DNA of 64,000 bases from Pegea sp. RAD2-039 (taxonomy: Eukaryota > Chordata > Thaliacea > Salpida > Salpidae): assembly GCA_034620365.1 (NCBI GenBank), contig JAQGEQ010000174.1, positions 62,001-126,000 of the forward strand, in the 5' to 3' direction. Under the pieces are notes generated by a model, which was given only the letters and a program-made list of their open reading frames with translations, was not told the DNA's origin and did not search any database. How positions within the stretch are numbered: position 1 is the stretch's first letter; each line of letters starts with the position of its first letter. Both the position numbers and the translations under genes were made by a program. Shown in pieces: positions 1 through 64,000 of this stretch.

Positions 1-1500
1 AAAACAGTTATTTTTTTTTCTTGGTTCAACTAAATAATTAAGTATTTTATAAATTAAAAATTAATAGTACATTGGTTACTAGGACTATTTAAAATCTTTA
101 TTGTTTTAGATAATGTAAACAAATCAGGAAAAAAAGATAAACCTACAAAAAACAAGTCGCCTGTTTCCTTTTCCGCTACTTAGCGCTAGACGGTTTGTTT
201 TCAAAAAACACTTAAAAATAAACGTCATTTATTATAATTATAATATTTTTTGGTATTACTTTCAGTTTAAAGAAAATATTATATAACATATTTAGACATA
301 TTTGTTTTTTTTTGGAATCTGGAAAAGGTTAGTAAGTCATATAATTTCCATTCTTAAAAGTTAATTTTACCTTTTGTAAATTGATATATCAACGGCAAAA
401 AATTACAATTTTTAAAACATTAGAATCAAAATTATATTATTTGATATTTTATCTCATGATAGTAAAAAGAACAGCATTGCCAAGCTGATATTTAATGATT
501 TCGATTAAATGATAATAAAAAGCATAATACTAGTTTTTTTGAATGAAAAGTTTTCAATTAGTAAAAAATCTGTCATATTACTAATAACATGTTTACAAAA
601 AAATTTTGTGATGAATAATAACTCAAGTTAATAGATTTATTGATTATTTAAAGTTTCCTTGTAAAGAAAAACTTTGAATTTAACTCCAAATTTACAAACT
701 TTGCAATCCTTTACGAAAGAATGAGCTTTATTTTACTTTTCATTTCTTATAAACGTTGTTGCAATCTGAAGTGTATGGGATCAAGTTCAAATGAAATTAA
801 TTTTATAATTTTATTGATAAGCATTTTGTTGACAAAAATTGTTATAAAAGAAAATTTGATTTAAAGTTGATAAGAAAATTTATTTTAAGTTTACTATCAT
901 ACAAACCAAATTAGTTTAAGTTTCTTATCCAGTTGTATTTCATTCAAATAATCAAATGCAAAACTGCATCTTCCAAATTAGTATTGTTATCCAGATAAGA
1001 AGTAAAATGATATAACTTCTTCATAAGCTTTACGGTTATATATTATCTTCATTCAATCTTATGTTTGTGGTATCGGTAAATTTTTCGATGGCTTTATTAA
1101 ATCGATATAGTTATTGTTGATATTAATGTTATAAAGATGCTGTTATATATAACTTTAATATCGTGTTTTTAACTAATATTAACTATAATTAACTTATTTA
1201 TTATTTAAAGTTTAGTTGTAAAGTACGTTAGCTCCAAATTAAAAAACTTTGCAATCCTTTACGAATGATTGAGTTTTATTTTACTTTTCATTTCTTATAA
1301 ACGTTGTTGCAATCTGAAGTGTATGGGAACAAGTTCAAATGAAATTAATTTTATAATTTTATTGATAAGCATTTTGTTGACAAATATTTTTCAAATAGAA
1401 AATTTGATTTAAAGTTGATAAGAAAGTTTTTTATAAGTTTACTATTATACAAACCAAATTAGTTTAATTTTTCTTATCAAGTTTTATTTAATTTAGATTT
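1..1500 (+). repeat. Repeat family X copy 1, cut by the window edge
   Basis: Non-coding repeat that matches 49590-51100 almost base for base over its first 960 bases, and is also related to 12280-13000 and 40950-42990. It contains the CTCF-like box at 173-193. Inside it, a sub-repeat with the phrase AAGTGTATGGGATCAAGTTC occurs twice (about 710-960 and 1200-1500), and the same doubling is seen in the 49.6 kb copy. Short frames across it have no codon conservation and are not genes. The nature of the element (MITE, LTR fragment or other) is unknown. Confidence 0.75.
173..193 (+). promoter_or_regulatory. CTCF-like box in repeat X
   Basis: CCGCTACTTAGCGCTAGACGG, a one-base variant of the boxes at 42036 and 49764. 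It resembles the CTCF core (CCxCTAGxxGGCGC). Protein binding is inferred, not shown. Confidence 0.35.
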
Positions 1501-1910
1501 AAAGTTATTTTTACTTCAATGATTAAAATTAAAAATGATCAATCGTACTGACGATAGAAAAATAAATCAAAGCCATATGACTTTTTGTTCTTAATAATGA
1601 GAGTACTATAAGACTCAAAAATCATTTTCCTTTGATCTTCAAAATAATTTAAAAATTATACAAATCATATAATGTTATCTATCCATAGACTATAACTATC
1701 AGATTTAAATTTATTTCTATTTCAATAATTAAGATTAAAATTAACCGTCGTTTTGACAAATTTAAATTAAGTCAAAAGCCATGTGACTTTTTGTTTTTAA
1801 AATAGTAAATTGAGAGTACTATAAGACTTAGAATTTTTTTCGTTTGAACTTCAAAATAATTTTCAAAAAGGTTTAACAACATTTTAATCTATCTTCTATG
1901 AGTTAAATCC
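1490..1910 (+). repeat. Two imperfect ~200-bp tandem units
   Basis: Two units (about 1490-1690 and 1700-1900) share the phrases AAAGCCATRTGACTTTTTGT and GAGAGTACTATAAGACT. The same pair is at about 12985-13370 in block B, and single copies lie at 42800-42990 and 51100-51260. No coding potential is seen. Confidence 0.65.
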
Positions 1911-3944
1911 TAATTTTTTGTCAAAATAAATATTTCTTGAAAATCCTTTTTTTGTTAAAGGATAATAAACTTTATGAACCAGGTTACTTTAAAATTAATA
2001 ATTCCTGCTATATGTTGGGTAAAATTTATTAGCAAAAGTTCAAATTTATGACCTTTTTTACTGCTTTCGTCACCAAACGGATATAATAATTCGGCTACAA
2101 AAACAAATAAATATACTTTCAACATTCATGGGATAGATTAGTTTAATAATTTGTATATTTGTAGAATAATGTTTATTTTTTTAAAGTTTATTTTCTTGAA
2201 TTAAGTTTTTTACCATAATTGATTAACTTATGTATTTGGTTAGGTAAAACATCTGTGTTGAAATCATAAAGAAAAATATCTTATATACATTGTGTTTATT
2301 TATTAACTATGTAAATATCAAATAATATTGTTTAAATTTTGAAAAAACAAGAAATTTTTATTTACAAATATAAATAAGCTTTCCAGTCTGTTAGTATTCA
2401 CAATTTAAAAACAAAACATTCAATTGGCTTTTGACTTAATTTCTAAAAGTCTTCATTTATCAGCGCCACCAAACTTTTTTAAATTATCAAATATGTTATT
2501 AATATACAACAATTTTAATTCAAACTTGAAAAATATGAATTTATTTATAAACAAATATTTTCTTTAAAAGTACAAAAAGTAATTCGTTTAAACTTGACCC
2601 CCACAAACTCTAGATTAAAACAAAATTATAAATACTGAGAAATTCTGAAAAGTATCAAGGTTATTGTACTTTCGACAGACGATATTTTTGGAGTTGAAAT
2701 ACTTTTCAACAAAACTTTAATTAAAAGTTAAATAAATTTAGTTTGTATTTTGTACAAAAAATAAAGTAAAAACAATTGATGTTAAATTTCTTTTACTTGT
2801 TTTGAAACATGTTACTAATAATGTAAATAAAAGTTTACAAAAAGAAAACTTTTCTTTCAGCAAAAATAGTATTTGTACTTAAACTTCAACTTAAAAGGAA
2901 ATTAAGGAACGGAAATCTTTATTTCTATTTTGTTTTTTAATATTACTAAATTAAGTTAATTGAATATCATTTCGACAAATATACTTTTAATGCTGTAAAT
3001 ACTTCAATGCAGTAAAAAATTATTTGAAAAGATTTTAATTCTTAAAGTTTTAATTTCTTAGTCTTCCAAGTAATATTACAATAAGATTTTATATGTTAAA
3101 AATATTTTTATTCAAATAAGTTTACAATTATAAATACAAGCAAACAAATAGATTTCTATATATACAATTATAAGTTATTCAATGAATTATTGAATTAGTT
3201 ATTTTATCAATTAAATTTACAGTTTAAAAATTATCAGAAAAAAAGTAACCAACAGGAAAATTTAATCTATTATTGTAGAGAATCTATTTTATTGCAAATT
3301 TGGAATTTAATTTTTCTAATGAAATTTCAAGTAGTAAATAAATTAAAAGCTTAAGTTTAGATTCTTTACAAATAATAATAGAATTAATTTAGGTCAAAAG
3401 TTTTTCTTATAGTTCTAAACATGTCACTGATAATGTGAGCAAATTTAGTTGTGTGAGTTTAAATAAAAATTATATAAATATTAAAAAAATAATGTTTTGT
3501 AAGTTCAAACATTTTGATCTATTTATCTAACAAATGTATGGTTACAACATTTGAAATTTTATAAACTATGAAAATAATACTATAATAGGAATACTTTGTT
3601 GTTGGAAAACAAATATTAAAATGCTAAATTCTAGATTTTTTTGTATTTTACAATCTACTAAAATAAATTCCAATAAAAGTCGGACAAACTGCAAATAATT
3701 TGTTGAATTCTGTTTTTCTCTGACTGCTAATAAATTTACATGGTAGAAAATGTTGGAAAACTATTCTCTTTATTCTTACTAATGTTATTCTAAACTTATT
3801 TAAGTATTGTACAAAAACAACTTTATTAAAATTAATCTCATAGTTATTATATATAAATGCAAATATATTGAAAAAATTACTGTATTTTATTTTACAATAT
3901 TGCTGTGAATCATAGCTTACGATCATTGGTTACTTGAGGCATAA

Positions 3945-4100
3945 TGTTTGTTTGATTATAAAACACATAACGTTTTCAAACATAGAATTTGTTTTAATGA
4001 TTTTAAGAAACTTGATCAAGCTTCGAATTTTAGTAATGGAGAACTGTCTTTAAGTATAAATAAAGAAATCAAAATATTTTTATCAGAGAGAATAAGTTGA
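3945..4100 (+). pseudogene. Exon-like relic 1, block A copy (interrupted)
   Basis: The open frame has no ATG and reads ...FNDFKKLDQASNFSNGEL..., matching the longer open copies at 16875 and 31031. It ends early at TGA 4098-4100 because of an indel relative to the B copy. A possible splice acceptor (ATCATAG) lies about 30 bases upstream. The family is not recognised. Conservation of frame in two other copies is the only argument that it was once coding. It could be one exon of the same unknown gene as 8072-10343, but nothing links them directly. Confidence 0.4.
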
Positions 4101-4937
4101 AACAAAAGATTTCAGTTTAAAATCACTTAAATATAACCATTAGAAGAACATGTAATATTGAAACAATAAAGAAATTTTTTACGTTCAATGACTTGACATG
4201 TTGTTTAATTATTTTTCCTAACAAATTGTTTATGTTTACTTAAGGACTCTTTTGGTCTTATAGACTTGCTTAGAAGGCTTTATAAATTTTTTTCAAACTA
4301 TTTACATAGTTAAGAAACTAATCTGAAAACAAATTATTTATTTTTAAAGGTTTTTTAATTCAGTAAAAAACATTATCCGCTAATTCTGATCAGTTTAAAT
4401 TGTTTATCAGAACTGAAATACTAAGCAGTGCAAATATCAAAGATACTAATGATGTAATATTTATTAAATAACTTTTAGTTCTTTAAACATCTTAGATACA
4501 GATCTCATCTTAAAACTTTCATTCTGAATTTAGTGAATCACTGTGAAATACTATTGCTATTTTATACCTGTAGTTATTTCTTAGCAAGTACAAGTTTAGA
4601 TAATGAATATTACAATTTAATTAACTATTAATGTGTAGTGGTTTACTATTTTAGAAAACAAGTTTCAAAAGAAATACTATTTTTTTACTTGAATCTTTTC
4701 GTTCAATATTCAAATAAATAAGTTTGCAATTATATTATTGATACTTGGTATTCAGAAACTTCTTTATAAGATTTTTATTTTTGATTGCGTCTTATTTTTA
4801 AATAAAAAATGTATAATTGCTTTGTACATTTTAAACAAAACTTTGCAAAGAAAGTTATTACATGAAAATTGTTCTTAAAAATTTTATTATGAAATTTTTT
4901 GAAATTGGAAAAAATTCATATTTTAAAATTACTTTAA

Positions 4938-4950
4938 GCGCCAGTTAGCG
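4938..4950 (-). promoter_or_regulatory. CTCF-like box, block A
   Basis: On the - strand it reads CGCTAACTGGCGC. Identical boxes are at 17873-17885 and 32027-32039 in blocks B and C. It is preserved in all three blocks, although this DNA is otherwise almost free of G+C-rich words. Confidence 0.35.
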
Positions 4951-6166
4951 AAATTAAAAAACAACCTTACAATTTAATGGTTTTTTATGAAATTTATTTG
5001 CATAAATAAATTTAATATTATAAAGAAATAGAATTACTTATAAATAAATATATTTGTTAAAAAAGTATTGCAGAAATTATATTTACAACGCATCTGTTAT
5101 AATTCTAAAATGAAATAAAAAGAAGATATTACTAACAACCTTATTTTCACACAAAAAAGCTTTACCAATTATTAAATATAAAAAATTTTATATTGATGTA
5201 ATTTTTACTAAAACAAAATTATTGATATTATTTCTGCTTTTAAAAAAATTTGAAATTTTAAGGTCAAACTAATTATAAGCATCTTTAATACTATAAAAAT
5301 CAAGTACAATCACTAAATCACTATTTTACATTTGTAATCAAAAACCATTTATTATTTAAGACATGCATATATCCGTTTTAAACAATTTAAACATATTAAA
5401 CAGTTTTCAAAATAACTTCTTCTCGCTACACACTACTTTAGTGGGCTTATAAATGTCAAACTTTATACTGAAGAAATAAGATATAGTCTATAAAAATTGA
5501 AAATTATATTTTAAATTATACAATAGAAAATGTTAGAAATTGATGTTTGTGTAACTTCATAGTAAACACAAGAAACTTCAGTTTTGTAACAACAATTGCA
5601 ATCAAACGATTATGTTAAGCAGTTTACTATTGACGTAGTCATACAGATAAACAATATTAACATAAAAACTAATTTGAAACTTTGGTTTATAAATAACTTG
5701 GAATCAATAGTTTCTATCACTTTATACAAATTTATAAAATGTATTTCTAGTAACTAAATCAGTTTCTCTAGATATATTCCACATAAAATTGTGAATTAGA
5801 TTTACTTTCGTTTATCAAATTTGTCTCTTTGTTTTCCAGATTATTTTTTGCTGACAGTGGTACCTTACAGCTCTATATATATTTGCTGCAGTCAATCTAA
5901 GATAAATAATATTTTTCGAAAGAAAAAAAATATTTTGATTTTTAAAGCCAAGTTAAAAAAAAAATTTATTTTCTTAAAATTATGATTTTTATTCCTGAAA
6001 AATGGTTTCTGGTAAAACGATCTAGAAATGAATTTTAATTTTCTTTCCAAAAAAAGTTAAACACCAAACTTCCACCGATCAATTTAGAAACACTGCTTAG
6101 TAATTACAAAAGTGTATTTGCTTATTTTTTATTTATATATCTGCTTATATATAATATATTTTTCAG

Positions 6167-6412
6167 GTAAACATTTATTTCAAATCATCAAAAATTTGAA
6201 GAAAAGAGCAGAAAACTCAGCATTAAGAGATATTAAAAAACGTTTAATAGAAAAATCTAAAGATAACGTTGTATGCTAAAGACTTTTTGTGAAATTTTGT
6301 CAATTAGAAAGCTTTTGTCAGGCTATTTTGAATTGTTTACTTTCATTAATTTTCTGTTGCAGTATTGAATATGGCAATAAACCACTTTAAAATGTATTTA
6401 AGATATTTTCTT
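6167..6412 (+). pseudogene. Exon-like relic 2, block A copy
   Basis: This follows a good splice acceptor (pyrimidine/AT tract then TTTTTCAG, ending at 6166). It reads 36 codons from 6169 (KHLFQIIKNLKKRAENSALR, then a basic continuation) to TAA at 6277. Downstream bases to about 6412 match the B-copy frame that encodes VEYSRLFMKYCQLESFCQAI, but here they are out of frame. A second acceptor-like TTCTGTTGCAG lies near 6360. The predicted peptide is basic and helical. The family is not recognised and the copy is probably decayed. Confidence 0.4.
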
Positions 6413-6613
6413 GTAAAATATATATTTATTTTTTAAGAAACTGTGAATAACTGTTTTTGAATCAATTTTAATTCTTTTTTTGAATAAACTATAATTTTAT
6501 TTTGCATAGAAATTAACAAGAAGTTAATTCAGATTACAATCGAATTGATTTTTATATAATATATTATTTTTTTTAACTTTTTATTAAACTAAAAACTAAA
6601 ACGTTTTGTTTAC

Positions 6614-6619
6614 ATGTAG
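6614..6619 (+). promoter_or_regulatory. Minimal start-stop element (ATG TAG) ahead of zinc-finger gene A
   Basis: ATG followed at once by TAG, 30 bases before and in frame with the first usable ATG (6644). In block C the same site is ATG CAG and the frame stays open. Start-stop pairs are known to stall ribosomes upstream of main ORFs in eukaryotes. A role here is inferred and requires that this stretch is in the mRNA. Confidence 0.35.
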
Positions 6620-6643
6620 CTCAACAAGTTGAAACTGAATTTA

Positions 6644-7510
6644 ATGGACGACAAAGAATCTGATTGTAGGCGAAAGTTGTTATCAAACGAAAGTAACATC
6701 AGAGGTGAAACACCTAACAAGAAAAATGATAATGAATGTGTTAGTGAATTTGATAGCTGGCACGGAATTAACTTTGATGAAGTCAGTTTAAACAATGAAA
6801 TAGAAAATACAACAACTAAGAAAAGCGTTTCTACCCAAATTAGTGCTTCAACAGAAAATAGTGGAAAAGAAGAAAACAAACTTTTGTTTAAGAAAATTTC
6901 AAATGGCAAAGACAAATATGAATGTTTGATTTGTTGCAGACGCTTTAGTTGCAGATCTCAGTTTATTAATCACGAAAGAATTCATACTGGTGAGAAACCA
7001 TTTGAATGTATTGTTTGTGGAAAGAAGTTTAGTAAAAATTCACATCTCATAAGACATGAAAGAACTCATACTGGTGAGAAACCATTTGAATGTATTGTTT
7101 GTGGAAAGAAGTTTAGTCAAAATTCAGATCTCACAAAACATGAAAGAACTCATACTGGTGAGAAACCATTTGAATGCATTGTTTGTAGAAAAAAGTTTAG
7201 TCAAAATTCAGATCTCATAAATCATGAAAGAACTCATACTGGTGAGAAACCATATGAATGCATTGTTTGTGGAAGAAAGTTTAGTCAAAGTTCAAGTCTC
7301 ATAAGACATAAAAGAACTCATACTGGTGAGAAACCATATGAATGCATTGTTTGTGGAAGAAAGTTTAGTCAAAGTTCAAGTCTCATAAGACATGAAAGAA
7401 CACATACTGGTGAGAAACCATATGAATGCTTTGTTTGTGGAAAAAAGTTTAGTCGGAATGACCTTCTTTCACAACATAAAATAACTCATACTGGTGAAAA
7501 ACCAATTTAA
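6644..7510 (+). CDS. Poly-C2H2 zinc-finger protein, copy A (7 fingers, 288 aa)
   Basis: Probable nuclear DNA-binding protein. I place the start at ATG 6644 (MDDKESD), the first ATG of the open frame; the codons upstream contain no usable ATG. Residues 1-91 are polar and acidic with no KRAB, BTB, SCAN or ZAD signature that I can see. Residues 92-287 are seven 28-residue C2H2 units with TGEKP linkers. Finger 1 is atypical ([17 protein letters not shown]). Helix contact residues (-1,2,3,6) of fingers 2-7 read KSHR, QSDK, QSDN, QSSR, QSSR, RDLQ. Fingers 5 and 6 are almost identical, suggesting a recent unit duplication. The gene stops two residues after the last linker, inside what was an eighth finger. 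TATA-like AT runs lie about 90 bases upstream, and an AATAAA at 7912 is kept in all three copies. The family is certain; the target is unknown. Confidence 0.85.
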
Positions 7511-8062
7511 TGAATTGTTTGTAGAAAACGATTTCGTCATCATGCAAGTTTTTCATACCATCAAACAACTTGCATTATTCAGATTCAAAGTTTTCAGAAA
7601 AAAAATCATATAAAGATCCATTTTGCCTCATTCTAAATTTCAGTTTTTCTTTTTTTTTTCTAACATTTTCTTACAACATTTTAGAGTTTGGTTGGTTTTG
7701 TTTGAAGTATTTCTGATTTTTTTTGCAATTTCAGCGAAAAACGTCTATGGGTTTTGTTTTACTCTTTTGTGTTAATGATTACAAACTATGAAAAAATGTT
7801 ATATATCACAATATGAACCAATGTTACACTTTTTAAGAAAAAGGAATGCGGCAAGTATTTTATTTTCAAATTAAAATTGAAAAAAGCAAGTAATTTGATG
7901 TAAGTGGCAGCAATAAATAACATTTTAAAGCAAATTTACTAAACTTGTATTTTCTATCACAATTTTAAGAAACGTAACAAATTTTTACGTACTAAACGAG
8001 TCAAGAAAAGATCTTAGGTTTAATTAATTTATAATTTATTAATCATTTATATCTTATAGAAT
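7511..8062 (+). other. 3' flank of zinc-finger gene A with eighth-finger relic and polyA signal
   Basis: In frame after the stop, 7511-7580 still reads IVCRKRFRHHASFSYHQTT, a degenerate C2H2 unit whose first Cys codon has become TGA and whose last His is Thr. AATAAA at 7912-7917 has counterparts at 20828 and 35172, so it is the best candidate polyadenylation signal. Nothing else is seen. Confidence 0.55.
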
Positions 8063-8071
8063 TTTGGTAGA

Positions 8072-10343
8072 ATGTTTCAATTCATTTTTAGAAATGAAGT
8101 ATTGAAAAATAAATTAGAACTTCAACATAAATACAATCGTCATAAATTTGATACCGATAAACTTGATTCCATGTCTGATCTTTTTCTGAGAAACAAAATT
8201 GCTTTATCTGGATGCGTTTATTGGATATCTCAAGATGATAGTTTTGTTAAGGTATATAAGCTAAAAGATTTTAATGTTAGTAACTTTTCATATGAAATGG
8301 TTTTAATAAAACTACTTTTTTCATTTTGGAGTTGCATATTCCTTAGAAAAAATAAATCAGCGAAAGAAAATTTTGTTTGTTTGGAATTTTTGAAAGATTG
8401 TTTGATAATTGCTGATGGTTTGGATTCATCTAAAACTTTGCTGAACTGTAGGACAATTGTTTTTTTATGTTTCTTGTCACAAATTCTAAACATGTTTATA
8501 ACAACTTCAAAAACAAACTTTAAACAAGATAACAAAAGATTTGCTGAGTTCGTAAAACACTTTTCTTTCTCTTCATCCCCGACAAATACGTCACACTCTC
8601 AATATGGTTTAAATAAATTACAAACATATCTGTCATTATTAAATGGGTATGCTCACAAAACTATATATTTTCAACAGTGCCAACTTTGTTACTCTTCAGC
8701 TTATGAGAAAACAGCAACATTTATTAGAGAACTTGTAATGTATTGTGACTTGCTTTTATTTGTCCAATTATCAAATGCAAATCAAATATATGTTCTTAGA
8801 CAAACTTTTTGCTCAAAAGAGATTCACAAATTATGCGAAATTGAATTTACCAAGCATGTAATTGAGACTGACATCATTGATTATCATTGATGTATTATCA
8901 ATGAAATCATTGATTACTACGCTTTTGTCAGCTTTAGTTTGTTATGATTAGTTAATACAGTTGGTTTGTTCTTACAAATTTCCAGGCTTTAAATCTAATG
9001 AATTGAGAAGATTGCAAACAGTTTATATGTAAACAAAACTATCTATCAGAGCTTAGAGTTCAGTCATTATGAGTACAAACTAGGAGAATGTCTTGACGAA
9101 AAAGAAAAACAAGTTTTTCTTAGCAATGAAGGTATAATTTCTCTTATGAATGATGTTTTTATGTTTTCAGTATTAAACTCAACGATTTTAAAATGCTTGA
9201 GAAATCAAAACACATACCGGTCTATCTCTAAATTTTTGAGGATTATAATGTTGTTAGTTACTCTAGCTTTTGCTTTAAAGAAACAACTGAATATTTGTTT
9301 AGTGAAACTGCTGATTAATATTGCTAGGAAAAAGTCGCAAGGTTGCTTTTTAAACAGAAAAAATACGAAGGAATACTCAAGTGGTAAAAAATGTCAACTT
9401 TTAGATAAAATGTTTTATACAATTATTGATAAAACAAAGAAATATGACAATTTGTTTGTAAAAGACGTGATGCTTAAAACGTTTTTTGATTGTTTATTGC
9501 ATTAATTGCTTTTATCACCATATAAAACTACACTAGAGTTATTTGCTTTTGTAGAGTTTCCGTTTGAATACACAAATTTCCAAATTGAAAAACCAGAATC
9601 GTCACAAAACTATTTAGACTTTTTTTTATACTTTGATAAAGAAAGACATCGTTTTATTGGTCTTATCAGTTCTATCTTACAGGATGATTTCTTAAGATTG
9701 CCTGTAGATTTTATTACCGTAGAATCAAAAAAGATAAATGATTTGAAAAAGGATATAATCCTGAAATTTCACCACCAGTCTCAAATTCCGAAGGAGGAAA
9801 TTGAGCCGATTTTTAAATCAATATTTTTACTAAAACGAAAAGTTTGGTTGTTTACTTTGCTAGCTGCTAAGTTCATCGATTATACAAAAGAACATAAAAG
9901 ACATGTAATACTAAAGTTAACATTTTTTCTTACCGGAACGAATCTCAATTATTCTATTGGATGGAATAATTTAAGTATGATAAATTTTGAAGGATGGCTG
10001 ATAATCATAAGAAGTTTGATGATAAGCAATTCAAATTCTGCTAAATTAATAGTAGAAATTTTACAAAATTTCTTTCTTTTTTTTGAAGAGTTTGCCTAGC
10101 TTTCTGGATGATAGAATTACTCCATCTAATGAAGAATATTTTTTTAAACTAATTACCTGCATTCAAGTAACTGTTGAAGAAGTATGCAGAAGTTTTAATG
10201 AAAGCTCTGCTTTTAATTTACAGACCAATTTGTTGAATGAATACTTATCAGTTTTAGAAGATTTCTCTAAAATAAATAGAAAACAATTTACCTTTAAAAA
10301 TATTTTAAGCAAACTTAACGATCTACCTACAACACCATCTTGA
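8072..10343 (+). pseudogene. Unknown-family gene, longest copy, broken by stops and a frameshift
   Basis: Four open stretches on one strand: 8072-8890 (272 aa from an ATG, MFQFIFRNEV), 9002-9505, 9506-10099 and 10083-10343. The first three share one frame, separated by stops at 8888-9001 and TAA 9503. The last is shifted by one base after a run of eight T's near 10080. A short intron in 8890-9000 is possible (acceptor AAATTTCCAG ends at 8985), but exon frames do not join cleanly. The predicted protein is Leu/Ile/Phe/Lys-rich and mostly helical, possibly a HEAT/ARM-like repeat; I see no catalytic motif or signal peptide. Relics at 21620-22474 and 36318-37172 align with it. The homopolymer frameshift could be an assembly error, so a functional multi-exon gene is not excluded. 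Its 5' flank changes identity about 10 bases before the ATG, at a duplication edge. Confidence 0.6.
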
Positions 10344-11944
10344 ATTTTCTTTAATTGACTTGTGTCTCTTTTAATGTTTATGATCAATATTTAACCAAGT
10401 TGTCTATTTCTTGTAAAGTGTTTTAGTAGTACGTGCTTATAGCGTAACATAAGTATAACATGTATAAACGTAATCCTACTTTTCCAACGTTTGAATATTT
10501 TGTGTTTCAGTTTTAGTTTTCTGTAAGTGACCTGCCATTTGCAACAAAGTAAAATAAATCTACTGAAAAATAAAAGAACCTATTATTGCTAACTTGAAGT
10601 AGTTATAAAACTTTGTTGAAGTGATCAGGAAAAATTTATTATAAGTAGTATAAATAGTATTTAGAAACCAATTAATAGTTTATCAGTCTAATTGTAAGTT
10701 TTTTCGAAAAATTTGATTTTTAATTTTCAAGTCTTTTGAATAAGTAAAAATAAATCAACCAGTAGCTGGTGTGCTTGTGAAATGTTTGATCCAAAAATAA
10801 AACAAAATAATAGAAAAATAATTAAAAAAAAATAAAAAGAAACTTTTGATCGGAAAGGATATGAAAAAAGAATAAGCATCTACATAATAACAGAATAAGA
10901 ATTGTTCAATAGAATCATCATTGTTCAAGAATCATTATATCAACAATCATCAGACTCTAAAAAAGTTTTAACAACTTGTTTTGCTTTTTCAAAACTAAAA
11001 TGAATAATTTTATTAAGTAATAACATTACGAAATATGGAAGCTCAAAAATTTATAGATGTCAAAAACTTTTGTGTTGAATATATAACCTTTCATTGAAAA
11101 TTAAATGAAATTTGAAAACTGTATTCTAGGTTTAAGCATCAAATTTCTAGATTTCATTAGTAAAATACAGGTAGCTTCGGAATAAGAGATTTAAATTATT
11201 GTAAAGAGATCGAAAAAAATGAAAGTTAAAACTGTCGACGTCAACATTAATATTAGTTTAATTTTTTTTCGAAATTTATTCAACTCCAAAATGTAATCTT
11301 TCTTTGCGGATGATTCCGGAATTTTAAATTTATTAATTTTATCTTATTTATTATTTATTCTATTTTATTTAATTTTATGATAATTTTTGTGATTCTCGAT
11401 AAGTGATTCAATTTTCCGACAAGGATCAGGCTAATCCTGTCTTTAGTAGATTTTGTTTATGATAGTTTGCTTTGATAAATTTCATTAATTAGTTGACATA
11501 GAGTTTGTTAATTCACACACAAAAGAACACTTTTAATATTTTCAAAATTTGTGTTTTTTTTTTAAAGAGCTAAAAGATAATTCTATTTTATAACAAACTT
11601 CTAAATTTGTTTAAGATAAAATAATTTGGGTATTGGGCTTCATTCTAAAGATGAAGTAATTCTTAAGTTCTTTTAACAAGAACCGTAAGAAGTAACAACA
11701 AACACAACGTAATGACTTTTCACCAGTCTGAGTTCTTTCATGACTATTTAGGTGAGACTTACAAGAAAAACTTTGTAAACAATCAATAATTTCCTTGAGT
11801 CAGAGAAGATCTCTATTTCACAAAGAAATATACACCAGATATTAAATGGTGCTCCATCAAATGACTGGTCATATGATTGTGAATGATATGCTCTTGAGTT
11901 CTGCAGAAAACTGAAGTCAGTGAAACTGGTCTGTAGTTAAGTGC
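10344..11944. other. No gene seen; one repeat fragment
   Basis: AT-rich DNA. About 11090-11330 resembles repeat Y (23600-24240), sharing AAATTTATTCAACTCCAAAATGTA. The rest (10344-11080, 11340-11944) shows no convincing frame, RNA gene or repeat, apart from a few slightly less AT-rich bases near 11740-11960. Confidence 0.5.
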
Positions 11945-11959
11945 AGTTTTTCTGGGACC

Positions 11960-13380
11960 CTTTTTGAATCCTAAAATATTTAAAAGAAATTAAAAAGAAA
12001 ATTACTAACAGCAAACAGAATTTAAAAACCTTCGAGCAATTTAGAGAAATCGCTCAATCCTGATGTTCTTATGAAAAACAATCATAGTTTGTTCGATAGA
12101 TTTTGGGCAAAAAAAAACTGATGTTTGTAAAAAAAATGTTGATTTAAATGCATAAAAAAGATTAAAAGAAAAATTAAGTTATACTTTTTTACGAGGAATT
12201 TGTAAACATCAAACAATCTCAAAAAAACGCAAAACCTTATTTTTACCATAGAAAAAACTTACAAAAGTACATCATTTATTATAATTTTAATATTTTTTTG
12301 GTATTACTTTCAGTTTACAGAAGATACTAAATAATATATTTAAATATATTTGTTTTGTTTTTAAGAATCTAGAAAAGGTTAGTAATTCATAAAATTTCCA
12401 TTCATAAAAGTAAATTTTACTTTTTGTAAATTGATAGTATCGAAGGCAACAATTTACAACTTCTAAAATTTTAGAAACAAATTTATATTATTTGATATTT
12501 TATCTCAAGATAGAGAAAAAACAGCAATGCCGATCTGATATTTAATGATTTCGAATAGATGATAATAAAAAGAAAAATAATAGTTTTGTTGAAAGAAAAG
12601 TTTTCAATTAGTAAAAAATCTGTCATATTACCAATAACATGTTTACAAACATATTTTGTGATGAATAATAACTCAAGTTATTAATCTTAGTTATTATTTA
12701 AAGTTTCGTTGTAAAGTACTTTAGCTTAAAATTTTAAAACTTTGCAATCCTTTACGAAAGATTGAGCTTTATTTTACTTTTCATTTCTTATAAACGTTGT
12801 TGCAATCTGAAGTGTATGGGATCAAGTTCAAATGAAACTAATTTTATAATTTTATTGATAAGCATTTTGTTGACAAATATTTTTCAAATAGAAAATTTGA
12901 TTTCAAAGTTGATAAGAAAGTTTTTTACAAGTTTACTATTATACACAAACCAAATTAGTTTAGTTTTTCTGATGAAGTTTTATTTAATTCAGATTTAAAG
13001 TTGTTTTTACTTTAATGATTAAGATTAAAAATGATCAATCTTACTGACGATAGAAAAATAAATCAAAGCCATATGACTTTTTGTTCTTAATAATGAGAGT
13101 ACTATAAGACTCAAAAATCATTTTCCTTTGATCTTCAAAATAATTTAAAAATTATACAAATCATATAATGTTATCTATCCATAGACTATTACTATCAGAT
13201 TTAAAGTTATTTCTACTTCAATGATTCAGATTAAAAATTATCCATCGTTTTGACAAATTTAAATTAAGTCAAAAGCCATGTGACCTTTTGTTTTTAAAAT
13301 AGTAAATTGAGAGTACTATAAGACTTAGAATTTTTTTCGTTTGAACTTCAAAATAATTTTCAAAAAGGTTTAACAACATT
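11960..13380 (+). repeat. Repeat family X copy 2 (internally deleted), left part of block B
   Basis: 11960-12250 matches 49045-49350, and 12280 onward matches 49805 onward. About 450 bp present at 49350-49805, including the TGTTTGTGGTATCGGT module and the CTCF-like box, are therefore missing here. A 78-codon open stretch at 12762-12998 is just the GGGATCAAGTTC sub-repeat read through and is not a gene. Confidence 0.7.
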
Positions 13381-13530
13381 TTAATCTATATTCTATGAGT
13401 TAAATCCTAATTTTTTGTCAAAATAAATATTTCTTGAAAATCCTTTTTTTGTTAAAGGATAACAAATTTTATGAACCAGGTTACTTTAAGATTAATAATT
13501 CCTGCTATATGTTGGGTAAAATTTATTAGT

Positions 13531-14995
13531 AAGTCATATATTTCACATCTTTTCATTATTAATTATAATCATTTGATAAATTTATTTATGGATTTGTAGA
13601 AAAGTTTATACAATTTGCAACAAAACACATTGTGGTCTTTGTTAAATAAAAATGAACTGCTTTCTTGATTTTCATTTCTCTAACAAAACAAATTGAAAAA
13701 ACAAATCTAATAAAAATAAAGGATTTACAAAACAAAATTTAATCCAAAAATTAATTTGAATATTTTATTAGTTTTAAGCGTTTATTTAATATCAGGAAAT
13801 TAAAATGAATTTTACAATTTTTGTATTGCATAATCACGACGAATTATAAAATAAAAGTGTTATATTAATAACTAATATTATAATAAATATAATAGTATAT
13901 ATATAATAATTGAATCAAAGTTGACCTTTAGATTTCGTAAAGGAACACAATATTTAAAATTAAGATACGTAGAATGCTATGACAAGCAATTTTCAAAATG
14001 CTTATGGTCAGTGAAAGTGCTTGAAGTCCACATGTACAGGGCGAAACGCCTTTCATAATTTACAAATAATAACTTCCAAATTGAAGGTATTAAACTTTTA
14101 AATGTATTAATGAATTAATTTTTCAAGTAAGTCGGTAAATATTTAAAATTTTATTTCTTACGAGCATTCTATTACAAGCTGTGTGTTTCAGATTAATTAA
14201 TTAAAAATATAATTATTATAATTATTATTAGCAAAAACCTTAAACTAATTATTTTCGTTATTTTCAAAAAAAAAAAATTTTAATAATTTTCATATTTACA
14301 AGTTTATATATACAATTAAATTTGTATTACTAATAAAAAAGGAAAATTTTTCAAAACCAAAATAAAAAAATTGATTATTTTTAAAGTGTAATCCCGAAAT
14401 TAAACAATTACAAAACAAAGGATACAACATTTTTGAAAATTATTCATTTTGTCTGTTTTCCATATATAATAAAACTTTTTTGAATACGTGAATATAGAAA
14501 AGCATCTTTCAAATTATTGATTATAACTTGAAGAAATGTTTACAAAGTTATAAATATCTGTGGATATACAAAAGCTGTAAAAACTTGTATATTGAGATTT
14601 GATCAAATTATCATGCGTGCTTAAATCAATTAATATTGTTATTGGAACTTTTATTATAAAATGCTTTACTTGGTTTGATTTCAAATTGGATTATTAGTAT
14701 TATAATAATTTTCATTTTTTGTTTTAAAAAGAAACTTAACCTTTTTTATTGGATTTAAAAAACAAACATTGCACTATTTTATTTGAAATATAAGAAAGTG
14801 TTTCATTCTAAAAAAAAAGTATAAAATTTTTAAACATTTACATTTAACTGTAATAATGATATTCGAGATGATATTTACTCACATAAAGGTTAACTATTAC
14901 CGCATATATTTTTTGATATTCAAAAGTTGAAGTTATTTTATAATTTAAATAGTGTATAAGGCTTACAGGAAATTAAATTTGAATAAATTGTTTAA
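13531..14995. mobile_element. Block-B-specific insertion of ~1.46 kb
   Basis: Block A runs straight from ...AAAATTTATTAG to AAAAGTTCAAATTTATGACC near 2020-2045. In block B these two phrases are about 1.46 kb apart. The extra DNA is AT-rich, has no open frame of note, and I see no clear terminal inverted repeats or target-site duplication. It holds a hammerhead-like core near 14017-14050. It may be a degraded element inserted in B, or ancestral DNA deleted from A. Confidence 0.5.
14005..14060 (+). ncRNA. Hammerhead-ribozyme-like relic
   Basis: The sequence reads TTGAAGTCC, loop ACATGTACA, then GGGCGAAACGCC. This matches the stem II and GAAA core of type I hammerheads (canonically CUGAUGAGUCC...GGACGAAACGCC) with the CUGAUGA box damaged to CTTGAAG. 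A GTC cleavage-like triplet lies just upstream (14007-14009). Stem II (GTCC/GGGC) can form. It is probably an inactive remnant of a retroelement-borne ribozyme (Penelope-like elements and retrozymes carry them). Chance similarity is possible. Confidence 0.35.
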
Positions 14996-16874
14996 AAAGT
15001 TCAAATTTATGACCTTTCTTACTGTTTGCGTCACCAAACGGATGAAATAATTTGGCTACAAAAACAAATAAATAAACTTTCAACTTTCATGGGATAGATT
15101 AGTTTAATAATTTGTATATTTGTAGAATAATGTTTAATTTTTTTTAACATTAATTTTCTCGAATTAAATTTTACCATAATTGATTAACTTATGTATTTGG
15201 TGAGGTGAAACATCTGTGTTGAAATCATAAACAAAAATATCTTATATACATTGTGTTTAATTATTAACTATGTAAATATTAAATAATAGTATTTAAATTT
15301 TGAAAAAACAAGAAATTTTTATTTATAAATATAAATAAGCTTTCCGGTCTGTTAGTACTCACAATTTAAAAATAAAACATTCAAATGGCTTGACTTAATT
15401 TCTAAAAGTCTTCATTTATCAGCGCCACCAAACTTTTTTAAATTATCAAATATGTTATTAATATACAACAATTTTAATTCAAACTTGAGAAATATGAATT
15501 TATTTATAAACAAATATTTTCTTTAAAAGTACAAAAAGTAATTCGTTTAAACTTGACCCCTACAAACTCTAGATTAAAACAAAATTATAAATACTGAGAA
15601 ATTCTGAAAAGTATCAAGGTTATTATAGTTTCAACAGATGATATTTTTGGAGTTGAAATACTTTTCAACAAAACTTCAATTAAAAGTTGAATAAATTTAG
15701 TTTGTATTTTGTACAAAAAATAAAGTAAAAATAATTAATGTCAAATTTCTTTTACTTGTTTTGAAACATGTTACTACAAAAAGAAAACTTTTCTTTCAGT
15801 AAAAATTGTATTTGTACTTCAACTTTAAACGAAATTAAGGGAATTGTTTATTTCTATTTTGTTTTTAATATTGCTAAAATAAGTTAATTGAATATCATTT
15901 CGACAAATCTACTTTTAATGCTGTAAATACTTTAATGCAGTAGAAAATTATTTGAAAACATTTTAATTTTTAAAGTTTTAATTTCTTAGTCTTCCAAGTA
16001 ATATTACAATATGATTTTATATGTTAAAAATATTTTTATTCAAATAAGTTTACAATTATAAATACAAGCAAACAAATAGATTTCTATTTATACAATTATA
16101 AGTTATTCAATGAATTATTGAATTAGTTATTTTATTAATTAAATTTACAGTTTAAAAATTATCAGAAAAAAAGTAACCAACAGGAAAATTTAATCTATTA
16201 TTGTAGAGAATCTATTTTATTGCAAATTTGGAATTTAATTTTTCTAATGAAATTTCAAGTAGTAAATAAATTAAAAAGCTTAAGTTTAGATTCTTTACAA
16301 ATAATAATAGAATTAATTTAGGTCAAAAGTTTATCTTATAATTCTAAACAAGTCACTGATATGTGAGCAAATTTAGTGTTGTGAGTTTAAATAAAAATTA
16401 TATAAATATTAAAAAAATAATGTTTTGTAAGTTCAAACATTTTGACCTATTTATCTAACAGATGTATGGTTACAACATTTGAAATTTTATAAAATATGAA
16501 AATAATATTATTATAAGAGCATTTTGTTGCTGGAAAATTAATATTAAAATGCAATTAAATTCTAGAATTTTTTGTAGCTTACAGTCTACTAAAATAAATT
16601 CCAATAAAAGTGAAACAAACTGCAAACAATTTGTTGAATTCAGTTTATCTCTGACTTTTCATAAATTTACATTGTAGAAAATGTTGGAAAACCTTTTTCT
16701 TCATTCATACTAATGTTATACTAAATTTTTTTAAGTATTGTATAAAAACTATTTTATTAAAATTACTCTCATAGTTATTATATATAAATGCATATATTTT
16801 GTAAAATTACTTTATTTTATTTTACAATATTGCTGTGAATCATAGCTTACGTTCTTTGGATACTTGAGGCATAA

Positions 16875-17075
16875 TGTTTGTTTGATTATGAAGCACATAA
16901 CGTTTTCAAAGATAGAATTTGTTTTAATGATTTTAAGAAACTTGATCAAGCTTCGAATTTTAGTAATGGAGAACTGTCTTTAAGTATAAATAAAGAAATC
17001 AAAATATTTTTATCACAGAGACTATCAGTTGAAACAAAAGAATTCAGTTTAATATCACTTAAATATAACCATTAG
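16875..17075 (+). pseudogene. Exon-like relic 1, block B copy (open)
   Basis: 66 codons without an ATG start: CLFDYEAHNVFKDRICFNDF..., ending ...EFSLISLKYNH then TAG. A stop (TAA 16872) lies immediately upstream, so it could only be translated as an exon. The same stretch is open in block C and broken in block A. The family is not recognised. Confidence 0.4.
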
Positions 17076-17872
17076 AAGAACATGTAATATTGAAACAATA
17101 AAGAAAATTTTTACGTTCAATGACTTGAAAAGTTGTTTAACTATTTTTCCTAACAAATTGTTTATGTTTACTTAAGGACTCTTTTGGTCTTATAGACTTG
17201 CTTAGAAGGCTTTATAATTTTTTTCCAAACTATTCACATAGTTAAGAAACTAATCTGAAAACAAATTATTCATTTTTAAAGGTTTTTTAATTCAGTGAAA
17301 AACATTATCCGCTAATTTTGATCAGTTTAAATTGTTTATCAGAACTGAAATAACTAAGCAGTGTAAATATCAAAGATACTGATGATGTAATATATATTAA
17401 AGAACTTTTATTTCTTTAAACATCTTAGATACATAAATCATCTTAAAACTTTCATTCTGAATTTAGTGAATCACTGTGAAATACTATTGCTATTTTATAC
17501 CTGTAGTTATTTCTTAGCAAGTACAAGTTTAGATAATGAATATTACAATTTAATTAACTATTAATGTGTAGTGGTTTACTATTTTAGAAAACAAGTTTCA
17601 AAAGAAATAGTAGTTTTTTACATGAATCTTTTCGGTCAATATTCAAATAAATAAGTTTGCAATTATATTATTGATACTTGGTATTCATAAACTTCTTTAC
17701 AAGATTTTTATTTTTGATTCATTTTTATTTTTAAATAAAAAGAATGTATAATTGCTTTTTACATTTTAAACAAAACTTTGCAAAGAAAGTTATTACATGA
17801 AAATTGTTTTTAAAAATTTTATTATGAAATTTTTTGAAATTGGAAAAAATTCATATTTTAAAATTACTTTAA

Positions 17873-17885
17873 GCGCCAGTTAGCG
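17873..17885 (-). promoter_or_regulatory. CTCF-like box, block B
   Basis: GCGCCAGTTAGCG on the + strand, identical to the block A and C boxes. Confidence 0.35.
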
Positions 17886-19102
17886 AAATTAAAAAACAAC
17901 CTTACAATTTAATGGTTTTTTATGAAATTTATTTGCATAAATAAATTTAATATTATAAAGAAATAGAATTACTTATAAATAAATACATCTGTTAAAAAAG
18001 TATTGCAGAAATTATATTTACAACGCATCTGTTATAATTCTAAAATGAAATAAAAAGAAGATATTACTAACAACCTTATTTTCACACAAAAAAGCTTTAC
18101 CAATTATTAAATATAAACAATTTTATATTGATGTAATTTTTACTAAAACAAAATTATTGATATTATTTCTGCTTTTAAAAAAATTTGAAATTTTAAGGTC
18201 AAACTAATTATAAGCATCTTTAATACTATAAAAATCAAATACAATCACTAAATCAAGATTTTACATTTGTAATCAAAAACCATTTATTATTTAAGACATG
18301 CATATATCCGTTTCAAACAATTTAAACATATTAAACAGTATTCAAAATAACTTGTTCTCGCTACACACTAGTCAAGTGGGTTTATAAATGTCAAACTTTA
18401 TACTGAAGAAATAAGATATAGTCTATAAAAATTGAAGACTTATATTTTAAAGTATACGATAGAAAATGTTAGAAATTGTTGTTTGTGTAACTTCATAGCA
18501 AACACAAGAAACTTCAGTTTTTTAACAACAATTGCAATCAAACGATTATGTTAAGCAGTTTACTATTGACATAGTCATACAGATAAACAATATTAACATA
18601 AAAACTAATTTGAAAGTTTGGTTTGGCAATAATTTGGAATCAATAGTTTGTATCACTTTATACAAATTTATAAAACATATTTCTGGTAACTAATTAAGTT
18701 TCTCTAGATATATTCCACTTAAAATTGAGAATTAGATTTACTTTCCTTTATCAAATTTGTCTATTTGTTTTCCAGATTATTTTTTGCTGACAGTGGTACC
18801 TTACAGCCTTATGTATATTTGCTGCAGTCAATCTAAGATAAATAATATTTTTCGGAAGAAAAAAATATTTTGATTTTTAAAGCCAAGTTAAAAAAAAAAT
18901 TTATTTTCTTAAAATTATGATTTTTATTCCTGAAAAATGGTTTCTGGTAGAACGATCTAAAAATGAATTTTAATTTTCTTTCCAAAAAAAGTTAAACACC
19001 AAACTTGCATCGATCAATTTAAAAACACTGCTTAGTGATTACAAAAGTGTATTTGCTTATTTTTTTATTTATATATCTGCTTATATATAACATATTTTTC
19101 AG

Positions 19103-19364
19103 GTAAACATTTATTTCAAATCATCAAATTTGAAGAAAAGAGCAGAAAACTCAGCATTAAGAGATGTTAAAAACGTTTAATAAAAAATCTAAAGATAACG
19201 TTGAATACTCAAGACTTTTTATGAAATATTGTCAATTAGAAAGTTTTTGTCAGGCTATTTTGAATTGTTTACTTTCATTAATTTTCTGTTGCAGTATTGA
19301 ATATGGCAACAAACCACTTCAAAATGTATTTAAGATATTCTATTGTAAAATATATATTTTTTAA
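19103..19364 (+). pseudogene. Exon-like relic 2, block B copy
   Basis: It follows the acceptor ATATTTTTCAG. The first part is frame-shifted by two missing A's relative to block A. From ATG 19164 a 66-codon frame runs KKSKDNVEYSRLFMKYCQLE..., then CQAILNC and, after a TTTTCTGTTGCAG acceptor-like string, IEYGNKPLQNVFKIF. It is the best-preserved reading of this relic. It may be two exons of an old gene read across a short intron. The family is not recognised. Confidence 0.4.
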
Positions 19365-19540
19365 GAAACTGTGAATAACTGTTTTTGATTCAATTTTAAT
19401 TCTTTTTTTAAATATACTATAACTTTATTTTGCATAGAAATTAACAAAAAGTTAATTCAGATTACAATCGAATTGATTTGTATATAATATATTATTTTTT
19501 TTATTTTTTATTACACTAAAAACTAAAGCGTTTTGTTTAC

Positions 19541-19546
19541 ATGTAG
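19541..19546 (+). promoter_or_regulatory. Minimal start-stop element (ATG TAG) ahead of zinc-finger gene B
   Basis: Same position and sequence as 6614-6619, 30 bases before the usable ATG. Confidence 0.35.
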
Positions 19547-19570
19547 CTCAACAAGTTGAAACTGAATTTA

Positions 19571-20269
19571 ATGGACGACAAAGAATCTGATTGCATGCGA
19601 AAGTTGTTACCAAACGAAAGTAACATCAGAGGTGAAACACCTAACAAGAAAAATGATAATGAATGTGTTAGTGAATTTGATAGCTGGCACGGAATTAACT
19701 TTGATGAAGTCAGTTCAAACAATGAAATAGAAAATACAACAACTAAGAAAAGCGTTTCTACCCAAATTAGTGCTTCAGCAGAAAATAGTGGAAAAGAAGA
19801 AAATAAACTTTTGTTTAAGAAAAATTCAAATAGCAAAGACAAATATGAATGTTTGATTTGTTGCAGACGCTTTAGTTGCAGATCTCAGTTTATTACTCAC
19901 GAAAGAATTCATACAGGTGAGAAACCATTTGAATGTATTGTTTGTGGAACAAATTTTAGTCAAAATTCAAACCTCTTAAGACACGAAAGAACGCATACTG
20001 GTGAGAAACCATTTGATTGTATTGTTTGTGGAAAGAAGTTTAGTCAAAATTCAGATCTCACAAGACATGAAAGAACTCATACTGGTGAGAAACCATTTGA
20101 ATGTAGTGTTTGTGGAAAAAAGTTTAGTCGGAATTCAAACCTCTTATCACACGAAAGAACACACACTGGTGAGCAACCATTTGAATGTACTGTATGTGGA
20201 AAAAAGTTTAGTCGAAATGACCTTCTTTCACAACATAAAAGAACTCCTACTGGTGAAAAACCAATTTAA
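19571..20269 (+). CDS. Poly-C2H2 zinc-finger protein, copy B (5 fingers, 232 aa)
   Basis: Start at ATG 19571 ([13 protein letters not shown]). The N-terminal 91 residues differ from copy A at only a handful of sites. Five C2H2 units follow (residues 92-231), two fewer than A and C. Contact residues of fingers 2-5 are QSNR, QSDR, RSNS, RDLQ. Finger 2 has CGTNF where the others have CGKKF, and one linker is TGEQP. In the last finger the second zinc-binding His is Pro (HKRTP), so finger 5 should bind zinc weakly if at all. The reading frame is intact. It is probably an expressed DNA-binding protein, but the combination of fewer fingers and a damaged terminal finger suggests relaxed constraint. 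PolyA signal candidate at 20828. Confidence 0.78.
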
Positions 20270-21619
20270 TGAATTGCGTGTGGAAATCAATTTGGCCATC
20301 ATGCAATTCTTTCATACCATCAAACAACTTACATTATTTAGATTCAAAGTAATCAGAAAAAAGATCATATAAAGATCAATTTTGTCTCATCCTAGTTTTT
20401 AGTATTTCTTGTTTTATTTTTATTATTTTTCTAACAACATTTTAGAGTTTCGTTAGTTTTAAATATTTCTGATTTTTTCTTGTAATTTCAGCAAAAAACG
20501 TTTATGTTTATTTAAACGGTTATTTATGGTTATAGTAACTCTTTTTTGTTATTGACTATATACTTGAAAGCTTTTATCTCTTATTTTTGTAACTTTTAAT
20601 TTGCAAACAATTAATTGGTGTAAATCAATTTTCTATCTTTTTAATAGATAAACAAAATTTAGTTAAATAATGAACATACAGTGCAGAATTTAGATAAATG
20701 TGAAAGTGTTAAATATTACAATGAAGCAATGTTATTCTTTTTAAGAAAAGGAATTCTGCAAGTTTTGCTTATAATAAATTAAAATTGAAAAAAGCAAATA
20801 AGCGAGTATTTTGATGTAAGTGAGAGCAATAAACATTATTTTAAAACAAAATTACTAAACTTGTATTTTCTATCACAATTTTAAGAAATGTAACAAATTT
20901 TTACGTAGTGAACAAGTCGAGAAAAGATCTTAGGTTTAATTAATTGATAATTTATTAATCATTTATATCTCATAAAATTTTGAGTCTTATTTGAGTCTTA
21001 TTATGAGAAAATGAAAAGTTTTTTTTTAAATTGAAAAATTATTCGATATTTTTTAACAAATCGTTTAATAAAATTTCTTTTCTGATTTTATTATAAGCAC
21101 CATAAACATAATGAATTGTGGTTTAAATTATAACTTAAATTAGATTTCACTATAGATTACTAGTTTACTGCTAACTAGCGGAGGTTTAATTTCTTGTATA
21201 AAATTTTTGTTCTACACTTTGCTGTAAACGAAATAAATAATTTATATGTTTGGTTATTGTGTTGTTTTTTTTTAATATATAATATTGTTTTTAAGGTAAA
21301 AATTATTTCAGGAAAAAAATCTATGTTTATTTTTTTCCAAACAATTAAGATTAAATAATATTAAAAAAATAACAACAATTTGAAATTTTTCTTCAGTCAA
21401 CTATATTAGAGAATATTTCAAAATCTTGAAACGAAAAGAATATATAATTTGTAAGAGGTTAATATCCACTAATATTATCACTATCTTCCTTTCTTACTTT
21501 AACTGCAATTTTATTTTAAAGTTGATTAATTCAGTTATAAAACAAATTTGTTTTCATAATTTAAATAATCTAGGCTAATAAGCTAGGCTAACTAAGATCG
21601 ATATAGTTTTCGGATGTTT
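20270..21619. other. 3' flank of zinc-finger gene B; no further gene
   Basis: 20270-20340 is the eighth-finger relic (IACGNQFGHHAILSYHQTT after two stops). AATAAA is at 20828-20833. Near 20984-21005 the phrase GAGTCTTATTT is repeated directly, where block C has about 350 extra bases (35331-35680); this may be a deletion scar in B. 21010-21600 is shared with C and is non-coding. Confidence 0.55.
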
Positions 21620-22474
21620 TTAAGTGGAATAGAAAACGTTTTGACCTTTGAAACATTTATAGAGATTTGAGGTTAATACTGGGAACGAGAAAACACTCTT
21701 CAAACGACAAATTTTCTTTACTTTGAAAAAACTATTTTCTTTAACACTTTCTTCCAATTTATAAACATAATCACTAAGCTGTAAGTTCATATAGATACCT
21801 TTATTTAAATATAAACCAGTTATAATAATTATATTAAACTCGATAGTTTTGATAATTGCATACTTGCAAGAACAAACCAACTCAATTAACCAATCAAAAC
21901 AAACCTAAGTTGACGTTAGTGTGGTAATTAATGACTAGTCAGTCTGAAATACATGCTCGCTAAACTCTGTTTCACATAATTTGTGCATCTCTTTTAAGCA
22001 AACAATTTGTCTAAAAACATGCAATTTATTTACATTTGAAGACTGAACAAATAATAGGAAATCACAACATATTACAAGTTCTCTAAGAAAGCTGATTGCT
22101 GTTACATAAGCTAGGGTGTGATAAAATTGGTATTGAGAAAATCAAACAATGTTTCAAAAGTTCCAAACAAACAAAATGTTCTCTCATTGATTTATTTTTA
22201 TTTAAAGAATGTGCAACTCAAAAGTAAAAAAAATCTTGACTAAAATCATTTCATAAGAAAAGTTAATAACATTGAAATCTGTATGCCTATTGACCTTAAC
22301 AAAATCATCATCCAAAGAAATCCAATAAATACATCCAGGTATAGCAATTCTGTTTCTCAGAAAGGAATCAGATTTGCAATCAAATTTATCGCTTTCTAAA
22401 TCATCAAGCATTTACTGTTTTTCAAGCTGTATTTTATTTTTAAATATATTATTTGCAAAAATGTATTGAAACAT
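21620..22474 (-). pseudogene. Unknown-family gene relic, block B (inverted, truncated)
   Basis: Read on the - strand from ATG 22474 (MFQYIFANN), with an early stop, then an open part (22411-22202) reading SDSFLRNRIAIPGCIYWIS, which aligns with SDLFLRNKIALSGCVYWIS of the 8072 copy. A region of about 85 residues is deleted. Then come FLRELVICCDFLLFVQ and, at 21880-21620, YLNKGIYMNLQLSDYVYKLE, aligning with YVNKTIYQSLEFSHYEYKLG. It ends before the 3' half of the gene. Multiple stops make it a pseudogene. It is convergent with zinc-finger gene B. Confidence 0.65.
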
Positions 22475-23600
22475 TATACCTTGCAAAATGTAGAACTTGT
22501 TTTCTTTTATCTTGCACTGTTTTACAAACTAAGAAAACTTATAAGCTTTTAAACTAGTTATTATTAATAATTGGCAGTCTGTAAAATTTTTAATAGTATC
22601 TCTTATTTTTGCAAATGTTTATACAGATAACAATCTGTAAAACTATTTGTGTTTAAACTAATTTGTCTTAAAATATAAATGATTTAATTTAGTTAGATCT
22701 CAAAGAAATAATATTAGAGACATTACATTTATGCAGCTTGCAACAGCATACATATATTTAACTTCAGACACAAATAGAACTAAATGTTAACAAGAAAATA
22801 AGAGAGTTTTATTGAGAAAATTACAGATGTAATTTACATAGTTTCTAATTAAATATTATTTATAATTTCAAAACTTCACAAGTATTTTTCACTCGTTTAC
22901 AAACAGTTTGTTTATTGATATATGTAAAGTTGATTTTCATCTAAGAAAACTCAGAGTAAATTATTTCTATAGTCTTTTAAGTACCTGACTATTTTGCTTT
23001 TTTCGCCAAATAGAAGTTAGTATAAACAAATTATTTCCAACTGTCAATAAATAAACCAAAAATATTAATCAAACATCATCTGAATTTTATCTAAACAAAT
23101 GAAATTTCTTGTTGTCTGGTAATCAAAGGACTCTCTATCTTTCACATTTTAAAAGAAGTTCACCAGAATAAAATTACTGGTTCGGAATTATTTATTTACT
23201 TTAAACCAATCTCCCAACTGTTTTAAGATCAGACGTTTTCAAGACACTGTTTAAAATTATCAGTGAACACATCGGTCCCAAATATTCATCTGATGAATTA
23301 CATAGAACACGATACTTTAATTAAAGTTTTTATATTATAATATAAATTATTACAAAATGCAGAATATTTTCTTAGTTATATATTAAAATTCAACTTTAAT
23401 GTAATAGTTTCAACACTAAACTAAAACAAAATTATAAAATAATTGTTTGAAAGAGATTGTTAAAATGCAACTGCAAGTTTCTAAAATCATTGTATAGAGT
23501 TCTACGAGAAATAAATTAAAAAAAATATTTTTCTTAAATAACAATAAAAAGAAAATCTAAAAATCTTTAATGTAAAACTATGAATAAGTATAAATAATAA
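22475..23600. other. No gene seen
   Basis: Up to about 22850 it is shared with block C (37173-37555). After that it is unique AT-rich DNA with no supported feature. Confidence 0.5.
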
Positions 23601-24240
23601 ATATAAAATCATCAAATTCTAAAAAGTTGTAACAACTTATTTTGCTTTTTCAAAACTTAAATGAATATTTTTATTAATAACATTACGAAATATGGAAACT
23701 CAAAAATTTAAAGATTTCAAAAATTTTTGTGTTGAATATATAACCTTTCATTTAAAATTGAATATAAATTTAAAAACTTTATTCCAGTCTTAAGCTACAA
23801 AATTATAGATTTCATTAGTTAAATACAAGTAGCATCGGATTAAGAGATTCAAATTGACGACAAAATTGAAAGTCAAAAATGCCGACGTCTACATTAATGA
23901 TAGTGTATTATTTGTTGAAATTTATTCAACTCCAAAATGTATTCTACAAAGGCATATCACTTATTGGACCACGAAATGCTAATGGTTTCATCAGTATTTA
24001 TAAAGTTGTTTCAATCTTAAATTTGTGGCATACAGAATAAGTTCAAATTACAAAGGTATACCACAATGCCCGGCATTTATTTATTAATGAAAAAAAATCA
24101 AAACAAATTACTTTCGATTTTGGTTTGACACATAAAACTGTTTAGTTAAGAAATATTTATGAGGCTTCATTAGTTTAAGAAAAATAGATCTACTCGAAAC
24201 ACTTTGACCGAGCCTATTTATTATGAAAATGCATTTTTTA
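23600..24240 (+). repeat. Repeat Y copy (inverted relative to 62745-63190)
   Basis: It contains GACGACAAAATTGAAAGTC, ATTTATTCAACTCCAAAATGTA and the palindrome ATGCCCGGCAT with a following AT-rich tail. The same order appears on the opposite strand at 62745-63190, and part of it at 11090-11330. No coding potential. Confidence 0.65.
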
Positions 24241-25239
24241 TACAGTTTACATGAATGTTAAATTTTAATTTTTTATGTTGTTTTTTGGTTAAGTTGTAAA
24301 TTTAATATAGTTTGTAAAGGTTCCTGGCATAAAATGTAAATAGTTAGAAAATAAATCATTCCCGCTGACTGACTGCATAACTTTCTTCAGATTCAACAGA
24401 TATTATTTGTGAGATTGTGTGTTAGCGAAATCGGTAACTACAACTTTCTCATTATCAATCATTTCAAACTCATGAAATTTTGTTAAATTTTATACAAACG
24501 AATATTGAATTTTAAACGAAAGATTTAATATTACTGAAGTTGTTATTTATTTAAAGGATTACTTCCTGAAATATTTAAAAAGTTGTTTATAAATTCCTTT
24601 TTAATCTCTCTTATAAATAATTCGTAGAATAAGTATCCCTCTCATTTTTCAATATTTTTTTTTTAATTTAGAACAAAGAAACAAAATTATACTTTTAAAG
24701 TACAAAAGAAAAATGTTCAAAATACTTAAGCTTCAAGAGATCAAAAAAAAATTATAATTTTTTTATAGATAAATTTGCAAAAGTATAAATGTAATAATTA
24801 GTATTTGATTTTTGTTAATTAACATTTATTCAAATGGTTATAAAATCAAATTTGAAACTGAATTTTTTAGTTGCTTAAAATATCAGTTTAAACAACTTTC
24901 CACAGATTACTAATCTTAGTTGACAACAAAATGTTTTCTATTACTGTCATAACTTTTATGAATAGAAATTCGTCATTTCGACAACATTTATTGTTTTTTT
25001 TAGGTTAAGTTGTTTTGAGAAAATATTAAACTTTATCTAAAATAAAATAAACTTTACTATAAAATAAAATTAATTTATTGTGTAACTAAAAACGTTTTTA
25101 TATAAAATTAGGAAAATGTATTTATAAATTTTTGATTTCTTGCTTTTTTAGTCGAAAAAGTTGACGTTAGATGTCGCTGATGATAAATGATTTTTAAAAC
25201 CTTACATTGCTTCAGGCTATGTCTTTGTAAACTTTTCTA
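24241..25239. other. No gene seen
   Basis: AT-rich. No RNA gene, open frame or recognisable repeat is supported. Confidence 0.45.
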
Positions 25240-26264
25240 ACTCAGTAAATTTACTAAACTCAAAAAGAAAGTATTAAGATGAGATCTGTATCTAAGATGT
25301 TTGCAGAAGTAAAAGTTCTATACTAGATATTACATCATCAGTATCTTTGATATTCAAATGCTTTTTTATTTTAGTTCTGATAAACAATTTAAACTGATCA
25401 AAATTAGCGGATAATGTTTTCCACTGAATTAAAAAACCTTTAAAAATGAATAATTTGTTTTCAGATTAGTTTCTTAACTATGTGAATAGTTTGGAAAAAA
25501 ATTATAAAACCTTCTAATCAAGTCTATAAGATCAAATGAGTCCTTATCTAAACATAAACAAAATTTGTTGTTAAAAAATAATAAAACAACTTTTCAAGTC
25601 ATTGAACTGAAAAACATTTTTTTAATTATTTGATTATTGCATGTTCTCATAATGAATACATTTAAGTGATTTTAAACTGAATTCTTTTGTTTCAACTTAT
25701 AGCTTCTAAGATAGAAATATTTTGGTTTCTTTATTTATACTTAAAGACAATTCTCCATTACTAAAAATTAATGCTTGATCAAGTTTCATAAAACGATTAC
25801 TAAAAAATCTGTATTTGAAACGGTAGGTGTGAAGTAATGAAACAAACATTATATTCTGAAATAACCAAATAATGCGAAGTATAATTCACTAATAGTATAT
25901 AATTATGCAAATATTATTTAATATAAAAATATATAATAATATGTAATAACTATAAAACTAATTTTAACCAATTGTTTTCTTACAATACCTAAATAAGGTT
26001 AGAATAACATTAGTCAGAATAAAAAGACAAATGTTTCAACAATTTCTACCATGTCAATTCATTAAGAGTCACAACAAAACTTTCATTGGAATTTATTATA
26101 ATAGACTCTAAATTATGAATCTTATTTAGAATATTATTGCATTTTGATATTTATTTTCCAGCCACAAGATATAACTAATAATAACTAACCATAATAGTTT
26201 TATTTTCATATTTTGCAAAATTGTAAAAGTTGTATCCTTATATCTGTTAAATAAATAGTCTAGA
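25240..26264 (-). repeat. Inverted partial copy (D) of the zinc-finger block
   Basis: The reverse complement matches about 3515-4515 of block A, including exon-like relic 1 (25650-25860, heavily mutated). It is more diverged from A, B and C than they are from each other, so it looks like an older copy. It ends before the position where relic 2 and the zinc-finger gene would lie. Confidence 0.65.
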
Positions 26265-27739
26265 TCAGAGTCTAGTTTTCAAACTCATACAACTAGCTTC
26301 ATATAAAAAGTATTCTTATTATGTTTAGTTTTAAAGAATTACTTGAAAAATTTAAACTAAAACGTATTTTGCACCTAGAAGTAAGATATGATCTTCTTTA
26401 AGACTGATGTAAAAGAAATAAAAAATGTCTCACAGTTTTCGATAAATGAAACTAACAGAGAAAATAAAAATTAAAAAATACTTTCCTCCGGACAAACACT
26501 AGATCGAAAGAAATTGATAAAACAAAGAAATAATTATGAAATCACTAGATCCTTAAACAACTAATTTAATAATATTTATTAATTTTGAAATCGACAATCT
26601 GTCGATTAATTTTAACAAAAAATTGACGTTCTGCAAATATCTTCTTTTCAACTCTTGTCATTAATATTAACATTTGAAAATATATTCAATAACACAACAT
26701 ATTTAATAAATAAAATATATCATATTTTCTTATTTTAAACGGTGGTTTCTTTTCCGAATAAACTCAAGAGGAGAGAAACTAGCTTCAAAAAAAGAGAGAA
26801 ACTGCAACAGCTTTTTATTTTGCATTTCACTGTGTGTTGCTCGATTAGTTTCTTTACGTCTCACTTTCTCTTACTTTATCTTTAATATCATTACTCATAG
26901 CAAATCCTATATGACCGTTTTCGGCCGAGCTTTTACAATGAAAATTTACCATTTGTAATTTTGTAATAAATTTATTATTTCAATTAGTTGTTTTATAAAA
27001 CTTGTTATTTCTAGTCTTCTATAAACTTTTTGTAAACAATAAATTAATGTTTATTTTGCATTAAATTAAAAGCTATTTTTAAAAACGAATAGAAACTAAA
27101 TTTAATGATTTGTTTTTACAATACTTAACTACGTTTCGATTAAAATTATTCAGAATTCAAAAATATCTTCAAAGCATCTCTCGACCTTGTCTTTTGAAAA
27201 TTTTTTGAAAATTATAATCTAAACAGAAGCAAGTACTTAAAGGCCAAAATAAGATATTTTCAAATTGTTGTTAAAGGAAAACATTTTCTAACAGTTCTTA
27301 ACAAACTAACCTTATAAAGGAAGATGTAATTATTAAAATTGACTTTTGTTTTGAAAATTATTAGATTGAAAGAGAGAGATAGTCAAAGAATTATTATGTT
27401 ATCTAAACTTTTTTATTTATTACGGAACATTTGACATATTAGTTCTTGAAAACGCGCAAAATTTAGAAATAAACAATTTGTAGATATATATTGATTAACA
27501 AAATTAAATTAAAAGATTAAATAATTAACTTTATTTTATTTTTTGATCAATGCCATCGAAGATAGTATCATCTTTGATTTGTTAATTTTTAATATTGGTT
27601 ATTAGTGATAATTTTATTTCAATTCTCTTATTTTCTTTTGTCATTTCTTTGTTATTTAAACTTTTTTCTATCAAATATTTTTCGAAAGCTAGTTATAATA
27701 ATTATCCAATAATGACATCAACAAAAAGGGGAACCTAAT
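26265..27739. other. No gene seen
   Basis: 26740-26940 is slightly richer in G+C, with purine-rich GAGAGAAACT and its complement-like AGTTTCTTTACGTCTC. The rest is plain AT-rich DNA. Confidence 0.4.
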
Positions 27740-27740
27740 G

Positions 27741-28685
27741 TGACGTTATAAAGCTAAATTAAAATTATAAAAAGATTAAGCAAAGATGTAGGAATAGTGA
27801 CAATGATGATGCTGATCACAAAAGATACCTTACAGCTAAAGATCACTTTTTTAATTGTAGAAAGAATAAGGAACAATCAATTGGAGACATAATCTACTCT
27901 TCATCAAACCTCAACTTGTACAAATAAATGATGAAAGCATTTTGATGTGATGACGTCACACACTTACTTGTTGGATGTTGCTATGAAAAAAAAAAGAAGA
28001 TCATGAAAATGATCCAAACGTTGAGAAGAGACATTTAGGTGTAATGATGACGTCATTTGCTGATGATGACTTCATTTCAATATTTTGTCAAAATCGTTGA
28101 GTATAAAGTTGTTTGTGATTTGAGACGTCACAAAACCACTGGTAACGTCATCATCAATATTCAACCACAAATTCATAAACTGATCATGATTTCATCAGCA
28201 TCATGTACTCAACCATCTCTGAAAGTAATGATGACGTCACTAATTTTGGTTTTTACTATTAAGTCACCTGATCTTTGTTTTGTGAGAAAATCATTTATGG
28301 AAATGAAGTCCTTTGATCTCTTCATATGGTTAATTGTAGTGACGTCATCAAGTAGAAGTTTAGACAAGCTACAGAAAGCACAAGATTTAAAAAGATCTTA
28401 AGATTATTTTGTGAACAAATTTGACATCATCAACTTTGATAGAAAAGAAGTAAAAGCAAATTTTTAACCAACAACTGATACACTGATAAACGGGTAGAAT
28501 TGAGTGACGTCATCATCATCGATGTGATGATAAAATTGATTACGACATTATGATAATAATAATGACGTCATCAGTTTATCTTCATATAACATTTGAAGTG
28601 GTGATAGCAACGATGACGTTATTAATAAAAAGTCATAAGTGTATGAGTTTACTTTGCAAACTAATCTAATTAGTCTACGTCATCA
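27741..28685. promoter_or_regulatory. Dense TGACGTCA (CRE/ATF palindrome) cluster
   Basis: Perfect TGACGTCA at 27951, 28048, 28232, 28340, 28505 and 28563 (all 8 bp), often extended to GATGACGTCATC, plus near matches at 27741 (TGACGTTA), 28124, 28143, 28614 and 28675. Between them are many GATGATG/CATCATC words. CREB/ATF-type bZIP factors bind this palindrome. With this base composition well under one copy is expected in the whole window. A 114-codon frame at 28057-28401 is the motif array read through and I do not call it a gene. It may be an enhancer, a promoter of an unseen gene, or a decayed minisatellite. Confidence 0.6.
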
Positions 28686-28962
28686 GTTCAATCAAATCTC
28701 ATAATCATTATAATCTCATAGTCATCATCAAAATCCAATCTGTGATTAATTTGAAGACTCTAATGCAAATGAAACAATAAGTTGATAACATCAAATTACA
28801 AAATATGTTTTAAGAAATTTACTTTTACAAAGTACATTAGAAAAATTTCATAAAACTAAACTAGAATAATTAGGAAATGAATGAAATTGAGTTAAGTATA
28901 TTAATATCATAATTTTCTTTTTTAAAGTTTTATGTTTTAACTAGTTATTGGTAAAAGGAATT
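28686..28962. other. No gene seen
   Basis: AT-rich spacer between the TGACGTCA cluster and the tRNA-Leu relic. Confidence 0.4.
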
Positions 28963-29044
28963 TGGCAGCGGTGAGATTCGAACCCACGCCATCGAAATGA
29001 CTGGTGCCTTAAACCAGCAATTTAGACCGCTCGACCACGTTACT
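28963..29044 (-). pseudogene. Decayed tRNA-Leu (anticodon AAG)
   Basis: 82-nt type II tRNA shape on the - strand. The anticodon stem-loop CTGGT-TTAAGGC-ACCAG is intact, the variable arm CAT-TTCG-ATG can pair, the T arm is GTGGG-TTCGAAT-CTCAC, and the discriminator is A. The acceptor has A1:C72 and A5:C68 mismatches, and the D stem (GTC/ATT) does not pair. These defects look like CpG-type and other point mutations in a former nuclear tRNA-Leu gene or a tRNA-derived repeat. Confidence 0.75.
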
Positions 29045-29172
29045 GATGTGAAATTTAGAAATTTTCTTTACTTAAAAAAATATTTTAACTAATAAATTAA
29101 TTTTGTTTAAGAGCATTTCATTCTCCTAAGGAACAACGATCTTAATCAGAAGAGATGCTGAAGACTCAAACA

Positions 29173-29256
29173 ATGGGTTGTTCCAACTCCTCACAAACAA
29201 ATCGACCAGGAGCAAAGCTGAGCATGGTTTTGATGAAAAACAATTGCATTTGGTAA
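29173..29256 (+). CDS. Possible short ORF or first exon starting MGCSNSS (27 aa)
   Basis: ATG in a favourable context (CAAACAATGGG) opens MGCSNSSQTNRPGAKLSMVL plus seven residues before TAA. Gly2 followed by Cys3 and Ser6 fits an N-myristoylation and palmitoylation signal. The local base composition (about 29100-29350) is clearly less AT-rich than its surroundings. TTTG|GTAATT at the 3' end could be a splice donor, so this may be a first exon. Other frames here stay open longer but lack a convincing start. The family is not recognised. Confidence 0.3.
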   Translation: MGCSNSSQTNRPGAKLSMVLMKNNCIW

Positions 29257-30028
29257 TTATTCATCATTCAGTTGCCATGTCAACAAAAGTGTGGATCCAC
29301 TCTCTTATGTCCAGGGAGTCTTCTTCATCCGATATTCGATGTACATCAGCTGCAGTGCAACAAATTAATATTTTTTATTTTAAATTTATATTTACTTATA
29401 CTTTTGCAGTGTACTTATTTGTTTGCGTTAAGTTTCGTAAAATGGGATACTTTGTATTTTCTTATTATATTTCAGCAGTCATGTTGCTTCATTCTCGTCA
29501 TAAGAGATGAAAAATTTTCTATCTGCAGACATGCGTTGAATAAAATAAACAAAAAAAATAAAAGAAATCAACAAATAAAAAAAATTATTCTAAAAAGTGT
29601 CACTTTATATCAATAATCTTTTATTTAAATTTCAGTTTTTGTAACTTTATTTAATAAGAAAAATATTAATAGAATTAGATTTTATCAACTAAATGAGAAA
29701 GTATATTTTTTTGCTTCCAACACTTTACCAAAGTTTATTGTTTTGGTTTTCCTGATAAAGTTTTTTTTGAATAAATTAGAAACATGTTTTCACTTCTAGT
29801 ACATTTTTTAAAACTTACTATAAGCGTTTTGTAATTGAAAAATGTTTGAAGTTTATAGTGAAAGTGATTTCTTAAAAAATTTTACAAAATACAAATGAAC
29901 TTCTCGTAGCGCGAGGTACTTTTTTCAAGTAATTTCAATTGTGTTTATTCTGTTAAAATCAACTAATTATTTTAATTCAAATTAATTATATTTGAAAGGA
30001 GTAAAAACGTTTTTAAATAACCTAAGAG
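29257..30028. other. No gene seen
   Basis: 29257-29360 continues the less AT-rich patch; frames remain open across it, but none is supported. 29400-30028 is AT-rich with a small CTCG...CGAG hairpin near 29904. Confidence 0.4.
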
Positions 30029-30048
30029 TTTGAATCCTGGCTACAGCA
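30029..30048 (+). pseudogene. tRNA 3'-end fragment
   Basis: TTTGAATCCTGGCTACAGCA matches the T loop, T stem and acceptor 3' strand of the tRNA-His relic at 30172 with two differences, but on the opposite strand. The two form an inverted pair about 120 bases apart. Confidence 0.5.
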
Positions 30049-30171
30049 TAAATCATTTTAGTTTTAATGAAAGATAGTTTGTTAAATATAAGTTTTGATG
30101 GATAGAAACAGCCTGTAGTAGAAGATACGAATTAAAAGTAAGGAGAAAAGATAAACTGAAATTAAAAAATA

Positions 30172-30243
30172 TGCTGTAACCAGGATTCGAACCTGGGTTG
30201 TCACGGCCACAACGTTAAGTACTAACCATTATACGATTACAGT
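30172..30243 (-). pseudogene. Slightly degraded tRNA-His (anticodon GTG)
   Basis: 72-nt cloverleaf on the - strand. The acceptor ACTGTAA/TTACAGC pairs except A1:C72, the D arm GTAT...AGTAC is normal, and the anticodon loop is TTGTGGC. The anticodon stem TAACG/CGTGA has one mismatch, and the T arm CCAGG-TTCGAAT-CCTGG is perfect. It is close to eukaryotic nuclear tRNA-His. The lost G1 and the stem mismatch make function doubtful. Confidence 0.75.
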
Positions 30244-30248
30244 GCATG

Positions 30249-30275
30249 TAGCAGAGGATGGTTTCGATCCATCGA
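30249..30275 (-). pseudogene. 3' fragment of initiator tRNA-Met
   Basis: On the - strand it reads GATGG-ATCGAAA-CCATC-CTCTGCT-A, the T arm and acceptor 3' strand of eukaryotic initiator tRNA-Met. The loop ATCGAAA is diagnostic of eukaryotic initiators. The 5' two thirds of the gene are absent. It lies only five bases from the tRNA-His relic, and block C begins a few bases beyond it. Confidence 0.65.
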
Positions 30276-30614
30276 ATTTTAAATAAATATCAATTTTAAA
30301 ATGCAATATTATTCTGAAAAAATTTATAATTTACAGTCTAATAAAATAAATTACAACAAAAGTGAGACAGACTGCAAATAATTTGTTGAAGTCATTTTTT
30401 TTCTGACACTTAATAATTTATCATGGTAGAAATTGTTATAATATTGTTCTATTTAATCTGACTTTTAATCTGACTGTTATTCTAACCTTATTTAGGTATT
30501 GTATGAAAACAGTTGATTAAAATTAGTTTTTTATTTAGTTTAAGATATTATATATTTATATGTTAGATAATTGTTATATATTTATATACTATTAGTGAAT
30601 TATAGTTTGCATTA

Positions 30615-30800
30615 TTTGGTTATTTTTGAGAATTATGTTTGTTTGATTACGTCACACATAACGTTTTCGAACACAATATTTTTTGTAATGATTTTTTGAA
30701 ACTTAATCAAGCTTCATAGTTTAGTAATTGAGAATTGTCTTTAACTATAAATAAAGAAATCAAAAGATTTTTATCTTCGAAGCTATAAGTTGAAACAAAA
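30615..30800 (+). pseudogene. Exon-like relic 1, diverged extra copy in block C
   Basis: Recognisable from TTTGATTACG...AACGTTTTCGAACAC to ...AGCTATAAGTTGAAAC. It has frameshifts and stops and is older than the adjoining copy at 31031. Confidence 0.45.
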
Positions 30801-31030
30801 GTTCACCGACTCTTAATAAATTTACATGGTAGAAAATGTTGGAAAACCTTTTTCTTTATTCTTACCAATGTTATTCTAAACTTATTTAAGTATTGTACAA
30901 AAACAAGTTTATTGAAATTAATCTCACAGTTATTATATATAAATGCAAATATTTCGAAAAAATTACTGTATTTTATTTTACAATATTGCTGTGAATCATA
31001 GCTTACGTTCTTTGGTTACTTGAGGCATAA

Positions 31031-31231
31031 TGTTTGTTTGATTATGAAACACATAACGTTTTCAAACATAGAAATTGTTTTAATGATTTTAAGAAACTTG
31101 ATCCAGCTTCGAATTTTAGTAATGGAGAACTGTCTTTAAGTATAAATAAAGAAATCAAAATATTTTTATCACGGAGACTATCAGTTGAAACAAAAGAATT
31201 CAGTTTAAAATCACTTAAATATAATCATTAG
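31031..31231 (+). pseudogene. Exon-like relic 1, block C copy (open)
   Basis: 66 open codons without an ATG, CLFDYETHNVFKHRNCFNDF..., ending ...EFSLKSLKYNH. It differs from block B at several residues with no stop or frameshift. Confidence 0.4.
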
Positions 31232-32026
31232 AAGAACATGTAATATTGAAACAATAAAGACAATTTTTACGTTCAATAACTTGAAAACTTGTTTAATTAT
31301 TTTTTCTAACAAATTGTTTATGTTTACTTAAGGACTCTTTTGGTCTTATAGACTTGCTTAAGAGGATGTATATTTTTTTCTAAACTATTTACATAGTAAA
31401 GAAACTAATCTGAAAACAAATAATTCATTTTTAAAGGTTTTTTATTTCAGTAAAAAACATTATCCGCTAATTTTGATCGGTTTAAATTGTTTATCAGAAC
31501 TGAAATAACTACGCAGTGCAAATATCAAAGATACTGATGATGTAATAAATATTAAAGAACTTTTATTTCTTTAAACATCTTAGATACAAATCTCATCGTA
31601 ATACTTTCATTCTGAATTAAGTGAATCACTGTGAAATACTATTGCTATTTTATACATGTAGTTATTTCTTAGCAAGTACAAGTTTAAAAAACGAATATTA
31701 CAATTTAATTAACTATTAATGTGTAGTGGTTTACTATTTTAGAAAACAAATTTCAAAAGAAATACTATTTTTTTACATGAATCTTTTCGTTCAATATTCA
31801 AATAAATGAGTTTGCAATTATATTATTGACACTTGGTATTCATAAACTTCTTTATAAGATTTTTATTTTTGATTGCGTTTTATTTTTAAATAAAAAATGT
31901 ATAATTGCTTTTTAGATTTTAAACAAAACATTGCAAAGAAAGTTATTACATGAAAATTATTCTTAGAAATTTTATAATGAAATTTTTCGAAATTGCAGAA
32001 AATTTCTTATTTTAAAAATACTTTAA

Positions 32027-32039
32027 GCGCCAGTTAGCG
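32027..32039 (-). promoter_or_regulatory. CTCF-like box, block C
   Basis: GCGCCAGTTAGCG, identical to blocks A and B. Confidence 0.35.
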
Positions 32040-33271
32040 AAACTAAAAAACAACCTTACACTTTATTGGTTTTTTATGAAATTTATTCGCATAAATAAAT
32101 TTTATATTATAGAGAAATAGAATTACTCATAAATAAATATATCTCTTAAAAAAGTATTGCAGAAATTGTATTTACAACTCATCTTGTTATTATTCTAAAA
32201 TGAAATAAATAAAAGATATTACTAACAACCTCAATTTCACACAAAAATGCTTTACCAATTATTAAATATAAAATATTTTATATTGACATTAATTTTACTA
32301 AAATTAAATTATTGATATTATTTCTGTTTTTAAAAAGGTTTGAAATTTTAAGGTCAAACTATTTATAAGCATCTTTAATACCATAAAAATCAAGTACAAT
32401 CACTAAATCAAAATTTTACATTTGTAATCAAAAACCATTTTTTATTAAAGACATGCATATATCCGTTTCAAACAATTTAAACATATTAAACAGTATTCAA
32501 AATAACTTGTTCTCGCTACACACTACTTTAGTGGGCTTATAAATGTCAAACTTTATACTGAAGAAATAAGATAAAGTCTATAAAAATTGAGAACTTATAT
32601 TTTAAAGTATAGAATAGAAAATGTTAGAAAATGTTGTTTGTGTATCTTCATGGTAAACACAAGAAACTTCAGTTTTGTAACAAGAATTGCAATCAAACGA
32701 TTATGTTAAGCAGTTTACTATTGACATTGTCATACAGATAAACAATATTAACATAAAAACTAATTTGAAAATTTGGTTTGGAAATAATTTGGAATCAATA
32801 GTTTGTATCACTTTATGCAAATTTATAAAATATATTTCTGGTAACTAATTAAGTTTCTCTAGATATATTCAACTTAAAATTGTGAATTAGATTTATTTTC
32901 GTTTATCAAATTTGTCTCTTTGTTTTCCAGATTATTTTTTGCTGACGGTGGTACCTTACAGCTTTATGTATATTTGGTGCAGTCAATCTAAGATAAATAA
33001 TATTTTTCGGAAGAAAAAAAATATTTTGATTTTTAAAGCCAAGTTAAAAAAAAAACTTATTTTCCCAAAATTATGATTTATTTTCCTGAAAAATGGTTTC
33101 TGGTAAAATTTCTGGTAGAACGATCTAAAAATGAATTTAAATTTTCGTTCCCAAAAAAAGTTAAACACCAAACTTCAACTGATCAATTTAAAAACACTGC
33201 TTAGTAATTATAAAAGTGTATTTGCTTATTTTTTTATTTATATATCTGCTTATATATAATATATTTTTCAG

Positions 33272-33520
33272 GTAAACATTTATTTCAAATCATCAAAATT
33301 CGAAGAAAAGAGCAGAAAACTCAGCGTTAAGAGATGTTAAAAAACGTTAAATAGAAAAATCTAAAGATAACGTTGAATGCTAAAGACTTTTTGTGAAATA
33401 TTGTCAATTAGAAAGCTTTTGTCAGGCTAATTTGAATTGTTTACTTTCATTAAATTTTTGTTGCAGTATTGAATATGGCAATAAACCACTTTAAAATTTA
33501 CTTAAGATATTTTCTTGTAA
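33272..33520 (+). pseudogene. Exon-like relic 2, block C copy
   Basis: It follows the acceptor ATATTTTTCAG at 33271. Small indels put the A-type and B-type frames out of register, so no long frame survives. TTTTGTTGCAG near 33465 matches the second acceptor-like string of the other copies. Confidence 0.4.
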
Positions 33521-33717
33521 AATATATATTTATTCTTTAAGAAAATGTGAATAATTGTTTTTGATTCAATTTTAATTCTTTTTTTAAATAAATTATAATT
33601 TTATTTTGCATAGAAATCAACAAAAAGTTAATTCAGATTACAGTCGAATTGATTTGTATATAATATATTATTTTTTTTAACTTTTTGTTAAACTAAAAAC
33701 TAAAACGTTTTGTTTAC

Positions 33718-34617
33718 ATGCAGCTCAACAAATTGAAACTGAATTTAATGGACGACAAAGAATCTGATTGCATGCGAAAGTTGTTACCAAACGAAAGTAA
33801 CATCAGAGGTGAAACACCTAACAAGAAAAATGATAATGAATGTGTTAGTGAATTTGATAGCTGGCACGAAATTAACTTTGATGAAGTCAGTTCAAACAAT
33901 GAAATAGAAAATACAACAACTAAGAAAAGCGTTTCTACCAAAATTAGTGCTTCAGCAGAAAATAGTGGAAAAGAAGAAAATAAATTTTTGTTTAAGAAAA
34001 TTCCAAATGGCAAGGACAAATATGAATGTTTGATTTGTTGCAGACGCTTTAGTTGCAGATCTCAGTTTATCAATCACGAAAGAATTCATACAGGTGAGAA
34101 ACCATATGAATGCATTGTTTGTGGAAAAAAGTTTAGACAAAATTCAGATCTCACAAAACATGAAAGAACTCATACTGGTGAGAAACCATTTGAATGTATT
34201 GTTTGTGGAAAAAAGTTTAGTCGGAATTCAAACCTCTTATCACACGAAAGAACTCATACTGGTGAGAAACCATATGAATGTATTGTTTGTGGAAAAAAGT
34301 TTAGTCAAAATTCAAACCTCTTATCACATGAAAGAACACATACTGGTGAGAAACCATATGAATGCATTGTTTGTGGAAAAAAGTTTAGACAAAATTCAGA
34401 TCTCACAAAACACGAAAGAACTCATACTGGAGAGAAACCATATGAATGTATTGTTTGTGGAAAAAAGTTTAGTCGGAATTCAAACCTCTTATCACACAAA
34501 AGAACTCATACTGGTGAGAAACCATTTGAATGTATTGTTTGTGGAAAAAAGTTTAGTCGAAATGACCTTCTTTCACAACATAAAAGAACTCATACTGGTG
34601 AAAAACCAACTAAATGA
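33718..34617 (+). CDS. Poly-C2H2 zinc-finger protein, copy C (7 fingers, 299 aa)
   Basis: Here the upstream ATG is followed by CAG instead of TAG, so the frame opens ten codons earlier ([10 protein letters not shown]) than in A and B; the conserved MDDKE start is at 33748 and either may be used. After the shared acidic N-terminal region come seven C2H2 units with TGEKP linkers and all zinc ligands present. Contact residues of fingers 2-7 are QSDK, RSNS, QSNS, QSDK, RSNS, RDLQ. Fingers 2-3 and 5-6 are a repeated pair, suggesting a two-finger duplication. It ends PTK then TGA, where A and B have TAA TGA. It is the most intact member. Nuclear DNA-binding protein; target unknown. PolyA candidate at 35172. 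Confidence 0.87.
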
Positions 34618-36317
34618 ATTGTATGTGGAAAGCAATTTCGCCATCATGCAATTCTTTCATACCATCAAACAACTTACATTATTTAGATTCGAAGTAATCA
34701 GAAAAAAGATCAGATAAGGATCAATTTTGACTCATCCTAGTTTTTAGTATTTCATGTTTTTTTTCTATTAATTTTCTAACAACATTTTACAGTTTCGTAG
34801 TTTTAAGTATTTCTGATTTTTTCTTGTAATTTCAGCAAAAAACGTTTATGTTTATTTAAACGGTTATTTATGGTTATAGTAACTCTTTTGTGTTATTGAC
34901 TATATACTTGAAAGCTTTTATCTCTTAATTTTTTAACTTTTAATTTGCAAACAGTTAATTGGTGTAAATCAATTTTCAATCTCTTGAATAGATAAACAAA
35001 ATTTGATTAAATAATGAACATACAGTGCAGAATTTAGATAAATGTGAAAGTGTTAAATATTACAATGAAGCAATGTTATTCTGTTTAAGAAAAGGAATTC
35101 TGCAAGTTTTGCTTATAATAAATTAAAATTGAAAAAAGCAAATAAGCGAGTATTTTGATGTAAGTGAGAGCAATAAACATCATTTTAAAACAAAATTACT
35201 AAACTTGTATTTTCTATCACAATTTTAAGAAATGTAACAAATTTTTACGTAGTAAACAAGTCGAGAAAAGATCTTAGGTTTAATTAATTGATAATTTATT
35301 AATCATTTATATCTCATAAAATTTTGAGTTGCTTGATTTTGAACTAGAATGCATAAAATATAAGAGTTCATATGCAACCTTTTAGTAAGGTAACTAACAT
35401 TCAAACCAAGAAGCAAAAGAACAATATTTGGTAGTTGTGGAAGCACAAGGAATATCATCAAAAAAAATTATGAAATTTATGTGATACAGCTTAACCTCTA
35501 AAGATCTCAATTGTGAGAATAAGAAAATTTAAAATAATTTCATACTGTTTGGAAAAATAAACTTTCAAATAAAATAAAAGAACAGTATTTTTAATCACAC
35601 TATAGTTAAATAAATGTGTTTAAATAAATAAACCTAAATAGATACTGGTATTATACGGCATGTAAACGCGATGATAACATTTTATTTGAGTCTTATTATG
35701 AGAAAATGAAAAGTTTTTTTTTAAAATTGAAAAATTATTCGATATTTTTTAACAAATCGTTTAATAAAATTTTTTTCAGATTTTATTATAAGCACCATAA
35801 ACACAATAAATTGTGATTTAACTTATTACTTAAATTAGATTTCACTATAGATTGCTAGTTTACTGCTAACTAGCGGATGTTTAATTTCTTGTATAAAATT
35901 TTTGTTATACACTTTGCTGTAAACGAAATAAATAATTTATATGTTTGGTTATTGTGTTGTTTTTTTTAAATATATAATATTGTTTTTAAGGTAAAAATTA
36001 TTTCAGGATAAAAAATCTATGTTTATTTTTTTTCCAAACGATTAAGATTAAATAATATTAAAAAAATTACAACAATTTAAAATTTTTCTTCAGTCAACTA
36101 TATTAGAAAATTTTTCAAAATCTTAAAACGAAAAGAATATATAATTTGTAAAAGGTTAACATTCACTAATATTATCACTAACTTCCTTTCTTACTTTTAC
36201 TGCAATTTTATTTTAAAGTTGATTAATTCAGTTATAAGACAAATTTTTTTTTCATAATTTTAATAATCTAGGCTAATAAGTTAGACTAACTAAGATCGAT
36301 ATAATTTTCGGATGTTT
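34618..36317. other. 3' flank of zinc-finger gene C; no further gene
   Basis: 34618-34690 is the eighth-finger relic (IVCGKQFRHHAILSYHQTT). AATAAA is at 35172-35177. 35331-35680 is extra relative to B, with no coding potential. 35680-36317 matches B 20990-21619. Confidence 0.55.
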
Positions 36318-37172
36318 TTAAGTGGAATAGAAAAAGTTTTGACCTTTGAAACATTTATAGAGATTTGAGGTTAATACTGGGAACGAGAAAACATTCTTCA
36401 AACGACATATTTTCTTTACTTTGAAAAAACTATTTTCTTTAACACTTTCTTCCAATTTATAAACATAATCACTAAGCTGTAAGTTCTTATAGATACTTTT
36501 GTTTAAATATAAACCAGTTATAATAATTATATTAAACTCGATAGTTTTGATACTTGCATACTTGCAAGAACAAACCAACTCAATTAACCAATCAAAACAA
36601 AATAAAGTTGACGTAAGTGTGGTAAATAATGACTAGTCAGTCTGAAATACATGCTCGCTAAACTACGTTTTGCATAATTTGTGTATCTCTTTTGAGCAAA
36701 CAATTTGTCTACAGACATGCAATTTATTTGCATTTGAATACTGAACAAATAATAGCAAATCACAAGATATTAAAAGTTCTCTAAGAAAGCTGATTGCTGT
36801 TACATAAGCTAGGGAGTGATAAAATTGGTATTGATAAAATCATACAATGTTTCAAAAGTTCCAAACAAACAAAATGATCTTTCATTGATTTAATTTTTTA
36901 TAAGGAATATGCAACTCCTAAGTGAACAAAATCTTGACTAAAACAATTTCATATGAAAAGTTACTTACATTGAAATATTTAAGCTTATTGACCTTAACAA
37001 AATTATCATCTTGAGATATCCAATAAACGCATCCAGGTAAAGCAATTCTATCTCTCAGAAAAGAATCAGATTTGCAATCAAATTTATGTCTTTTTAAATC
37101 ATCAGGTTTTTAATTTTTTTCAAACTATAAACTATTTATAAATATCTTATTTGCGAAAATGTATTGAAACAT
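36318..37172 (-). pseudogene. Unknown-family gene relic, block C (inverted, truncated)
   Basis: On the - strand from ATG 37172. It shares with the B relic the internal loss of ~85 residues and the same 3' truncation. Recognisable pieces are SDSFLRDRIALPGCVYWISQ, FLRELLISCDLLLFVQYSNA and YLNKSIYKNLQLSDYVYKLE. Early stops make it a pseudogene. The shared deletion shows the lesion predates the B-C duplication. Confidence 0.65.
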
Positions 37173-39080
37173 TGTATTTTGCAAAATGTAGAACTTTTTT
37201 TCTTCTTTCTCGCACTTTTATACAAACTCATAAAACTTATCACCTTTTAAACTAGACATTATTAATAATTGGCAGTCTGTAAAATTTATTTATAGTAGCT
37301 CTTATTCATGCAGCTGTTAATACAGATAACAATCTATAAAACTATTTGTTTTTAAACTAATTTGTTTTATCAAAAAAATCAATAATTTAAATTATTTAGA
37401 TCTCAAATAAATAATATTAGAGACATTATATTTATGCAGGTTGCAACAGCATACATATATTTAACTACAAAAACAATTAGAACTGAAAGTCAACAAGAAA
37501 ATAAAATAACAGAGTTTTATTGAGGAACCTACAAATTTAATTGACATAGTTTCTTTTTGAAGTTTTACTTATGGTTATTGAAAAATTGTCATTTAATCTA
37601 CTAAACAAAACCTGTAACAAAAAAAACAGTTGCTAAACAGAATTGAAAAAAAAATGATTTCTTTATCTAAACTCAGAGAAAAGTCGTTGATAATCATTTT
37701 AGACTTTTATATTAGGGTTATGTAAAATACTTTAATATCTTCATCTATTATAAATCTTTAATCTCTTTAGCAAAAGAAATGTAATTCTGATAGTTCATTT
37801 ATTTTCTCTACTAGGGCACAAAGAATATATTTCGAATTATTCAAAAAAGTGAAATTAATACTAAGTTCTCGAATTCTAAATTTTGTTAGTTCAAATAATT
37901 CAAATAAATTTGTTCCTGATTAGTTGTTATGTTACCAAAAATAAATATTTATTTAATCTAACTTTAAATTAAATTTCAAAATACTCGGAAAAATTTGATA
38001 ATATTTATTTTAGAATACATTATTATGTATTCATGAAATGTAAAAAGTACTTTCTAGGAAAAATGCTTGTTTGGTCAAAAGTTGCAAATGGTCATCTTCT
38101 AATTTATGCTTAGAATAATATTAGTTTAAACAATTCTGTGCTATAATGTTTTTATAACGATTTTAACAAACATTTTAATATATTTTTTGTTAAAAATTAT
38201 TAATTAAAAAATCCAAAACAGTTGTAATTTTTAAGATTGTATATTTTTACTCTATGATATTAAATTTCAGCAGGAACTGCATATGAAGTAGTTTTTAGTG
38301 ATGCCGTAAATAAATTTATTCAATTAATTGAAAGTTAGAAACTTTTTTTAAACAATGTGTCACATTATCAGTAACGTTTTAAAAAATGAAATAAACTTTT
38401 TACCTAAATTCATTTTTTGTATAAAAAGTAAACAATATAAAGTAACTTACATGTATGTAAGTTGATTAAACTTCAACTTTGTTTTGTAAAAAAAAGTTTC
38501 GTTGAAACGGTATTTCTACTGCAAAATTCTGACTGCATCTCCACACGGAAGACGTGATAGTTTCACTACTTTTGAATCTCTATAACTTCGTAGTAATCTA
38601 GAGTTTGTGGGATCAAATTCAAAGAATATATAAGGTTGAAATATAAATCTTGTATATCATATATATTTATTATCAGACAAGATTTCAGAGATGATTGCTT
38701 GCTTTATTTTAATCTATACGGTTATATAGCTTCAAACTTTTTTCTTAGTTTTACGGTTGCTTTAATCAATTGAAAACGTTTTTAAAAATATTATTGTTAT
38801 AATGATAGTATTGGTTCAATTTAAAATCAACTATCAGTAAAATGATTACTTTGCTTTTTTTAGTTTTGAAAAAATTAAAACTTTTTTATGGGATTACTTA
38901 ATAATATGAAGATCAGTGAGATGAATCATAGTTCTAAAATAATACCTTTGTAGTCAACCCAACTTCAATATTAAAGGTTTAAACTAAATAATCTAATAGA
39001 TAATAAAAATAAACAAATGATATGTTTTACTATTTTTGTGAAGAAAGAGTTTAAAATAAAAATTACTGAATAAAAATGTA
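37173..39080. other. No gene; scattered repeat modules
   Basis: 37173-37555 is shared with B. 38460-38650 is a reverse-oriented module (AGAGTTTGTGGGATCAAATTC near 38600). 38740-38830 resembles the TTACGGTT...TTTAATCAAT module of repeat X. No frame is supported. Confidence 0.45.
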
Positions 39081-39089
39081 TTCGTTTAA

Positions 39090-39520
39090 ACTTAAACCCA
39101 CAAATTCTAGATTTTAACAAAGTAGTAATAAATGAAAAGTTCTATTTGGTTACGCTGTTGTAATAAAAGAACAACTTACCTATTAGTTTTGAAGTTGAAA
39201 TACTTTCAACGTACGTCGATTGAGTAAATAACAAGACTACCTTGAGTTTCAATTCTCTGCAAGTAGCAACATAAAATTGATTTACGTTGAAAGTATTTAT
39301 TATTTTGATGTAAACAAATAACTGATAATTTGACAGAATGTTTACAAAAAGAAAAAAGTTTTTGCAAAATTAGTAACTTTAAAATAGAAATTCTAAATAC
39401 ATTTTTCTTTCTGAATAAATAAAAAACTTTCTATTTCGGATAGTTCAGCAGAAATGAGTTTTAAAGAATAACATTACAAAACAATAATTCAAAACTTTCT
39501 TTTTCCGCTACTGGGCGCTA
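39090..39520 (+). repeat. Repeat module array (forward) ending in a CTCF-like box
   Basis: Modules in order: CCCACAAATTCTAGATTTT, GAAGTTGAAATACTTTCAAC, CTTGAGTTTCAATTCTCT, GACAGAATGTTTACAAAAAG, then CCGCTACTGGGCGCTA at 39505-39520. The same order lies on the opposite strand at 47736-48160. Confidence 0.6.
39505..39520 (+). promoter_or_regulatory. CTCF-like box
   Basis: CCGCTACTGGGCGCTA, inner end of a repeat module array. Confidence 0.35.
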
Positions 39521-40399
39521 AATGAGATCTTTTATTAAACAGTTAACCAAACAATTAGAAGGTTGTTTCTTTTATTATAATTTTTGTATCTTTCATTAAT
39601 AGTTTTAGTTTTAACACAATCTTTAATAAATTTAAAGTAGTTTTATTGACCCGATTTTTAATAATTTCGATTGAATGATATTAAAAAGTAATAAAAAAAT
39701 AGAAATATTGCTTATTAATTTTATTCATCTGAAATATAAGTAGAAATACTAATTGTGTTAGATTTTATCTTTTATATTTTAGTTTTTATATTTGAAACAT
39801 TCTGTTATATTATAATTCTGTTATTCATTGCAATTTTCGAAGATTGCTTTCAAGAGTAATTTAGCAACAAAAAGTATTTTTTTGAGAGTTAAGTTCCATT
39901 TCTGGTCTTTTTAAAAAAGGAGTTATTTGTATGAGAAGCCTTTTCTAACTGAAGCATATACAGAAAACAACAAAAACAGATTACTACAAGTAAAATAATT
40001 CAAATTTTCAAACAAAGACATAACTTTATATCTTCTGAAACTTGAAGAGAATATCTGATTAACTTTATCAAAAAAAAAGTTGATAAATATTGTTGATGTC
40101 GAAAAAGTGTTCAACTATTGAGAACCATTAAGAACCTTTTTTGCAAAGAAAAACTTTTTACTTTAGAAAAATATTAGTATTTTCACTTATATTTCAGATT
40201 GATAAAAGCAATTAAATTTTAAAACTACTTTTGTAATTTTAATTTCTTTTTGATGAGTTATTTTTGTATACATAATTTATTTGAAATTTGAAAAAATGAA
40301 AATTATTTTTCAACAAAAGTTTGTTCAATAAAATTATAAGAAAATATTCTCCTAAACTTGATTCAAAAACTCTAGATTGCAACAAAGTGATAAGAAATG
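39521..40399. other. No gene seen
   Basis: AT-rich. A 63-codon - strand frame at 39923-40114 has no supporting context and is not called. Confidence 0.45.
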
Positions 40400-40870
40400 A
40401 AAAGTAAAAAAGATTTCAATCAGTATTTAAGGTTTTTAGCTGATTGTAAATTTGGAGTTAAATTACTTATAAACAAAACTTCATTTATTAAGTAAATTGA
40501 ATATCTTGAGTTTTCATTCTATAAAAAAGTTGACATACAAAAGCTGTATTGTTGTAAACCTATTAATATAAATGTGTTTGATAATTACGAATAAAAACTT
40601 TTCTTTGAGCAAAATAAGTATTTCTAATCAGCATTTTAGTTAAAATAGAGAGTTAAGCAGCAGATTTAAGATTTATAATTAATAAATTACTAATTATAGG
40701 TTTATAATACCATATAATTTTTTTCTGTAATTATTAATCTAAATAAAGTGAAATTAATCTTATAATCAACAAATAGAATTATGTTATTTAACCAATAAAG
40801 GTTGCTGTAAGTGGTAATTACAAATTTGCTCAATGATACTAAACTTTCAATTAAATAAAGTTTGATTTTT
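40400..40870 (+). repeat. Inverted repeat arm, partner 55990-56520
   Basis: It contains TTTCAATCAGTATTTAAGG, TTTGGAGTTAAATTACTTA and AACCAATAAAGGTTGCTGTA. The complementary order lies at 55990-56520. Non-coding. Confidence 0.6.
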
Positions 40871-40949
40871 TTACTACTTTTTTCTATATTATTTTCGTCT
40901 AAACTAATTGTTTTGATCTACTTTCAAAAAACCTACTGTAAAAAAATAT

Positions 40950-42990
40950 GAATAATTTTGCTTTATTAAAAGTAAAAAAAGTTAACATGTATTGGTATTA
41001 CATGCAGTAATTTTTTTCAATGATTATTTTGTACTTACTTAAAATATGTTAAACTTGGTTAGATTTCTAGCAAAAAAACAACAGACTTAAACATTTTCAA
41101 ATATTCCGATTTTAATCTTTTAGTAATATCCTGTTAACAAGTACCTTCACAATTTAAATAATTTAGAAACGATTGACCAATTTCAAAACAAATATATTTT
41201 GTAAAAAAAATACTCATTAAAAATGCGAAATCGTATTTTTAGTTTCTGAATAGCCAAAAATACTCAATTAAGAAAATAAGGAATAATAAACCCAAACATA
41301 TTTAAAAGAAATTAAAAAGTAAATTACTAATAGCAAACAGATTTTAACGATTTTAAGCAATTTTTAGAAAACGCTCAATCTTGATATTTTTATGAAAAAT
41401 AATCTTCGTTTGTGGTATCGATAGATTTTATGCAGAAAAACTATTGTGTAGAAAAACTGTTGTTCTTAAAATATGTTGACTTAAATGAATAAATCAATGA
41501 TTAAAAAGTAAAAGAAAAATGTAACTAAAAAAATTTGATAATTAGATGCATAAGTGCATCTTCCAAAATAATACATTAATATATTACTATTTATATCAAT
41601 TCCATAAATGAAACTGGCTTTCCCCGTAAAATTGCGGTTATATATTATCTTCATTCAATCTTATGTTTGTGGTGTCGGTAAATTCTTTGATTGCTTTAAT
41701 CAATCAATAAAGTTAATGATGATATTATTGTTATGAAGATCTTATTAGTTCAATTTAAATTTAATTATCATTAAACTAAGTTTCAGTCAAAACATTTTTT
41801 TTTCTTATTTAACTTAATAATTTATATTCTTGTTTTTACTTATTGTTATATAATAATAAATTTTAAAGAGAATTGCATTTTAAGCTATTTTATTTAGTAA
41901 ATAGTTTTTTTTATAGATTAAAAATTAATTGTATATTAGTCAGTGTGACTATTTTAAAAGCTGTATTGTTTTAGATAATGTAAACAAATCAGGACTAAAA
42001 ATAAACCTACAAAAACAAATCAACAGTTTCTTTTTCCGCTACTTGGCGCTAGACGGTTTGTTATCAAAAAACACTTTAAAAATATATCATTTTTTATAAT
42101 TTAAAATTGTTTAATATTACTTTCAGTTTACAGAAAATATTATATAACATATTTAAATATTTTCATTTTTTATTAATCTAGAAAAGCTTAGTAATTCATA
42201 TATTTTCCAATCATAAAAGTTATTTTTACTCTTTGTAAATTAATATATCGAAAGAAAAAATTCACAACTTTTAAAACTTTAGAAACAAAATAAGATTATT
42301 TGATATTTCATCTCATGATAGAAAAAACAGAATTGCCGAGCTGATATTTAATGATTTCGATTAAATGATAATAAAAAGCAAAATACTAGTGTTGTTAAAT
42401 GAAAAGTTTTCAATTAGTAAAAAATATGTTATAATACCAACCACGTATTAACAAAAATATTTTGTATTGCATAATAACTCAAGTTATTAAACTTATTTAT
42501 TACTTAAAGTTTAGTTGTAAAGTACTTTAACTCCAAATTAAAAAACTTTGCAATCCTTTACGAAAGATTGAGCTTTATTTTACTTTTCACTTATAATAAA
42601 CGTTGTTGCAATCTGAAGTGTATGGGATCAAGCTCAAATGAAAATAATTTTACAATTTTATTGATAAGCATTTTGTTGACAAAAATTGTTCAAATAGAAA
42701 ATTTGATTTAAAGTTGATAAGAAAATTTATTTTAAGTTTACTATTATACAAACCAAATTAGTTTAATTTTTCTTATCAAGTTTTATTTATTTCAGATTTA
42801 AATTTATTTCTACTTAGAAAACTAAAAGAAAAATGATCAATCGTTTTGACGATGAAAAAATATATCAAAGCCATGTGACTTTTTGTTTTAAAAAATGAGA
42901 GTACTATAAGACTCAGATATCATTTTCGTTTGATCTTCAAAATAATTTGCAAATCATACAAACCATTAAAGTAATTTATCCAGAGACTAT
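40950..42990 (+). repeat. Repeat family X copy 3
   Basis: Starts near GCTTTATTAAAAGTAAAA, passes GATGCATAAGTGCATCTTCC (about 41540), TATGTTTGTGGTGTCGGT (41662), the CTCF-like box at 42036 and the AAGTGTATGGGATCAAG sub-repeat (about 42620). More diverged than the copies at 1 and 49040. No coding potential. Confidence 0.65.
42036..42056 (+). promoter_or_regulatory. CTCF-like box in repeat X copy 3
   Basis: CCGCTACTTGGCGCTAGACGG, identical to the 49764 box. Confidence 0.35.
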
Positions 42991-45900
42991 TAATGTTCAA
43001 GATATTCTATTTGCTAGAGAACGCAAACGATAAAAGCAAAAGTTAAAATTAATGTTTTTATGTATTAATGTCATAATTTTATGAAAGAATAAAGAAATTA
43101 AATAATTGTGAAAAGTTTACAAAAATCTTTTAAGAAATTTAAGAAAGAATTCGTCTGAAGTTGATACCAACTGAACTCTAGATTGTGACAAAGTAATAAA
43201 TAATCAAAAACTCACGATTGCCTTATTTAACAATAATCAGTGGCTACTTAAAATTTAACTTGGAGTCCAAATACTTTTAAACGAAAATTCAATTAGTAAA
43301 TAAGTTGAAAAACTTGAATTTCCATTTTTTACAAATATTATCTATATATATCTAGAAATTATATATGTAGAAGCATAAATGAATCAATATATTTCTTCTA
43401 TTAATTGAATTGTTTAAAAAACTCCTATCACTACATATTTTGCAAGATGCAGTCTTACATCAATGTATTAAACAATTACTTATAATACTAAGAAATATAA
43501 AATTTATACAGTTATTTTAATTATTAGCACGAATTTTAAACTTCTGTTTTTTCAAACAATTTTTTTAGTTCATTTTATTTTGTTTACTTTTTACAAATAA
43601 TATAAGAAAAGTTAAAATATTTGTAAACATTTATAAACAGTTTATTTACATTAATCTAAAAAAGTAACTTTTTTGTATTAACGTTTTCATATATTTTAAA
43701 ATTTTTAAATGGTTTTAAAATCTTCAATAAACGACTTGTTTGATACAACCTCTAAAATGTTGAATCTTGTAGTAAAGCACAAATATTTTGAAGAAACTTG
43801 TTTATATAACAGAGCAGAAAAAGATTTTGCCACAAAGTATTTAAATTAATTGTTTGTAAATTAATATATACAAGCCATATATAGACATCATCTAGTACAT
43901 ATTTCACCAATTACAGATTCACAATTCTAAAGATGTGTTTATACAACTATTAAACCAAATTGTTTTCTTTTTACAAAAAAATAAAAAACTTGAGATTTTC
44001 AAAAAACATTTAGAATATTTTTGAAATCTTTTTAAGCACTCTTTAAAATGTTTTCAATTTTTAAAAAGTTATTTTATTTTTTTAAAACAACATTTTTCTC
44101 TTGTTTGATAATATTTATACGATTTCAATGTTATGAAATAATTTGCAAATATTAAATAAGTTATTTTCTTGCTAAATGATTACGCAAGAATAAGTTTTTA
44201 ATTTTTATTTATTTTCCCAAGATTGAAGTAAACGCTTAAAACTTGTAAAATCTATAAAATAAAAAGACCGTTAGTTTCTCTTTCTGTTTTTAAAATCAAA
44301 TATAAAATAAACAGTTGAAAAAGGTTATAATAAATAATTAAATTTCATAAATTATTTTTAATAGAAGATAAATTTTTTGACTCCATTGTTTTCGAGAAAA
44401 TATAAAAACTTTTGATAACGATCAATCTAAGAAAATACTAAATAACTTTTTTTTAAAAGTTCTCGTTCTCTGTAAAGATTTAATCTCATTTGAATTTATT
44501 GTCGAGCATAATAATAAAAAGCATGTGAAACTTTTAAAATGATTTCAAAGTATCATACAGTTTGCAATACTGGTAAACAGAGAAAATGATAGAAATTAAA
44601 ATTAGATTAAATTAATTTTTTTTTATTAAAGCATACATACAATAGCATACATACAAGATTTGATGATACCACTTAAGCTTAATTAAATTATAAAAAAGAT
44701 TGATAATATATATGTATTAACTGTAAAGTCAAATTTGATTTAAGTATTATTTGTCGACAAGAAGTTTTTTATTAAAATTTAAAAAATATATTTATCTTGA
44801 ACTTGATCCCACAAACTCTACATTTGATATATTAAAGGAAAACTACAATTATCTAATTTTCTTGATAGCGTAATTAAAAAAAGATTATTTTAATTTTGAG
44901 TTGAAACACTTTTCTACAGAAGTTTAATTAGTAAATAAATTGAGTGAATTTAGTTTTTATTTTGTAGAAATAAAGAAATAAAGATTATTTACATTAGAAG
45001 TTCATTACATTGTTGTAATCATGCTACCGATAAAATGCCAGAATGTTTACAAATAAAATTTTTATTTCAGCAAAATTAGTCAGTTGTTAATAACTAATAA
45101 ATTGAATAACAAGTTGAAATGATTTATATTCTAAAAGATTTTGGGATTTTAAATTATAGAAAAGTTTTGATAAATCGGTAGAATCTTATATTAAAACAAT
45201 AAACAATAGCACAAACCATTACACAAAGATAAAAATCTTTGAAGTAAATTATTAGAAGACTTTTAAAGTTTTAGATTTTTTTATTGTAAGTAAAATATTA
45301 TATCCGCTAGGTGACGTACAAAATAAAAACATACAAATATATTTCATTGGAATTTGGACTAGTAATAAAAAGCTAATCTATTGTAAACTGTATAAAGTAT
45401 TCAAATTCTCAAAATCAATTTGTGTTTAAGTATCAAAAAATACTTGCTGTATTATTTAAAGTTTATATTACACCATATAAATATCAGATCGTATGTTATA
45501 GATACAGTTAAACTTAAATGTTTGAAAGTTTTATATTTTTGTAGATTAGCAAATCGCTTTTTATATTTACAACTTAAAATCTAAGGATTGTTTGTTTTAT
45601 AAATTTCAGTAAAAAGTTCAATTTTGGTTTTGAAGTGAAAAAACGAAAATAGTTATTTTACTGATAAACAGATTTAGAACTGGACCAAGAATAACATTAA
45701 AAACAGCAATATTTTTAATAATTATATCAATCAATAGATGATGTTGTTAGACTACAGACGTACGTGTTTGTGAACTTTATCCATAATAAAAGTTAATTAT
45801 TGCATGGTAAAGATTTTACTTAATTATCAAAATCTCTCTCTCTATATATATATTAATATATGTGTTAATACTTTTTCCTATTTTTTTATTATCTAATATT

Positions 45901-46239
45901 TAGAAAAAAATCTTTAAAAATTGTTAGATTTTACTAAATTTTACTAATTTACTTTACACCATACTTGATTTTTTAAAAGAAAACGAAAAGAATTTATTAT
46001 AGATAAAAAATAATTCAGCTATTAAAAACTGAATTTTAATTAATTCAGAATTAAACTTAATAAGTACATTAAAGCACAGATAGTTAAATCGTTAAAAATA
46101 AAATTTAAAATTAACCAATTATTTTAAATAACATTGAAGTTTAAGTAAAGTATAGTTTTTATAATGAACTGAATTTTTAATGTTATCTGCAAATTGATGT
46201 ATTTAAGTAACATGTAATAACATTGTAACAATTTTTCAA
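42991..46239. other. No gene; diverged repeat modules
   Basis: Modules near 43165-43340 (GAACTCTAGATTGTGAC, GGAGTCCAAATAC) and 44800-45090 (TTGATCCCACAAACTCTACA, GAGTTGAAACACTTTTC, AGAATGTTTACAAA). A damaged CTCF-like box CCGCTAGGTGACG lies at 45304. The rest is AT-rich without a supported frame. Confidence 0.5.
45834..45861. repeat. CT/TA microsatellite
   Basis: A short run of CT dinucleotides passing directly into TA dinucleotides. Confidence 0.6.
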
Positions 46240-47060
46240 TTGGCATTGTCTGAGATTTCAAATGAACTTAAACAATTTGCTTTAATAAAAGCAAAAGAAG
46301 TTAGCATGTTTTGATATTTCATGCAGTAATTTTGTACACCAATTACATTGTACTTTCTTAAAAAATGTTAAACTTATTTAGATTTCTAGCACCATAAACA
46401 ACAGACTTTAAACATTTTTAAAAATTCCGATTTTAATCTTTTAGTAATATCCTGTTAACAAGTACTTTCACAATTTATATAATGTAGAAACGATTGACCA
46501 ATTTCAAAACAATTATATTTTTTGTAAAAAAATACTCATTACAAATGCGAAAACGTATTTTTAGTTTTTAAACAGCCAAAAATACTCAATTAAGAAAATA
46601 AGGAATAATAAACCCAAAAATATCTAAAGGAAATTACAAAGAAAACTACTAATAGAAAACAGATTTTAACAATTTTAAGCAATTTATAGAAAACGTTCAA
46701 TCTTGATATTCTTATGAAAAATAATCTTCGTTTGTGGTAACGATAGATTTTATGCAGAAAAACTGTTGCTCTTAAAAAATGTTGATTTAAATGAATAGAT
46801 CAATGAATAAAAAGTAAAAGAAAAATGTAACACAAAAAATTTGATAATCAGATGCAAGAGTGCATCTTCCAAATTAGTATCTTTAATCTAGATGAGTAAT
46901 AAAATGATTTCACTTCTACTTAAGCTTTACGGTTATATATAATCTTCATTCAATCTTACGTTTGTGGTGTCGGTAAATTTTTCGATTGCTCTAATCAATC
47001 AACAATGTTATTGAAAATTTCATTTTTAACTCAACTTCTATCTTAACATTTATTTTATTT
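46240..47060 (+). repeat. Repeat family X copy 4 (left part)
   Basis: Matches 40950-41760 module by module (GCAGTAATTTTGTACACC, TAATATCCTGTTAACAAGTA, AATCTTCGTTTGTGGTA, GTGCATCTTCCAAATTAG, TTTGTGGTGTCGGTAAAT), then loses similarity after about 47250. Confidence 0.6.
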
Positions 47061-47235
47061 ATTTATTCTTCTCAATAAATTATTTTTTTGTTTTTCTTTA
47101 TTGTTATATAATATTAAGTTTTAATTAAATCTGAAAGTTAAACAATTTTATAGTGTAAATAGTATTTCATAAAATAGAAATTAATGGTACATTGGTCAGT
47201 GTGATTCTTTAAAAAACTTTATTCTTTTAACTTCT

Positions 47236-47254
47236 TAGCTGCCAAGTAGCAGTT
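47236..47254 (-). promoter_or_regulatory. Degenerate CTCF-like box
   Basis: AGCTGCCAAGTAGCAG, a mutated form of the GCGCCAAGTAGCG box 500 bases downstream. Confidence 0.2.
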
Positions 47255-47273
47255 GAATGTTTTAAAAACAAAT

Positions 47274-47340
47274 TAATTATTATTATTATATTATTATAAA
47301 TTATTATTATAAATTACTATTATAAATTATTAAAATATAT
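47274..47340. repeat. ATT/TTA simple repeat
   Basis: Runs of ATT interrupted by ATAAATT units. Confidence 0.65.
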
Positions 47341-47735
47341 AAATGATTTGTTGAACAATTGTCGCTAATCGAATCAAAATTTTCATTTGTAAAATCTTAT
47401 TTAAAAATAATATACAAACAGTTTACTAATAACTAGAGAAAAGTTTTAATAGCGTCAAACTGTTTGAACTAATCCTAAAATAAAATTTAAAAACTAAACT
47501 TAGTTAGAAATTTAACTTAAAAAGAGTTTAACAAAACTAATTGAGCCTAATTGTTGAGCCTAACCATCAATTTGGTAATCAACTGCTTATTGACATCAGC
47601 AATTATTAGCAGTCTACAGATGGTAACCTAAAAAAACTCTCGAATAAAAATTTAAAAAAGTTGCTAAAAACAATTAAAAATTTTAAAAAAGTTCTTACTG
47701 CTAATTTTAGTATTTTTTAAAAATAAACCTCTTTT

Positions 47736-47748
47736 GCGCCAAGTAGCG
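47736..47748 (-). promoter_or_regulatory. CTCF-like box (reverse)
   Basis: GCGCCAAGTAGCG, inner end of the reverse module array. Confidence 0.35.
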
Positions 47749-48160
47749 TAAAATAAAAATTTTGAATAACTATTTTTTTAAATTCATTTCTGCTAAAATA
47801 TCCAAAATAGAAAGTTTTAGAAATATCCAGACTGAAAAATGTGTTTAAAATGTCTTTTTTAAAATTACTAATTTTGCTAAAACATTTTGTTTCGTAAAAA
47901 TTTGTAAACATTCGGTCATTTTATCAGTTACATGCTTTTACGTCAAAAAGTGAATGTTTAACATAAATTACTTTTATGTTGCTAATTGCTGCGAATTGAA
48001 ACTCAAGGTAGTCTTAGTATATATTAATTAATTTTCGTTAAAAGTCATTCAAATTCAAACGAATAATAACAGGTTTCTTTCACTACAATGGATTTTACAA
48101 CCTTTTGATTTATTATTAATTGGTTACAATTTAGAGTTTGCGGGATCAATTTTAAACTAA
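47736..48160 (-). repeat. Repeat module array (reverse), mirror of 39090-39520
   Basis: Reverse order of the same modules: box, GTAAACATTCGGTCATTTTA, GAATTGAAACTCAAGGTAGT, then AGAGTTTGCGGGATCAATTT. With 39090-39520 it forms a large inverted pair about 8.2 kb apart. Confidence 0.6.
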
Positions 48161-49039
48161 TAAATTTTGGTAAAATTTATATTGTTAAAATTTTATACTA
48201 ATTTTGTTTGTACCAATAATTAAGTTACAATAAAGATTGTTTTTCACCTTTAAGTCAAATTTTCTGTTTAAGCATTATTTGTCAACAAATAATTTAATAT
48301 TAAAATTAAAAAAATATCGTACTATAGATTGATCCCACAAACTCTAGATAGAAAACAACGTTTATAAATAATAAAAAAGTATATCTTTCAAACCTTTCTT
48401 CCTGATAACAAATCGTTTACATAATTTTGTGTTGAAATACTTTTCAACGAAACTTCATTCAGTGAATCAGTACAAAATTTTAAGTTTGTATTTTCTAAAA
48501 AAATTGACAAAACACTTGATTAGTTTAAAGTTATTTCCTTTTCATATCGTTTAATCAAAATCATTATATTTCTTTAACAAGCTCCATTTATCAAACACTT
48601 TATTATCTTCAGTATTCATTCTTTACAATAAGATTTGACTTATAAGATGGTATCGTGAGATAACACATATATTGATATAAAAACATCTTCTGATCAAAAG
48701 ATTAAGAAAATTAAAAGTCATTCGGGAACTAATTTTATGTTTTTGATGTAATTGGAATAACATTTTGATTATTTTTGACCGACAAACAGTAGTTTTAATG
48801 TAGTTCACAGATTTTTGATCTATTTATTATTATAGAGAGATTTAAGAGTTGTTGAAATTATAACTCGCATTTTCAGTTTTTCATTTTTGATTCAAAGAAA
48901 AGATTTATGATGAAACAGTCTTTAAAAACGTCAAATTAAGATTTTAGTTGTTTCTTACTGATTATGAAGAATTTAAATCATATTGTTTATATAAAAATTG
49001 CTTAGATAGCATAAAAAACTCAATGAAGAAAGTAAGAAA
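48161..49039. other. No gene; one forward module array
   Basis: 48330-48520 has GATCCCACAAACTCTAGAT and GTTGAAATACTTTTCAACGA. A 61-codon - strand frame at 48623-48808 is unsupported. Confidence 0.45.
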
Positions 49040-51330
49040 TTTAATATATGATGAATCCTAAAATATTTAAAAGAAATTGAAAAGAAAATTACTAACAGCA
49101 AACACAATTTAAAAACCTTCGAACAATTTAGAGAAAACGCTCAATCCTGATGTTCTTACGAAAAACAATATTAGTTTGTTCGATAGATTTTGGGCATAAA
49201 AACGGTTGTTTGTTAAAAAATGTTGACTTAAATGCATAAAAAAAAGATTAAAAGAAAATTTAAGTTATACTTTTTTACAAGGAATTTGTAAACACCAAAC
49301 AATCTCAAAAAAACGCAAAATCTTATTTTTACCTTGGAAAAAACTTACTTGATGACCAGACACATAAGTGCATCTTCCAAATTATTATCTTAATTTCAAT
49401 TTACGAGATAAAACGATTTCATATTTCCGTAAGCTTTACGGTTATATATAATTTTCATTCAATCTTATGTTTGTGGTATCGGTAAATTTTTCGATGGCTT
49501 TAATCAATCGATAAAGTTATTGTTGATATTATTTTTATAATGATACATTAGTTCAAATTAAATTTAAGTATCATTAAACTGAGCTTCTATCAAAAACAAT
49601 TATTTTATTTCTAGGTTTAACTCAATAATTAAGTATTTTATAAATTAAAAATTAATAGTACGTTGGTTACTGTGACTATTTAAAATCTTTATTGTTTTAG
49701 ATAATATAAACAAATGAGGACTAAAAGATAAACATACAAAAAACAAGTCGACTGTTTCCTTTTCCGCTACTTGGCGCTAGACGGGTTGTTTTCAAAAAAC
49801 ACTTAAAAATAAACGTCATTTATTATAATTATAATATTTTTTGGTATTACTTTCAGTTTAATGAAAATATTATATAACATATTTAGACATATTTGTTTTT
49901 TTTTGGAATCTGGAAAAGGTTAGTAAGTCATATAGTTTCCATCCTTAAAAGTTAATTTTACCTTTTGTAAATTGATATATCAACGGCAAAAAATTACAAT
50001 TTTTAAAACATTAGAATCAAAATTATATTGTTTAATATTTTATCTCATGATAGTAAAAAGAACAGCATTGCCAAGCTGATATTTAATGATTTCGATTAAA
50101 TAATAATAAAAAGCAAAATACTATTTCTTTTGAATGAAAAGTTTTCAATTAGTAAAAAATCTGTCATATTACCAATAACATGTTTACAGAAATATTTTGT
50201 GATGATTAATAACTCAAGTTATTAAACTTATTTATTACTTAAATTTTCGTTGTAAAGTAAAACTTTGAATTTAACTCCAAATTTACAAACTTTGCAATCC
50301 TTTACGAAAGATTGAGTTTTATTTTACTTTTCATTTCTTATAAACGTTGTTGCAATCTGAAGTGTATGGGATCAAGTTCAAATGAAAATAATTTTATAAT
50401 TTTATTGATAAGCATTTTGTTGACAAATATTGTTCAAATAGAAAATTTGATTTTAAAGTTGATAAGAAAATTTATTTTAAGTTTACTATCATACAAACCA
50501 AATTAGTTTAAATTTTCTTATCCAGTTGTATTTCATTAAGATAATCAAATGCAAAACTGCATCTTCCAAATTAGTATTGTTATCCAGATAAGAAATAAAA
50601 TGATATAACTTCTTTATAAGCTTTACGGTTATATATTATCTTCATTCAATCTTATGTTTGTGGTATCGGTAAATTTTTCGATGGCTTTATTCAATCGATA
50701 AAGTTATTGTTGATATTAATGTTATAAAGATACTGTTATATATAACATTAATATCGTGTTTTTAACTAATATTAACTATAATTAACTTGTTTATTATTTA
50801 AAGTTTAGTTGTAAAGTACTTTAGCTCCAAATTAAAAAACTTTGCAATCCTTTACGAATGATTGAGTTTTATTTTACTTTTTATTTCTTATAAACGTTGT
50901 TGCAATCTGAAGTGTATGGGATCAAGTTCAAATGAAAATAATTTTATAATTTTATTGATAAGCATTTTGTTGACAAAATTGTTATAATAGAAAATTTGAT
51001 TTAAAGTTGATAAGAAAATTTATTATAAGTTTACTATTATACAAACCAAATTAGTTTAATTTTTCTGATCCAGTTTCTTATCAAGCTGTATTTAATAAAG
51101 ATTTAAAGTCATTCCTACTTTGATGATTAAAATTAAAAACCATCAGTCGTGCTGATGATGAAAAATTAAATCAAAAGTCATGTGACTTTTTTTTTAATTG
51201 AGAGTACTATAAGACTCAGAGATTATATTCGTTTGATCTTCAAAATGAATTAGAAACTTATAAATTTAAAACTCAAAATGAGTTACAAATTTAGAAATCA
51301 TACAAATCATTAAAGTAATTTATCCATAAA
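49040..51330 (+). repeat. Repeat family X copy 5, most complete
   Basis: Full module order: AAAATATTTAAAAGAAATTG, CGCTCAATCCTGATGTTCTT, AAGTGCATCTTCCAAATTAT (49368), TATGTTTGTGGTATCGGT (49465), the CTCF-like box (49764), and two AAGTGTATGGGATCAAGTTC sub-repeats (about 50360 and 50910), ending near GTTTGATCTTCAAAATGAAT. 49590-50560 is nearly identical to 1-960. Non-coding; a 64-codon frame at 50312 is the sub-repeat read through. No terminal inverted repeats or reverse transcriptase are seen, so the element class is open. Confidence 0.7.
49764..49784 (+). promoter_or_regulatory. CTCF-like box in repeat X copy 5
   Basis: CCGCTACTTGGCGCTAGACGG. Confidence 0.35.
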
Positions 51331-52019
51331 ATATCAATGTATTAGATATTTATTATTAGCCAAAATATTCTATTTTCTAGACAACGCAAACAATTAAAGC
51401 AAAAAGTTAAAATTAATGGGTTTTTAACTATTTTGAAAGATTTAATTTAACCTGCGTACGCTATTCATATTATCAAAATTATATTTGGTTTTAACTTTTG
51501 AAAATTATATTCTTTAACAGTTAAAATTGATCTTAGTATTTATTAGCTCGAATTTTATATATACAATTTATATTTTTTAAATTTGTGTTTATAGTTGGTG
51601 TATTACGATTTATTTAATTACGATTAATCGTTTACACTGAACTAAGAACTTTTGTATTCCTCAGAATTAATTTACAACTTTAACAAACTTCATGATATTT
51701 AATGGTAAAATTAAATGTAGATTTTTTTGATGATGATATTTAACTAAATTTTATTTTAAAGAAAAAAACAATCTCTGTATTTCTTACTTATGAAAAGTAC
51801 TTAGTTGATAAACAGGTGCAAAAGTGCATCTTCCAAATATTGCACTCCCAAATGGATTTTGTATTTCATTGAAAAAGGATTGTTTTTAAAGTTATATATA
51901 AGCTGCATAATACCTTATGTTTGTGGTTTTATCGAAAATTATGTATACTTTAATCTTTTAAAATGAAATTCAAAAAAATATTTACAAAATATTTTTTAAA
52001 AATGTTAAAAAATTTTTAC
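51331..52019. other. No gene seen
   Basis: AT-rich, with an isolated AAAGTGCATCTTCCAAAT module at about 51820 and a TATGTTTGTGGTTTTATCG module at 51917. Confidence 0.5.
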
Positions 52020-52172
52020 AAAGAATTAGAAATTATTAGTTTGCTTCGTTGCACAAAACATCTAGCAATCTACAAATTGTACAATTCATTAAAGTGGTTC
52101 AATAAAATACTAATTTAGTTTCAAATATTTGTTGTTGTAACCAAAATACGATAACCGCTAGGTGGCGCACAG
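52020..52172 (+). repeat. Left arm of an inverted repeat (partner 54864-55010)
   Basis: It shares AATCTACAAATTGTACAATT, CAATAAAATACTAAT and GTTGTAACCAAAATAC with the complement of the partner arm. The inner end carries the box at 52155. Confidence 0.65.
52155..52170 (+). promoter_or_regulatory. Best CTCF-like box, forward
   Basis: CCGCTAGGTGGCGCAC, the closest match in the window to the CTCF core. Confidence 0.45.
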
Positions 52173-52959
52173 AGTAAAATAATAAAATTATAATTTTTTG
52201 ATTAGAAAATTAATAATAAAGATTTTTAGGTAACTATCTAAGCTTATTTATTTTGAAGCAACTTTGATTTTGTTGATATGAATTCAAAAATGTCGCTAAA
52301 AACTGAAAACAGTTTTGTACATACAACAAAACAAATAATTATATTAAATAACATACCATATCAAATTAAGAAACAAATCATTCATTTCAGAAAACATATC
52401 AAAGTTGTTTTCTCGGAGACGTGATATGTATTAACTTTTAGATCTTTAGAAATTAGTAAAAGGTATCATCGACATTTAGTCGATTCGAAATTACCTTCTT
52501 TCAAACGTTAAAATTTTATTTTATTACTTTGTAAAAATTTATTTAATAAAATGTATTATAAAACACTTTTTTTTTAAATACTGGAAATTTAAATTTGTAA
52601 AAAGTACGAACGTAACAGTTATAGCAACGTTCTTTTTAAAAGTACTACCAAACTTTCCTTTAAAATATTTGATGTTATGAATTTATACAAACAATTATGA
52701 CGTCAGTTATCAAGTCTCTTTTTCAATTAAATTGGTTAAATGCAAAAAGATTGAGAATCTTTTGTTAGAAACCTTAGTTATATTTTGCAAATAAAGTTAG
52801 TCTAACATAATATAAGATTTATATAACAGTTTATTTTTAGTTTTCTATCACTTTTAAATCTTTTTTCTTTAAGTCTTCAAACTTACATAATGTAATTTTC
52901 ATATTCATTATCTCACATCAACAGTCAAATTTTAATGATAGAAATCTTCTTAAGAAAAA

Positions 52960-53545
52960 TCAATTGAAATTGAATTATAATTTTAAATGTTGATTTTATA
53001 ACAAGTAGTGTCCAGTACCGAAAAGTAATTTTGAATAGTTGTATATAAATTTTATATTGTACTGTTAAATTTCATTACTATTATCTATACTATCATCTCA
53101 TTTTAGAGTGACAAATGCTTTTTTACGTTAAAATTAGTGAAATAAAAGTAATTAAGTTATAGTAATATAATATAGAAATAATATAATATATTGGAAATAT
53201 AAAAATAATCATAATAACAATAAAATAATAATAAAATGGAAATAATATAGTAATTTAGTAAATAATACTGAGTTCTGGATTACTGAAAACTAATTAATAA
53301 AATTAAACTGAAAACTGTTTCTTCTCTTGATTCATCTGCAATTTAATTGCAGATAAATACAGAGAAAAAGCATATTTAGTTGTATAATTTAACAAAATAT
53401 AAACTAAAAGTGGCTGAATCAGGCTTTTCAGTAGTTAAATAAGACGATTTTCAATAAATTTTGTATTACTCTAATTAATTTTTTTTAAATTATAAAAAAT
53501 AAACATCAAAATACTTTACAAACAATTAAAGTAATTATTCTTTTG
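52960..53545 (+). repeat. Direct repeat, partner 61475-62000
   Basis: Shared phrases are AAGTAGTGTCCAGTACC, CATCTCATTTTAGAGTGACA, CAGATAAATACA and GTGGCTGAATCAGGCTTTTC. 53155-53270 is an AT-only low-complexity stretch expanded relative to the partner. A lone TGACGTCA lies nearby at 52698. Confidence 0.65.
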
Positions 53546-54863
53546 CATAAGTTTTTTGTATTTTTGTATATATATTAATTTTCTTTATAATAATAATATT
53601 TATTATAATTTTATACAGTTCTTTAAATTTCTTAGATTCAAATTTTTACAGAAGTTGTATCAAACGAGTTTAAAAAGATGTTTTAAAGTAGAAATAATTA
53701 TTTTACTGAAAATAGGGTTTTCTATTAGAAAATATTCTATCACATTTTCAGTATCATCTTTGTAATAATGAAATAAACATTTAACCTAAATTTTTTTTTC
53801 TATAATTTTTTGCAGTGAAAACATTTATTAAATGAAGTTTCGTTGAAAAGTATTTCAACTCCAAAATTGTGTCGAATACCTATTATTGAATTTACATAAG
53901 GTTTAGTCATGTAAATGTAATTTTAATTTCATATAACTTTATTACAACCTAGAGTTTGTGGGATCAAGTTTAAACAAACTACCCAGCATTGAAAATTATT
54001 TTTTTCTTCATATAAAAATAATCTTTTTGTTGACAAGGAATGTTCCAATAATAATTTTTAATTTAAAACTGAAACCTAAGTTATTAAAAAATATAGAGGG
54101 AACCAATTTGTTATACGAACGAAATCAGTCTAATGTTGTAACTAGTTAAGAAATTTATTTTTCTGAAGTTTTATTTAACTCAGATATAAATTTTTTTCTA
54201 CATTGATGCTTCAACAGAAACTTAGTAGTCTTAGTAGTACGAGGTAATCAGTTTTCAATAGAAACTTAGTGGTCGTGCTGACAAATAAACATTAAAAGAA
54301 AATCATGTCAGAAGCCATGTAAGTTTTTGTTCTTAAACTGCTTATAACAATTATAGACTAGATAATCTTTGTTTACATACTCATCAAAGATATATTTTTA
54401 GATTATCAAATACTATAAAAAAATCACTTTTTATAATAATAACTAATTTCAGTTGTTTAATCTATTTTCAAGATAAACAATATAATGTTTCGAAATCATA
54501 TTAAGATTGAAATATTTTTTATGTTTGATAGCGCACTATAGTGGAAATGAAAACTTCAAACAGAATTACAGTTTTTAACAAAAGTTTATCAAATTTTTGT
54601 GAAAATTTTTTACAGCTGATCTCTAGCAATAATTTTATGTATACTGTAAAGTATATTTACAGTTGTAGAAAATTATAATTTTATTTATTTATTTTATTGC
54701 ATGTACAAAAGCTGTTTTCGCTTTTTGGTGACATGTTTTAATTCAATTATACAAAATCAAAGTTTCTTTTAAATAATTAATTTTTTTATTATGTCTAGAT
54801 TACATAGTAAACAAAAACTACTTAAGATTAAATTTTTTATCAAAAACTTTTTCTTTTTACTCC
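53546..54863. other. No gene; reverse repeat module
   Basis: 53835-53980 is a reverse module (GTTGAAAAGTATTTCAACTC, then CTAGAGTTTGTGGGATCAAG). Short frames at 53556 and 53958 come from AT-rich or module sequence and are not called. Confidence 0.5.
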
Positions 54864-55010
54864 TTGCGCCATCTAGCGGTTAGTGTATTTTGGTTACAAC
54901 AACAAAATTCTGAAAGTTAATTAGTATTTTATTGATCCACTTTAATGATTGTACAAAATGTAGATTGGTGCATGTTTCTTGCTACAAAGCAAATTAATGG
55001 TTTTTTCATA
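54864..55010 (-). repeat. Right arm of the inverted repeat (partner 52020-52172)
   Basis: Complement of the left arm: GTATTTTGGTTACAACAAC, TTAGTATTTTATTGATCCAC, TTGTACAAAATGTAGATTG. Confidence 0.65.
54866..54879 (-). promoter_or_regulatory. Best CTCF-like box, reverse
   Basis: GCGCCATCTAGCGG (CCGCTAGATGGCGC on the - strand). It faces the box at 52155, giving a convergent pair 2.7 kb apart. Confidence 0.45.
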
Positions 55011-55989
55011 TTTATTGTTAAAGATTAATTGATTAAACTTTTTTTAGTAAATATTTTTTAAGCAGGGTTAAATCGTTAAAAATGAAATTTCAAATTAACT
55101 AATTATTAAAAAAACATCAGATTTTATATAACATTTAGTTACCATAATAACCATACTTTATAATCTTAGCTGCAAATTTTCTTAACTTAAGTAAAATGTA
55201 TATCTTTAGTAACACTTTTCAATTGGCATTGTCTGAGATTTCAAACTAATTTAAAACAACTTGCTTTATTAAAAGTAAAAGAAGCTAATATGTTTTGGTA
55301 TTACATGCAGTAAATTTGTACACCGATTACATTGTACTTTCTAAAAAAATGTTAAACAAGTCTAGATTTCTAGCACCAAAAACAACAGACTTAAAGTCTA
55401 GTTATATATTCCGATTTTATTCTCTTAAAAAAATCCTGCTGTCGTATGGTTCATAGTAATTATAATTTTGAAACTGCCAATAACAGTTTACAAATTTTAA
55501 ACCAAACTTGATGATTAGTTGAACAATTGTTGTTAATCGAATTGTTATTTCATTTAAAAAATATAATTTAAAAATAATATACAAGGAGCTTATTAATAAC
55601 CAAACTGTAAAGCTAATTATTTAAACATTTCTTTTATCTAAACATTTAATTTAGGGCCCTTACTTATCTTAAATGAGTTATATTTTTGATTGAAATTGTA
55701 TATGAAACTAATAAAAATTACTCGTCATAAAAATACAGATATCAAGCTTACTTTGTTTTCAATAAAAAAGAACACATATTTTTAACATTACTTATATAGT
55801 TTTTTTTTTAATTTAAAAATCTTAATTTGAGTATAGAGGCCTTATAACTGACATCATTATGATTTAAACAATTTATATAACTGTTGAAAAAAATTTTAAG
55901 AAAAAAGCGTATATACTTATTTTTCAGTATATCTTCATATTTATACTTTTTGCAGTAAGTTGTTTTAAGTAAATCACAAGCAATTAGTT
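55011..55989. other. No gene; short X-family piece
   Basis: 55215-55440 resembles 46240-46450 (ACATGCAGTAAATTTGTACACC). Nothing else is supported. Confidence 0.5.
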
Positions 55990-56520
55990 TAGACCAAAGA
56001 AAGTAGAAAAAACTAGATAAACTAAATCAAATTTTATTTATTTAGGAATTTAATATTATTGAACAATTTTGTAATTACCACTTACAAAAACCTTCATTGG
56101 TTAAATTACATAACTCTATTTGGTGATTGAGAGATTGCTTTCACTTTATTACGATCAATAATTACACAAACGAAATATTATGGTATTATTTACGTGTAAG
56201 TAGTAATTTTTAATTATAAATCTTAAATTTGCTTATTATCTATCTGTTTTAACTAAAATTATGATTAAAAATACTAATTTTGCTCAAAGAAAAGTTTTTA
56301 TTTATAATTATCAAATGCAATTATATTAAAAGGTGTACATCAATGAAATAAACCTCTAAGTATAAATTTGTTGTATGTCAACTTTTGTACAGAATAAAAA
56401 CTCAAGATATTCAACTTATTTAATAAATGAAGTTTGGTTGAAAAGTAGTTTAACTCTAAATTTTTAAGCAGCTAAAAACCAAAAATACTGATTGAAATAG
56501 TTTTCAATTTTTGCTTATGT
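55990..56520 (-). repeat. Inverted repeat arm, partner 40400-40870
   Basis: Contains TTCATTGGTTAAATTACATA, GAATAAAAACTCAAGATATT and AATACTGATTGAAAT, in complementary order to the partner. Confidence 0.6.
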
Positions 56521-56714
56521 GGCGAGCCAACAGATAATTAAGATGATTTTATTGAGTTTTTTGTTGAATATTTTCCCTTGACTTAGTATCTGTAATTACG
56601 CATAAAATTTTCAGTTTCAATAGAATTGTTAGAATTTTGATGAATGAATGAAACAACAACTAAAGCTAATTACATCATTAATTTGATTGAGTAACTGAAA
56701 TACAAACTTTTGTT

Positions 56715-57330
56715 ATTTGTAGAAATAATTTAACTTAATTTTTATTTGTATAAAAATTGTATTGAATTGCCGAAAATAAAAAATGAATAAAGTTTTAAAG
56801 AGAATTTCTCCTGAGAATCTTATTCGCTTGTTGCTTCACTCTTCATTTATGCAGTTATATAATATCGGCATAAAATCTGATGTTTGTGGTATCGTTAAAT
56901 GTAGATCATTTTATAAATACATTTTTAATTTTATTGAAAATATTATTGTGATAATGATATTATTGGTTTGCTTTAAAATCAGATATCAGAAAAATAATTA
57001 TCTTACTTATCTTAGCTCAGAAAAGATAATTTAAAATTATTCAAACTCTAAACTATTGTATTAAGCTTGGAAATGGAGATTTTATTAAGCTAAAATAAAA
57101 AAAGTGTAAGTAAAAAGATTGTTGCAAATAGAGAACAAAAAATAAAAAAATTAAAAAACTTTTGTTGTTGCAATAGAAATTTCAAAACTTTGGTAAAACC
57201 ACAAATTTAAAATAACAATATAGAAAATTAAATATTTTTTATCATATGATATAAAATTTCAGATAAAACTACATTTGAAGCAGTTTTTGGTGATGCCGTA
57301 AATAATTTTTATAATTAACTGAAAGTATTA
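56715..57330 (+). repeat. Direct repeat unit 1 (partner 58405-59085)
   Basis: Shared phrases are GAATTGCCGAAAATAAAAAA, TATAATATCGGCATAAAATC, TGATGTTTGTGGTATCGTT and AATTTCAGATAA. The two units are about 1.7 kb apart. Open stretches of 83 codons (56783-57034) and 91 codons (58504-58779) are this repeat read through; the TTTGTGGTATCG phrase is the repeat X module, so I do not call genes. Confidence 0.6.
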
Positions 57331-58404
57331 ATAGGAAAGCAAATTTCCATCATAATACAAGTGACGCGTTTAAAAACGAAATAAAATTTATACTTAAAGT
57401 TTTTATGTCATTTCTCGTGAAAATTGGAAACATTTTATTTAACTGATTTATAATTAAATTTTCGTTGAAAAATTTCAAAATTAAAATTAAAAGTATTTTA
57501 ATTAAAATTAAACTAAATAACCAGTAATTATTCGTTAGTTATTGATTATTTATTACTTTAATGCAGTAACATTGAAAATTAATATTTGTAAAAATCACTT
57601 TGAATATTTTATATATAGTTAAATGTAATTTTTAATTGATATTTTTTGAAGTTAAATGTAGATTTATTTATAATAATTAAATATATAAAAACTAGAAAAG
57701 ATAGAAAAATATAATCTAATTTTAATTACATTATGTAAATAAAAGAAATATTTTGACTAATGTTAGAAAAAAATTGCTTGAAAAGCTAAACGGTTAATTA
57801 TGAAATAGAAAATACTACTCCTAATAATTAGTTTTTATTTTTACTTTTTAAAAAAATTTTCTGAAACTATTTCCAGAAATATTTTGAAGATCAAACCAAC
57901 AGAATTTGTAAAACTTATAATACTCACAATTTTTAGTAAGTAAATTGTACTTAGTTTTCTAAAAAACCTCAACTTGTTACAATCGCGAAAAATAAATTTC
58001 TGTTGAAGCATCAAAGTAACTTTAAATTAAATAAAACTTCGTAACAAACTTACTTTTAATCTATTTATAATCTTAACCTACTTTTGTTTACTACAAAAAT
58101 AGATTTATAGTCAAATTTTCTTATCAACTTAAAATCGATCCTTATATTTCAGCATTATCTGTCAACAAGAAATTTATTATTGAAACTAGAAAAATTTAAT
58201 CGTTTGAACTTGATCCCACGAACACTAGATTTTAGAAAAGTTTATAAATAATGAAAAGTACATTCAAACTGGAAACTATTATTGATTTACAATCGTTTAG
58301 AAATTTGGAGTTGAATTATTGTTCAACGAAATTATAATTAAGTAGAATAACTTGAGTTTCTATTCTTTACAACAAATAACAAAAAAGTATAAAAAGTAGA
58401 AATA
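57331..58404. other. No gene; repeat module at the right end
   Basis: 58120-58380: CAACTTAAAATCGATCCTTA, TTGATCCCACGAACACTAGA and GGAGTTGAATTATTGTTCAA. The first two parts recur at 59990-60135. Confidence 0.5.
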
Positions 58405-59085
58405 ATATAACTTAATTTTTATTTGTAAACAAAATTCTATTGAATTGCCGAAAATAAAAAATGAATAAAGTTTAAAAGAGAGAATTTCTCCTACCAAACG
58501 GAATTGCAAAATATGAAGATGAAAATTGTGTCAATTCTTCCGATGATTAAAACTTGTTTGATAAACAGACGCAAATATGCATCTTCCAAAATTATGAGAA
58601 ACTTATTTGTTTGTTACTTCGTTGTTCAATTATCTATACAGTTATATAATATCGGCATAAAATCTGATGTTTGTGGTATCGTTGAATGTTGCTCATTTTA
58701 TAAATACATTTTTAATTTTATTGAAAATATTATTGTGATAAAGATATTATTGGTTTGCTTTAAAATCAGATATCAGTAAAATAATTATCTTACTTTTCTT
58801 AGCTCATAAAAGCTAATATAAAATTATTCAAACTCAAAACTACTTGTATTAAGCTTAAAAATTGAGATTTTATTAAGCTACAATAAGAAAATTGTAATTA
58901 AAAAGATTGTTACAAATAGAGAAATAATAGTTAAAAAACTTTTGTTGTTGCAATACTAGTTTCAACACTTTGGTAAAACCACAAATTTAAAATAACAATA
59001 TATAAAATTAAATATTTTTATTTATATGATATAAAATTTCAGATAAGACTACATTTGTTTTTGGTGATGGCTTAAATAGTTTTAT
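58405..59085 (+). repeat. Direct repeat unit 2 (partner 56715-57330)
   Basis: It also carries a CAAATATGCATCTTCCAAAA module absent from unit 1, suggesting unit 1 lost it. Confidence 0.6.
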
Positions 59086-61474
59086 AAATAAATTTCTAAT
59101 GATAAGTCTGTTTGAATCTGTATATGATATTCATAATTGCAAATAGTTATAACAAGTTATCACCAAAAAATTAAATTATTTGCTTTTTATAACAAAAAAG
59201 ACTTTTAAACATCTTATCAAAGAAATCCCTAGTATAATTTGGTAAATATAAAGTTTATAAATAAAATAATATTTAAGTTTTTACAGATAAAAGATAGATT
59301 AATTAAAGAAATATTCAGTTGATATAAATCAAATAACAAAATCAAGCAAAAATACTATTTATAAATTGTAGATTTTATGTTATTGAGAAGTTTTGATAAT
59401 TTGAGAAAAACTTATTCCATCGTAATAAACATTTAAATTAAACATAAAAATATAAATATAAATCGTTGTTTTTATAATTACAATGTAATAGTTATTTATA
59501 TTACTTCTTTTTTAATTCCATTGAAAAATTTCAATTTTTGTTGAAATGAAAAAACCAGAATTTCCAAATAACTTATAATGTGAAGTAAATTGAACCAATA
59601 ATAACATTAGAAAAATAGTATTTTCAACAATAATAACAATAAAGTAAAGCATAGTTAATATTTGAAGAATTTGCGACTTTAGGTGATTTTATTGCTTTTT
59701 TATAACCATAGATAGTAATGATCTGGAAAATATTTCACCAATTTATGGACCATAATATGAAAGATGTACTTTTATATCTAATTAATTTCAGGTTTTTTAT
59801 ATTACAAAAAGACAAAAATTTTCAGATTTCCACAAAATAGGTGGATCTTTTAGATTTTAAAATATATATTATTAAAATTAATCTTTAAAAATTTATCAAC
59901 TTCTTAATATTATTATTATTTTTTTATTTTCTTTGAAATAATTTTGTTTATTATTTTCTTTTCTTGTTTATGTTTATATTTTTTAATGTTTCTTATCAAC
60001 TTAAAAATCGATCTTTATATTTCAGCATTATCTGTCAACAAGAAGTTTATTTTTGAAACTAGAAAAATTTAATCGTTTGAACTTGATCCCACAAACACTA
60101 GATTTCAGAAAAGTTTATAAATAATAAAAAGTACACTAAAACTAGAAGCTTAAACGTGTGAATATAATTTTGAAATTTTTATTACAGATAAAACTGAATA
60201 TGAAACAGATATTAGTGATGCCATAAATAATTATCTTTGATTAACTGAAGGTTAACTTATTGAAAATTTTGTAACATTATCAGTTATATCTGTACAAAAA
60301 TGTAAGGAAGTTGTTTTTATGTCATTTTTTCTGCATAATAGAAACTCAAATTAATTAACCTCTTTACTAAATGAATTTTCGTTGAACAATGTTTCAACTC
60401 GAAATTAGGTTTTTAACAACCGTTGATTTTTCGAGAAAAGTTTTTTTGATTTTTCATTCTTTATCACTTTGTCGTAATCTAAAGTTTGTGGGGTCAAGTT
60501 TAAACAAATTTATTTTTACAATTTTAATATAAATTTGTTGTTGATAAACAATGTATTTTTGTAAAGGTTTAAATAAAACATTTTGTATCAAAAATTTGTT
60601 TATTCATTAAATAACTTACAAGTTAAAAACTTTTTAAACAAACTTCTCTTTCATTTTAATTTAATTATTTATCTTTTAATTAGTTTAAAATTTTCTATCT
60701 CGTTTACATTTCTAAGACAACAACCAACAGACTTTATCGTTTTTGCTTAATTCTGTTTTTGTTTAAATGAAAACTAATTTACAATTAAAGGACAATCAAT
60801 CCAAATTTGTAAAATATTACACTTGAAACCTTTGTTAGTTGAAACTAACTTCTTTATAAAAATTTGTAATTTTCTTTTAGTTGTAAACTTCAGTAAAACA
60901 AGTTTTAAGAAATTTAATTCTAGGGTATAAAAGAAATTGTTGAAAAATTCTTTCTTAATGTTAGTCAGCAATCAAATACTATAAAAGCTTTCTTAAACAT
61001 TTTATAAATCAATTTTTGTTTACAGACTTCTTTATTTATATTAGCTTAGTTGCTTTGTGTTTTGATTCTAATGAAAATATTATATTTTCATTTAAAATAA
61101 AAAAAATAAAAATTGCTATTTCAGATTTAGAATAACATCATAACAACAATTTTTTCAATAACAATATCAGTAAAGTATACATAATGTTTGAACAAATTGC
61201 AAAAAAAAACAAGTTTTAAAAGTTTTTTTTATGGTGGAGATTTGTGAAAAAAAATTAATGGTTTGTTTAAATTTAAGTTGGTTACAATCTTAATAAAATA
61301 TCAGATCTTAATTTTGGTAAAACGTTGATCTAACAACTTTTGTAAAGAGATAAAATTTAAATTTCAATTGGAATTTACTATACAAACTAATGCAGCTTCA
61401 TTATTTATCATTTTATATTGATATTGAATCTTTATTTGAATTAAAAGTTGTAAAGTTTTTATTGACAGAAACTT
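59086..61474. other. No gene; repeat modules
   Basis: 59990-60135 is a forward module array (TTGATCCCACAAACACTAGA). 60360-60520 is a reverse array (CGTTGAACAATGTTTCAACT, TAAAGTTTGTGGGGTCAAG). A 65-codon - strand frame at 60774-60971 is unsupported. Confidence 0.5.
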
Positions 61475-62000
61475 TTTAAAGCAAAGTCAATTGAAATTGA
61501 ATTATAATTTTAAATGTTGCTTTTTTAAAAAGTAGTGTCCAGTACCCAAAAATACTTTTGAATAGTTGTATTTAAATTTTATATTGTAGTGTTAAACTTA
61601 ATTACTTTTACCTATACTACCATCTCATTTTAGAGTGACAAATGTTTTTTTACGTTAAAATTAGTGAAATATAAGTAATTAAGTTATAGTAATATAATAT
61701 AGAAATAATATAGTAAATTAGTAAATAAAATTTAGTGCTGGATTACTAAAAACTGTTTCTTCTATTGTTTCATCTGCAGTTTAATTGCAGATAAATACAA
61801 AGAAAAAGCATATTTAGTAAGATAATTTAACAAAATATAAATTAAAAGTGGCTGAATCAGGCTTTTCACTATCTAAATAAGACGATTTTCTAAAAATTTT
61901 TAATATTCCAATTAATTTTTTTTTAATTATAAAAACTAAACATCAAATTAATTTACAAACAATAAAATTAAATACTCTTTTTCATAAGCTATTACTATAT
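61475..62000 (+). repeat. Direct repeat, partner 52960-53545
   Basis: Same phrases as the partner but without the AT-only expansion. Confidence 0.65.
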
Positions 62001-62744
62001 TTGTATTTACATTTAATTTTTCATAATAAAATTTTTTAAAATTATAAAATGTGCTTCAAATTTCTTAGAATCACTACTTATCACAGTACTACAAGATTTT
62101 AACCTGCAAAATTGTAACTTTATAAAATTATTTGAAATAAAAGGAGAAGTTCAATCATTCCTGAATACATTTGGAGCGAACGAATCAATTGTTTTTGTTT
62201 GAACGTTGACATTTAAATCATAAACATTTTATTTTCATTTATCACTTTAGTTATATAGCATTTTTCTTTATTAATCTCAATTCTATTTATATTTACATTT
62301 GAAACTAAACACAATATAAATTTTATTTTTGTTTAATTTGAATATTAGATATAACTTTTATTTTAAATAAAAGTCGAATGAATTTACTGAAAAATTGTAG
62401 TATCGAGTTTTTGTAAAAATAAAAAATTGTATATTTTGTTAGATGTGTTTTTGCAAATAGAAAAATGATTAATCTAGAATTAAATATAAATTTTTAAACA
62501 TTTATTAAATTTTAGATATATAGCCAATTCAATCTGAAATATTCTATTTAAATATAATATATAAATATCGTATTGCAGATTCTTCAAAACTATTAAAAAC
62601 AAAATACATGCAATTGAAGAGATTGTAGCAAAATTTCTATAAATCACTAGATTAAATTGTGCGTTAATCTAAATTAATTAATCTAAATTAATGTATTTAA
62701 TAAATCAGTTAAATTGTATAAAAAAAGTTATTTTTCATAATAAA
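62001..62744. other. No gene seen
   Basis: AT-rich, nothing supported. Confidence 0.45.
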
Positions 62745-63190
62745 TAGGCTAGGTCAAAGTGCTTCGGATAGATCTATTTTTCTTAGATAATGAAGCCTCT
62801 TAAATACTTATTAACTAAAATTTTTTTGCGTCAAACCAAAATCAAAACTAATTTGTTTTGATTTTTTTTCATTAATAAAAAATGCCGGGCATATTGCCAT
62901 ATGTTTGTAATTTAAATTTATTCTCTACGCCACAAACTTTATACTGAAACAACTTTACAAATACTTTTTAAAGCAGTGAACATTTACTTTTTATCAGATA
63001 TAATATTTCAAGGAATAAACAACATTTTGGAGTTGAATAAATTTCAACAAATAATAAAATACTAATAATGTTGACGTGGGCAGTTTAAACTTTCAATTTT
63101 GTCGTCAGTTTAAATGTCCTATTCCGAAGCTACTTGTATTTTTTTATTGATATTAACATTTTTGTGGCTTAAATGTGGAAAGCAGCTTAG
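62745..63190 (-). repeat. Repeat Y copy, opposite orientation to 23600-24240
   Basis: Contains AAATGCCGGGCAT, TTTTGGAGTTGAATAAATTT, TTTCAATTTTGTCGTCAG and TCCGAAGCTACTTGTATTT. Confidence 0.65.
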
Positions 63191-64000
63191 AAATTTTATT
63201 TTAAATTATAATGTTTTCAAACCCATCAGAAATTTCTCTATTTGTTGATATCAAAGATCTAGAAAACTCAGGTTTCTAAACTGACACAACAGATTGATTT
63301 TAAATGCTTAATTTTCATAAATATCAATTTCATTAATTTTTTTTACTAAAGTAAATTCCTATAGTTTACTGCATTTTAACAAACTAAATTAACAATTATA
63401 AATTAACTATATCAACTTTTATGCCACACTGCAAACGTTCTTCTTTAATGAATTCATTTTTCAGAATTGTTAGAAATTTCAGTTTTGCATCTAAAGAAGA
63501 ATTACTTGAAACAAATAATTTAATTACAGAAATGTATACTTGAAGTTATTTATACCGCATGAGTAATAATATTTGAAAAACATGATTTATTCTTAATGTC
63601 GCTTTGTAAATATTTTTTGTTTATTCATAAATCTTCAAAAAACAATTATTTCTTGTTGAGTTATAAAACTTTACATAAAATAACCAAACATAGATTTATT
63701 GGAAAATCAGAAATCTAACGGTTAAATATTTTTGGATTTTTTTAAGTTACTTAATAGCATAAAAACAAATATAAATTTGATTATTATTAGTTAATTATTT
63801 AGTTTTATTTTACAAGAAATTTTTTATTTCTAATTGAACTTTGGATTACAAGAGAGAAAAACAATTACAAATTCATTTTTGGTTTGTTTCTGATTTCTCT
63901 TAGAATATATTTATTACTTTTAAATAAACTAAATAAACACTTTTAATAAACTTATTTGTATTAGCGCAAAAGTAAACTTAATTCTTATTACAACAGCTGC
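63191..64000. other. No gene seen
   Basis: AT-rich, no recognisable frame, RNA or repeat. Confidence 0.45.

Follow-up and report, generated by a model that had tools for sequence, protein, structure and literature searches.

The window analysed here, a stretch of 64,000 nucleotides (positions 62001-126000 of contig C261, in a genome of 105.7 Mb and 387 contigs) with a GC content of 20-27% per 4 kb, holds three closely similar genes for arrays of C2H2 zinc fingers, referred to as A, B, and C. The question raised by this locus is what has kept their N-terminal regions alike and made their fingers different. A previous reading based on the letters of this DNA (hereafter, the sequence-only reading) described a frozen N-terminus followed by arrays that exchange finger units and so diversify their targets; its observations as a whole are partly confirmed, and its interpretation is partly supported, by the analysis reported below.

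Three Paralogs in Duplicated Blocks

The existence of three C2H2 paralogs was confirmed by their open reading frames and by a domain search (Table 1). Their fingers stand in tandem with TGEKP linkers, seven in A, seven in C, and five registers in B; the previous count of seven, five, and seven holds for the registers but not for the last finger of B, where a proline replaces the second zinc-binding histidine, so that B has four complete fingers. The first finger is of the same kind in the three genes (contact quad CSQN or CSQT), as is the last one (RDLQ). The internal quads are KSHR QSDK QSDN QSSR QSSR in A, QSNR QSDR RSNS in B, and QSDK RSNS QSNS QSDK RSNS in C; the contact residues and the finger order do differ, as had been noticed. 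The internal duplications read in A (fingers 5-6) and in C (where the finger pair 2-3 recurs as 5-6) also hold at the DNA level, and they must be recent, since the finger pairs A5/A6, C2/C5, and C3/C6 are each identical at 82 of 84 nt. The N-termini had been said to differ at few sites, and the copies are indeed separated by 6 to 8 nonsynonymous changes. An antisense frame of 115 aa is open over the N-terminal region in all three copies and probably reflects no more than composition and common descent.

The self-alignment of the window revealed that each gene is embedded in a block of about 4-5 kb, 92-94% identical to the others, noncoding DNA included (93.8% over 5350 nt between 2022-7358 and 14985-20285; 92.4% between 3716-7749 and 30802-34850; 92.5% between 16653-20286 and 30808-34463). 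A 981-bp probe from upstream of A (4420-5400) has 40 genomic matches, 18 of which, the probe itself counted, extend over 870 nt or more with an identity of at least 93%; these 18 are located on the contigs of the 21-gene subfamily described below, with one block on C286 (468081) harboring no listed gene. On the basis of the blocks and of the upstream matches, the copying unit is a several-kb block and not the coding sequence alone, and A, B, and C are recent segmental duplicates. A further dispersed repeat family, with copies about 79-96% identical, lies outside the zinc-finger blocks.

Table 1. Location of the features discussed in the text (window positions, unless a locus handle is given).
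Feature	Position	Strand	Remarks
Dispersed repeat family	1-1660, 49593-51262, 12252-13532, 41898-43066		Window self-alignment
Duplicated block around A	2022..7749	+	Window self-alignment
Duplicated block around B	14985..20985	+	Window self-alignment
Duplicated block around C	30802..35329	+	Window self-alignment
Gene A	6644..7510	+	288 aa, poly-C2H2; leader of 91 aa, then 7 fingers
Gene B	19571..20269	+	232 aa, poly-C2H2; leader, then 5 finger registers
Gene C	33748..34617	+	289 aa, poly-C2H2; leader, then 7 fingers
Antisense 115-aa frame	6610-6957, 19537-19884, 33714-34061	minus	
Decayed older last finger after A	7505..7588	+	62/84 nt vs last finger of the L043 gene; best control 35/84
Broken companion copy, 5'-truncated	8066..10634	+	Joined to the end of A's block
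Companion pseudogene remnant	21638..22586	-	Antisense, downstream of B
Companion pseudogene remnant	36336..37410	-	Antisense, downstream of C
Intact companion relatives	L043:5316-7649; L044:1896-4232		
tRNA-Leu(AAG)	28963-29044	minus	ARAGORN; below the Rfam cut-off
tRNA-His(GTG)	30172-30243	minus	ARAGORN; reaches the Rfam cut-off

A Large Family and the History of Its Arrays

A genome search with the first 119 residues of B returned, among the matches listed, 21 copies at 86-100% (the subfamily of the window), nine fetched loci at 49-53% on C91, C95, and C266, four of which carry stops, and more than 100 weaker matches. A fourth copy is located just beyond the window edge (C261:54519), and a partial further copy of the subfamily at C275:72428. 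With a leader (i.e., the N-terminal region) from a sister cluster as the query, at least 105 N-termini of this cluster at 85% or more were found, all on C254, C255, C60, and C89; 98 of the 105 listed have no stop within the matched stretch. Many recent paralogs, at least 21 in one group and at least 105 in the other, are therefore clustered on a few contigs, and the family totals well over a hundred genes in one genome. These copy numbers are approximate, since uncollapsed haplotypes may inflate them and some copies may be alleles (e.g., L019 and L020, whose N-terminal coding DNA is identical and whose upstream DNA differs by 0.4%). In the 24 sister genes that were fetched, the arrays comprise between 4 and 18 fingers within the stretches retrieved and show 74 contact quads, a count that includes some first fingers.

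The arrays of the window subfamily bear the traces of an older and longer form. The remains of a decayed finger overlap the stop codon and extend past it in 18 of its 21 copies, the three exceptions being those with broken arrays (L015, L023, and L027); 18 of the 21 arrays extend to a common stop region, and 15 have the same last finger (RDLQ, RND-type). The decayed fingers share 58-64 of 84 nt with the last finger of the L043 gene, which is intact, versus 33-37 in the 3' flank controls, and similar relics follow B and C. The subfamily was, therefore, cut short of an older last finger. Some fingers recur without any nucleotide difference in two or more genes (30 of 184 distinct fingers in the sister cluster, 13 of 54 in the window subfamily), as expected from gene duplication and exchange; together with the 82/84-nt duplications, this is in agreement with the proposal that finger units have been duplicated and exchanged. 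Whole blocks are also repeated in sister arrays, as in L048, QSSI QSSS LSSS QSTS RHYC being followed by QSSI QSSS LSSI QSTS RHYC.

Other tandem C2H2 genes, in repeated copies with frames of about 210-446 aa, are present at C8:19000-48500 and on C92, C3, and C132. The genome also contains what we take to be homeodomains resembling Cdx, Xlox, and posterior Hox; two posterior-Hox-like homeoboxes are located at L071 and L073 (C235:97051 and 119215, 22 kb apart, on opposite strands). These homeodomains and one GT-AG intron point to a bilaterian. Searches of the genome for COX1 and, with no positive control, for Chitin_bind_4 were empty.

The Leader: Frozen or Young?

The leaders of A, B, and C have a pairwise pN of 0.027-0.035 and pS of 0.021-0.063, and the upstream noncoding divergence is 0.047-0.059; over the 210 pairs of the 21 copies, the means are 0.040, 0.078, and 0.083, respectively, with a pN/pS of 0.51 as a ratio of sums. 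Parsimony on the leader trees counted 80 nonsynonymous and 25 synonymous changes in the 21 copies of the window subfamily, and 130 and 39 in the sister cluster, for which 21 of the 24 fetched genes were used (all but L055, L066, and L067). Under three mutation-type weightings and two synonymous references, the omega-like ratio of the leader is 0.73-0.93 in the window subfamily (widest interval 0.38-2.10) and 0.81-1.02 in the sister cluster (interval 0.55-1.62) when set against its own synonymous sites, and 0.56-0.71 and 0.78-0.98, respectively, when these are pooled with those of finger 1. A transition weight of 2 on the parsimony trees gives 0.93 and 1.02. On spanning-tree edges, the values for leader and finger 1 are 0.89 and 0.91 in the window subfamily (pooled synonymous sites) and 1.11 and 0.47 in the sister cluster. 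Nonsynonymous leader changes amount to 0.380 per site, versus 0.508 changes per site in the upstream noncoding DNA.

Taken together, these values place the leader between weak constraint and near-neutrality. A mild constraint is possible, its size varying with the method; the leaders are alike mainly because the copies are young. The data do not bear out an N-terminus frozen by selection: the flanks of the copies are nearly as similar as the genes themselves, and the omega-like ratios reach only down to 0.56 in the window subfamily and 0.78 in the sister cluster. We also considered finger 1 as the constrained part. In the sister cluster, it is clearly constrained (own-site ratio 0.21-0.28; 0.43 nonsynonymous changes per codon versus 1.35 in the leader). 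This proposal fails in the window subfamily, where finger 1 has 0.79 nonsynonymous changes per codon versus 0.88 in the leader, and a ratio of 0.51-0.65 against pooled sites; its low own-site ratio (0.29-0.38, p=0.0022) results from a high local synonymous count.

The only Pfam match of the leader was below threshold (PF18262, E 0.042, 14.5 bits versus a cut-off of 26.8), and NCBIfam returned none, in agreement with the previous statement that the N-terminus has no known effector domain. Neither KRAB nor ZAD (zf-AD) was found in A, B, and C or in leaders searched alone (those of B, C, and one third-group gene in the case of KRAB), no SET domain matched these proteins, and a genome-wide ZAD search, run without a positive control, was empty. 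An RKRKL-like basic motif occurs in the leader of sister groups, and across eight sequences of three subfamilies, little is kept besides R-K-L near the start. With at most weak constraint on it, the leader provides no argument for an effector.

Selection at the DNA-Contact Positions

The contact residues were compared with the rest of the finger on minimum spanning trees of distinct 84-nt fingers, with edges of up to 4 changes; the opportunities for substitution were weighted according to the spectrum of noncoding changes in the 21 upstream regions. The set excluded first fingers as well as last fingers of the RDLQ type, and hence the lost histidine of B; in the divergent sister genes L066 and L067, the finger register began at the second finger.

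In the sister cluster (24 genes, 137 edges), the contact residues clearly change faster than the rest of the finger: omega is 1.49 (1.05-2.03) at positions -1, 3, and 6 versus 0.37 (0.28-0.48) elsewhere, with p=4.6e-17 for their share of the changes, and 1.28 (0.91-1.75, an interval that includes 1) when position 2 is added. Zinc ligands changed 3 times versus 24.3 expected at the rate of the other sites. In the subfamily of the window (47 edges), the excess is suggestive and underpowered, with 1.56 (0.74-2.77, including 1) versus 0.76 (0.51-1.14) and p=0.0099 at -1, 3, and 6, and 1.27 (0.61-2.26, p=0.058) with position 2, which is invariant; its zinc ligands show 0 changes versus 13.4 expected. 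With a transition weight of 2, the four contact positions give 1.67 versus 0.45 in the sister cluster and 1.56 versus 0.98 (p=0.069) in the window subfamily. All these p-values are approximate, because edges are not independent under gene conversion. By entropy, only one of the 10626 four-position sets, the contact set itself, reaches its value in the sister cluster, with first fingers still in the run, versus 346 of 10626 in the window subfamily; the register-based tests without first fingers are preferred. In the recent near-copies C/L012 and B/L010, the differences fall on the linkers and the scaffold rather than on contacts. The claim that contacts diversify is therefore clear for the sister cluster and suggestive for the window subfamily, and the outcome that the sequence-only reading had named as speaking against it, contacts that do not outpace the other finger sites, was not obtained.

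It is possible, if somewhat unlikely, that the window genes are mostly by-products of neutral segmental duplication within repeat-rich DNA, of a minisatellite-like turnover of 84-bp units, and of relaxed constraint, with no adaptive retargeting. Several data would fit this explanation: the leader ratio of 0.56-0.93, a finger 1 hardly slower per codon than the leader, the value of 0.76 (up to 1.14) at non-contact sites, three broken arrays out of 21 and a zinc ligand missing in B, and flanks nearly as alike as the genes. Two observations speak against it: the zinc ligands are unchanged (0 changes versus 13 expected, RDLQ-type last fingers being outside the count), and 18 of 21 arrays reach the common stop region.

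A Companion Gene

The most unusual feature here is a co-amplified companion family of about 780 aa. Its intact relatives encode about 780-800 aa in a single open frame; shorter relatives of about 430-466 aa are grouped on C272, C87, C26, and C358, among others. Residues 1-272 of the broken copy have 141 listed matches in the genome. Among four intact genes, pN/pS is 0.58-0.67 in five of the six pairs and 0.87 in the sixth, a very close pair (2.6% apart at synonymous sites). The best Pfam hit has E=3, no match was found in NCBIfam, PHROGs, or PDB sequences, and none of 84 pattern matches in viral contigs was confirmed as a relative; an AlphaFold model of the window fragment, built with no alignment, was uninformative (mean pLDDT 38). 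At L045:4002-4529 (minus strand), a fragment that seems to resemble the C-terminal part of an SMC6-type ATPase adjoins a pseudogene of the companion family and a C2H2 gene of another kind.

In a third zinc-finger group of 22 genes, 17 have a companion match in head-to-head orientation at a distance of up to 7 kb, a proportion that is a description and not a test, as both the group and the 7-kb limit were chosen after viewing the lists; for one of the 17, C275:89589, the match is a fragment that doubles as the remnant following the subfamily copy at C275:94105. All that is left of the companion after B and C is antisense remnants, and by the listed coordinates, such remnants also lie downstream of several other subfamily copies. 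This arrangement and the pN/pS values would suit a zinc-finger gene and a companion that co-amplify as a divergent two-gene system, each partner being lost in different subfamilies, which we regard as improbable; that the two form a co-amplified module, either mobile or selfish or a regulator-effector pair, of which the window genes are one-sided survivors, is hardly probable. Indeed, two whole units, the two that were read, align over more than 9 kb with no clear edge and no terminal repeats; of the contigs of the sister cluster, C254 has three of the listed companion matches and C255, C60, and C89 none; and the 9.9 kb retrieved with the C272 companions (L046) contain no member of this zinc-finger family. 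If the two-gene reading were true, an example would be a selfish element, or a pair of genes in conflict, in which the zinc-finger partner repeatedly shifts its target. The companion family is a question separate from the zinc-finger expansion.

Discussion

We consider it probable that these genes belong to a lineage-specific poly-C2H2 expansion that diversifies its targets, like the KRAB- and FiNZ-type families, an expansion ordinary in kind, well supported in the sister cluster and more weakly so for A, B, and C. The protein plan consists of a weakly constrained leader, a family-typical first finger, and a variable internal array. The 84-bp units of the array are duplicated and move between genes, probably by recombination, and substitutions at positions -1, 3, and 6 of the helix are favored (clearly so in the sister cluster). 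Unit exchange and favored contact changes would then diversify the binding specificity. The proteins are likely to act in the nucleus as sequence-specific DNA-binding factors, and their most likely role, by analogy with the work on KRAB-ZNF (PMC2604467) and FiNZ-ZNF (PMC10547256) proteins, would be the repression of repeated or mobile DNA, with transposons as putative targets.

The pattern suggests that the arms race of poly-zinc-finger genes extends to a small, AT-rich animal genome with its own leader. In a genome of 106 Mb, the whole target set could be mapped, so that the tracking of transposons would be directly testable. The impression of a "frozen domain" can stem mainly from the age of the duplications. 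That the family serves chromosome biology, i.e., PRDM9-like marking of recombination sites or satellites rather than transposon control, is very improbable: array turnover and contact-site selection are also typical of PRDM9, and the solved arrays closest in sequence to gene C include ZNF568, the designed Aart, PRDM9, and CTCF, but this likeness is confined to the fingers and is uninformative, and the high copy number and the absence of SET or KRAB matches in these proteins argue against it.

Among known systems, the ZAD-ZNF genes of arthropods are another large poly-zinc-finger expansion of invertebrates; the genes analyzed here differ from them in that no ZAD match was found. The KRAB-ZNF expansions of mammals, as described by Emerson and Thomas (2009, PMC2604467), share with the present family the clustered paralogs, the gain and loss of fingers, and selection at -1, 3, and 6; the Pegea genes have no KRAB match and a weakly constrained leader, and they belong to a different animal lineage. 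According to Wells et al. (2023, PMC10547256), the FiNZ-ZNF genes of cyprinid fish carry a conserved 28-aa domain in an exon of its own; here, instead, a single reading frame encodes leader and fingers, and there is little sign of selective conservation in the leader. The likeness to the FiNZ-ZNF genes, judged from their published description, lies in the large clustered family, in an N-terminus of its own matching no known domain, and in the selection at the contact sites.
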